Source: Planctomyces sp. (GTDB lineage Bacteria; Planctomycetota; Planctomycetia; Planctomycetales; Planctomycetaceae). From it: a stretch of 43,631 nt of DNA. Numbering within the stretch: the stretch's first letter is position 1; every line of letters begins with the position of its first letter. This document shows positions 1 to 43,631 of this stretch, piece by piece. The notes under the pieces were generated by a model. The model did not search any database. It was not told where the DNA came from and saw only the letters and a list, made by a program, of their open reading frames with translations. The stretch is taken from contig SXKJ01000149.1 in NCBI GenBank assembly GCA_005778115.1, positions 1 to 43,631 on the forward strand. The letters run 5' to 3'. The translations under genes were made by a program, and so were the position numbers.

Positions 1-267
1 AAGGTAGCCGCCGATTGGCTCGGCCATACCGAAGTGATCGCTGATCGGCATTACCGCCAGACGACTCGCGAACATTTTGAGCGAGCCGTCAAAGGCGAGT
101 GCATCGCGCTGCATAATCCGGTGCAGTCAGGGTCGGAAACTCCAGGTAACGAGCGGAATACAGTCGGGTTCACATCTCCTGAAGCCACAGAAACTGCCGA
201 GAAACCCGCGAAAACGTGGGTGGTGAACAAAAAAAAGCGGGAGTGGATGGGAATCGAACCCACCTAG
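1..267 (+). CDS. Tyrosine recombinase (phage integrase family), C-terminal fragment
   Basis: The gene enters from the left edge in frame 1, so only the last 88 residues are visible. They begin with A-A-D-W-L-G-H-T and continue to D-R-H-Y-R-Q, which matches the C-terminal W-L-G-H-(x)n-H-Y box of tyrosine recombinases. In that family the last visible Tyr (residue 19 of the fragment) is the DNA-cleaving nucleophile. After about residue 30 the sequence looks like unconserved tail. The final residues, W-M-G-I-E-P-T, and the TAG stop (265-267) are encoded by the antisense strand of the selC tRNA gene (T-arm and variable arm), so the ORF end is formed by the tRNA. This arrangement is typical of integrases next to a tRNA attachment site. 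Family call is strong; the element it belongs to lies outside the window. Confidence 0.8.
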   Translation, partial: KVAADWLGHTEVIADRHYRQTTREHFERAVKGECIALHNPVQSGSETPGNERNTVGFTSPEATETAEKPAKTWVVNKKKREWMGIEPT

Positions 268-331
268 CGTCTTTTCAGACGCCACACAGGATTTGAAGTC
301 CAGGGCGGTCACCAGAGCCGCGAACACTCCC
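238..331 (-). tRNA. selC: tRNA-Sec (anticodon UCA)
   Basis: Read on the minus strand, the gene starts G-G-G-A-G-U-G and ends C-A-C-U-C-C-C plus discriminator G. The anticodon loop is CUUCAAA (anticodon UCA, pairing with UGA), in the context GGACUUCAAAUCC seen in bacterial tRNA-Sec. The extra-long variable arm forms a perfect 6-bp hairpin (GCGUCU, loop GAAA, AGACGC), and the T arm is GUGGG-UUCGAUU-CCCAU. The total of 94 nt fits tRNA-Sec, the longest bacterial tRNA. CCA is not encoded; a T-run follows the 3' end. One U-U mismatch is visible in the anticodon stem, and the eighth acceptor pair would be U-C. Its presence implies that the host makes selenoproteins, but selA, selB and selD are not in the window. 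The 3' half overlaps the convergent integrase ORF. Confidence 0.93.
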
Positions 332-621
332 GAAGAGGCGAGAGCCTATTTCGCAAGCGGAAGAATCGCCACCGTCGGACTGCGTGCGATGCGCATAATT
401 GGAACAGCGGGTATCACCGCTTCCGTCTCCGCCAGTTTCCCACGCGACACAAACCCGCAGGTCATGGCAGCCATCCAACTCGGCCGATGTCTTCAGCGGC
501 CGCGGCAGCCCTTGCCGGTCAGCGCCGTGTTTGAGAAGTCCCGCCTGAATCGCTTGTGAGTTGCGTGGTCTGTGGTGACCCGCCGTGAAGAATTTCCAAA
601 GCCCGATTTCGGAGTTTCACT
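332..621. other. Gene-free spacer between selC and the coiled-coil gene
   Basis: About 290 bp with no convincing ORF. It must hold the promoter of selC (minus strand) and that of the gene at 622 (plus strand); I see no clear -35/-10 pair. A ribosome binding site GGAG lies at 611-614, 7 bases before the ATG at 622. Confidence 0.5.
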
Positions 622-1413
622 ATGAAGAAGTACGCCCTGCTGTTGGGTCTGTTGATGGTGACAGGATTCGTGTCGAGTGCGTCCGCCAAAGATCGGTTTT
701 GCTGTTGCGATCCGTGGCCGGCTCACCTGCAAACGCAATGCTGTGCGGGGACGCTGTTGCCTTATCACATGTCGCTCAAGCGTGCGGAGGATGCCACGCT
801 GGCGGAAGCCGCGCTGGCTCAGGTGACTTCCGAAAAGAACAACCTGCAAGCGGAGATGGCCAAGTTGCAGGCGGAGCTCAACGCGGCCGTCGCGGCACGC
901 GGTGCTGCGGTTGCTGAGCGTAACGCTGCGATCGCTGAACGTGACAAAGCGAAGAGCGAGCGTGATGTGGCGGTTGCCGAGCGTGACAAGTCTCGCGCCG
1001 AAGCGGTTGAGTCTGCCAAGGTCGCCAAAGATCAAAGGCAACAAGCCGAAGCCGCGAAGCAAACGGCTGAGGCCGCCATGAAGGCGAAGCGTGAGGCCGA
1101 CACGGCGATGATTGTCGCAGAGAAGGCGAAAACCGATCTCGCGAAAGCCAAGGATGAACTCAATGAGCACCTGAAACAGGCTCATGCCGCGATTGTCAAA
1201 GAGAAAGACATGGCGAAGCTGGCCAGTGACGAGAAGGCAAAACTCGCCGCCGAGTTGAAGAAAGCCGGCGAGGAGTTGGCCGATCTGCGACAGAAGCTCG
1301 TGGCTATCTCCGAGAAGAAGGAGAAGAAGGACGAGCAAAACGAAAAACAGGACGAGGCGAAGGTCGAGACTCCAACAAATGCCGAGACGACTGAGACCTC
1401 GTCTGACGAGTAA
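622..1413 (+). CDS. Secreted Ala/Lys/Glu-rich coiled-coil protein
   Basis: 263 residues. An N-terminal signal peptide (M-K-K, then a hydrophobic stretch ending V-S-S-A-S-A-K) directs export. Just after it come clustered cysteines (C-C-C near residue 27 and C-C near 40), which could bind metal or form disulfides. From about residue 55 to 235 the protein is a charged heptad-rich coiled coil with repeated A-E-R-D-x-A units, and the tail is very acidic (E, D, T, K). No enzymatic domain is seen. The start is the ATG at 622, preceded by GGAG at a 7-base spacing. The gene stands alone and is followed by a strong terminator. The overall plan resembles TolA-like or envelope-spanning coiled-coil proteins, but I recognise no named family. 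Confidence 0.75.
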   Translation: MKKYALLLGLLMVTGFVSSASAKDRFCCCDPWPAHLQTQCCAGTLLPYHMSLKRAEDATLAEAALAQVTSEKNNLQAEMAKLQAELNAAVAARGAAVAERNAAIAERDKAKSERDVAVAERDKSRAEAVESAKVAKDQRQQAEAAKQTAEAAMKAKREADTAMIVAEKAKTDLAKAKDELNEHLKQAHAAIVKEKDMAKLASDEKAKLAAELKKAGEELADLRQKLVAISEKKEKKDEQNEKQDEAKVETPTNAETTETSSDE

Positions 1414-1446
1414 CTCGGCAAAAGATTGGTTTGCAATTCATTTCAG

Positions 1447-1484
1447 GAAGCCCCGCATCGCTTGATGCGGGGCTTCTTTTTTTT
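1447..1484 (+). terminator. Rho-independent terminator
   Basis: A perfect 13-bp stem (GAAGCCCCGCATC at 1447-1459, loop GCTT, GATGCGGGGCTTC at 1464-1476) is followed by an unbroken T-run to 1484. It ends the transcript of the coiled-coil gene and is the clearest intrinsic terminator in the window. Confidence 0.93.
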
Positions 1485-1552
1485 GAACGCTGATCAACGC
1501 TAATCTTCGCTTATACAGACGATGGTTCGGTCCATTCGCGGAGGTGCCTGTC

Positions 1553-4500
1553 TTGATTGGTCGCTGGCGAATTGCTGCCTCAATTCTTTGTTCGCTGTTG
1601 ATTGTTCGATCTGCTTCCGCTGACGAGCAGGACGACTTCAAGCAGCGCGTGCAGCCACTGCTGGAGCGTCGCTGCTACGGATGCCATAGCCATCGGGCCA
1701 AGGAGTTGCAGGGGAGCCTAATGCTCGATTCGCGCAGCGGGTGGGCAAAGGGAGGCGATTCGGGGCCGGCGGTCGTTCCGGGAAAGCCGGACGAAAGTTT
1801 GCTCATCAAGGCGGTGCGACGAGCCAACAAAGACTTGCAGATGCCGCCGGGCGAGAAGCTCAAAGACGACGAGATCGCAGTGCTGGTCGAATGGGTCCGT
1901 CGTGGAGCGGTTGATCCGCGCGAGTCACCGGACTCCGAGAGCGGCGGCGGTTCGTGGGCCGAGAAGTTGGCTCAGCGTCGGAAACATTGGTGCTGGCAAC
2001 CGGTGAAACGACCAGCGGTGCCGCACGTCAAACAGAGCGACTGGCCCAACAATCCGATTGATCGCTTTGTGCTCGCGCGGCTGGAGGCCGAAAGGTTGTC
2101 ACCCGCACGCGATGCGGATGCGTGGTCGCTCGCTCGGCGGCTGTCATTCGTGGTGACGGGATTGCCGAATGAAACCGTACCGCGACCGTCAGGTAGCGGC
2201 CCGGCAGTGGAAAATCGGCCGCTCCCTGACGGTCGCGGTACGGATACTCTCGATCGAGACTACGAACACCTCATCGATCAGACGCTCGCGTCGCCGAATT
2301 TCGGCGAGCATTGGGCGCGGCATTGGATGGATCTCGTCCGATACAGCGACACGCATGGCTCGGAACACGACCCGTTGATTCCGCATGCTTGGCGGTATCG
2401 CGATTATGTGGTTCGTGCGATCAACGGCGATCTCTCGTATGACCGTTTCGTGCGCGAGCACCTGGCCGGCGACCTGTTGCCCCCGCGCTGGAATCCGACG
2501 CTCGGCATCAATGAGTCTCCCATCGGGACCGGCTGGTTTCGGTTCGTCGAGTTCTATCCGACGCCGATCGACGTGAAGAACGAAGAGATTGTTGTCATCG
2601 ACGCGCAGATCGACGCCTTCAGCAAGACGTTTCAAGGACTGACCATCGCGTGTGCTCGGTGTCACGACCACAAGTTTGATGCGATCTCCGCTCAGGATTT
2701 CGCGGCGCTGTACGGCATCTTCGCGAGCACTCGGACGACGATGCACCGTGTCAACGATCCGGCGGCTCAACATGCGTTCGATCAGCAACTCGTGGAACTC
2801 AAGCGTCCGATTCGCCGCGCACTCGCCGAATTGTGGCGTGAGCAACTGACTCATTGGCCGACCGCGATCCTGGCGGCTCGCGATCGGGTTCACGAACCTG
2901 ATCCGCCAAAGCCGACCGACAAAGACAAAGCCGCCGCGCCGATGCTGCCTCCCTTCGCGGCGGGTACACGATCGCTCGAGGCCGAGTCCTATCGCTGGCT
3001 GACGGCACTGAAGGGGGTAAAGCCCAAGCCGGCCGAACCACTGAATCTGCTGACGCGATTGATTGCGATGCCGAGTCCGGCGGCGACCACCGACGCGATA
3101 GACTCAAAACTCTGGACGGGCTTGGCGAACGAGCGGCAGGCGTTTGAGCAACGTCGCGCCGGCTCCGCCTCACGGTTCCGCTGGTTCGCCGATTTCACCG
3201 ATACCGACTCGACTGGATTACTGACGAAGAGCGCCGACTGGTTTGCATCCGACAACTTTCAACAAACGGGGTCCGCAGGCGAGTTCGCGGTCTCGCCGAT
3301 GGGAGGCAATGTGCTCACGGCGATCTTGCCGCGGAGCCGCAGCACTTATTTGGTAAGCAACAAACATGGAGGCACTCTGCGATCGCCGAACTTCACGCTC
3401 GACATGAAGTTCATCAGCGTGTTGGCCGGAGGGACGAACGCCGCTCGCGTGCGACTGGTGATCGAGAACTTTGTCGCCGACGGCGTGTTGTTCACGCAGG
3501 TGATGCCAACGCTCAACGATCCGCGATTGCGGTGGGTGACGCTATCGATTCGCGAAGCGTGGGCCGGTCGGCGAGCGTATCTGGAAATCATTCCGCGAGA
3601 CGAGATGCCGTATCCCGGCAAACATGCGGACGCTCGAATCCTCAACACCGACGGTCGCAGCGGTGTCGCCGTGCGAGCGGTCGCGTTTCACGATCAAGCG
3701 GGTGCTCCCGAACTCACCTCGCCGTTGCCTGCCGAGTTGTGGCAAGCGGAGCCGTCTTGGCCGTCGCTCGTAAAGAAGTTGACGACGCTGGCGGGTGACA
3801 CGATCAACGCCTGGGCCGACGATCGCTGCACCGACGAGCAAGCTCGGTTCGTCGATGAGTTGCTGCGTTCCGGCGTGTTGCTCAACGAGGCTCCGGCTGA
3901 GAATGAACTGGCTCGATTGGTCGCACGCTATCGGGAACTCGAAGCACAGATTCCTGTGGCGACGCGAGTCGGTGGCGTCGCCGATGAGCAAGGATTCGAT
4001 GAGCGACTCTTTCCTCGCGGCAACTATCGCCGTGCGGGTGTACCGGTGCCGCGACGGTATTTGGAAGTGCTTGGGGCGTGGCCGACGCAGCTTGCGTCGG
4101 TATCAGCGGACGCTAGCAGCGTCCGCCACGGCAGCGGCCGACGCGAGTTGACCGACGCCGTTGTTGATCCGCGCAACCCACTCACCGCGCGAGTCATGGT
4201 CAATCGGCTGTGGCAGCATGCCTTCGGCGTTGGGCTGGTGAAGACGGTCGATAACTTCGGGGAACTCGGCGAACGGCCGAGTCATCCGGAGTTGCTCGAC
4301 TGGCTGGCCGCTGAGTTCGTGGACTCTGGTTGGTCGATCAAGCACCTGCTGCGGCTGATGCTGACGAGTCGCACGTTTCAGCTTTCGAGCGAAGCGTCTC
4401 CCGCCGCGAGCGAGCGCGATCCGACGAACCGATTGCTGTCACATGCAAGCGTCCGCCGCTTGGAGGCGGAGTCGTTGCGTGACTCGCTGCTGTTCGTCTC

Positions 4501-5008
4501 CGGCCGATTAGATCGCCGACAGGAAGGGCAAAATGTACCGCTTGCCCTGCGGGCCGGTATCAAGGACTTCGAGAATCCGCTGGCCGGTCCGGTTGATGGC
4601 AACGGACGTCGGAGTTTGTATTTGGAAGCTCGTCGCAATTATCCGCAGCCTTTGTTGATCGCATTCGATCAGCCGAAACCCGTGCTGACCGTCGGCGAGC
4701 GGAATGTGACGAACGTCCCGGCTCAGAGTTTGACGCTGCTGAACGATCAGTTCGTCGGCGAGCAGTCGGGATTACTGGCTCAACGAGTCCAGTCGCTGAC
4801 GAGTCCCGACGCTCGGTTGCGAGCGTTGTGGCTGTTCCTCTACTCGCGGCCGATCACCAACGACGAGACGACTCGCGCCGTGGAATTCTTGAAGTCACAA
4901 GCCATGCTCCTGGGAATCGCTGGCGATGGCTGGCAAACCGATGCTTATCTTTGGCACGATTTCGCTCACGCGCTGGTGAATACGAAAGAGTTTTTGTTCG
5001 TGCGTTAA
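1553..5008 (+). CDS. Planctomycete cytochrome protein: PSCyt1 - PSCyt2 (DUF1549) - PSD1 (DUF1553)
   Basis: About 1151 residues. A signal peptide (to about residue 23) is followed by a PSCyt1 c-type heme motif C-Y-G-C-H (residues 41-45) and M-P-P-G, a likely axial Met region. DUF1549 follows (N-P-I-D-R-F-V-L near 165, G-E-H-W-A-R-H-W-M-D near 240, A-R-C-H-D-H-K-F-D near 365, a second CH-type motif). DUF1553 forms the C-terminus (N-P-L-T-A-R-V-M-V-N-R-L-W-Q near 880). The family is exported and paired with DUF1501 proteins; its biochemical role is not established. I prefer the TTG at 1553 because GGAGG (1540-1544) lies 8 bases upstream; the GTG at 1544 overlaps that site. Two palindromic elements (2175-2243 and 4077-4130) sit inside the gene in frame and add non-family residues. 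The DUF1501 gene follows after 28 bp. Confidence 0.92.
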   Translation: MIGRWRIAASILCSLLIVRSASADEQDDFKQRVQPLLERRCYGCHSHRAKELQGSLMLDSRSGWAKGGDSGPAVVPGKPDESLLIKAVRRANKDLQMPPGEKLKDDEIAVLVEWVRRGAVDPRESPDSESGGGSWAEKLAQRRKHWCWQPVKRPAVPHVKQSDWPNNPIDRFVLARLEAERLSPARDADAWSLARRLSFVVTGLPNETVPRPSGSGPAVENRPLPDGRGTDTLDRDYEHLIDQTLASPNFGEHWARHWMDLVRYSDTHGSEHDPLIPHAWRYRDYVVRAINGDLSYDRFVREHLAGDLLPPRWNPTLGINESPIGTGWFRFVEFYPTPIDVKNEEIVVIDAQIDAFSKTFQGLTIACARCHDHKFDAISAQDFAALYGIFASTRTTMHRVNDPAAQHAFDQQLVELKRPIRRALAELWREQLTHWPTAILAARDRVHEPDPPKPTDKDKAAAPMLPPFAAGTRSLEAESYRWLTALKGVKPKPAEPLNLLTRLIAMPSPAATTDAIDSKLWTGLANERQAFEQRRAGSASRFRWFADFTDTDSTGLLTKSADWFASDNFQQTGSAGEFAVSPMGGNVLTAILPRSRSTYLVSNKHGGTLRSPNFTLDMKFISVLAGGTNAARVRLVIENFVADGVLFTQVMPTLNDPRLRWVTLSIREAWAGRRAYLEIIPRDEMPYPGKHADARILNTDGRSGVAVRAVAFHDQAGAPELTSPLPAELWQAEPSWPSLVKKLTTLAGDTINAWADDRCTDEQARFVDELLRSGVLLNEAPAENELARLVARYRELEAQIPVATRVGGVADEQGFDERLFPRGNYRRAGVPVPRRYLEVLGAWPTQLASVSADASSVRHGSGRRELTDAVVDPRNPLTARVMVNRLWQHAFGVGLVKTVDNFGELGERPSHPELLDWLAAEFVDSGWSIKHLLRLMLTSRTFQLSSEASPAASERDPTNRLLSHASVRRLEAESLRDSLLFVSGRLDRRQEGQNVPLALRAGIKDFENPLAGPVDGNGRRSLYLEARRNYPQPLLIAFDQPKPVLTVGERNVTNVPAQSLTLLNDQFVGEQSGLLAQRVQSLTSPDARLRALWLFLYSRPITNDETTRAVEFLKSQAMLLGIAGDGWQTDAYLWHDFAHALVNTKEFLFVR
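2175..2243. repeat. Palindromic element inside the PSD1 gene
   Basis: Inverted repeat with 27-base arms: 2175-2201, beginning CCGTACCGCGACCGTCAGG, and 2217-2243, the near-perfect reverse complement, with a 15-base spacer. It lies in frame in the DUF1549 part and encodes a Pro/Gly/Arg-rich loop starting V-P-R-P-S-G-S-G that does not look like family sequence. Confidence 0.85.
4077..4130. repeat. Two-hairpin palindromic element inside the PSD1 gene
   Basis: Two adjacent hairpins inside an outer CGTGGC/GCCACG inverted repeat. The left stem is CCGACGCA with loop GCT (4082-4100) and the right is GCGGACGCT with loop AGC (4106-4126). The hairpins are inverted copies of each other that differ by paired, compensatory changes. 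It encodes about 18 extra residues (around L-A-S-V-S-A-D-A-S-S-V) just before the conserved D-P-R-N-P-L-T-A-R of DUF1553. Confidence 0.85.
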
Positions 5009-5036
5009 TGCCGAACGCCGATGGCCGGAGTTTTTG

Positions 5037-6431
5037 ATGTCACAACGTCGTTTTGCTTCCAGGCTCAGTCGCCGCGAGTGGTTAAGGCACTCGTGCTTCG
5101 GGTTCGGCTCGGTGGCTCTGGCCGGCATGTTGAAGGCTGCTGCGCCACATTTTGCGCCGAAGGCCAAGCGAATTGTGATGCTGTTTATGGACGGAGGAGT
5201 TTCGCACGTCGATTCGTTCGATCCAAAACCGCGGCTGACGGCCGAGCACGGGCAGCCGTTCAAGATGAAGATCGAGACCACGCAGTTCGAGAACAACGGC
5301 TCGACGTTCGGCTCGCCGTTCTCCTTCAAGCAGTATGGAGATTCGGGCATCCCGGTCAGCAACCTGTTTCCTCACATTGCGCAGCACGTCGATGACCTGT
5401 GCGTGATCCGCTCGATGCTGTCGCCGTTCGCCGAGCACGCTCAGGCGTGTTACATGCTGCATACCGGGCATCAGTTGCAGGGGCGGCCGAGCATGGGGGC
5501 CTGGATCTCGTATGGACTGGGCAGCGAGTCGGCGAACTTGCCGAGCTTTGTCGTCGTCAACGGCGGGCAATTGCCGCTGGGTGGCATCGCGAACTATTCG
5601 AGCGGCTTCCTGCCGGCGGTGCATGAGGCGTCGCTGTTTCACGTCGGGTTAAACACGCCGATTGTGGACAACATCGAACCGGACGAACCGAAGCCCGGTC
5701 AGCAACTCAACAAATTGCGTTTCATCGCCGAAAACGATCGGAACTTCGCTCGCAGGGCCGGAAGCGGTGAGGATCAAATCGAATCAGCGATCCGAAACTA
5801 CGAACTCGCGTTTGCCATGCAACGCTCGGTTCCCGAAGTGGCCAACTTCAAGGAAGAGACGCTGGACACGCTGGAGAGATATGGCCTCAATTCGTCGAAT
5901 GCGTTTGAGGCTCGGTATGCACGGCAGTGCTTGCTGGCTCGACGGCTGTTGGAGCGCGGCGTGCGATTCGTCGAGTTGACGTGTGTTGGCGGAATTCGTT
6001 TCGTCTCGCCGTGGGACTCGCACAACGACATCAAAGGTGAGCACAAGAAGAACGCCGAGATCGTCGATCGTCCGATCGCCGCGTTATTGGCAGATCTCAA
6101 GCAGCGCGGGTTGCTCGATGACACGATCGTCGTGTGGACGGGCGAGTTTGGCCGGACACCGTTTGCTCAAGGGAGCGATGGCCGCGATCACAACCCGCAA
6201 GGATTTTCGATGTGGCTGGCCGGTGGCGGCATTCGCGGAGGGATGACCTACGGCGCGACCGACGAGTATGGCTATCACGCGATCGAGAACATTGTCACGC
6301 CGTATGATCTGCAAGCGACGCTGTTGCATCTGCTAGGGATCGACCACGAACGCCTGACATTCCGCTTCGGCGGGCGAGACATACGTTTGACCGACGTGCA
6401 TGGGCATGTCCTGCGTGACATCCTGGTTTAG
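5037..6431 (+). CDS. DUF1501 family exported protein (sulfatase-like fold)
   Basis: 464 residues. An N-terminal twin-arginine type signal (S-R-R-E-W-L followed by a hydrophobic run to about residue 33) suggests Tat export. The core has the alkaline-phosphatase/sulfatase superfamily signatures of DUF1501: M-L-F-M-D-G-G-V-S-H-V-D-S-F-D-P-K near 50, V-E-L-T-C-V-G-G near 315, and V-V-W-T-G-E-F-G-R-T-P followed by G-R-D-H-N-P near 365-385. ATG at 5037 is preceded by GGAG about 7 bases upstream; a TTG directly before it is less likely. The family nearly always follows a PSD1 gene, as it does here, so the two products probably work together outside the cytoplasmic membrane. Substrate unknown. Confidence 0.93.
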   Translation: MSQRRFASRLSRREWLRHSCFGFGSVALAGMLKAAAPHFAPKAKRIVMLFMDGGVSHVDSFDPKPRLTAEHGQPFKMKIETTQFENNGSTFGSPFSFKQYGDSGIPVSNLFPHIAQHVDDLCVIRSMLSPFAEHAQACYMLHTGHQLQGRPSMGAWISYGLGSESANLPSFVVVNGGQLPLGGIANYSSGFLPAVHEASLFHVGLNTPIVDNIEPDEPKPGQQLNKLRFIAENDRNFARRAGSGEDQIESAIRNYELAFAMQRSVPEVANFKEETLDTLERYGLNSSNAFEARYARQCLLARRLLERGVRFVELTCVGGIRFVSPWDSHNDIKGEHKKNAEIVDRPIAALLADLKQRGLLDDTIVVWTGEFGRTPFAQGSDGRDHNPQGFSMWLAGGGIRGGMTYGATDEYGYHAIENIVTPYDLQATLLHLLGIDHERLTFRFGGRDIRLTDVHGHVLRDILV

Positions 6432-6446
6432 ATGGCCGTGAGGAAT

Positions 6447-6518
6447 GTAGGGTGGGTCGAGTCATCGAGACCCACCACGAACGGTCAGCACTCTGGTGGG
6501 TCTCGATGACTCGACTAC
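6447..6518. repeat. GTAG-type REP/BIME-like element
   Basis: Starts GTAG and ends CTAC. The left hairpin has stem GGTGGGTC/GACCCACC (6451-6476); the right hairpin is its inverted copy (6494-6514), with about 17 bases between. There is no T-run, so it is not a normal terminator. It fills the spacer between the DUF1501 gene and the hydrolase gene. Confidence 0.88.
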
Positions 6519-6535
6519 GATTGGAGAGGTGCGTT

Positions 6536-8983
6536 ATGCGACGGCTGATCCTGTGTGTTGTCACAGTCATTGCATTGGGAAGCTTGTTGGCTGCCGTGCG
6601 ACTTGCACCGCCACAAATCGCCCCGGTTATCTCGCAGGCCATCGGGGCCGTGCATCCGCGAATCTCTCCGGATGGAAAAACGATTGCGGTGTCGTATCAA
6701 GGTGCGATCTGGACGATCCCGCGTGTTGGCGGCGCGATGACTCGGCTGATGCATGACGCGGGGTTTGATATCGAGTCGACGTGGTCTCCCGATGGCGAAC
6801 ACATCGCGTATGTCAATTCGCCACGCTTCGGAGCGGGCGATTTGCGAATCGTCACGAAGACCGGTCAGCCGGTGAATGTGCCGAAGCGGATCGAAGTGCT
6901 CGGCACGGTGGCATTTCAAAAAATCGAATGGCTGCCGGGAGACCGAGTATTCGGGGTACTGCGCGTGGACGGGCAGGCGACGGGACTCAGTTGGGTGAAT
7001 TGGAAGACGGGGGAAACGAAGACACTCGCACCGGCACCGCAGTGGGGCCGCTACGCCGCTTCAGTCGATGGGCAATGGGCAGCGTTCACGACGACGCTCG
7101 ATCAACCCGGGCAGCAGACGGGGAATGACGGAGTCTCGGCCGATGTGTGGCGCGTTTCGATCAATGGTGGCGATCCGGAGAAGCTGTTTCGATTCCCGTC
7201 TCGCATTCACGATCTGTGTTGGTCGGCGGACGGGTCGGGGTTCTACGTCGTCAGCGAACTTGGCGGTGGGCAGGCTCACAATGATGTCTGGCATGTGCCG
7301 TTGCGCGAGTCCTTGCAACGGATGAGGATGCTGACGTTGGGACAAGCAGACGAGGATCGGCCGTCGGTCTCGCGCGAGGGACGCTGGCTGGTCTTCACCG
7401 ATAATTAACGCGGCCCGACGTCGCTAGTTGTCCGTGACTTGGCGGACGAATCGGATCGCGTGGTCAAAGTCGAGCGGCTGGAATTCGGCAAGCCGACCGG
7501 ACAGATCAAACTCGCGACGGCCGACCAGGCGAGCGGCACCGCCGTCACCGCGCGAGTGTCGATCACGCAGGTCGATGGCAAACTCTCCGCGCCGCCAGGA
7601 TCGCTGTATCGCACGCTCAACGATGTCGGTCACTTCTATTGTGAGCAATCGGCCGAATGGACCTTGCCTGCCGGCAAGTATCGCGTGCGGGCGTTTCACG
7701 GACTGGAGTATCGGCCGCTGTCGCGCGAGATCGAGATCACGGCGGATCAGACGGCAGAGGTGAAGCTGCCGCTCGAACGTTGGGCCGAGCCGGCGAAACG
7801 CGGCTGGTACTCCGGTGAGAATCACATCCATGCGAACTACGGCTATGGCCAGTGGTACAACTCGCCGGCGACGATGCTGACGCAGTGTGCTGGCGAAGGG
7901 ATCGGCGTCTGCAATTTTGTGGTGGCGAACTCGGAAACCGACGGCATCTTCGATCGCGAGCACTTTCGTGGACGGCTCGATCCGGTCTCCACGAACGAAA
8001 CGCGTCTGTATTGGAATCAAGAGTTCCGCAGCACGATCTGGGGGCACATGACGCTGGTCAATTTGAAGCAGCTCGTCGAGCCGATCATGACCGGCTTCAA
8101 GGAGACGACAAACCCGTGGGACATCCCGACCAACAGCGACATCGCCGATCGCACACATTGGCAACGGGGGCACGTCAATTACACGCACGTCGCGCAGAAT
8201 CCAGAAGACCCGTACCAAAACCCATACACCGGCAAAGGCATTCCGGTCGATGTCGCGCTGGGGAAGATCGACTCGCTGGATTTGAATGCTTCGTATGCCG
8301 GCACAACGGTGCTGTGGCATCGGTTGCTGAACTGCGGCTTTCGCTTACCGGCGTCGGCGGGGACCGACGTGTTCTTGAACCGCGTTGTCAGCCGCCTGCC
8401 GGGTGGCGATCGAGTCTAAGTGAAGATCGACGGGCCGCTCGATTATGGAAAATGGATCGAGGGCCTGCGGACCGGTCGCTCATTCGTGACCAACGGGCCG
8501 ATGCTGGAGTTCTCGGTCGGTACGGCTCAACTCGGCGACACGATCAAACTGGATGCCGCTCGCGAGTTGGCCGTGATCGCCAAGGCGCAATCGCATTTTC
8601 CAATGGCGAAGGTCGAAGTGCTCTACAACGGCGAAGTCGTCGCGAGCGTGCCGCTTTCGGACAACAAACAAAATGCGACGATTGAGAATTCGATCAAGAT
8701 CGACCGCAGCGGTTGGCTGGCATTGCGAGCCTCCGGACCGGGTAACGTCGATCATCCCGTCGGTTCGTTGGATGCGCACACAAGTTCGATCTATGTCGAG
8801 GTCGCCGGCAGTCCTGCAGGAGCTCGCGCGGACGCCGAGTTCTTTCTCAAATGGATCGACCGGCTGTCGCTGGCTCTTTGATTGCGCGATCGCGTGCCGA
8901 ACGATGAACTGCGGAAGCATGTGCAGAACCAACTCGAAGCGGCACGCGCTGTCTACACGAAGATCGCAGAGACGGGACGCTGA
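6536..8983 (+). pseudogene. PD40 beta-propeller / CehA-McbA-type metallohydrolase gene with three in-frame stop codons
   Basis: One reading frame of 815 codons reads as a continuous family protein except for TAA at 7406-7408, TAA at 8417-8419 and TGA at 8879-8881. No frame change occurs. Order: signal peptide (M-R-R-L-I-L-C), PD40/TolB-like propeller repeats (H-P-R-I-S-P-D-G-K near 38, W-S-P-D-G-E-H near 83), then a PHP-like metallohydrolase part with E-N-H-I-H-A-N-Y-G near 428, G-H-V-N-Y-T-H near 545 and G-T-D-V-F near 612. Family sequence resumes directly after every stop (for example L-P-G-G-D-R-V, stop, V-K-I-D-G-P-L-D-Y). ATG at 6536 has GGAGAGG 7-8 bases upstream. If translated normally, only the propeller part (6536-7408, 290 residues) is made. 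Decayed gene, sequencing errors or readthrough are all possible. Confidence 0.85.
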
Positions 8984-9002
8984 TCGCAGGCAGGGGGTCG
9001 GG

Positions 9003-10211
9003 TCACCGCACGGGACTGCTGAACTTGAAGATTGGCAACAGCATGGCGATGGCGATGCCTCCGATGGCGCTTCCCAGGACTGTGATGATCAGCGGTTCGA
9101 GCAAGCTCGTGACCGTCTTCACGGCGTTGGCGACTTCGCGTTCGAGGTATTCGGCGACCTTCTCCAAGACTTTGCCCAGCCGTCCGGTCTTCTCGCCGGA
9201 GGCGATCATCTGCACGACCATTTTGGGAAACAACGCTTGGCCGTGCAGAGCCTCGTGAATCTGGCGACCGGTCGTGACTTGTTCGCCGACCTGTTTCCAA
9301 CAGCTTTCATAGAAGTGGTTGTTGGACGTCCCGCCGCTGAGTTCCAGCGCTTCGAGCATTGGTACTCCGGCATTGAGCGTGGTCGAGAGCGTCCGCAGGC
9401 TGCGACTGAGCGCGACCTTGCGCGACAGACCGTTGAAGGGCGGCAGATAGATCTTCATCCAATCCAGAGCAATGCGGCCTGACTCTTGGCGGAACAGGAA
9501 GATGCCGATCGCCAGCAAGACCAGTGACACACCCAGATACCATGGCCAATACATCGTCATTGACGCCGAAAGGGCCAGCAGGAATTTGGTCGCACCGGGG
9601 ATGTCTTTCTCACGTCCGGCAAACATCGGCATCAGCTTCGGGAAGACGTAGGTCAGCAAAAAGATCACCACGCCGACGCACATCGTGACCATCGCCGCGG
9701 GATAGATCAGCGCGCCTTTGATCTCCGAGCGCATCTCCGACTCGGTGCGGTATTGCGTCGCGATCCGTTCCAGCATCGGGCCAAGCTGGCCGCTGGCTTC
9801 GCTGGCTTTGACGAGGTTCACAAACGCCTTGTCGAAGTGTTTTGGAAATTTCGACAGCGCACTCGACAAGTCGTCCCCCGCTTGCACGCTGTCTTGCAGA
9901 CGCACGGTGAGTGACTTCATCGACGGGTTATCGGTCTGTCCGGCCAGCCCTTCGAGTGCATTTGCAATCGGCACGCCAGCATCAACCATCACCGCCAACT
10001 GGCTGGCGAACTCGACGATGTCCCGCCGCGTGACCGGCTTAGCGAACAGTGACGGCCCTCGCTTGGCGGCACTCTCCGCGACCTCTTCCAGCGAGACCAC
10101 ATACAGGCCCTGCTGCCGAAGCTGTGTTGTCGCGGCTTCCTGGCTGTCGCAGTTCAACTCGCCCGACTTCAGCGAGCCGTTCGTGTCTTTGGCTTGGTAG
10201 ATGAATCGCAT
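9003..10211 (-). CDS. gspF: Type II secretion / type IV pilus inner-membrane protein GspF (PilC)
   Basis: 402 residues, the usual length for GspF/PilC. It has two T2SSF domains: the first around residues 65-190 (Q-L-A-V-M-V-D-A-G-V-P-I-A-N-A-L) and the second around 270-395 (L-S-T-T-L-N-A-G-V-P-M-L-E-A-L). Three hydrophobic segments lie near 165-195, 215-240 and 370-395. The family forms the membrane platform on which the GspE/PilB ATPase acts. ATG at 10211 starts M-R-F-I-Y-Q-A-K-D, the typical GspF N-terminus, with AGGAAA upstream. It lies downstream of gspE on the same strand and is intact, although gspE carries an in-frame UGA. It converges with the broken hydrolase gene 19 bp away. Confidence 0.94.
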   Translation of the reverse strand: MRFIYQAKDTNGSLKSGELNCDSQEAATTQLRQQGLYVVSLEEVAESAAKRGPSLFAKPVTRRDIVEFASQLAVMVDAGVPIANALEGLAGQTDNPSMKSLTVRLQDSVQAGDDLSSALSKFPKHFDKAFVNLVKASEASGQLGPMLERIATQYRTESEMRSEIKGALIYPAAMVTMCVGVVIFLLTYVFPKLMPMFAGREKDIPGATKFLLALSASMTMYWPWYLGVSLVLLAIGIFLFRQESGRIALDWMKIYLPPFNGLSRKVALSRSLRTLSTTLNAGVPMLEALELSGGTSNNHFYESCWKQVGEQVTTGRQIHEALHGQALFPKMVVQMIASGEKTGRLGKVLEKVAEYLEREVANAVKTVTSLLEPLIITVLGSAIGGIAIAMLLPIFKFSSPVR

Positions 10212-10249
10212 GATTGGTTTCCTGAAAGCAAGTTCGGCTGTCTGATCTC

Positions 10250-10272
10250 CTCTCCCCCGCATCGGGGGAGAG
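10250..10272. repeat. Short perfect hairpin between gspE and gspF
   Basis: CTCTCCCCCG (10250-10259), a 3-base loop, then CGGGGGAGAG (10263-10272). It lies in the 92-bp spacer between the two minus-strand genes. No T-run follows on either strand, so it may attenuate or protect the mRNA rather than terminate it. It resembles the palindromic elements elsewhere in the window but is a single hairpin. Confidence 0.7.
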
Positions 10273-10303
10273 GGAGCCGGAATTCACAGATTTCACTCTC
10301 GTA

Positions 10304-12091
10304 TTACGAGTTCGTCTCTGCCTCTCCACCCTTCCCCTTCGCTCCTTCATCCTTCTTCGGCGGTGCCCAGCCTTCATTGCTGGACCGCAGCACTTCTTCA
10401 ACGGTGGTGATGCCCTCTTTGACCTTGCGCAATCCGTCATAGCGCAGCGTGATCATGCCGGACTGCCGCGCGGCTTCGCGCAGCACTCCGAGCGTCGGGT
10501 TCGTGGCGATGATCTCGCGCATGTGGTCGTCGATGACGAGTAGTTCGTGCATTGCGATGCGGCCGGAGTAGCCGGTGTTGCGGAACTTCTTGCATCCGAC
10601 GGGGCGATAGAACGTCTCGACTTCAAGGCTGTAACGTTCCATGACGTGGCGAACGTCTTTCGGCGCGTCGTAGGGCTTCTTGCATTTCGGGCAGAGCCGG
10701 CGACCGAGTCGCTGAGCCAGAACCATGTTCAACGAGGCGGCCAGCAGGTAGCCCTCGACTCAAATATCAAGCAATCGCGTGACCGTGCCGCAGGCGTCAT
10801 TCGTGTGCAACGTGCTGAAGACCAGATGCCCGGTCAGCGCGGCTTGGATCGCGACGCGAGCGGTGTCTTCGTCGCGGATTTCACCGATCAGGACTTTGTC
10901 CGGGTCTTGTCGCAGCAGGCTGCGCAGGACGGCACCGAACGTCAGTCCGATCTTTTCGTTGGTTTGAAACTGATTGATGCCGGACAATTGAAACTCGATC
11001 GGGTCTTCGACGGTGCAGACGTTGGACTCGATCGAGTTGACCGTGTTCAACGCCGAGTACAGCGTGGTGCTCTTGCCGCTGCCGGTCGGGCCGGTGACGA
11101 GGGCGATCCCGTTGGGCTTTTCGAGTTGTTGTCGGAACTGCTCGTAGATGTCGGCGCTGAAGCCGAGCTGTTGCAGCGACATGTTGATCGCTTCGTTGTC
11201 GAGCACGCGGATCACGACCTTCTCGCCGAATTGACCGGGGAGAGTGCTGATACGCAAATCGATCGGATGCCTTTCCATCAGCACATGGATGCGTCCGTCT
11301 TGCGGCAGACGGCGCTCGCTGATGTCGAGACTGGCCATGATTTTGATACGTGATGCGACGGCCGGCGCGAGGTTCATCGGCAGTTCGAGCGACTGGTACA
11401 GCGCGCCGTCTACTCGATAGCGAATCCGCAGCAGCCGGTCGCCAGGTTCGATGTGGATGTCGCTGGCCTTGTCCTTCACGGCGTTGTAGAGAATGTAGTT
11501 GACGAGCTTGATGATCGGGCTTTGTCCGGCGGCAACGGCGTCGCCGGCGATGTCTTCGACGGACGCTTCGATCAGCCGGACCGAGTCCTCCTTCGCGTCG
11601 TCGATGATGTCGTCAATCACGAAAACTCGCTCGTTGGGCAGGTAGGTCTGCACCATGCGGCGAATGTCTTTGGCAGCGGCGATGACGATCTGAATTTCGC
11701 ACTTGGCGACTTCGGCCAGTTGCTCGGCCAGAAAGACGTTGGTCGGCTCGCTGACGGCGACGGTCAGCGTGTTGCGGACTTTGAACAACGGCAGGACCGT
11801 GTGCTTCTCGATCACATCTCGCGGCAGCGTGTCCACGATCTTGGCATCGAACAGCCGGGTGTCGAGTTTGACATACGGCAGCCCCAGTTCGACCGCGAGG
11901 CATTCCAGGACTTGCTCTTCGCTCGCCCAACTCCGCTCGACCAGCAGTTCGCCCAGTAGCTTCGCGCCGCGCGACGAGCGTTGTTCGTCGAGCACGATCT
12001 GCACTTGCTCCTCGCTCAAATAGCCGCGCTTGACCAGCAGGTCACCCAGCCGACGCTTCGGTTCGAGGAGTGAGGAAACAGGACGAATCAT
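10304..12091 (-). pseudogene. gspE: GspE/PilB-type secretion ATPase with one in-frame UGA
   Basis: 595 codons in one frame. An N-terminal MshEN/GspE_N domain ([15 protein letters not shown]) is followed by Walker [11 protein letters not shown] near 365, Walker [11 protein letters not shown] near 425 and H-T-N-D-A near 453. TGA occurs at 10762-10760, right after R-L-L-D-I, where the family has M-G-V-E-P; sequence resumes V-E-G-Y-L-L-A-A-S-L-N-M-V. The C-terminal zinc motif has C-P-K-C but then G-C-K-K-F, so the fourth cysteine is replaced by Phe. GGA to TGA and TGC to TTC would both be G-to-T changes. Start is the ATG at 12091 ([12 protein letters not shown]). A product ending at UGA (10760-12091, 443 residues) keeps both Walker motifs but loses the C-terminal zinc region. 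Confidence 0.85.
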
Positions 12092-12112
12092 GACGCACCT
12101 GGGCTCTGACTT

Positions 12113-12177
12113 TGAGCGGAATGACGCTAGCCACCGGTGTCGTGGCGAAACACCGGCGGCTAGCGCCTTGCCGCTCA
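12113..12177. repeat. Palindromic element (GCGCTAGCC family), copy 1
   Basis: 28-base arms with about 4 mismatches: 12113-12140, beginning TGAGCGGAATGACGCTAGCC, and 12150-12177, with a 9-base loop. The arm is related to the inner arms of the elements at 15844-15973 and 19868-19998 (shared core GGCGCTAGCCGC). It lies 22 bp upstream of the gspE start. Confidence 0.8.
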
Positions 12178-12497
12178 TCGGAATCATGCGTGGCCACGCA
12201 ACGTCTATGAATCTAGGTCACAAACTCCGGACGTTCGGGAGTCGAGCATGGCCGGGGCGTGGCAATTCGGAAACGCGCCGCGCGGCTGATGAGAATCGGT
12301 ATGACCAGTCGAACCGTGTCAAATTGGAGCGACTCGGCGAGTTGGGAAGAGCGGAGGTCGTCCGCAAGTTCCCGGTAATCGAACGACTCGGCTTAACCGG
12401 CAAAGAGCCCCCAGTTTTCCTGATGCGGACAACCAGTCTCATCCGATCAAGAGAAGGTAGGTGCGCCGGCACCGTTGTCGAGTCAGAAGGAACGCTC
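12178..12497. other. Gene-free divergent spacer upstream of the SLBB gene
   Basis: About 320 bp between gspE (minus) and the SLBB gene (plus). The plus frame is open through it, but the reading continues back through the palindrome and antisense gspE and has no family-like or signal-peptide sequence, so I treat it as non-coding. Promoters for both directions are expected here; none is convincing by eye. Confidence 0.5.
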
Positions 12498-14753
12498 ATG
12501 CCAGGCTATCGCTGGTCACGCTTGATCGCCGTCTTATGCGGCGTGGGAAGTGCCGTCACGGGCACGTCCGCGTGGGCGTTTCAATCGCAGCCTTTCGTCC
12601 AGGAAATCAACAACGCGAGACACGGGTACAACCCGGGCGCTTGGGTGGGTGAAGGACTTTGGAACAGCGGCGGAGCCAACTATGCGCTGGGCGAGTTTGG
12701 CCCGTCGCTGGGAATGTGGCATCGCTCGGCGGACGGATCCCCCATCAGCAACGACAACTTTCCGCTCACGAAGCTGGGGACGACTCCCGGCGGAGTCAGT
12801 CAATATGGCGTCAACGGCGGCGACTTGAATCCGCCCGCCAATCAGCCACCGTACATCGCCAACAACATGGCCTATAGCGCGAATGGCCAATCGCCGTTTG
12901 GTCAGCCGGTGAATGGAGCGTCTGCGACCGATGCGTCGAATGGGAATCCGCCAAATCGTCCACAACAAATCCATGGCGCGAACGGTTCGATGAATCCGAA
13001 CCAATTCGGTCCGAATCAGCAGGGACAGTTCCCGCCTCAAGGTTGGAATCAATCCGGGAACTCGTATGGCTCGCTTCAGGCGGCGAGCGCCAATCGAACT
13101 CAATCGAAGGTCTCGTGGACGCTCGATTCGAACCAGCAACCTTACGTCGGTTTGCTGGGACAGGTGGCTCGGCCGGGTGTTTATGAGATCGAGAATCGAG
13201 GCGCGCGACTGGGCGACTTGCTCAAAGAGACCGGCGGCTTGGCTCGCGATGCCTCCGGACAGTTCCGCATCATTCGCAATGGCCGCCCCGGACAAATGAC
13301 GTCGTATGCCGGTGCCGCGCAGTTTGAATTGATGGCGGGCGACTTGGTGATCGCGGATGCGCAGTATTCCTCAGCCGCGAACTACTCGCAGGGCGGCACG
13401 AACGCAAAGCCGGCATCGTCCACCTCGGTGCAGATCGGTTTTGTGAATCTCATCGATCGACCCGTCGTTCTGAAACTGCGCCGAGAACAATCCAGTGTTT
13501 TGGAGATTCTGGCGTTGATGCGTCAGGACGAAGGCTTGGCCTCGCAGATCAAAATCATCGCTCCAACCAACCAGCGATCTGCAGGCCCGACTCGGCCAGA
13601 GACACCGTTGGCTTCCGAGACCGTGTTGATCTTCCCGCCGAACGCAGTCCGGGCCGCACGGCTCGCTCCGTTGCCGGAACCATTCATGATCAAGCGAGAC
13701 GACGATGAAACCGCGGGGCAACAGCCAGCACCGCGAGCAAACATCTTGCCCGACGTGACGCAGTCACCTCGAACGCAATCGCCACCAACACAGCCGTCGG
13801 TCGGAGCTTGGCAAGACTCGCAGCCGTTGCCGCAAGCGGCACGGGCAGTCTCGCAGCCCAATCCCGAACCAGCCGCCGACGTCACCGACGTTCCGCCTCC
13901 GCCATCCGAACCTGCAGTCGCCAAACGGGCCGGCGGGGTTCGTGGAACACCGCGCCGGCAGGATCTCATCGCCCGTGATTCACAGATGGTGTTGGCACCT
14001 CCCGCCGAGTCGAGCGATCGCGCTCCCGCACCACAACCCACTGATTCCGAAGTCGAATCAGACGAACCGTCATTGCTCAACGCTCATAGCCCACACCGGC
14101 CGATTCTGGCAGACAAGGATCAACTCACCGACTTGGATCTCGAAGTTGCGGAAACCAAGGCCGATGCCGCCGGATCGAGTTGGTCCATTTGGCCGCCAAT
14201 CCTCACGGCGGGAGTCGGATTACTCGCGCTGATTGGGTTCAGCTTGTCCTTGCGCCGTCGCACACAAATGGCTCATGCGGTGCCGCCGGTTCCGCCGACA
14301 ATTAGCACTCCGAAGCCGGTCCGTCGCGATGCGCTCGAAGCCATCATCAACGACCAATTGCCGTTGACCGAAGAACGCGTGCCACTCGCTTCGCAAATGC
14401 AGTTTCACGGACGGCCACAACCGGCGAAGTCGATTCGCTTGGATCAGAGTCACGTGCTGCCGAAGCCGCATTTGCAAGAACCGGCGGGCAGGAGTCAGGT
14501 GCCAGAAGTCAGAGGTCAAAGGTCAGAGGTCAGACGACCGGAGCCTGAACTCAGGAGTCCGCCGCCAGTCGCACCGAAAACGGTGGCAGCCGCCTCTCAG
14601 AAGTTTCGCATTGATCGGTCGGGAGCGACGGGGACTGGAACTCAGGTGATTTCCGGGACACCAAACAACTCGCCGACTGCTGGGCCATTGGATCGAGCGT
14701 TGTCAGCGGTTCAAAAGCAAATCACTCAATTACGAGAGGAGCGTGACGCATGA
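12498..14753 (+). CDS. Membrane-anchored SLBB-like (polysaccharide-export-type) protein with disordered regions
   Basis: 751 residues. A signal peptide (ending near T-S-A-W-A-F-Q, residue 30) is followed by an N/G/P/Q-rich region to about 200. Then comes an SLBB-like beta-grasp segment, residues about 217-265 (V-G-L-L-G-Q-V-A-R-P-G-V-Y-E-I, L-K-E-T-G-G-L), with a second, weaker beta-grasp-like segment near 315-380. A long Pro/Ala/Gln-rich stretch leads to a membrane helix near 564-583 (I-L-T-A-G-V-G-L-L-A-L-I-G-F) followed by R-R-R and a likely cytoplasmic tail. ATG at 12498 has AGAAGG about 7 bases upstream; the open frame further upstream is not used. SLBB domains occur in Wza-type exporters. 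The last codons overlap the next gene (ATGA), so the two proteins are probably partners. Specific function unknown. Confidence 0.78.
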   Translation: MPGYRWSRLIAVLCGVGSAVTGTSAWAFQSQPFVQEINNARHGYNPGAWVGEGLWNSGGANYALGEFGPSLGMWHRSADGSPISNDNFPLTKLGTTPGGVSQYGVNGGDLNPPANQPPYIANNMAYSANGQSPFGQPVNGASATDASNGNPPNRPQQIHGANGSMNPNQFGPNQQGQFPPQGWNQSGNSYGSLQAASANRTQSKVSWTLDSNQQPYVGLLGQVARPGVYEIENRGARLGDLLKETGGLARDASGQFRIIRNGRPGQMTSYAGAAQFELMAGDLVIADAQYSSAANYSQGGTNAKPASSTSVQIGFVNLIDRPVVLKLRREQSSVLEILALMRQDEGLASQIKIIAPTNQRSAGPTRPETPLASETVLIFPPNAVRAARLAPLPEPFMIKRDDDETAGQQPAPRANILPDVTQSPRTQSPPTQPSVGAWQDSQPLPQAARAVSQPNPEPAADVTDVPPPPSEPAVAKRAGGVRGTPRRQDLIARDSQMVLAPPAESSDRAPAPQPTDSEVESDEPSLLNAHSPHRPILADKDQLTDLDLEVAETKADAAGSSWSIWPPILTAGVGLLALIGFSLSLRRRTQMAHAVPPVPPTISTPKPVRRDALEAIINDQLPLTEERVPLASQMQFHGRPQPAKSIRLDQSHVLPKPHLQEPAGRSQVPEVRGQRSEVRRPEPELRSPPPVAPKTVAAASQKFRIDRSGATGTGTQVISGTPNNSPTAGPLDRALSAVQKQITQLREERDA
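14504..14531 (+). repeat. Heptanucleotide tandem repeat in the SLBB gene
   Basis: Four 7-base units close to AGAGGTC (AGAAGTC, AGAGGTC, AAAGGTC, AGAGGTC), encoding V-R-G-Q-R-S-E-V-R in the cytoplasmic tail. Because 7 is not a multiple of 3, gain or loss of one unit would shift the reading frame. Confidence 0.8.
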
Positions 14754-15787
14754 GCGTTGGATTAGACATCGGCTCCACTCAAATTCGTTGCGTGCGCCGT
14801 CGCGATGAGCGGCTGATGGGCCGTGCCGTGCAGGCGTTGTTTACTCCGTTGCCCGACGCGCCGGAATACCGCGCGTTGTTGGAAGCGGGGCGCATTCCGT
14901 TCGCGGTGTGCGAAGGTGCGTTGACGATCGTCGGCGACAACGCCGCCGAGTACTCATTGTTGTTTCACGTTCGTCCGCAGCGCCTGATGCCTCAGGGGCG
15001 GCTGCCGGTGAACGACCCCGTAGCCCGACAATCGTTGGCCGCTTTGGTCGACGCTTTGCTCGGCGAGCCAGATCAGCCGGGAGAGATGTGTGGTGTTACT
15101 CTTCCGGGAGGCGAATCGTTCCAGTCGCTGGCCACTAGCAGCGAACTGGAATTTTTCTCTCGGCTGATCCGGCTACGGGGTTTTGCTCCACAAGTGATTT
15201 CCGCGGGATTGTCAGTGGTGCTGGCGGAACTCTCGCGGCACTCGTTCAGCGGCCTGGGCCTGTCATTCGGTGCCGCGACCAGCGAGTTGGTCGTCGCGCA
15301 TCGCGGCGTTGAACTGGCGATGTGCTCGGTCCCGCAGGGTGGCGATTGGCTCGACGAGCAAATCGCGAAAGAGTTCGGCGACACGCTGCTCGATGATGTG
15401 GGTGAACCGATTTTGGATCTTCCCAAAGCGGCCAGTCGCCGGCGTTCATTTGAGGGCTTCCTCAACGCGCCGACGAGCAATGCCGAACGCTTCCTGGCCA
15501 GCCTGCACCGCGACTTACTCTATGCGCTGATTCGCAGCGCGACCTTCACATTGGCGGGATTGCCACGAGCACTGGAGATTCCCCAACCGCTGCCGATGGT
15601 CGTCACTGGTGGCGTGGCTCGCATCGGCGGCTTCGAGGGACTATTGCGTCAAGCGATTGAGTTGGCGCGCTTCCCGCTATCGATCAGCGAGATTCGGTTC
15701 GCGAACACCCACGATTTCACGGTCGCTCGCGGGAGCTTGATCAGCGCCCAGCTTGAGAGCGATGTTCGCAACACGCACGCGGCGTGA
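14750..15787 (+). CDS. Actin/Hsp70-fold (ASKHA) ATPase, PilM-like in outline
   Basis: 345 residues. Phosphate-1 loop G-L-D-I-G-S-T-Q-I-R (residues 4-13), phosphate-2 L-G-L-S-F-G-A-A-T-S-E-L near 165-176, and adenosine motif V-V-T-G-G-V-A-R-I-G-G-F near 284-295 define an ATP-binding actin-like fold. No signal peptide, so cytoplasmic. The ATG at 14750 overlaps the stop of the SLBB gene (ATGA), implying translational coupling and probably a complex. Actin-fold proteins of this size in similar settings include PilM (type IV pili), FtsA and EutJ-like proteins; the nearby gspE/gspF make a PilM-like role attractive, but the sequence is too far from these for me to assign it. A long palindrome follows the gene. 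Confidence 0.78.
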   Translation: MSVGLDIGSTQIRCVRRRDERLMGRAVQALFTPLPDAPEYRALLEAGRIPFAVCEGALTIVGDNAAEYSLLFHVRPQRLMPQGRLPVNDPVARQSLAALVDALLGEPDQPGEMCGVTLPGGESFQSLATSSELEFFSRLIRLRGFAPQVISAGLSVVLAELSRHSFSGLGLSFGAATSELVVAHRGVELAMCSVPQGGDWLDEQIAKEFGDTLLDDVGEPILDLPKAASRRRSFEGFLNAPTSNAERFLASLHRDLLYALIRSATFTLAGLPRALEIPQPLPMVVTGGVARIGGFEGLLRQAIELARFPLSISEIRFANTHDFTVARGSLISAQLESDVRNTHAA

Positions 15788-15843
15788 CATTCTTCTGGCA
15801 GAACTTTTTGGCAGACGAACGGGGGGCCAGGGGAATGAATTTC

Positions 15844-15973
15844 GGCTCTCCGCCATCCGTGGTGATTTCAGGGCCAGTGAGCCGCAAGGCGCTAGCCGCG
15901 GGTTCTTTTCATCGACCCGCGGCTAGCGCCTTGCGCCTCACGAATTCGTTTTCAACACGGATGGCGGAGAGCC
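15844..15973. repeat. Composite palindromic element, copy A
   Basis: Outer perfect inverted repeat GGCTCTCCGCCATCCGTG (15844-15861) and its reverse complement (15956-15973). Inside it is an inner palindrome with 27-base arms (15877-15903 and 15915-15941) starting GTGAGCCGCAAGGCGCTAGC. It fills the gap between the convergent ASKHA and lnt genes. The same two-layer architecture recurs at 19868-19998. Confidence 0.9.
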
Positions 15974-15979
15974 TGAATT

Positions 15980-17992
15980 TCAAATCTGAAGAGGCTTCTG
16001 TCTGCGAGGGATCAGACCGATCATCAGAAACAGCCCGCAAGCGGCCGAGCATGTCCCGGCGAACCAATCTCCATACGCGACGTAGGCGCTGTGGCGGTTG
16101 TCGAGCGGTACGGTGTCGATGACCGCCGCGTTGAGCGATTTGCGCCACCGACCGGTCGCGGGATCTTTCAGTGTTGTTCGCACGGGATCGAACATTGAGA
16201 GCGGCACGCGACGGTCGGAATGGTTGCGGCTGGCATGTTGCAGTTGATCGTGCTGCTTCTTCCAGGTTTCGTCGCCGTCAATCATGACTTCCGGTTCGCG
16301 GATGACTCCGTCACCGTCGATGACGGCGGAGATGCCGGTGTTGACCGCTCGAACGAGCGGCGTGCGGCATTCGACGGCGCGAAAGGCGGACGTGATGAGA
16401 TGCTGATCCAATTCGCTGCTGCCATGGAACCAGCCGTCGTTCGTCAGGTTCAACAGGCAGGCCAGTCGTCGTCGCTCTGGTTTGTAGTTGTTGTGTGAAT
16501 CGGTGAAGTCGAACGTGCGGACGAGGTCACGCACTAAGTGCGGCACGGTGTCTTCGAAGCAGATGATCGGCGAAACGTTCCAGCGTCCGGCATCGAACGC
16601 TACCGGGGCGGTTCCGGCGGTGATGCCGAAGTCTTCGGGCAACGGTGAGAACGCCTGCAACCACGGCAACGATTCCTTGAGCGGGACATACTCGCCGAAG
16701 ATCACGCGATGTTGCTTGTCGTAGGTATTGGCGACGCCACGCAGCGGCGTTACCAGCGCGGCAGAGTTGAAGTGCTTCAAGCCCTTCGAGTCCGCGCTGA
16801 AACGATCGAGGCCGACGACCAAATTGGCTCCAGCCTTTTGCGACATCTCATGCAATGCCTTGCGGACATACGGGTCGTGCCAATGATCGACCGGCACCTG
16901 CGGTGCGATGCGCCGCAGTTCGGTCTCGGTGAGATTCGGATCGGCGTCGGAGAGCGGCCAGCGAAACATCGTTTCCGGCCAGACAATGAGGTCGGGCTTG
17001 TAGGGCACGGAGTAGCCAGTCAGCAGTTCGTGAATCCGATACATCTGCCCGAACTCGGCCGGGTCATGTTTTACGGACGAAGGGAAGTTGCCTTGAATCA
17101 GCGCCACGCGCGGGCCAGCAGTGAACTCGGCCTGGCTGCGTCGGAAGTAGCCGTAGCCCAAGGTCGTCAAGATGACCAGCAAGCCAACCACCACCGCAGC
17201 GCATTGCCGACGCCACTCACCGTGCGAGCGGATTGGCGACTCGGCGTCGGTGGGGGGCGGCAAGTGACGCAGTTCCGCAGGCAATTGCACCGGCGTGATC
17301 AACTTCAAACGGCTCAGCCATGATTCCGGAACCAGGCCTGCCAGCATCGCGTTGCCGAGCGCAACCACGCCGCTCACACCATACGCTCCGCACACATCGG
17401 AAACCTGAATCAGTTCGATCCAGCGATACTGCGAGTGTCCCAACTGATACCACGCGAAGCCGGTCATCAAGTGAGCTCGGACAAACTCTAAACCGGTCCA
17501 GACGAGCGGTACGGCCGCGATCAACGGCAGTCCGCAGCGATGCACGGCCACGCGCGACAAGCTGACGAATGCGGTCCAATACATCGCCAGGTAAATCGAC
17601 AGCGCGAACCACGCCACGTACATCGACTCATGTCCAAGCCGCAGCCATTGCAGCGTCGGCACCCAGAAAACGAGTCCGCCGACCCAAGTTGTCAGCCACA
17701 GCCGACGCGGCGCGCGTTCCAAGCGGACGAGCACGCACAGCGGCAGCAGCGCGAGCCAAGCCAGAGGCGACCAATCGAGCGGTGTGAAGCTCGCCCAAAG
17801 GAGCACGGCTGAGATGCCGCTCAGCAACATCCCACCACGAGCGGCTGCCGGCAACGATCGCGCGGCCGCGATGATCGCCTTGACCGACGGCTCATTACGC
17901 CGCGCGGTGTTCGGGTTCGTCGCTGGCACATTTCCGTCCGACACGATTTTTGCTTCCGTCACACGTTCGAGACTGCTGGTACTGATCGTCAT
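15980..17992 (-). CDS. lnt: Apolipoprotein N-acyltransferase
   Basis: 670 residues. It N-acylates the lipid-modified Cys of lipoproteins in the cytoplasmic membrane, the last step of lipoprotein maturation. About seven hydrophobic segments cover the N-terminal third and one lies at the C-terminus. The periplasmic nitrilase (CN-hydrolase) domain shows the family's catalytic triad: Glu in I-V-W-P-E-T (about 338), Lys near T-Y-D-K-Q-H-R-V-I-F-G-E-Y (about 423) and Cys in I-I-C-F-E-D (about 478). The chain is longer than the usual 500-550 residues, with extra linker between the membrane and nitrilase parts. AAGGAGG directly abuts the ATG at 17998, so the next ATG at 17992 (6-base spacing) is the better start. 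Substrates in this window include the lipoproteins at 18712, 31764 and 34472. Confidence 0.94.
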   Translation of the reverse strand: MTISTSSLERVTEAKIVSDGNVPATNPNTARRNEPSVKAIIAAARSLPAAARGGMLLSGISAVLLWASFTPLDWSPLAWLALLPLCVLVRLERAPRRLWLTTWVGGLVFWVPTLQWLRLGHESMYVAWFALSIYLAMYWTAFVSLSRVAVHRCGLPLIAAVPLVWTGLEFVRAHLMTGFAWYQLGHSQYRWIELIQVSDVCGAYGVSGVVALGNAMLAGLVPESWLSRLKLITPVQLPAELRHLPPPTDAESPIRSHGEWRRQCAAVVVGLLVILTTLGYGYFRRSQAEFTAGPRVALIQGNFPSSVKHDPAEFGQMYRIHELLTGYSVPYKPDLIVWPETMFRWPLSDADPNLTETELRRIAPQVPVDHWHDPYVRKALHEMSQKAGANLVVGLDRFSADSKGLKHFNSAALVTPLRGVANTYDKQHRVIFGEYVPLKESLPWLQAFSPLPEDFGITAGTAPVAFDAGRWNVSPIICFEDTVPHLVRDLVRTFDFTDSHNNYKPERRRLACLLNLTNDGWFHGSSELDQHLITSAFRAVECRTPLVRAVNTGISAVIDGDGVIREPEVMIDGDETWKKQHDQLQHASRNHSDRRVPLSMFDPVRTTLKDPATGRWRKSLNAAVIDTVPLDNRHSAYVAYGDWFAGTCSAACGLFLMIGLIPRRQKPLQI

Positions 17993-18153
17993 CGGCATCC
18001 TCCTTGAGCCATTCCATCTTACGCGGCCCCGCTCGCCTGTCGGATTCCTGTTCGCGCGAGGGACACGTCGTTGGGGAGTGGACTCGAAAACCCGCCGCGC
18101 GGTCAACGGGACACAAGACGCTCGGAATGAGACGCCTTCGCAGTGTGTCTTGG

Positions 18154-18247
18154 CGACCTTCGCGGCCTTCTGTTCACAAATGAGATTCGGACGCAGATGA
18201 CGATGAGATTTTTTGCTTTAAACAGAAGGTCGCAAAGAGCGCGAAGG
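18154..18247. repeat. Degenerate inverted repeat
   Basis: Left arm 18154-18174 (ends GGCCTTCTGTT) pairs with the right arm 18221-18247 (starts AACAGAAGGTCGC). The right arm carries extra bases, so the outer parts of the arms (CCTTCGCG) pair with a bulge. No coding potential. Confidence 0.55.
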
Positions 18248-18355
18248 AACTCAGGACTTCGAGTGCAGAACAGGGATTGCGAATTTGAGTTTGGTGGCTG
18301 GGAGGTAGTCTCCGGATGTCACCGAGGGGACGAACCGCCCGCGTCGTGAAGCGGA

Positions 18356-18419
18356 TTTTTCTGTCCCCCATTTTTCTGTACCACCAACACAGCTTTTACA
18401 GAAAGATGTGGGACAGAAA
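18356..18419. repeat. Inverted repeat with CTGTCCC / GGGACAG arms
   Basis: Left arm TTTTTCTGTCCCCC... (18356-18380) and right arm TACAGAAAGATGTGGGACAG (18397-18416, extending to 18419), imperfectly complementary, with a 16-base loop. Possibly a relic of a small mobile element. Confidence 0.6.
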
Positions 18420-18711
18420 GATGGCGGCAATGACCGAGCCGAATGCCTGTTTGGCTCTCTCGTGCGACTGAGAGTCGCAACCTGGCAGTTTCCCAAGACG
18501 AGCTGTCACACAACACCGACGATCGCACGAATACTGTTCCGCACTCATGGGATTCTGATAGCGCAAAATCGTCTTGACCCTTTTTGAGAGGTTCTCGTAC
18601 TGTCCTTGCCCCTTCTGAATTTTGATGTCGCTCTCCGCGGCAACCAATCCTTTTCTGCCCCTCCTGTCTTCTTCCCGCCTGACATTCACATCCCCCGGAA
18701 AGGCCCTGTCG

Positions 18712-19860
18712 ATGACCCACGTTGGTCGCGATCCGTTGGCTTTGTCTGCTCGACGACGTCCATCGCTTTGGCGATTCGGCTGCGCCTTGAGCTTGGTGGC
18801 GGCCAGTTGCGGACTGACGGGCTGCGTGTCGGACGACATCTATCCCGCCAGTGAATTGCCGGGCCCTTTGCAGGCGGCGCATGTGGAGAATCCCAAAACT
18901 CTGGAGCTGATTCGGCTGGCGAATGGAACGTACAACAACGAACTCATCGCGGCGGATGACGTGCTGGAGGTCAACATTCTTGCGGGGCTGAACCCCAAGG
19001 ATAACCCGCCGACGATGCAACCGCGTGTCAGCAAAAATGGAGTGATCACGTTGCCAGAAGTCGGTGACGTCAACGTCGCGGGCTTGGATTTGGAGTCCGC
19101 CGAATCGGCGATCGCGACTGCGTGTGTGCAACGACAGATCTATCGTCGGCCTCACGTCACCGTCGCGATGCGACGACAGGCGACGAATCGCGTGATGGTC
19201 GCGTCGGGGGTGAAGAACCCCGGTTATTACAACTTGCCTCGCGGTAGTTCTGACATTCTCAGTGCGTTGGTCGCGGCCGGAGGACTCTCCGAGGACGCGG
19301 GAACCAACGTCGAGGTTCGCAATCCGAGCGGCGGTTCGGTCATCCCCGATCGAATCGCTCAGGGACTGGGGCCGTCGGGGAATGTGACGAATGTCGGGCA
19401 TACGCAGTCAGCGCCCACGGGGCAGCGAACTGGTCCGTCGTCGTTCAAGATTGATCTGGTCTCAGCCACGAAGAGCGGACAAGCGGCCGCACCGTTGGGC
19501 GACGGCGCAATCGTGACGGTCGAACGGCGTGATCCAGAATCCATTCAGGTCACGGGGCTGGTTCATAAGCCAGGCGAAATCAAATACCCGATCGGTACCG
19601 AACTGCGACTTTTGGATGCCATCTCGCAGGCGGGTTGGACCAGCAATCAAGGGGCGAACAAGGTCTACATCATTCGGAGCACCCCTCGGCAGATAGTCAT
19701 TCAAGCCAGTCTGCGCGAAGCGAAAAAGAATCCCAACGAAAACATCCGGCTGGCACCGGGTGACGTCGTCTCTGTGGAGCAAACACCAACAACCGTGCTC
19801 ATCGACACGCTGCACTTGATCCGCTTCGCGGTGGGAACGTCGTTGAATACGTTGTTCTAA
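18712..19860 (+). CDS. Polysaccharide export lipoprotein (Wza-like, SLBB)
   Basis: 382 residues. A lipoprotein signal peptide ends at the lipobox G-L-T-G-C (Cys near residue 38). A Poly_export domain follows (D-D-V-L-E-V-N-I near 85, P-R-V-S-K-N-G-V-I-T-L-P-E-V-G near 105), then SLBB repeats (V-A-S-G-V-K-N-P-G-Y-Y-N-L near 165; V-T-G-L-V-H-K-P-G-E-I-K near 282). The family forms the outer-membrane exit channel for capsular or exopolysaccharide. The ATG at 18712 has GGAAAGG 8 bases upstream; the upstream in-frame ATG near 18622 would bury the signal peptide and is rejected. First gene of an operon with the Wzz/BY-kinase and the polymerase-like gene. Confidence 0.92.
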   Translation: MTHVGRDPLALSARRRPSLWRFGCALSLVAASCGLTGCVSDDIYPASELPGPLQAAHVENPKTLELIRLANGTYNNELIAADDVLEVNILAGLNPKDNPPTMQPRVSKNGVITLPEVGDVNVAGLDLESAESAIATACVQRQIYRRPHVTVAMRRQATNRVMVASGVKNPGYYNLPRGSSDILSALVAAGGLSEDAGTNVEVRNPSGGSVIPDRIAQGLGPSGNVTNVGHTQSAPTGQRTGPSSFKIDLVSATKSGQAAAPLGDGAIVTVERRDPESIQVTGLVHKPGEIKYPIGTELRLLDAISQAGWTSNQGANKVYIIRSTPRQIVIQASLREAKKNPNENIRLAPGDVVSVEQTPTTVLIDTLHLIRFAVGTSLNTLF

Positions 19861-19867
19861 AAGAAAC

Positions 19868-19998
19868 GGCTCTCCGCCATTCGAGTTGAAGACGATTTCG
19901 TGAGCCGCAAGGCGCTAGCCGCGGGTCGAGGAAAAGAACCCGCGGCTAGCGCCTTGCGGCTCACAAGACACAGAAAACAACGCGAATGGCGGAGAGCC
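19868..19998. repeat. Composite palindromic element, copy B
   Basis: Outer inverted repeat GGCTCTCCGCCATTCG (19868-19883) with its reverse complement at 19983-19998, and an inner palindrome with perfect 27-base arms (19900-19926 and 19938-19964). The inner arm is the same as in copy A (15844-15973). It sits between the export lipoprotein and kinase genes of one operon. Confidence 0.92.
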
Positions 19999-20081
19999 AA
20001 AGACACTTTGTCCCAACGTAGCCGAACTCGTGAGAGTTTGGACCGAAGTCTCACGACTTCGGCGACAAGGAAGCGTGGTCT

Positions 20082-22415
20082 ATGAATTCCGAGGCCCCCC
20101 AGCCCACAGCGGCTCCGATGCTCAACACGGCCAATGTGATGGCTGGTGCGATCCGTTTTCTGCACGCGGTGCGAGTCCGTCGCGGCACGTTGCTGGCCGC
20201 GCTCTTGATCAGCATTGTGTTGGGGGCGGCCTATTACGCGACCGCTACCCGGATGTACGACGCTCACGCGCAGGTCAACATCGTGCAGAGCGAGCGTGAC
20301 AACAGCAAATTTGAAGGCAGCTCGAAGTCGAGATCGGTCGGCAACGACGTCTTTCAGTTCATGGCGACGTATCAGCGGATCATGGTCAGCGATCGAGTCC
20401 TTCGTGCCGCTCTGAAAGATTTGCCAAAAGAGTATCGAGTGGATTTCAACGGCCTCCCGCCGGAAACGTGGCCCAACACTCTGAAAAACAACGTTGCCGT
20501 GACCAATGAACGCGGCACGACGCTGTTGGATGTTCGTTATCGCTCACGCGATCCCAAGGCGGCCGCGTTCATCGTCACACGGATCGTCAACGAGTACGTC
20601 AACTTCATTAACGCTCAGGAAAACAAGACGAACCAAAATGCGTTGCAGACGTTGATCGAGCATCGCAACGAGACCAATCGCAAACTCGATGAGAAAAACG
20701 CCGAGTTCCTCAGCCTGCAAAGCGAGGCGGGGGTGTTCGACCTGGAAGGCAAGAGCATCAATCTTCCGGTCGCTCGGATGATTGAATTGAACAAGGCGCT
20801 GGTCGAAACGCAGCGGCAGACTCTGGAGGCCTGGGCCTTTTTGCAGACCGTTCAGCAAGCGGTGCAGTCCGGGCAGAACATGCAGCAGTTCTTGTTTCAG
20901 GCGGTGGAGTCCCTGGGGGCCTCGATCCTCGCGAAGCAAATGGGGTTGAGCGAACAAGACGCTTGGGCCGTCGCCAAGATGAATGAGGAGTTGTTGAGCA
21001 AACGGACAGAACTGGCCAATCGCCAGCAAGCTCTGGGGCCGAACAACCCCGTGATCTTGCAGTTGCAGCAGGAGGTGCGTGCTCAGCAAGAGTTCGTGAG
21101 CAGCTATTTCCAGCAGACCAAGTCGAACCTGCTGGCGAATTCCTCGGACCTGGGGCCGCAGTTGTTGGTGCTGGCTCAGCAGCGCTATCAGATCGCCAAT
21201 TCGCGTCTGCAAGCGCTGCAACAACAGTTCGATCGCGAACGTGAGGTGGCCTCCAGTCAAAACACGTTGATGGCCCGGCTGGCAATCGTTGATCTCGATC
21301 GCCGCCGCTTGCAGGCGGATATCGAGGACACGCAGTCGGGAATCAGCAAGCTGGAACTCGTCGATGGAGGCGGGATCAAGTTTTCTCAAACCAAAGACGC
21401 GCAACCCAGCCGATTGCCATCTTCCCCGCGTTTGGTGTTGGTCGTGGCGGTCTGCCTGGTGCTTGGAGTCGGCAGCGGGTTGGGGCTGATCTATGTCCTG
21501 GACCTGCTCGACGATCGCTTCCGCTCGCCGGATGAATTGCGAATGCAACTGGGAGTCCCGGTGCTGGCGATGGTGCGTGCCATGCCCGCGACCGGCGAGT
21601 CTGGTGTTGATGCCGTTCAATGTCACTCCAAACCCAATGGGGTCGAGACCGAAGCCTTCCGCACGCTTCGCACACAGATCGCGTTCGCGGATCGTCAATG
21701 TCAGCGCATCGTTGTCACCAGCACGGAACCGGGGGACGGCAAGACGACCGTCATGTCGAATCTCGCGGTCGTGTTCGCTCAGTCGGGCAAGAAGACGCTG
21801 CTCATCGACGCCGACATGCGCCGTCCCGGTATGACCGCGCTGCTGAACCTCAAAGGTCAGCAAGGACTCTCGCAAGTGCTTCGCGACGAGCGGCCGATGT
21901 CGGTGTGTGTGCCTGAGAATGTTTACTCACAGGTCGTCCCCGGATTGGATGTGATCCCGTCTGGCTCGCGGCCGAGCAATCCCGCCGAACTGCTGGCGAG
22001 CGATCGGTTCTCCGAATTGCTGGCTTGGGCGGAAACGCAGTACGACCAAATCCTGGTGGATGCTCCGCCGGTGCTGGCGGTCGCGGACCCGATCATCATC
22101 GGCCGCATGGTCGATGCCGCCGTGCTGGTCGTGCGACCGGACAAGAACCGCCGCCGCATGGTCATCCGAGCCACCGAAGCCTTCGCGGCTGTTGAAGTCA
22201 ACTTGCTGGGCGTCGTCGTCAATCATCTCTCCAGCGACACCTCCGGCGACTACTACGGCTACGGCTATGGCTACGGTTACGGCTATGGATATGGCTATGG
22301 CTACAACTACGGCCACGACGAAGCGAACGCCGCAGGCGAAACGATCGCCGAGACCGAACCGTCCGACGAAGAGACTCTCACGGAGGAGACCCCGGAGCTA
22401 CGTCGCGCGGCTTGA
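20082..22415 (+). CDS. Polysaccharide co-polymerase / bacterial tyrosine kinase (Wzz-BY-kinase)
   Basis: 777 residues. An N-terminal Wzz domain with a first membrane helix near 36-58 is followed by a long periplasmic coiled-coil region (about 170-440) and a second membrane helix near 450-475. A cytoplasmic CpsD/Wzc-type kinase domain follows: Walker A T-E-P-G-D-G-K-T-T near 549, Walker A' L-L-I-D-A-D-M-R-R-P near 573 and Walker B I-L-V-D-A-P-P near 656. The tail holds a tyrosine cluster built as (G-Y)n, residues about 722-744, the expected autophosphorylation site. The family controls polymer length and export together with Wza and Wzy. ATG at 20082 has AAGGAAG about 9 bases upstream. It lies 221 bp after the export lipoprotein gene, the gap being filled by a palindrome. 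Confidence 0.95.
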   Translation: MNSEAPQPTAAPMLNTANVMAGAIRFLHAVRVRRGTLLAALLISIVLGAAYYATATRMYDAHAQVNIVQSERDNSKFEGSSKSRSVGNDVFQFMATYQRIMVSDRVLRAALKDLPKEYRVDFNGLPPETWPNTLKNNVAVTNERGTTLLDVRYRSRDPKAAAFIVTRIVNEYVNFINAQENKTNQNALQTLIEHRNETNRKLDEKNAEFLSLQSEAGVFDLEGKSINLPVARMIELNKALVETQRQTLEAWAFLQTVQQAVQSGQNMQQFLFQAVESLGASILAKQMGLSEQDAWAVAKMNEELLSKRTELANRQQALGPNNPVILQLQQEVRAQQEFVSSYFQQTKSNLLANSSDLGPQLLVLAQQRYQIANSRLQALQQQFDREREVASSQNTLMARLAIVDLDRRRLQADIEDTQSGISKLELVDGGGIKFSQTKDAQPSRLPSSPRLVLVVAVCLVLGVGSGLGLIYVLDLLDDRFRSPDELRMQLGVPVLAMVRAMPATGESGVDAVQCHSKPNGVETEAFRTLRTQIAFADRQCQRIVVTSTEPGDGKTTVMSNLAVVFAQSGKKTLLIDADMRRPGMTALLNLKGQQGLSQVLRDERPMSVCVPENVYSQVVPGLDVIPSGSRPSNPAELLASDRFSELLAWAETQYDQILVDAPPVLAVADPIIIGRMVDAAVLVVRPDKNRRRMVIRATEAFAAVEVNLLGVVVNHLSSDTSGDYYGYGYGYGYGYGYGYGYNYGHDEANAAGETIAETEPSDEETLTEETPELRRAA
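22248..22311 (+). repeat. Hexanucleotide tandem repeat encoding the (Gly-Tyr)n tail
   Basis: About ten degenerate copies of GGCTAY encode alternating Gly and Tyr. The unit is 6 bases, so slippage would change tail length by G-Y pairs without breaking the frame. Confidence 0.9.
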
Positions 22416-22426
22416 CGAACATTTCA

Positions 22427-22498
22427 GGCGAGCGGGGTGGCGTCAGCTCCCCGGTGTCTTCGATGCAGAACCGGGGGGCTGACGCCGCCCCGCTCGCC
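22427..22498. repeat. Palindromic element (GGCGAGCGGGG family), copy 1
   Basis: 29-base arms: 22427-22455, beginning GGCGAGCGGGGTGGCGTCAG, and 22470-22498, with a 14-base loop. It lies between the kinase and polymerase genes. Related copies are at 34365-34448 and 35330-35402. Confidence 0.9.
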
Positions 22499-22519
22499 AA
22501 ACTGCTTTTGAGGTGAATC

Positions 22520-25261
22520 ATGAATAGGACCGATGGGACTCATACGACGTATACGACTCATCAGTCCCATTCGGCTGACGACGACACGCTCGACACCGCG
22601 TTGGAACGCGGGTGCCGCTGGATGATCGACGCCGCGCTGGCCGCGTGTGTGTTCGCCGTCCCCTGTTTGCTGGGTGGCCGCATCGCACTGGGACAATGCG
22701 TGCTGGCCGTCAGCGCGGCGGTCGCGGCGTTGGCGTGGTCGGTTAGTGTCTTGTGCGGTCGTCGACCAACGTGGACTGTCACCTATGTCGAACCGCTGTT
22801 GCTGGCGGTCATTGGAGTCGGACTGCTGCAAGTCACTCCGCTGCCGCCAGGGCTGTTGCGATTTGTGTCTCCTCAGCACGGCAAGTTGCTGCCATTGTGG
22901 TCGGGAGATGCCGAAGTCGCCGGATCGTTGGGAGCTTGGCAGACTCTTTCATTGAATGTCGGAGAGACTCGGCAGGCGATGATCATCGGATTGAGCTACG
23001 TCGCGTTGTTCTTCGTGGCAGCGCAGCGGCTGCGGCGAGTCGGTGATATCGAACGTCTGTTGAAATGGATCGCGGCCTCGACCGGATTGATGGCGCTGTT
23101 CGGGGTCGTGCAATGGCTGACGAGCAACGGCAATTTCTTTTGGTTCTACGATTACCCGCTGACGACCTCCGGCCAGCGAATGAAGGGGGCGTTCACGAAT
23201 CGGAATCACTTCGCAGAGTTTTTGGCGCTGGGCTGTGCTCCGTTGCTGTGGTGGATTCTGAAGGTGCTCGAACAACGCTCGGTCACAAGCCACAGCTTCG
23301 GGCGTGCTGAGTCTCGCAACAATCACGACACGCTGCTCGGTGGCTTGTTGTTGTTACTGGGAGTGTTGGTCTTCGCGGCATTGTTCTCGCTGTCGCGCGG
23401 TGGAACGGTGGCACTGAGCGTGTCGATGGTGGTGATGCTCGGCTTGCTGTTCCGCGCCGGCCGGTTGTCGGGCCGAGTGGTCAGCGTCTTGCTGGGGATC
23501 TCGTTGATTGCCGGCAGCCTGTTCCTGGCGTTTGGTTCCGACAAGGTGGTCGATCGGCTCGACAACTGGGAATCGGATGAACGGCTGGCGGTGTGGGATG
23601 CGAACTGGCAAATCATCCGCGACTTCCCGTTGTTTGGAACGGGTCTGGGAAGTCATGCGGAAGCGTGTCCGATGTATTACGACCCACCGTTCGGCGACGT
23701 GGAATTCACTCACGCCGAGAATTCGTACTTGCAAGTCGCATCCGAGTGTGGCGTGCTTGGCCTGAGCTTGGCGTTACTGGCGATCGGCTGCTGCATGACG
23801 TGGTGCTGGCGAACGATTCGCTCGCGAGCTGATGTGCGAATCCGCGTGTTATCGGCGGCGGTGACGGCCGGCTTGGCGGCGAATCTGGTTCATGCCCTCG
23901 TGGATTTCTCCTGGTTCGTGCCGGGCTTGATGGTGATCGTCGTTCTGCTGGCGGCGTGTGCTAGGCGGTTGGATCAGTTGGCGACCAGCCGTAGTGCAGA
24001 AGGCTCGCCTGCATCTTCTAAAAACAGTGCAGGCGAGCCGCCTGCACTACGGGCAACCGCCACTCCCATGCCACGCGGCTTGGGCTTCGCGGCGGCGGCG
24101 ATCACGGTCGCATGCTCGTTATGGGCGCAGCCGCACTTGCAACAGCATGCACAGGGCGAGCCGCACTGGTTCGATTACCTGCGGTTGGCACTGCCTCAAA
24201 AGGGAATGGTGGCGACGACTTCAGACGACACCGAAGTAACCGAGGACGAACGGACTTCTCAGTTCAAGCAACGGCTGGCGGCGCTGAACGCGACCGTGAA
24301 GCTCGATCCGTCGCACGCGCGAGCTCAGTTGCGGTTGGCTTCGGCGTATCTCGCGGCATTCGATCACTTGCAGCAACAAAGCGACGATCCGATGTCGCTG
24401 TCGCAACTGCGCGACGCGGCCCAAGCAGCGCAGTTCGAGTCGGTCGAGGCGATGCGCGAATGGCTGGACCGCGCGGTCGGAAAGAACGTGAAATATCTCG
24501 ATGCGGCCGCTCGGCACGCGAAGAAGGGAGTGCAGCTTTGCCCGTTGCAGGGGCAAGCCTACGTCCACTTGGCCGAACTGCGATTCCTGGAGGATCTTGC
24601 TCCGCAGCATGGAACGGCGCTGTTACGGCAAGCTCAATTGGTCCGTCCGCAATCGGCGACGGTGCAGTTTGCTGTGGGACGCCAGCACTGGCTCGATGGA
24701 CAAGTTGAGAAGGCCCTGGAGTCGTGGAAGCTCGCGTTTCATCAAGACAAGAATTCGCAGGAGCAAATCCTGACACTGTTGGTCGGAAACGTGCCGGCAC
24801 CGGTGATCCTCAACAGCCTCCAGCCGGACCTTACGGCGTTGCAGCGTTTGGAGGCCCGCTACTTCAACGATCAGCATCCGCTCGCGGAACATCCCGTGGT
24901 CGCGCGAGCCTATGCGGAAGCGTTGAAGAAAGAACTCGCGAACCCGGAATGCGATCAGCCGGTCGAACGGATGATCGCTGCGGCCGCCGTTTACAACCGT
25001 CTGGACGACACCGAGGCGACGGAAGCCTGCCTGCGTCGCGCGCTGGAGATCGACCGCTCGTCATTCGCCGCCCGCAAGATGTACGGCGTGTTTTTGTACG
25101 AGCACGCGGAGTACGCGAAAGCCTCCGAACATCTCAATTGGTGCGTGCGGATGGCTCCCAACGACCGTTGGCTGCGCGGTATCGCCGAGGATGCTCTCGA
25201 CCAGAGTTCGCGAACCATTCAACCCGCCGGCTTTGAATCACGCAGCCGCATCCGCCGCTGA
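22520..25261 (+). CDS. O-antigen ligase / Wzy-like polymerase with C-terminal TPR region
   Basis: 913 residues. About ten to twelve hydrophobic segments fill residues 35-480. The Wzy_C/O-antigen ligase region includes G-A-F-T-N-R-N-H-F-A-E-F near 225, the loop L-F-G-T-G-L-G-S-H near 370 and H-A-E-N-S-Y-L-Q near 400, which in this family lie in the periplasmic catalytic loop. From about 570 the protein is soluble and helical with TPR-like repeats (A-R-A-Q-L-R-L-A-S-A-Y-L near 595; A-E-A-C-L-R-R-A-L-E-I-D near 835). ATG at 22520 has GAGGTGA upstream. A GTAG palindrome (23991-24050) lies in frame between the two parts. Third gene of the polysaccharide operon; polymerase or ligase cannot be distinguished by sequence alone. 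Confidence 0.88.
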   Translation: MNRTDGTHTTYTTHQSHSADDDTLDTALERGCRWMIDAALAACVFAVPCLLGGRIALGQCVLAVSAAVAALAWSVSVLCGRRPTWTVTYVEPLLLAVIGVGLLQVTPLPPGLLRFVSPQHGKLLPLWSGDAEVAGSLGAWQTLSLNVGETRQAMIIGLSYVALFFVAAQRLRRVGDIERLLKWIAASTGLMALFGVVQWLTSNGNFFWFYDYPLTTSGQRMKGAFTNRNHFAEFLALGCAPLLWWILKVLEQRSVTSHSFGRAESRNNHDTLLGGLLLLLGVLVFAALFSLSRGGTVALSVSMVVMLGLLFRAGRLSGRVVSVLLGISLIAGSLFLAFGSDKVVDRLDNWESDERLAVWDANWQIIRDFPLFGTGLGSHAEACPMYYDPPFGDVEFTHAENSYLQVASECGVLGLSLALLAIGCCMTWCWRTIRSRADVRIRVLSAAVTAGLAANLVHALVDFSWFVPGLMVIVVLLAACARRLDQLATSRSAEGSPASSKNSAGEPPALRATATPMPRGLGFAAAAITVACSLWAQPHLQQHAQGEPHWFDYLRLALPQKGMVATTSDDTEVTEDERTSQFKQRLAALNATVKLDPSHARAQLRLASAYLAAFDHLQQQSDDPMSLSQLRDAAQAAQFESVEAMREWLDRAVGKNVKYLDAAARHAKKGVQLCPLQGQAYVHLAELRFLEDLAPQHGTALLRQAQLVRPQSATVQFAVGRQHWLDGQVEKALESWKLAFHQDKNSQEQILTLLVGNVPAPVILNSLQPDLTALQRLEARYFNDQHPLAEHPVVARAYAEALKKELANPECDQPVERMIAAAAVYNRLDDTEATEACLRRALEIDRSSFAARKMYGVFLYEHAEYAKASEHLNWCVRMAPNDRWLRGIAEDALDQSSRTIQPAGFESRSRIRR
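23991..24050. repeat. GTAG-type REP/BIME-like element inside the polymerase gene
   Basis: Starts GTAG and ends CTAC, with 23-base arms (23991-24013, 24028-24050) differing at two positions. The right arm is itself a hairpin (TGCAGGC, loop GAGCC, GCCTGCA). It encodes a linker around E-G-S-P-A-S-S-K-N-S-A-G-E between the membrane and TPR parts. Confidence 0.87.
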
Positions 25262-25324
25262 GCCTTGCCGTCCCGGCCTACTCCTGTTCCGCTGTGGGCG
25301 CGCTGTCCGCAGGCAATTTAGAGA

Positions 25325-26224
25325 ATGGTCATGCGATTCACTCTGACGGCTTTCTTCGTGCTCTTACTGACTGACTTGCTACACGCCGAAGATGGGTTGG
25401 ACGCTCGCTTGCGTCCGTTGATTGACGCTCACAAAGGCGAGGTCGCGATCGCCGTAAAGCATCTGAAAACCCGCGAGGCATTTCAGCACCGGGCCGACGA
25501 GCCAATTCCGACCGCGAGCCTCATCAAACTCCCCGTGATGGTCGAGGTCTACCAGCAAGCCCACGACGGCAAGCTGAAACTGACTGACCCAATCACGCTG
25601 CGGAAGGAAGACAAAGTCCCCGGTAGTGGCATCCTGTCAGCGCACTTCAGCGAAGGAGCGTCGTTCCCAGTGGTCGATGCCGTACGGCTGATGATCGCGT
25701 TCTCGGACAACACCGCGACGAATCTTGTCGTGGACAGGATTGGCTTACCCGCGACCGCCACGCGCATGGAACAACTCGGCTTCCCGAACACGAAGCTGCA
25801 CTCGAAAGTCTTCAAACGCGAGACCTCCGTCTTTCCCGAACGGAGCGAGAAGTTCGGACTCGGTTCCACCACGGCCAGCGAGATGGTCGGCCTGTTGGAG
25901 CAACTGCACGCCGAGAAACTCGTCAGCCCGGAAGCCTCGAATGCGATGCTGGAGCACCTCAAGAAATGCGACGACAAAGAGAAGTTCCCGCGACTACTTC
26001 CGGCCGGAACGGTCGTCGCCCACAAGACCGGTTCCGTGAATGAGGCCCGCACAGACGCTGGAATCATTTTCTCACCGAGCGGACCGATCGCGGTGTGTGT
26101 CCTGACCGCCAAGAACGCGGACAAATCCTGGACGGCAGACAACTCCGGAAATCGGCTGTGTGCGACGGTTGCTCGAGAAGTCTTTTCCCATTTCAATCCC
26201 GCCCCAAGCCCTTCCGAGAAGTGA
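25325..26224 (+). CDS. Serine beta-lactamase-like hydrolase (class A fold)
   Basis: 299 residues. A signal peptide ends near H-A-E (residue 21). The three class A motifs are present and well spaced: S65-L-I-K68 (nucleophile and Lys), S127-D-N129 and K234-T-G236. A Glu at 166 (K-R-E-T) falls near the position of the family's general base, but the usual E-x-x-L-N pattern around it is not clear, so beta-lactam hydrolysis is not proven; a D,D-peptidase or other envelope hydrolase is possible. The ATG at 25325 (M-V-M-R-F-T) and a second at 25331 are both possible starts. Monocistronic, 63 bp after the polysaccharide operon. Confidence 0.88.
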   Translation: MVMRFTLTAFFVLLLTDLLHAEDGLDARLRPLIDAHKGEVAIAVKHLKTREAFQHRADEPIPTASLIKLPVMVEVYQQAHDGKLKLTDPITLRKEDKVPGSGILSAHFSEGASFPVVDAVRLMIAFSDNTATNLVVDRIGLPATATRMEQLGFPNTKLHSKVFKRETSVFPERSEKFGLGSTTASEMVGLLEQLHAEKLVSPEASNAMLEHLKKCDDKEKFPRLLPAGTVVAHKTGSVNEARTDAGIIFSPSGPIAVCVLTAKNADKSWTADNSGNRLCATVAREVFSHFNPAPSPSEK

Positions 26225-26256
26225 CGACCGTTATTGGGAAAGAGTTAGTTGGTTAG

Positions 26257-26517
26257 ATGCCTCGAGTCTCCGAGTTCTATGGCATCGCGATCTACATGTA
26301 CTACAACGACCACGCTCCGCCGCACTTTCATGCTGAGTACGGTGAGGATGAGGGGCAATTTACGATTGAAACACTGGAACTCCTGGTCGGCAATCTGCCT
26401 CGACGTTCCAAATCTCTCGTCTTGGAGTGGGCATCCATGTATCGTGATGACCTGCGGGAGAATTGGGATCTGGCTCGCGATGGCCTGCCACTCAAATGGA
26501 TTCCGCCGCTGGATTGA
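26257..26517 (+). CDS. DUF4160 domain protein
   Basis: 86 residues covering the whole DUF4160 domain: M-P-R-V-S-E-F-Y-G-I-A-I-Y-M-Y, then N-D-H-A-P-P-H-F-H-A-E-Y (residues about 17-28) and D-L-R-E-N-W-D-L-A near 65. The conserved His-rich H-x-P-P-H-F-H segment is typical. Cytoplasmic, function unknown. It is followed 21 bp later by a DUF2442 gene; these two families are commonly neighbours and have been proposed as a toxin-antitoxin-like pair, but nothing in the sequence shows toxicity. Confidence 0.88.
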   Translation: MPRVSEFYGIAIYMYYNDHAPPHFHAEYGEDEGQFTIETLELLVGNLPRRSKSLVLEWASMYRDDLRENWDLARDGLPLKWIPPLD

Positions 26518-26538
26518 ATTGGATTGGGAGCCTCGCCG

Positions 26539-26829
26539 ATGCGTTCGATGATTCGAGTCAAGCAGGTCGTGCCGTTGGACCGGTTCGTCGTGCGCTTGTC
26601 GTTCACCGATGGCACTCAGCGCGAGATCGACCTCGAACCGTTTCTACACGGCCCGATTTTCGAACCAATGCGGCATGATCGCGACGAGTTTCTCAAAGTG
26701 CTCGTGGACTCGCGCGCAGGCACGATTGTCTGGCCCAACGGGGCGGACATCGATCCCGATGTCTTGTATCTCGGGCTGCAACCGGCGTGGCGTGAATTGC
26801 CGAACTTGGCCGCTCAGGCGATGGTGTGA
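26539..26829 (+). CDS. DUF2442 domain protein
   Basis: 96 residues from the ATG at 26539, chosen because GGAG lies about 8 bases upstream; the frame is open from a TTG at 26524. The domain runs from R-V-K-Q-V-V-P-L-D to P-D-V-L-Y-L, with F-T-D-G-T-Q-R-E-I-D-L near 25 and V-W-P-N-G-A-D-I-D-P-D near 70, which are typical of DUF2442. No signal peptide. Probably co-transcribed with the DUF4160 gene before it. Confidence 0.88.
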   Translation: MRSMIRVKQVVPLDRFVVRLSFTDGTQREIDLEPFLHGPIFEPMRHDRDEFLKVLVDSRAGTIVWPNGADIDPDVLYLGLQPAWRELPNLAAQAMV

Positions 26830-26891
26830 TGCTATTGTGGTACACCATCTGACAAGTCATTTTTTCAACACACAACAAGGGACAACAACTC

Positions 26892-28028
26892 ATGGCAAAG
26901 CAACTCAATATCGGCATGATCGGTTACGGCTTCATGGGCCGAGCGCACTCAAATGGCTACAACCGCGTCGCCAACTTTTTTCCGGACCTGGAATTCAAGC
27001 CGGTGCTGAAGGCCGCGTGTGCTCGCAACGCCGAGGCAACCAAGACGTTCGCCGACACCTGGGGCTATCAATCCACCGAGACCGACTGGCGGAAGCTCGT
27101 CGAACGGAGAGACATTGATGCCGTCGATATCTGCGTTCCGAACAACTTGCACAAAGAGATTTCGCTGGCCTGTGCGGCCGCCGGCAAAATGATCCTGTGC
27201 GAAAAGCCGCTGGCTATGAGCGTGGCCGAAGGCGAAGAGATGTGCCAAGCGGTTGAGAAGGCCAAGGTCGCGAATACCGTCTGGTACAACTATCGACGCA
27301 TTCCTGCTGTCACGTTCGCGAAGCAGTTGATCGACCAAGGAAAGCTCGGTCGCATCTTCCACTATCGAGCGAACTTCTTGCAGGACTGGACAATCTCCGC
27401 CGATCTGCCGCAAGGTGGTAATGGGCTCTGGCGATTGGACGCCGCAGCGGCCGGCAGCGGTGTGACCGGTGACTTGCTCGCGCACTGCATCGATACAGCG
27501 ATCTGGCTCAACGGCGGAGTCACGAACGTCACCGCGATGACCGAGACCTTCATCAAAGAGCGAACGCATACCGCGACGGGCAAGGTCGAGAAAGTCAGCA
27601 TCGATGACGCTTGCGCGTTCCTCTGCCGGTTCAACAACGGCTCGCTCGGCCTGTTCGAATCGACCCGCTACGCCCGCGGCCACAAGGCGCTCTACACCTT
27701 CGAGATCAACGGCGAGCACGCCTCAATCAAGTGGGACTTGCACGATCTGCACCGCCTGCAATGGTTCGATCACCGCGACGTCGGTAACTTGCGCGGCTGG
27801 CGATCGATCCACATCACCGACGGCGATCATCCCTATATGGGCAAGTGGTGGGTGCCCGGCTTACAGATCGGCTACGAACATAGCTTCGTGCATCAAGTCG
27901 CCGACTTCTGCGAATCGCTGGCGAAAGGAACGCCGTGCGGCCCGACCTTCCGGGACGCCCTCGAAACCCAAAAGGTTTGCGATGCCGTCTTGGGCAGCGC
28001 GAAGACCGGCCAATGGACCAATGTCTGA
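26892..28028 (+). CDS. Gfo/Idh/MocA family NAD(P)-dependent oxidoreductase
   Basis: 378 residues. An N-terminal Rossmann fold with G11-Y-G-F-M-G16 and the family motif C-E-K-P-L-A near 101-106 binds NAD(P). The C-terminal alpha/beta domain includes G-D-L-L-A-H-C-I-D near 195-203, whose D-x-x-x-H-x-x-D type residues match the catalytic region of sugar dehydrogenases. No clear signal peptide, so likely cytoplasmic. Substrate (a sugar, inositol or derivative) cannot be read from the sequence. ATG at 26892 is preceded by AAGGGA. A hairpin follows the stop codon by about 47 bases. Confidence 0.93.
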
Positions 28029-28075
28029 CGTGAAATGGCTTTGCCAACGGCAAGCCAGACTTTACCATTCCGCCG

Positions 28076-28113
28076 CAACAGCCCGGCCGCTCGCAGGAGC
28101 CGCCGGGCTGTTG
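28076..28113 (+). terminator. Probable terminator after the Gfo/Idh/MocA gene
   Basis: A 12-bp perfect stem CAACAGCCCGGC (28076-28087) / GCCGGGCTGTTG (28102-28113) with a 14-base loop. The following bases (TGATTGTTTC) are only moderately T-rich, so it is weaker than the terminator at 1447. Confidence 0.65.
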
Positions 28114-28159
28114 TGATTGTTTCGGGCACACGAACTGAATTCTGAAAGGGCTTTCGGCC

Positions 28160-28633
28160 ATGGAACGCGAGCCGATCTCCGCAGAAGGTTACAATAAGCT
28201 GCGGGAAGAAATCCGCCGCCTCGAAGAAGAGGAGATGCCGAAGCTCGCGGTGCTGATCGCCGACGCGCGCGCGGAAGGTGATCTGCGCGAGAATGCCGAG
28301 TATCACGGCCAGCGAGAGAACCAAGGCCGCATGCAGGCCAAGATCAATCAGCTCAAGTCGCGGTTGTCACACTGTGTGATCGTGGATAAAGCCTCGATGC
28401 CCAAAGGGGTCGCCGGATTTGGTTCGGTCGTGATGCTGAAGGATCTCAGCAACAGCAAGAAGGAAGGGTACGAACTGATCGGCCCCGGCGAGGAAGACTA
28501 CGACGCCGACATCATGAAGATCCTGCTCAGCGGCCCGCTCGGCCAGGCGATCCAAGGCAAGAAAGTCGGCGATATCGTGGAACTCACCACGCCGCGCGGT
28601 AAACGTAAATTGGAAGTGACCGAAGTGAAGTAG
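28160..28633 (+). CDS. greA: Transcription elongation factor GreA
   Basis: 157 residues, the standard GreA length. An N-terminal coiled-coil hairpin (residues about 8-75) carries the tip sequence D-L-R-E-N-A-E-Y-H near 42-50, whose acidic residues stimulate cleavage of the RNA in backtracked RNA polymerase. The C-terminal FKBP-like domain ends G-K-K-V-G-D-I-V-E-L-T-T-P-R-G-K. ATG at 28160, with AAAGGG about 9 bases upstream. Apparently monocistronic, between a terminator and a palindrome. Confidence 0.96.
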   Translation: MEREPISAEGYNKLREEIRRLEEEEMPKLAVLIADARAEGDLRENAEYHGQRENQGRMQAKINQLKSRLSHCVIVDKASMPKGVAGFGSVVMLKDLSNSKKEGYELIGPGEEDYDADIMKILLSGPLGQAIQGKKVGDIVELTTPRGKRKLEVTEVK

Positions 28634-28645
28634 TTCGATTGCGCC

Positions 28646-28699
28646 CGTAGCGACCCGGTTTATCGGGTCGAGCCCGCCCCGATGAATCGGGTCACTACG
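28646..28699. repeat. GTAG-type REP/BIME-like element
   Basis: GTAG at 28647-28650 and CTAC at 28695-28698. The left hairpin has stem GACCCG/CGGGTC with loop GTTTAT; the right hairpin has CCCGA/TCGGG with loop TGAA as read on the plus strand. Spacer between greA and the PQQ-propeller gene. Confidence 0.85.
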
Positions 28700-28744
28700 A
28701 GCGATCGTTCGACCTACGAACCCACAACCATACCGGAGAGAAAC

Positions 28745-29995
28745 ATGCGGAGCGTTCTGGCGATTGCCGTTCTCGGTTTTGCGGTGACGAGTGCCTCAGC
28801 GGGTGATTGGTCGGAATTTCGTGGCCCGACCGGACAAGGACATGCGGACGGCTCGAAGCTGCCGACCGAATGGTCCTCGACGAAGAACGTCACTTGGAAA
28901 CAAGACATTCCGGGACTCGGCTGGTCCTCCCCCATCGTGGTTGGCGATCGCATCTACTTGACGAGCGCCGTGCCCACCGGCGACGGAGACAAAAAGGATC
29001 AGTCGCTGAGAGCGATGAGCCTGAGCGTCGCCAGCGGCAAACCGGTTTGGGATACCGAGGTCTTTTTGCACGACGCTCAAACGATCGGCCGGATTCACGG
29101 CAAGAACAGTCATGCCAGTCCAACTCCAGTCTCTGATGGCAAACATCTCTTCGTCCATTTCGGCACACATGGCACCGCGTGTCTGACGCTCGACGGCAAG
29201 ATCGTCTGGCAAAACCGCGAATTGAAATACGTGCCGCAACACGGCAGCGGTGGCTCACCGATCCTCGTCGATGACATGCTGGTTGTGTCGTGCGATGGAG
29301 CGAACGCTATGTTTGTCGTGGCGCTCGATAAGGGAACTGGGAAGATTCGCTGGCAAACCACTCGCGAGCACAAAAACGGCACCAAGTTCTCCTTCGGCAC
29401 ACCTCTGTTGATCGAGGTGAATGGCGAGAAGCAAATCGTCTCCCCCGGCACGTTCCACGTAGCCTCGTATCGTCCGAAAGATGGCCAGGAAATCTGGCGT
29501 GTCGATTACGGGTCAGGCTACTCGGTCATTCCGCGCCCGGTCTTTGGGCACGGCTTGGTTTTTGTCAGTTCCAGCTATGACACGCCAACGCTGCTGGCGA
29601 TCAAGCCGGATGGGAAAGGCAACGTCACTGAAACGCACGTCGCCTGGAAGGTGACCAGCAAGTTGATGCCTCACACTCCGTCGCCGTTGCTTGTTGGCGA
29701 TGACTTGTACGTCGTCGGCGATGGCGGAGTCGCGACCTGCTTCAAAGCGGCAACCGGCGAGCAAGTCTGGCAGGATCGCGTCGGCGGCAACTATTCCGCG
29801 TCGCCTTTGTTTGCTGACGGCAAGATCTATCTGCAAAGCGAGCAAGGGGACGGCATCGTCTTGCAGCCCGGCCCGAAATACATGGAGCTAGCAAAGAACC
29901 CGCTGGAGCCGCGTACGTTTGCGTCGTATGCCGTGGCCGACGGGGCGTTGTTCATTCGGACGGAGAAACAGCTCTACCGAATTCAGCAGCAGTAG
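28745..29995 (+). CDS. Exported PQQ-like beta-propeller protein
   Basis: 416 residues. A signal peptide (M-R-S-V-L-A-I-A-V-L-G-F-A-V-T-S-A-S-A) is followed by W-S-E-F-R-G-P-T-G-Q-G, the usual start of planctomycete PQQ-propeller proteins. Repeated propeller blades follow, each with A-x-D-x-x-T-G-x-x-x-W type patterns (D-K-G-T-G-K-I-R-W near 200; A-A-T-G-E-Q-V-W near 337). No dehydrogenase active-site residues are evident, so it is more likely a structural or binding propeller. ATG at 28745 has GGAG about 8 bases upstream; an upstream in-frame ATG at 28682 lies inside the palindrome and is rejected. The TAG stop lies in the GTAG terminus of the next palindrome. Confidence 0.9.
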   Translation: MRSVLAIAVLGFAVTSASAGDWSEFRGPTGQGHADGSKLPTEWSSTKNVTWKQDIPGLGWSSPIVVGDRIYLTSAVPTGDGDKKDQSLRAMSLSVASGKPVWDTEVFLHDAQTIGRIHGKNSHASPTPVSDGKHLFVHFGTHGTACLTLDGKIVWQNRELKYVPQHGSGGSPILVDDMLVVSCDGANAMFVVALDKGTGKIRWQTTREHKNGTKFSFGTPLLIEVNGEKQIVSPGTFHVASYRPKDGQEIWRVDYGSGYSVIPRPVFGHGLVFVSSSYDTPTLLAIKPDGKGNVTETHVAWKVTSKLMPHTPSPLLVGDDLYVVGDGGVATCFKAATGEQVWQDRVGGNYSASPLFADGKIYLQSEQGDGIVLQPGPKYMELAKNPLEPRTFASYAVADGALFIRTEKQLYRIQQQ

Positions 29996-30097
29996 GGTGG
30001 GACAAGCTCGCTTCGAGCGCCGGCCCACCAATACGGCAACACAATTGCTCAGCGACTGGTGGGCCGGCGCGGCGAAGCGCCGCTGGTCCCACCCTAC
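29992..30097. repeat. GTAG-type REP/BIME-like element carrying the stop codons of both flanking genes
   Basis: Begins GTAGGGTGGGAC and ends with its complement GTCCCACCCTAC. The left half contains an inner hairpin GCTCG/CGAGC and the right half GCGGCG/CGCCGC, so inner stems differ but each is self-complementary; the shared outer stems (GGTGGG/CCCACC) are conserved. The TAG at 29993-29995 ends the PQQ gene, and CTA at 30094-30096 is the TAG stop of cysE on the other strand. Confidence 0.9.
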
Positions 30098-31026
30098 GAC
30101 GCTTCGCGGAAGCGAAGCTGTGGTTTTTCCATCGTGACTTGCGTGTTGGGAGGGACGCTCTTGGTGATCGCGCAGCTGGAGCCGATCACCGAGTTCTTAC
30201 CCACGACCGTCTCGCCGCCGAGCACTGTGCCGTTCGCGTAGATCACGACACCTTCTTCGATCGTCGGATGCCGTTTTGCGCCGCGGATGATGTTGCCGTT
30301 TTCGTCCTTCGGAAAGCTGAGCGCTCCGAGCGTCACGCCTTGGTAAAGCTTCACATTGCGTTCGATAACGGTCGTTTCGCCGATGACCACGCCATTGCCG
30401 TGATCGATGAAGAACGACGGGCCGATCTGGGCTCCCGGATGAATATCGATGCCGGTGCGGCTGTGCGACCACTCGGACATGATCCGTGGGATGAACGGCA
30501 CTTGCAGGCGGTACAACTCGTGGGCGATCCGATGCACGGTGATCGCTTCGAGGCCGGGATAGCAGAAGATGATCTCGTCGAGCGTCTTGGCGGCCGGATC
30601 GCCATCGAACGCGGCTTGCACATCGGAGGCCAACATCCGCCGCATCTCCGGCAGCGATTCGAGAAACGCGAATGTTCGTACCTGAGCGGGCATCAGGAAG
30701 TCGATCGCGGAACCATCCGCATCGACGGGTGGGCTGACGCGGGACTCATGCTCGAGCGCACGGGCAATTTGCTCGGCCAGAGAGTCATAAATGCCGTCGA
30801 TGAGATCACCGGTGTGATACACGACGTTGCCAAGGTGCAAGTTCTGGCGACGGCGATAGCCGGGATACAGCACCTCGGTCAAATCAAACAGGATCTGGAT
30901 GATCGCCTCGCGGCTGGGCAACGCCGAATGGCCGAGATGATTGATCGAACCAATTTGCTGGTACGTCGCGACGATCTGATTGGTCAGATCGGGCAGACGG
31001 GATTTGAACGGGACATTGCTGGACAT
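30094..31026 (-). CDS. cysE: Serine O-acetyltransferase
   Basis: 310 residues. It transfers acetyl from acetyl-CoA to serine, the first step of cysteine synthesis. The N-terminal helical domain is followed by the left-handed beta-helix of hexapeptide repeats: D-I-H-P-G-A-Q-I-G (about 194-202), [12 protein letters not shown] near 206, Y-Q-G-V-T-L-G-A-L near 228, H-P-T-I-E-E-G-V near 250 and G-S-S-C-A-I near 283. The H-G near 209 matches the catalytic His region of the family. ATG at 31026 has GGAG 7 bases upstream; the frame is open to a GTG at 31143, without a better start. Confidence 0.94.
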
Positions 31027-31322
31027 TGTGCGGCTCCTGCGAACGGGCTGGCTGCCGCGAGACAACGTCTTTGGCAGAGACAGCGGAGCGTCTGACGACA
31101 AATCCGGAACGAATAAGCGAAGTGCGGCGTTCACGGCAGACACCTTCGGCAGATTCTAAGTAAGCGAACTGGGATCGTCAGCCTGGAAAGGGAGACGTAC
31201 TTCGTCAGCATCGGCCGCAGAAGACGTACGCCCTGAACGATTCCGAGAACCGTCACGTCCGGCAATATTGCGAAACTTTGCCGAAGAGCGATTGATGACG
31301 ACCTGCCCCTGTGCCAGAGGAA
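31027..31322. other. Spacer upstream of cysE
   Basis: About 300 bp between cysE and the glyoxalase-fold gene, both on the minus strand. The first 117 bp are open in the cysE frame, but the sequence does not look like CysE. I see no further gene, palindrome or clear promoter. Confidence 0.45.
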
Positions 31323-31664
31323 TCAGAGCGACCACGAATCCTGTTGAAACACCACGCGATACCCGTCCGGATCTTCAAACGTCATTCCGGCTCGATCCCA
31401 ATAAGGGTTGAGCGAGGTCACCGGTTGGTATCCGGCGGCCTGCATTCGAGAAACGGCTGCTTGCCAGTGGTGGGGATCGAGGAGATAGAAAACGATCAGG
31501 TTCTCTTGAGTCGGAGCACGACCGGCAACATGCCCGTGCTGATGCGTGAACTCCAGGTGGTAGCTCGCATGGGGCGCCCCGAGTATGACACCATCAAATC
31601 CCTCGTGATCCTTGAACGAGGTGAGTACCGAGAGTCCAACTCCGTCAACGTAGAACCGGACCAC
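31323..31664 (-). CDS. Glyoxalase/VOC-fold protein with unclear start
   Basis: From the GTG at 31664, 113 residues: V-V-R-F-Y-V-D-G-V-G-L near the start, H-L-E-F-T-H (metal-ligand type H-x-E) near 38, and M-T-F-E-D-P-D-G-Y-R-V-V-F at the end, typical of VOC (glyoxalase/bleomycin-resistance) proteins. Family-like sequence continues in frame upstream of the GTG (T-K-L-R-I-A-S-P-T-D-H-I-D-E), including the expected first beta strand. Yet between this and the in-frame stop of the preceding TPR gene (31764) there is no ATG, GTG or TTG. The true start may therefore be a rare codon, or the gene has lost its start. Function unknown. Confidence 0.75.
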   Translation of the reverse strand: MVRFYVDGVGLSVLTSFKDHEGFDGVILGAPHASYHLEFTHQHGHVAGRAPTQENLIVFYLLDPHHWQAAVSRMQAAGYQPVTSLNPYWDRAGMTFEDPDGYRVVFQQDSWSL

Positions 31665-31763
31665 TTCGTCAATATGGTCTGTCGGACTTGCAATGCGAAG
31701 TTTGGTTTCGACAACTATCGTCGTGAGGACTCGAAATTCCGTCGCCAGGCGGTCAAAGCTCGC

Positions 31764-32762
31764 TTACCGCTGGTTGCGGAGTTGCTCAAGCTGCTGCGGC
31801 GTCAGGTTGCCGTTGATCGTCGGCAACGCGGTTCCTGTCGCAAACGGGTTGTAGACGTTTGCCGAACGTGAGGAAGCCGGAAGACTATTCGTCGCCAGAG
31901 CGACTCCAGTTTGCGGGGCCGAGTGCGGCTGCTGAGCGGCGGTCTGCTGAATTCCGAGCACATCATTCGGGCTGATTCGCTGCTCGGTGACTTCGGCCAC
32001 GTTCATTCTGGTGCTGGACGGCAACGCTCCTGCGGGGGCCGCCATCTCTGGACGTTGCTGGCGGCTGGTACCGGCGAGCAAGTTCTTCGTTTCCTTCTCG
32101 ATGCGGATCTCGTTCAACCAATACTGCGCTTGTTCAAGCGTCGGTTTCTTGACGGTGGCCTGGATGAAATGCTGCTCGGCCAGTTCGAGATTGCCTTGAT
32201 CGTGCAGGATCAGGCCGAGGTTGTATTCCGCTTCGGCCTCACCGACGGAGTTGATGAAGTGCGATTTTGCGGTCGCCAGATCGCCCGACTTGGCGGTCGC
32301 GACTGCCAGATGGAAGCGGATCATGTCGTCCTTGGGAGCAACTTGCAGCCCCTGCTTCAACACGTCAATCGCCTGCGGCCATTTCTCTTGAGCGGCATAG
32401 AACTGTCCCAAGGCATCCAGCACCAGCGGATCATTCGGCGAATTCTTGAGAGCTTTGCGAAAGCCTTGCTCAGCCTCGGTCATGCGAACGGCGAGCTGAT
32501 CCATACGAGCCAAACCCAGCAACGCCTCAACCGATTGCGGTTCGTCACGCAAGACGCGCTGATAGCGTTCGCGAGCCACGGTCATGTTGCCGAGCTGTTC
32601 CTGCCATTTGGCATAATCCAGATCGAGCTTCGACGGATTCTTGAGATTCTTACGAGGATCACCATCTCGATTGGCGAACGACGGCCAACGGCTGCCCCAG
32701 GACGCGCAGCCTGTCAGCATCGAAGCCATCAAGATCACGGCGGTGAAGCGAGTCATCGACAT
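31764..32762 (-). CDS. TPR-repeat lipoprotein
   Basis: 332 residues. A lipoprotein signal (M-S-M-T-R-F-T-A-V-I-L-M-A-S-M-L-T-G-C, lipobox L-T-G-C) precedes five or so tetratricopeptide repeats between about residues 45 and 215 (Y-A-K-W-Q-E-Q-L-G-N-M; A-L-L-G-L-A-R-M-D-Q-L; V-L-D-A-L-G-Q-F-Y-A-A-Q). The last third is Ala/Gln/Pro-rich and low complexity. ATG at 32762 with GGAGG 6 bases upstream. TadD/PilF-like proteins of pilus systems have this layout, and the AAA+ ATPase gene just upstream could belong with it, but no specific partner is proven. Confidence 0.88.
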   Translation of the reverse strand: MSMTRFTAVILMASMLTGCASWGSRWPSFANRDGDPRKNLKNPSKLDLDYAKWQEQLGNMTVARERYQRVLRDEPQSVEALLGLARMDQLAVRMTEAEQGFRKALKNSPNDPLVLDALGQFYAAQEKWPQAIDVLKQGLQVAPKDDMIRFHLAVATAKSGDLATAKSHFINSVGEAEAEYNLGLILHDQGNLELAEQHFIQATVKKPTLEQAQYWLNEIRIEKETKNLLAGTSRQQRPEMAAPAGALPSSTRMNVAEVTEQRISPNDVLGIQQTAAQQPHSAPQTGVALATNSLPASSRSANVYNPFATGTALPTINGNLTPQQLEQLRNQR

Positions 32763-32839
32763 GCCACACCTCCATGTGCAGCGAACATAAATCCGCGCAG
32801 GGTTGTTTGAGGAAGAGAGGAAGTTGGGGAAAGGTCGCA

Positions 32840-34324
32840 TCAGACTTCGCAGAAGAAGCGGGAAGAGGCTTCCTCCATCAGCTTCTGCGAAAGCACATAT
32901 CGCTGATTCCGGAATCGGCAGATCGACTGGGCAATCTCTAACAAATCTCGCGGATCTGACGATCGCGGGGTTCGCTTCTGAGAATAGTGGTTAGCGAAGA
33001 GGTACTGGACCGCTCGCTCATCGAACGGCAGATTCCGCTGCTCGCACGCCAGCCGGAAGATTTGTGTGAACATTTCGCGATCCGGTGGTCCGATCCGAAT
33101 CTTGTGTCGGATGCGGCGCAGGAAGGCTTCGTCGACCAATTCACCAGGGTCAAGGTTCGTGCTGAAGATGATCAGCAGCTCAAACGGAACGGAGAATTTC
33201 TTGCCGGTCGCCAGCGTGAGGTAGTCGATCCGTTCCTCCAGCGGCACGATCCACCGGTTGAGCAAGTCTTTGGGGCTGACAATCTGCCGACCAAAGTCGT
33301 CGATCAGAAAGACTCCGCCATTAGCCTTCATCTGCACGGGAGCCTGATAGAGGTTGCTGACCTTGTTGTAGCGCAGATCAAGCTGATCGAGCGTCAGTTC
33401 GCCACCGGTGATCACGACCGGCCGCCGCACGCGTCTCCAGCGAAGATCGACGGTGGACTCCAGCTTTTGCCGCTGATCGCCGGCCGCTTCGTGAGTGCCG
33501 GACGATTCCTGATCGTAGTTGTCCGTGACCAGATGAAGCGTCGGATCGAAGATCGTGATGATCGAGTTCTCGGTGGTGATCGCATACGGGACGTAGATGT
33601 CGCCGGCGTATTTGTTGAGGAACCGGCCGAGTCTGCGAGCCACCGTCGATTTGCCGTTTCCGGGCGGACCGTAGATGAAAATCGATCGTCCGCTGCACAC
33701 AGCCGGCCCAACTTCATCGAGCAATCCCGGTCCGACAATCATCCCTTGAAAGGCTTCCAACAGTCGTTCAGGACTGCATGAAATGCCGGCCACCGCTTGC
33801 AAGCGGCATTGCGCGACGTACGACTCCAGCGGCACGGGCGCGGGGCCAACGTAGCGGCATTGCTCGAACGCTTCGCGTGCGCGTGTGCGCCCCATTTCGG
33901 TCAGGTTGAAGCGATATGCGGCCCGGCCGATGAACTCACCTCCGGCCGAGACTTCGATGCACTTTTCATCCTTGAGGAATCTCAAGCTTTCATCGATCAG
34001 GTTGTACGGGAGCTTCGCGTTCTTCGCGATTTCCACGCCGAGCAGATTGCCGTGCAGATAAATCTGTTTGAGGATTAGATCGCAAACTTGCATTCGCCCC
34101 AACCCGCTGTCTTTGAGCGACAGCGGCGCTTTCGGAGCATGAGCAGCCACACTCGAATCAGTCTTCACTCCCAACGTCGCGATCTGAGGATCCGCCAACA
34201 AGCTGCGAGTTTCCTCGGTCAGATCGTCAAACAAATCGGAGAATAGCTCCTTGCGAGCTTCCGTTGGCGCAACGCGACCAGGGAATTCCAGTGTTGCCAA
34301 ATTCGATGTCGATTCACCGTCCAT
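32840..34324 (-). CDS. Winged-helix plus AAA+ ATPase (MoxR-like in outline)
   Basis: 494 residues, cytoplasmic. Residues about 75-150 look like a winged-helix segment (V-C-D-L-I-L-K-Q-I-Y-L-H-G-N-L-L; F-L-K-D-E-K-C-I-E-V). The AAA+ module follows: Walker A Y-G-P-P-G-N-G-K-S-T near 222, Walker B-like G-V-F-L-I-D-D-F-G-R near 335, sensor-1 region L-I-I-F-S-T-N-L-D-P near 390 and R-R-I-R-H-K-I near 405 (candidate arginine finger). ATG at 34324 with AGGTGAG upstream. It precedes the TPR lipoprotein gene by 77 bp on the same strand, so the two may form an operon. The specific role is unknown; such ATPases remodel protein complexes. Confidence 0.86.
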   Translation of the reverse strand: MDGESTSNLATLEFPGRVAPTEARKELFSDLFDDLTEETRSLLADPQIATLGVKTDSSVAAHAPKAPLSLKDSGLGRMQVCDLILKQIYLHGNLLGVEIAKNAKLPYNLIDESLRFLKDEKCIEVSAGGEFIGRAAYRFNLTEMGRTRAREAFEQCRYVGPAPVPLESYVAQCRLQAVAGISCSPERLLEAFQGMIVGPGLLDEVGPAVCSGRSIFIYGPPGNGKSTVARRLGRFLNKYAGDIYVPYAITTENSIITIFDPTLHLVTDNYDQESSGTHEAAGDQRQKLESTVDLRWRRVRRPVVITGGELTLDQLDLRYNKVSNLYQAPVQMKANGGVFLIDDFGRQIVSPKDLLNRWIVPLEERIDYLTLATGKKFSVPFELLIIFSTNLDPGELVDEAFLRRIRHKIRIGPPDREMFTQIFRLACEQRNLPFDERAVQYLFANHYSQKRTPRSSDPRDLLEIAQSICRFRNQRYVLSQKLMEEASSRFFCEV

Positions 34325-34364
34325 GTCTGCTGCTCACCTGAGGAATCAACCGCGCGCATGTCTT

Positions 34365-34448
34365 GGCGAGCGGGGGGCGTCAGCCTCCCGGTTGTTTCCG
34401 AGTCCATCGACGTTCCATGCACCGGGAGGCTGACGTCCCCCGCTCGCC
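34365..34448. repeat. Palindromic element (GGCGAGCGGGG family), copy 2
   Basis: 28-base arms: 34365-34392, beginning GGCGAGCGGGGGGCGTCAGC, and 34421-34448, with a 28-base loop. Spacer between the small lipoprotein gene and the AAA+ gene. Confidence 0.9.
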
Positions 34449-34471
34449 CGAATGGTTTTTGCTTCGCGCTT

Positions 34472-35206
34472 TTAGGATCCGCTGCTGCTGGCTTGTGAGG
34501 CCCCGAGGTTGTTTGTGCCGATCGGCGGTGTGATTCGGGGAGTAAGGATCGTCTCACGCTCCCTGCGGCGGATCGCGTCGACCTCTTCGGCCGGACGTCC
34601 CAACGGACTAGTCACGCGGATCAGAACTGGCGGAGCTTGATCGGCTCCAACCAACTGTGTTGCCTCGTTTTTAACGGAGGCCAGGCGCGATTGACTCGTC
34701 GCATTGTCGATGCCCGCCTGGACGAAGGCGTAACGATGTTTGGCTGGTGCGTTCTCCAGAATCCAACGCAACTGCATCCGTCCCGACTCGTTCAAGAGGT
34801 GCGAATCATCAAAGTGGTAGTCGTACAGCGTCGTCATCATCACCCAGCCATTGCTGGTCTGAGCCGCGGAAATCGCCCGCACATATTCCTGATCTTGGCA
34901 GGTATAGGGGTGCGGCCAGTAATGCGCTGCGTGATAGAGGTGACTTGGCAGATTGGCCGGCCCCGTGGGACGTGGGTACGGAGGCCACTGCTTCCCATGT
35001 TTCTCGACCTGCCGTGCTCCGATGGGATCAGCCGCGCGTTCGGCGTAGTAAGCGTCTTTTTCCGCGCGCCGATGGGTCATCTTTGCAGGATGCCGCTCGC
35101 TCCACGGCCACGGAATAATTCCGGCACTGGCACAACCTGCCGAAGGAAAGAATGTCCCACAAGCAATCGCACCGCACAGCGACCATTGCCGCCAACGACC
35201 ATCCAT
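34472..35206 (-). CDS. Putative lipoprotein of unknown function
   Basis: 244 residues. The N-terminus (M-D-G-R-W-R-Q-W-S-L-C-G-A-I-A-C-G) followed by P-S-A-G-C is a plausible lipoprotein signal with Cys near residue 25. The mature part has A-E-K-D-A-Y-Y near 46, P-S-H-L-Y-H-A-A-H-Y-W-P-H-P near 85 and a helical region with Y-A-F-V-Q-A-G near 158; no known domain. ATG at 35206 has GGGGGA about 6 bases upstream and fits the signal better than the upstream frame opening at 35278. It lies between hemC and the AAA+ gene on the same strand. Confidence 0.72.
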   Translation of the reverse strand: MDGRWRQWSLCGAIACGTFFPSAGCASAGIIPWPWSERHPAKMTHRRAEKDAYYAERAADPIGARQVEKHGKQWPPYPRPTGPANLPSHLYHAAHYWPHPYTCQDQEYVRAISAAQTSNGWVMMTTLYDYHFDDSHLLNESGRMQLRWILENAPAKHRYAFVQAGIDNATSQSRLASVKNEATQLVGADQAPPVLIRVTSPLGRPAEEVDAIRRRERETILTPRITPPIGTNNLGASQASSSGS

Positions 35207-35329
35207 GGCTCGTCCCCCAATACACGACACGGCACTCGAACCGAGTGTCTCGTTCGTCGTTATCGGCTTTCGACCCAAACGGTGATAACGAGAAAACCGA
35301 TTGAGGAAACACTGTCACGCGGACGAAAC

Positions 35330-35402
35330 AGGCGAGCGGGGCGGCGTCAGCCACCGGTCTTGTGCCGAATGCACCGGAGGGCTGACGCCGCCCCGCTCGC
35401 CT
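35330..35402. repeat. Palindromic element (GGCGAGCGGGG family), copy 3
   Basis: Arms 35330-35358 (beginning AGGCGAGCGGGGCGGCGTCA) and 35373-35402, loop about 14 bases. It starts 3 bp after the hemC stop codon (minus strand). Confidence 0.9.
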
Positions 35403-35405
35403 GAC

Positions 35406-36383
35406 TTATGGATTGACCAACAACGCTGCCGCACCTTGAGCCTGCAAGTCCTCGGCAATCGCACGTCCCAGAGCGATCGCATCCGCGTCTGTAGAAATCG
35501 TCGCGAGTCGCTCACACTCGAATCGCTGCCCGCCATCCAAGCTCAACACGACGGCGGTCATTCGCAGCGACGTCCCCTCCGGCCGAGTCCACACTCCCAA
35601 CGGCGCGTGGCATCCGGCTCGCAACGTCGAAAGCACAGTGCGTTCAGCCAACACGGAAAAAAACGTTGCTTGGTCGGCCAGCCGCGCCAGCACTTTGCAT
35701 GTCTCATCGTCATCGCTGCGACACTCGATCCCCAGCGCGCCTTGTCCGACCGCCGGCAACATCAGTGGCGGTTGCAGCGGAGCGCTGATTCGTCCCGCCA
35801 ACTCCAATCGAGTCAGCCCCGCTTCCGCCAGCACGAGCGCATCGAACTGTCCTTGATCGAGCTTCCGCAACCGCGTCTCGACATTCCCGCGAGCCTCGAC
35901 GAATTGCAGATCCGGCCGCTGATGCAGCAGTTGAGCTCGCCGCCGCGGACTTCCCGAACCCACACGAGCCCCATCCGGCAGAGAGCCGAGAGCCGAGAGC
36001 CGATGGCCGATATCCTTTCCCGCCTGATTTCCCTGCGGCAAGATCAACGCATCAAACATCGCACCGCGCGGCGGCACGGCCGCGAGCGTCAACCCGGCAA
36101 CCGTCTCGGTCGGCAAGTCCTTCAAACTATGCACCGCGACATCCGCGCGGCCATCCAGCAACGATGCTTGAATCTCACGAGTGAAAACTCCAACGCCGCT
36201 GCCGCCACCTAATCGAATCAGTGGTTCGATCTTGTCCCGATCCCCAATCGTTGAGAGCGGCACGATCTCGACAGCTCGCTCCGGTGCGGTGATCTTCAGC
36301 AACTCGCGGACATGCTCGGCTTGCCACAGCGCCAGCCGACTGGCTCGCGTGGCGATCCGAATGGGAGAGGATTCATTTGACAC
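35406..36383 (-). CDS. hemC: Hydroxymethylbilane synthase (porphobilinogen deaminase)
   Basis: 325 residues. It joins four porphobilinogens into hydroxymethylbilane in heme synthesis. Signature segments: I-R-I-A-T-R-A-S-R-L-A-L-W-Q near 8, V-A-V-H-S-L-K-D-L-P-T near 82, V-G-S-G-S-P-R-R-R-A-Q near 141 and L-R-A-G-C-H-A-P-L-G near 253, whose Cys carries the dipyrromethane cofactor. Slightly longer than usual (about 310) because of an inserted segment (G-H-R-L-S-A-L-G-S-L) encoded by a 7-base tandem repeat at 35982-36002. ATG at 36383. It is the only heme-synthesis gene in the window; the heme proteins at 1553 and perhaps 36500 depend on the pathway. Confidence 0.95.
   Translation of the reverse strand: MSNESSPIRIATRASRLALWQAEHVRELLKITAPERAVEIVPLSTIGDRDKIEPLIRLGGGSGVGVFTREIQASLLDGRADVAVHSLKDLPTETVAGLTLAAVPPRGAMFDALILPQGNQAGKDIGHRLSALGSLPDGARVGSGSPRRRAQLLHQRPDLQFVEARGNVETRLRKLDQGQFDALVLAEAGLTRLELAGRISAPLQPPLMLPAVGQGALGIECRSDDDETCKVLARLADQATFFSVLAERTVLSTLRAGCHAPLGVWTRPEGTSLRMTAVVLSLDGGQRFECERLATISTDADAIALGRAIAEDLQAQGAAALLVNP
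35982..36002. repeat. Heptanucleotide tandem repeat in hemC
   Basis: Three exact 7-base units AGAGCCG on the plus strand (21 bases). They encode part of the R-L-S-A-L-G-S insertion in HemC, just before L-P-D-G-A-R-V. A change by one unit would shift the frame. Confidence 0.85.
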
Positions 36384-36399
36384 TGCGAAACCTTCGTAA

Positions 36400-36458
36400 G
36401 TAGGAGGGGCACTCTTGCCCCTCTCGCATCACCAGACGGGCAGGAGTGCCCGTCCTAC
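36400..36458. repeat. GTAG-type REP/BIME-like element
   Basis: Starts GTAG and ends CTAC. The left hairpin has an 8-bp stem GAGGGGCA (loop CTCT); the right hairpin has GACGGGCA (loop GGAG). The stem difference (AGGGG against ACGGG) is matched on the other side of each stem. It lies in the spacer before hemC. Confidence 0.9.
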
Positions 36459-36499
36459 AAAATGACTTCGGCTTGCACCGACCGCTGGATTGTGACGAC

Positions 36500-38824
36500 T
36501 CAGTGATTGAACACGAACTCGGAGCTATTGAGCAACGTCCACAACAAATCTTGCAAGCCTTCGGCGCGAGATGGTGCCTCGCGCAACAACTCTTCAATCG
36601 AAGTAAGTTCATCGGCACGCGGCCGGCGCGACAACGTGGCCAGGTACAATTCTTCCAGCACTTCTGTCTCAGGCTTGTTGGCTTTCAGCAGCGTCGCGAG
36701 CCGGCCGTTCTCGCCGATGACTTTCTGATGGAGCGTCGTGCTATTGACCAAGTGCAACGCCTGCGACAAATCGGGGTTTCCCGCACGAGCACAATCGCAG
36801 GCGTTGTTTCGCAACGGTCGGCCGAAGGTGGACAAGAACGTCGAGACAAACGATGGGTCCGCCAGAGCGATCGCCCGTGTCCCCAGCGGTTGTCCGTCGA
36901 ATGCTTCGGGACTTCCGGTGACCTGCGAGACCGCATCGAGCAACACCTCGGCAGTTAATCGTCGCGGGACGCGATGCGTGCAGAGTTGTCCGTCGGGATC
37001 ACGGCTTGGCTGAAGCTCGCTGGCGAGTTGATAAACGCGCGAGTTGCAGATGACTCGCAACAGGTGTTTCGCATCGAATTTTTGTTCGGTCAGTTCACGA
37101 GCCAACCGATCCAAAACAGCCGGCATCGCCGCCGGATTGGTCGCACGCAGGTCATCGACTGGATCAACCAAACCACGTCCAAACAGTGCGGCCCACGAGC
37201 GGTTCACCATATTGCGAGCGAAGTACGGGTTGTCCGCGCTCGTCATCCAGCGGGCCAACCAGACGCGCGGATCGGCGGACGGATCAGTGGTCGGCAGCGG
37301 TTCGTGAAACGCTTTTGGAGTGACGGCAATTGCCAGCATGCGATTGGGATTCGGTTTCGCCGCGACGCGCAGGCTGCGCGGCCCGCCGAAGCGTGCGCCA
37401 TACGCACCGGAGTCCTTCGACTCCAATCGCGTAAAAAACGCGGCCAAGCCCCAATAGTCGTCCTGAGTCCAAACCTCTTGCGGGTGATGATGGCAGCGAG
37501 TGCATTGCATCCGCACGCCGAGAAAAACTTGAGCGGTCGTCTCGGCGAGATCTTCAACCTTTTCGTCGATGAAGAAGTAACCAACCGCTCCATTCGCATA
37601 GAGGTTCCCCTGCGCGGTCAGAAGCTCGCGAGTCATCACATCTAGCGGCTTGTTATCGCGGAGCGATTGCTTTAGCCAACCGGTGAAGCTCGCGAGTCCC
37701 TTGTCGCCGAGGAAGCGGCGATGTGACCGCAACAGATCGCCCCAACGCATTGCCCAATAATCGACATACTCCGGCCGCGCGAGCAACCGGTCGATCCACT
37801 CTACTCGCTTGTCGGCGGCGGTGTCGGCCAGGAAAGATCGTAATTCCTCCGGAGTCGGCAGTGTGCCAATCAAGTCGAGACCGACACGTCGCAAGAACTC
37901 TTCGTCGCTCGCCATCGGAGCGGGCCGCACACGCATCCGCTGCCATTCGGCAAGGACCAGTTCGTCGATGAAGTTCGCGGGTTGGAATTCCATCGCGACC
38001 GGCTCGGCCGAGAACGGCACGGCGACGCTGATCGTCGCGCTCTGTCCCAGGTACCGCACCATCACCGCCGTCTTGCCGGCTCGCTGAGCCATCACGCGAC
38101 CGGTTCGGCTAACCTCGGCAATGTGACTTTCGCGCACATCGAAGAGCGTCCACGCGGTCACGTCGCGTGTCTCTCCGTCGGCGAAGGTGGCCTGCACCGC
38201 CAGCGACTGCGCCTGGTTCGGCATGAGCGTGACGTCGCTCGGCTGAGCGGTCAGCTTGATACCGATCAACTCGCCCTCGCGCGGTCCCGGCATCCCGGCA
38301 AGTTGCCAGTCACGAAGGATCGCGAACACTTCCGACTCGCGAGAGATTCTCCGACCGCCGCCATGAGGAATCTCGCCAACTGGTTTCTTCAGCAACAAAC
38401 TCGACTCCGGAGCGGCCGGCACAACGCGCCGGCTACGGCTGGCTTTCGTCAGCACTTCATGGTCGAAGTCCGGATCAAACCCAAGCAGCGAGAGTCGAAA
38501 CCCGCCACGCCCTTGAAACGAACCGTGACACGCACCCGCGTTGCAGCCAGCTTTCGTCAAAGCGGGCGAAACATCGCGCACGAAGCTGATCGACCGAGCT
38601 TGCGCAGGGGTACTGGCGAGTCGTGCCGAGACCGGATCAGGTGGCTCGGCCCCAATTGCAAACGAAGCGGTAATCGATACCAGAAGAAAGAAAACAGCCG
38701 ACGTAGTCACGTTCGCCAGAACGTGGGTCTTCGCAACCGTCCCCCACACTCTGGCGAGTGTGGCTACGGCGCGTGCGGTGGCGGAGAGCGCAGCGACGCT
38801 CTTGAAACCGATTTCACTTCGCAT
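36500..38824 (-). CDS. PSCyt2/PSD1 (DUF1549-DUF1553) protein with CX4CH motif and Ig-like domain
   Basis: 774 residues. A signal peptide-like helix sits unusually late (A-V-F-F-L-L-V-S-I-T-A-S-F-A-I-G-A, residues about 43-60). Next come A-G-C-N-A-G-A-C-H-G near 93, a CX4CH variant of a heme c motif, a BIG2-like Ig domain (L-T-A-Q-P-S-D-V-T-L-M near 190), DUF1549 (C-T-R-C-H-H-H-P-Q near 440) and DUF1553 (N-P-Y-F-A-R-N-M-V-N-R near 535). ATG at 38824 has AAGGAG 7 bases upstream and overlaps the end of the preceding gene by 11 bp. The palindrome 38703-38767 lies between this start and the signal helix. There is no adjacent DUF1501 gene, unlike the pair at 1553-6431. Confidence 0.9.
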   Translation of the reverse strand: MRSEIGFKSVAALSATARAVATLARVWGTVAKTHVLANVTTSAVFFLLVSITASFAIGAEPPDPVSARLASTPAQARSISFVRDVSPALTKAGCNAGACHGSFQGRGGFRLSLLGFDPDFDHEVLTKASRSRRVVPAAPESSLLLKKPVGEIPHGGGRRISRESEVFAILRDWQLAGMPGPREGELIGIKLTAQPSDVTLMPNQAQSLAVQATFADGETRDVTAWTLFDVRESHIAEVSRTGRVMAQRAGKTAVMVRYLGQSATISVAVPFSAEPVAMEFQPANFIDELVLAEWQRMRVRPAPMASDEEFLRRVGLDLIGTLPTPEELRSFLADTAADKRVEWIDRLLARPEYVDYWAMRWGDLLRSHRRFLGDKGLASFTGWLKQSLRDNKPLDVMTRELLTAQGNLYANGAVGYFFIDEKVEDLAETTAQVFLGVRMQCTRCHHHPQEVWTQDDYWGLAAFFTRLESKDSGAYGARFGGPRSLRVAAKPNPNRMLAIAVTPKAFHEPLPTTDPSADPRVWLARWMTSADNPYFARNMVNRSWAALFGRGLVDPVDDLRATNPAAMPAVLDRLARELTEQKFDAKHLLRVICNSRVYQLASELQPSRDPDGQLCTHRVPRRLTAEVLLDAVSQVTGSPEAFDGQPLGTRAIALADPSFVSTFLSTFGRPLRNNACDCARAGNPDLSQALHLVNSTTLHQKVIGENGRLATLLKANKPETEVLEELYLATLSRRPRADELTSIEELLREAPSRAEGLQDLLWTLLNSSEFVFNH
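38703..38767. repeat. GTAG-type REP/BIME-like element inside the N-terminus of the second PSD1 gene
   Basis: Starts GTAG and ends CTAC. Left hairpin: stem CACGTTC/GAACGTG, loop GCCA. Right hairpin: stem CACACTC/GAGTGTG, loop TGGC. The arms differ at five positions, yet both are perfect 7-bp hairpins. In the gene it encodes V-A-T-L-A-R-V-W-G-T-V-A-K-T-H-V-L-A-N-V between the start codon and the signal helix. Confidence 0.93.
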
Positions 38825-40757
38825 CCGCTGACTCCTTGGCTCGCGAGACTTGCCGCAACTCGCCAGTCTTGGCTCGGAAGACGTACACGCTCCGATTCGG
38901 AAACTCTGCGGCGATTTTTTCCAAGGGCCAAGGATAGCGACCTCGCATCACGTCTGCCGAGAGGCTGGGTTCGTTCACGACATAGTCGATGTGCCGATCC
39001 GCCGGGTCCGCCTCGATCAACACGAGCGCCGGACGTTGGCGAACTTCGCGACGCAAAAGTTCGTCGAACGCTTGATACTTCAGCCGCGAAAACGCGATCT
39101 GCTCGACACCGTACTGCAGCTTCGACGGATACCAGAGTGGCGCAACGTCGATCAAATTGACCATGACGGCCGAGCCGATCAAGCAGCCCCACCAAATCGG
39201 CATCCGCGGACGCTCCGCGGCCAGCCAAGTACGGGAGAGCGTGTCCGTCACAGACGCGAGCAAAAGGCACCACAATGGACCAGTCTCGAAGACGTAGTGC
39301 CAATGAAAGATTCCGTCGAACCAATAGGGCACATGCACCGCGAACAGCGACACGATGGACGCGAAGATCAACCACCACCGTTGGTCGCTTACGTGGGGGG
39401 CGTCTTCAACGTGCCCGTCACCCGACGCTCTAAACATAAACAGGCCGGGCACGTTGGAAACGTGCCCCACGACAAAGACGATCAATGCCGCTAACAACGG
39501 CACAAGGCCGACCGTCCATTGCCACGATGCGAGCAATCGGTTCTGCGCGTTCTCGACCGCCAGCGCGGGAGTCAGATTGATCGCCCAGCGGTCGTAGTGA
39601 TCGAGGACTCGCGGGCCGAGATGCTGCTCACCGCGCACGACGTTGTTGAACCCGTAGACGTGCCGAGGCGTGTAGGTGTCATTGAAGACCTGATACGGCG
39701 AGGTCGTCACGCTGCCCGTGATCGCGTGGTTGTGAATTCCGAGCACCACAAACCCAACGATCAACGGCAAGGCCATCGCAAGCAATGGCCGCAACACGAA
39801 CCCGACGCGCAAGCGAGGAACGACTAGTTCCCGCCCCTCGCTGGCGCGTCGGGTTAGTATCGCGACAAACACGACTCCAAACGGCAGCGCGAATCCCGCC
39901 GCTGTCATCGGACGACAGAGCATCGCCCAACTCAGGCCGATGCCGGCCAACGCCGAATCGCGAACCAAGCCGCGCCGCAACCATCTCAGAAACGACCACG
40001 CGAAGAGGAACAACCCCAGCAACGTCGGATGATGCGCCAGCACCAGATTGCCAAACAGGGCCATTCCCGGCGACAGCGCTGTCAGCATTCCCGCGACGAA
40101 TCCGGTGCCGTTGCTCGACAGCTCGCGACCGATACCAAAGACCAACACAGCCGCCGCCGCACCGGCCAGCCAATGTCCCAGGATCGGCCATCCCAGCCAC
40201 AACCACGGTGCGACGAACAATCCCGTCGCGGGGAAGTAACGACTCGCGAATCGACCTTCGTTGACGACGTGCATCTGATCGAACAACCGCGCCGCGGTCG
40301 GATGACTCGGATACGAAAGTCGCCCCGCAAGATACGTCTGCGCTTGGAACAAGTAGCTGTACTCGTCGTGATAGGCCGGCGGCAGGTCTCCGAAGTGGTA
40401 TTGCTCGCGATCACCGACTGGCATGACCGCCACGCGATAACACATCGCTAGCGATGTCCCGGCGATGAGAATTGTCGCTCGAATTGACCACCGTGACTCC
40501 ACGCCTGCGTTCCACCAAGTTTGCAGTCGCCGCCAGCGATCCCCTTCCAGCGTCCAAAACGGTCGTCGCACGAACCAGAAGTAGGGCAGCAACACGATCA
40601 ACAGCATCGGCAGAGTCGTATCGACGTTGATACCGAACGAGTCCGGTGTGCGGAGAACTTCTCGCCAGTGAACGAACTCGGCCGGCAGCACGATCGCTAA
40701 CGCGACCAGTAACGCCGCCGCTTGAGCGATCACGATGCGGCGAGGAAGCTGCGACAC
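38814..40757 (-). CDS. ArnT/PMT-like membrane glycosyltransferase (GT39/GT83 type)
   Basis: 647 residues with about ten to twelve membrane helices over residues 8-520, then a soluble C-terminal part (about 540-647). The extracytoplasmic segment [11 protein letters not shown] near 128 carries the acidic pair typical of GT-C transferases using polyprenyl-phosphate sugars, followed by F-P-A-T-G-L-F near 175. Such enzymes add sugars to lipids or proteins on the outer face of the membrane. The start is a GTG at 40757; no ATG is near. Two palindromes (39392-39471, 39799-39855) lie in frame inside the gene. It is divergent from gmd and overlaps the downstream PSD1 gene. Donor and acceptor are unknown. 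Confidence 0.8.
39392..39471. repeat. Palindromic element inside the glycosyltransferase gene (CGTGGGG type)
   Basis: Left arm 39392-39417 (starts CGTGGGGGGCG) and right arm 39446-39471 (ends CGTGCCCCACG), imperfect inverted repeat. The right arm is a hairpin (GCACGTT, loop GGA, AACGTGC). It encodes H-V-S-N-V-P-G-L-F and H-V-E-D-A-P-H-V-S in a loop between helices. Confidence 0.82.
39799..39855. repeat. Palindromic element inside the glycosyltransferase gene (ACCCGACGCGC type)
   Basis: 20-base arms: AACCCGACGCGCAAGCGAGG (39799-39818) and its near reverse complement (39836-39855), with a 17-base loop. It encodes [15 protein letters not shown] in a cytoplasmic or periplasmic loop. Confidence 0.85.
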
Positions 40758-40816
40758 GGCAAACTCTTGGGGGGCTGATTGCGAGAGACAACACCGGGAA
40801 TCATACTCGCCGCATC

Positions 40817-41800
40817 ATGACCGAAACCACGCAACGCGTCGCATTCATCACCGGCATCTCCGGACAAGACGGTTACTACTTATCGAAGCTGCTTATGGAG
40901 AAAGGCTATGCCGTTCACGGGTTGATTCCGTGCAATGCTCCCGGAATCGGTGAGCCTCCGGACGTCAATCTGCATTACGGCGATTTGGCCGAGGGGGGCA
41001 ATTTTGGCGCGTTGCTCGACAAGATCCGGCCGGATGAGGTCTACAACCTGGCAGCTCAAAGCCACGTGCGGTTGTCCTTTGATCTGCCGGTCTATACGGC
41101 GAACGTCACGGGAGTCGGCGTGCTACGCTGGCTGGAGGAGATTCGCCTGCATCAGTTTCGCACCGGCCGGAGCGTGCGGTTCTATCAAGCTTCGACCAGC
41201 GAGATGTTCGGCAAAGTCAAAGCCGCGTTGCAGAACGAAGAGACTCCGTTTCATCCGCGCAGCCCCTATGGCTGTGCAAAGGTCTTCGGCTACTGGCAGA
41301 CGATCAACTATCGCGAGTCTTACGGTCTCTTCGCCTGTAACGGGATTCTGGTTAATCACGAATCACCGCGCCGGGGCGAAGGGTTTGTGACTCGCAAAAT
41401 CACGTTGGCCGCCGCCCGCATCAAGCTCGGTCTGCAAGACAAACTGTCGCTGGGCAATCTCGACTCGCAGCGGGATTGGGGGTTCGCGGGAGACTATGTC
41501 GAGGCCATGTGGCGGATGCTCCAACAGGATCAACCCGACGACTACGTGGTCGCCACCGGTGAGACGCATACGATTCGCGAATTCCTCGAAGAAGCGTTCC
41601 GTCACATGGGACTTGATTGGCAAAAGCACGTGGTGCAAGACCCGCGTTTTCTGCGACCAGCGGAGGTCGATCTGCTGTGCGGCGATGCCAGCAAAGCTCG
41701 GCGAGTCCTGGGCTGGAAGCCCAAAGTCTCGTTCCGAGAGTTGGCACAAATGATGGTTGAGTCCGACCTAGAACTGGTTCGGCGGGAAGTGAGCCGATAG
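40817..41800 (+). CDS. gmd: GDP-mannose 4,6-dehydratase
   Basis: 327 residues, the normal length. It converts GDP-mannose to GDP-4-keto-6-deoxymannose, the entry to GDP-fucose and related deoxy sugars. Extended SDR signatures: [13 protein letters not shown] (8-20) for NADP binding, Y-N-L-A-A-Q-S-H-V near 77, S-T-S-E-M-F-G near 124 and S-P-Y-G-C-A-K (Y-x3-K, about 149-155) as the catalytic pair, then N-H-E-S-P-R-R-G near 176. ATG at 40817 lacks a strong ribosome binding site. It is divergent from the membrane glycosyltransferase with only 59 bp between; its product could feed the polysaccharide operon at 18712-25261. Confidence 0.95.
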
Positions 41801-41820
41801 GTTTCCGCACCGCTGTCAGA

Positions 41821-41886
41821 GTCGCCGCGTTTCGCCAGAACGCGGGCCTTCACGGAATGACCCGCGTTCTGGCGAAACGCGGCTAC
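41821..41886. repeat. GTAG-type REP/BIME-like element (one terminus mutated)
   Basis: The left terminus reads GTCG instead of GTAG; the right ends CTAC. Arms of 26 bases (41821-41846, 41861-41886), each a hairpin with stem CCGCGTT/AACGCGG around a CGCCAG/CTGGCG loop. The loop core GCCA/TGGC is shared with the element at 38703-38767, so the two are sister copies. Confidence 0.9.
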
Positions 41887-41908
41887 TGTTTCGAAACCAC
41901 TGCGTCGA

Positions 41909-42943
41909 ATGCCCATGACCGCTGAATCTCACGACAACGCCGAACTGCCCACCTCTCCTGAATCCTTGCCTCCCGTTGAACCCCCTTCGGCAAAATTCAT
42001 CGTGCAACTGTTTGTCGTCCCCGGCTTGATCGTCGCAACGATCGTGGGGGTCTGGCTGCTGTTCGGCAAACTCGCGTCGGCCGAGCAAGACTGGCAGGCA
42101 TTGCTGGCCGACATGAAAAGCAGCAACGAGCATCGTCGTGGCCGCGGCGCAATGGGACTGGCGCAAGCTCTGGCGATCGATCAAAACCGAAAGTTGGAAG
42201 GACCGCGACTCACCACGAACCCGCAGGTCGCGCAGGAGTTGAGCGCGTTTCTCGCCGACACATTGAAGAGCAGTTCGCAAGAACCGGTGGTGATCGACCA
42301 GCAAGCCTTCTTGACTCGGACGTTGGGACTGCTCGACGTTCCGGAGGCGGTGTTGCCAGTGCTGCGTGAGGGTATGAAAGAGACTCACGACCGCGAAGTC
42401 CGCAAGAACGCGGTCGCGGCGGTGGCGACGATCGCATTCCGAGCCCGCGAACGCGGCGAGCCGTTGACTGATGCTAGCATTCTCGAAGAGTTGGCCGCTG
42501 TCTCCCGCGATCAAGATTCGCTGCTGAGATCTTTGGCGGCCTTGTCGCTCGGATTCTTTCCGCTCGAACTCTCGGACCAGTCCCTGAGCGTCCTGCTGGA
42601 GGACGCGGATCTCAACACCCGTGCGAATGCGGCCGTGGCGTTCACTCGGCACAAATCGTTGAAGGCCGTTCCGGTCCTGAAAGATGTCTTGAAAGCTGCC
42701 TCTAGCCTGAAACAAGCGGTGCCCAGCGGCGATGCCGGTCCTATCGCGGCAACAAACGCGATGAAAGCGATCGGTGAACTCGCCCCTTTGCTGGACGAGT
42801 CCACTCGATCCGAAATCACGAGAGACGTCACCACGATTTCAACCGACTATCCCGAACCGCGTGTGCGACTCGATGCGGCCCAGACACTGATGAAATTCCG
42901 CGCGAAACCGGAAGAATCGTCTCTCCATTCTCCTCTGGAGTAA
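41909..42943 (+). CDS. Membrane-anchored HEAT-repeat protein
   Basis: 344 residues. A short Pro-rich cytoplasmic N-terminus is followed by one membrane helix (F-I-V-Q-L-F-V-V-P-G-L-I-V-A-T-I-V-G-V-W, about 30-52) and a helical domain of HEAT/Armadillo-like repeats (R-G-R-G-A-M-G-L-A-Q-A-L near 77; V-R-K-N-A-V-A-A-V-A-T-I near 160; N-T-R-A-N-A-A-V-A-F near 235; A-T-N-A-M-K-A-I-G near 285; V-R-L-D-A-A-Q-T-L near 320). No catalytic motif, so a protein-binding scaffold is likely. ATG at 41909; the ATG at 41915 is equally possible, and neither has a clear ribosome binding site. Its neighbours give no clear hint. Confidence 0.82.
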   Translation: MPMTAESHDNAELPTSPESLPPVEPPSAKFIVQLFVVPGLIVATIVGVWLLFGKLASAEQDWQALLADMKSSNEHRRGRGAMGLAQALAIDQNRKLEGPRLTTNPQVAQELSAFLADTLKSSSQEPVVIDQQAFLTRTLGLLDVPEAVLPVLREGMKETHDREVRKNAVAAVATIAFRARERGEPLTDASILEELAAVSRDQDSLLRSLAALSLGFFPLELSDQSLSVLLEDADLNTRANAAVAFTRHKSLKAVPVLKDVLKAASSLKQAVPSGDAGPIAATNAMKAIGELAPLLDESTRSEITRDVTTISTDYPEPRVRLDAAQTLMKFRAKPEESSLHSPLE

Positions 42944-42972
42944 GACGAAGAGACTCGCATCCCGCGCGATCC

Positions 42973-43485
42973 TTACTTGCGAATGGGAATCGCCTCGACC
43001 GTCATCGTGCCGGCATTCAGAGTGAGCGGCTTGTCGGTCGAGTCATCATCCCAGACCTTCCAATACAAATCATGCGAGCCGCATTCGAGTCGGACCACAT
43101 ACGACGCGACAACCGGTGTCCATCGGTCGGCCTTCACGCTCAACCGCCGAGCGGAACCTTGCCAGCGGCGTTCCGGAGCCTCTTCGTTCAAGAATCCAAT
43201 CGACACGTTTCGGATGTTCGCCGACGCCGTGATGCTAGAGTCTGCGCGAATCAAGACGTCGCACTCTTCGGTAAGGTCCACATGAACTTTCAACACATTT
43301 CCACGATCGGTGACTTGGATGGGGGCTATGAATTTCTCGAATGCCAGCAATATCGAACCGGCGACAGGCAAAGGCTTGCTCGGATCAACCGGCGGCTTGG
43401 ACTGACCACCCATGAATTTCAAATCGAGGATTCCACCGCTCAAGCTGCGATTGGTCAGACCGCTTTGTTTCGAGACATTTTGCAA
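42973..43485 (-). CDS. Hypothetical beta-rich protein
   Basis: 170 residues from a TTG at 43485; a TGA lies 18 bases upstream in frame, so the start is confined to this TTG or the CTG just before it. The N-terminus is Ser/Pro/Gly-rich; the rest alternates in a beta-strand pattern (L-K-V-H-V-D-L near 65, W-T-P-V-V-A-S-Y-V-V-R-L-E-C near 122, L-Y-W-K-V-W-D-D near 140). No signal peptide in the predicted chain and no family recognised. The gene lies just downstream of the transposase end and could be a truncated remnant of a longer exported protein. Confidence 0.6.
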   Translation of the reverse strand: MQNVSKQSGLTNRSLSGGILDLKFMGGQSKPPVDPSKPLPVAGSILLAFEKFIAPIQVTDRGNVLKVHVDLTEECDVLIRADSSITASANIRNVSIGFLNEEAPERRWQGSARRLSVKADRWTPVVASYVVRLECGSHDLYWKVWDDDSTDKPLTLNAGTMTVEAIPIRK

Positions 43486-43500
43486 CAGGGCCGTAATCCT

Positions 43501-43629
43501 TCACGGCCCGGAGAGAAGTGAGGGAGCTGATTGGTTGGCGAAGAGTGCTTGGACGGCGGTGGTGAGGAACTGGAAGACGTTGCGGGATTGTTGGCGACAG
43601 GTTTCGATCACCGTCAGCAATGTTTCCAC
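43501..43629 (-). CDS. IS66-type transposase, C-terminal fragment
   Basis: Reading from the right edge on the minus strand, 42 residues end at a TGA (43501-43503): V-E-T-L-L-T-V-I-E-T-C-R-Q-Q-S-R-N-V-F-Q and then F-L-T-T-A-V-Q-A-L-F. This V-x-T-L-L-x-V-x-x-T-C-R-x-Q-x-R-N-V-x-x-x-L pattern is the usual C-terminus of IS66-family (DDE_Tnp_IS66) transposases. The gene continues beyond the window, so completeness, inverted repeats and target duplication cannot be judged. Confidence 0.7.
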   Translation of the reverse strand: METLLTVIETCRQQSRNVFQFLTTAVQALFANQSAPSLLSGP

Positions 43630-43631
43630 GA

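Follow-up and report, generated by a model that had tools for sequence, protein, structure and literature searches.

Head-to-head GTAG-tagged REP hairpin doublets of several families in a Planctomycetota draft genome

Hairpin doublets along the window

The window, i.e. the whole stretch of 43,631 nucleotides analysed here, belongs to a Planctomycetota draft genome and carries a series of short inverted hairpin doublets, which are given below without strand. The seven elements listed in a preliminary description, each reading GTAG, hairpin, spacer, inverted hairpin and CTAC, were all found in place, and at least three further doublets were identified (20018-20066, 4078-4129 and about 39394-39470). 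Each of these elements consists of two GTAG-tagged REP hairpins placed head to head, as in BIMEs or REPINs. The seven had been regarded as one family, a view that gave way to at least six families of two structural types: bulged hairpins (6447 and 29992) and, for the remaining families, perfect 8-bp stems closed by loops of 3-4 nt. When folded as DNA, 10 of 10 hairpins lay below their shuffled counterparts (z from -2.75 to -4.70).

The bulged type is represented by family A (6447-6518), with a GGTGGG lower stem, a GA bulge, a TCGA upper stem and the loop GTCA, and by family K (29992-30097), with a GGTGGG lower stem, an internal loop and two unlike upper stems. The family K doublet fills the gap between two convergent genes, and its outer TAGs coincide with the stop codons of both ORFs. 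Among the perfect stems, the GNNA-loop family comprises the doublets at 38703-38767 (C/G, with two different compensated stems), 41821-41886 (with one extra base per hairpin and a left foot mutated to GTCG) and 20018-20066 (C/G, with a right foot GTCG). Family D (36400-36458) has the loop YTCY, family E (28646-28699) the loop TTYA, and family F (23991-24050) the loop GCT. CACGTTC/GAACGTG and CACACTC/GAGTGTG, initially opposed to each other as distinct stems, proved to belong to one family with one loop (GCCA).

Two doublets have a GTGG foot, one at 4078-4129 and the other, whose left half is degenerate, at about 39394-39470; the right hairpin of the latter is identical to a hairpin flanking a Y1 gene, L149, of genome G001. 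At least two doublets sit inside ORFs: 4078-4129 lies within ORF 1544-5008, encoding a DUF1549/DUF1553 protein, and 23991-24050 lies in frame within ORF 22520-25261 (forward strand), encoding an O-antigen-ligase-like product with a Wzy_C domain.

Copy number and stem covariation

GTAG hairpins were expected to exceed those of shuffled sequence, and they did: the window contains 25, while 20 dinucleotide shuffles average 8.4 +/- 2.3; under a stricter score it contains 14, compared with 3.05 in shuffles (maximum 6). This first detector was loose, and at its strictest score it accepted 11 of 109 GTAG sites, 0-4% of sites for most other tags and, in the window, 5 of 44 CTAG sites. The question was settled by a stricter test on 704,663 bases, in which an 8-bp stem with a loop of 3-5 nt began at 103 of 1867 GTAG sites (55 per 1000) and at 0 to 6.9 per 1000 sites of 19 control tags, CTAG scoring 0 of 526. 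Such stems thus hardly occur in this sample behind tags other than GTAG.

The same 704,663 bases hold 43 convergent GTAG pairs, i.e. inverted doublets, of which at least one is chance-like (L092:2120-2233) and two on L097 have a common end. Scaled to the squared tag count, such pairs reached 12.3 for GTAG and 0 to 1.6 for 18 of the 19 control tags, the exception being TAGG (25.1), which, overlapping GTAGG, picks up the same elements. The pair detector is strict and passes only three of the seven window elements (29992, 36400 and 38703). As in REPs, GT[AG]G stands immediately 5' of the palindrome, certain copies being GTCG-footed. Three families are both dispersed and of high copy number, with 203 matches to the GTAGGGTGGG pattern (10 for the reversed pattern), 213 to that of the GNNA family (5 in the control) and 110 to that of family D (none in the control). 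With gene calls made crudely from the longest ORFs with a GC3 weight, so that counts are only indicative, 39 of 105 REP starts fell outside ORF calls, where 13% of the bases lie, and 66 fell inside (87% of the bases).

When 62 of the 66 listed hairpins were aligned, four doubtful ones being excluded, gaps followed the families and the columns did not match the stem register; patterns with free stem columns were therefore used in place of a covariance model. The compensatory changes announced between stem arms were borne out: among the 100 of 213 GNNA matches listed, the five stem pairs left unconstrained by the search pattern were Watson-Crick in 93.8% of cases, and in 89.6% when 56 distinct rows were considered (2000 shuffles: mean 47.9%, maximum 57.1%). 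From copy to copy of one family, the stems vary with compensation but the foot and loop are constant. The idea that every element remains self-complementary held only in part since, despite this large excess of compensated changes, three elements each have a damaged half: by reading, the right hairpin of 6447 has lost its outer 3' arm, the left hairpin of 23991 carries mismatches, and the right hairpin of 28646 has one mismatch.

Y1 transposases and their hairpins

Consistent with the preliminary description, two family searches found no Y1 gene on the contig of the window. The genome does encode Y1 transposases, with 16 PF01797 matches, two of them above the REP_Tyr_transpos cut-off. One of these two, the RAYT L016 (also L107), is flanked by the hairpin of 6447. 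L016 matches NF047646 with 184 bits (cut-off 80), aligns with the solved relative 4er8, named TnpArep (E 1e-41), and displays the HUH motif PDHLHSVW followed downstream by YLHWNP, of the Y..NP form; all of these are marks of a RAYT (TnpAREP). Its predicted substrate is a single-stranded GTAG-GGTGGGTC hairpin. In the genus mate G004, the REP beside the RAYT L130 is letter-identical to the left hairpin of 29992, and the loop and foot of 28646 also flank the RAYT L159.

The pairing extends to the genus, where the Y1 sample covered 82 of 91 PF01797 places, with 9 places and many weak NF047646 matches lying outside it. A repeated GT[AG]G hairpin occurs within 420 nt of 39 of 123 Y1 genes, and on both sides of 32, ten loci being duplicates and L192 and L196 being dropped for want of a profile match; around 3000 random positions the corresponding values were 3.9% and 0.13%. 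REPs are carried by 15 of 20 RAYTs of the DHxH..W type. RAYT similarity tracks hairpin similarity (Mantel r 0.44, reached in 0 of 5000 permutations, maximum 0.26), and the earlier deduction of several RAYT specificities from varied stems was therefore right as to the specificities, but enzymes need not differ where stems vary inside one family, since its foot and loop are unchanged.

Taken together, these elements are very probably REP doublets of at least six families, each spread, now or formerly, by its own RAYT. As a single strand, the repeat would fold into a GTAG-hairpin, of which the RAYT, an HUH enzyme with one tyrosine, would read the foot and a few bases of the loop or bulge while tolerating compensated changes in the stem; the enzyme might then cut beside the hairpin and move one or both hairpins.

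For three window families, GNNA (38703, 41821 and 20018), D (36400) and F (23991), no cognate RAYT was found among the sampled Y1 loci. Relaxed GNNA and D patterns run across the Y1 loci identified hairpins near several genes, bracketing none. Seven stretches with close-spaced GNNA or D copies all contained hairpins; ORFs were listed in two, and by reading these resemble housekeeping genes. GNNA is among the commonest families, yet is RAYT-less in the sampled loci. In G011, GNNA copies number 30, against 7 in the control, yet there is no Y1 match. Most likely, such families outlived a RAYT that was lost or switched, or rely on one that was missed, and those of 38703 and 41821, of 36400 and of 23991 may have been mobilised in trans by an enzyme for which there is no candidate here. 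It is unlikely that a RAYT of relaxed specificity belonging to another family, or some unknown protein, moved them. G004 speaks for this possibility, as at least ten GNNA doublets whose hairpins and spacing are identical, among the 100 listed of its 500 matches (G002 has 356), look recently copied there and no RAYT for GNNA was found; against it, contigs are often broken by repeats, the 9 unsampled Y1 places might hold the enzyme, and RAYT loss or switch accounts for the same situation in pseudomonads (PMC3686654).

Orthologous gaps and known systems

When orthologous intergenic gaps of sister species were compared, some held an element and others did not, and a different REP family was present in 12 of 28 comparisons, the same family in only 2. 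This family change was the least expected result, and open-access titles and abstract openings yielded no report of REP families that differ at a given orthologous site. Certain gaps might tentatively be viewed as lasting docking places, in which unrelated families, of either structural type and with either a GTAG or a GTGG foot, succeed one another as RAYT families turn over; jointly with this, and just as tentatively, the commonest family may spread in the genus without a dedicated RAYT. If docking places exist, what outlasts the sequence is the place and perhaps also a function at 3' ends. Family change at one gap makes it possible to test selfish leftovers against places that need a hairpin of any family.

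The 29992 gap, where the outer TAGs fall on both stop codons, was occupied by a doublet or another hairpin in 6 of 8 sister cases, mostly of another family, as might be expected if doublets were retained chiefly for a role at RNA 3' ends, as terminators or mRNA stabilisers, and families were interchangeable; location downstream of genes is also usual in other species (PMC3733652). This explanation is nevertheless improbable as the main one, since termination needs neither a constant GTAG foot nor a RAYT pairing, two doublets sit within ORFs, and the flanks of the seven window elements lack the T run of an intrinsic terminator. At the orthologous site of 38703, the same stem pair differs in both hairpins, being A-T here and G-C in G002 and G004, the pattern that would arise if a single substitution were transferred to each of the four arms. 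Quasipalindrome correction, a template switching in replication that is established in E. coli, could keep stems complementary in this manner with no enzyme now reading the structure; re-insertion of another copy would look alike, and correction leaves unexplained why foot and loop are constant, why copies are so many and why RAYT and hairpin types match, which makes it quite unlikely. A derivation from the ends of IS200/IS605-type insertion sequences, or miniature forms of them, moved by class 1 TnpA is highly improbable: repeated GTAG hairpins do lie near 3 of 19 class-1.2-like TnpA genes, on both sides of one (L001), but they come from non-window families, none of the 19 has a window family on both sides (near L212 there is a single isolated GNNA hairpin), and the genes with which families A, K and E are paired are of the RAYT type (L016, L130 and L159).

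RAYT-spread REP doublets remain the preferred reading, and these elements are a rich new planctomycete example within a class of tiny repeat that is already known; they do not form a novel class. Di Nocera et al. 2013 (PMC3733652) had already described genomes with several GTAG REP families, and a planctomycete with many tyrosine transposases. Their REPs share with ours the GTAG foot, stems of 6-13 bp with compensated variants, head-to-head homo- and heterodimers, repeat-specific RAYTs, some copies within genes and the coexistence of several families in one genome, that of the planctomycete R. baltica among others. The present elements differ in their stems and loops (compared without the consensus sequences of its Figure 1), in their planctomycete lineage, and in that sister species carry different families at the same gap. 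Pseudomonas and Stenotrophomonas REPINs (Nunvar et al. 2013, PMC3686654) likewise form doublets with several REP classes per genome; that study ascribes abundant RAYT-less classes to loss or 'orthoswitch' and proposes partial replacement of old REP variants, whereas here unrelated families, differing in loop, stem and structural type, share the same gap across species. In TnpAY1 subclasses 2.1 and 2.3 of Quentin et al. 2018 (PMC6006769), genes are nearly REP-less, as are the NHWH and NH[FY]H genes here (1 of 27); subclass 1.2 is listed there as REP-less, in contrast to the similar-looking genes mentioned above. The bulged hairpins 6447 and 29992 with their DHLH RAYT resemble the E. coli TnpAREP/REP system (4er8; group 2), and the perfect 8-bp stems with short loops resemble that of S. 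maltophilia (group 3); for a Stenotrophomonas RAYT, foot and loop recognition with a tolerant stem was measured (PMC8266576). Unlike in those two systems, both structural types occur here in one genome, and recognition is predicted from sequence; with its many RAYT/REP pairs of both types and their clear covariation, the genus offers material for establishing what a RAYT reads.

Architecture and abundance of the doublets

The window corresponds to contig C106 of a draft assembly that totals 7,433,801 bases over 515 contigs; its genes contain the planctomycete domains PSD1, PSCyt1 and PSCyt2, and the titles of the 80 loci nearest to one of them were almost all Planctomycetota, mainly metagenome-assembled. 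The seven elements of the preliminary description were all recovered at their coordinates, each consisting of two GTAG-hairpins placed head to head. Taken singly, the hairpins of four families combine a GTAG foot with an 8-bp stem and a loop of 3-4 nt, namely GNNA (38703-38767, a doublet at 20018-20066 absent from that description, and 41821-41886, a variant carrying an additional base), YTCY (family D, 36400-36458), TTYA (family E, 28646-28699) and GCT (family F, 23991-24050). A bulged type, found at 6447-6518 and 29992-30097 (family K), has GGTGGG as its lower stem, separated by an internal loop or bulge from the upper stem. The bulged architecture explains the contrast of GCTCG/CGAGC with GCGGCG/CGCCGC in the preliminary description: it concerns the upper stem of one single family, both versions also flanking that family's REP-associated transposases (RAYTs) in relatives. 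Three doublets are additional to the seven: 20018-20066 (GTCG foot), 4078-4129 and 39394-39470 (both with GTGG feet).

In an own-genome sample of 60 stretches plus the window (704,663 bases), an 8-bp hairpin started at 103 of 1867 GTAG sites (55 per 1000), compared with 0 to 6.9 per 1000 for 19 other four-letter tags. Convergent GTAG pairs, 43 in number (3 in the window and 40 outside, a few being chance-like or having a common end), were well over 18 of the 19 control tags, the count for TAGG being high because of its overlap with GTAGG. Genome-wide, GTAGGGTGGG had 203 matches against 10 for the reversed control pattern, the GNNA family 235 against 23 (213 against 5 with one further fixed base) and family D 110 against 0. 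The sample also contains dispersed families of hairpins whose foot is not GTAG: CTTTCGCTCCGCGAAAG behind GTCG (6/6) and two further cores behind GTGG (4/4 each).

Stem covariation and differing families at orthologous gaps

In the GNNA pattern the foot, both loop-closing pairs, the ends of the loop and the final base are fixed, leaving five free stem pairs. These were Watson-Crick in 93.8% of cases at 100 listed of the 213 own-genome places, and in 89.6% over the 56 distinct rows, compared with a mean of 47.9% and a maximum of 57.1% in 2000 shuffles of those rows. Each family is united by foot, loop and upper stem, most variation occurring in the lower stem, as in NNCGGACG with loop CCTA. At the orthologs of 38703 in two genus mates, G002 and G004, the doublets differ from that of the window by one compensated pair in both hairpins. 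Such covariation would be expected from an enzyme reading foot and loop and tolerating stem change, a mode of recognition measured in a Stenotrophomonas RAYT through mutation and SELEX (PMC8266576).

For four elements, the orthologous gaps of up to nine genus mates were examined, counting the 28 cases with both flanks found close together (nine for 28646, eight each for 29992 and 38703, and three for 36400). Two held the same family, 12 a different GT[AG]G family (including two GTGG), four other hairpins, and 10 no REP-like hairpin, among them G003 at 29992 with a degenerate single GTAG hairpin; some contents were called by reading, since the 7-bp rule misses hairpins that are bulged or degenerate. 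The twelve different-family cases are non-independent and amount to eight site-and-family combinations (three, three, one and one). At 36400, six further mates have the left flank alone in common, because a different gene comes next there, and carry family D (two), family B (one), a CCCT-loop family (two) and another hairpin (one). As a background, GTAG REPs occupy 31 of 293 gaps of at least 30 nt (10.6%; own-genome sample, crude gene calls). The excess over this background, uncontrolled for gap length and permissiveness, suggests repeated arrival or retention of doublets in some gaps.

Doublets also occur inside genes. That at 23991-24050 lies in frame within a 913-aa Wzy_C protein; it is present in the G002 ortholog (91% identical) and reduced to a 14-nt stub in that of G004 (about 89%), with single-hairpin remnants in three other orthologs (by reading) and none in four. 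The GTGG doublet 4078-4129 lies within a DUF1553 ORF (1544-5008). At 29992-30097, the TAG of each outer foot is the stop codon of convergent ORFs 28682-29995 (+) and 30094-31143 (-), both stops thus being supplied by the doublet.

RAYT genes and their hairpins

Searches of the own genome for Y1 genes returned 16 matches with PF01797 and 13 with NF047646 at E 0.01, two of the latter over the cut-off. By its sequence, L016 on contig C501 is a clear RAYT (NF047646 184 bits, cut-off 80; E 1e-41 to PDB 4er8, named TnpArep; motifs DHLH and YLHWNP), with one 6447-type hairpin upstream and a full doublet downstream. L012 (contig C185) is flanked by a loop-TTCC family, common in the sample and absent from the window, and a third RAYT, split across the ends of contigs C406 and C147, has loop TCC. 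RAYTs of family K were found in G001 (two), G004 and G002 (cut by a contig end), and the left hairpin of 29992 is letter-identical to one REP adjoining that of G004, which also has a family E RAYT. The GTGG hairpin 39448-39470 is identical to one adjoining a Y1 gene of G001 (L149). The own genome further contains a class-1.2-like TnpA gene with an internal stop codon (L009, C132), likely a pseudogene, and two Y1 genes with HVH motifs (L011, L014) resembling class 3 of PMC6006769, whose members are described there as having CnGA-footed flanking structures.

The association was surveyed over 123 Y1 genes from the own genome and its relatives at genus, family and class level (135 loci, minus 2 without a match and 10 duplicates). 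A repeated GT[AG]G hairpin lay within 420 nt of 39 of them, on both sides in 32; for 3000 random own-genome positions, the figures were 3.9% and 0.13%. By roughly assigned motif class, such hairpins accompanied 15/20 genes of the DHxH..W type, 14/28 of the other Y..NP type, 1/16 NHWH, 0/11 NH[FY]H, 3/19 class-1.2-like, 5/17 class-3-like or other HVH, and 1/12 of the rest. Protein and hairpin similarity were correlated among the 39 (Mantel r 0.44; 0/5000 permutations, maximum 0.26), near-duplicate pairs contributing and the tree being uncorrected. Three class-1.2-like genes (L001, L212, L214) have repeated GTAG-footed hairpins nearby, on both sides in L001 only; three others (L005, L006, L008) have CCCAGGGC hairpins without a GTAG foot (by reading), a core occurring 8 times in a 661-kb sample.

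For GNNA, D and F, the 82 of 91 genus PF01797 places covered and the NF047646 matches listed yielded no RAYT. All 12 genus genomes contain GNNA, in 30 to 500 copies against control counts of 1 to 7; one of them is G011, in which neither family search returned a Y1 gene. Recent spread in G004 is suggested by 10 doublets that agree exactly in hairpins and spacing, among 100 listed of 500 GNNA places. A RAYT of these families may possibly have been overlooked, as contigs often end at repeats; orphan REPs of pseudomonads have been attributed to RAYT loss and 'orthoswitch' (PMC3686654).

Place among known REP systems

PMC3733652 already describes GTAG REPs that pair head to head as hetero- and homodimers, belong to several families in one genome and include intragenic copies; R. 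baltica is one of its hosts, described as having 'a plethora of tyrosine transposase genes and corresponding flanking repeats'. The present elements are a rich new example of this kind. Subclass 1.2 TnpA is listed as without REPs in PMC6006769, in contrast to the class-1.2-like genes found here near repeated hairpins. Two features go beyond the available text of PMC3733652: the co-occurrence in one genus of bulged and perfect types, each with its own RAYTs, and, within a limited literature search, the change of REP family at orthologous gaps.
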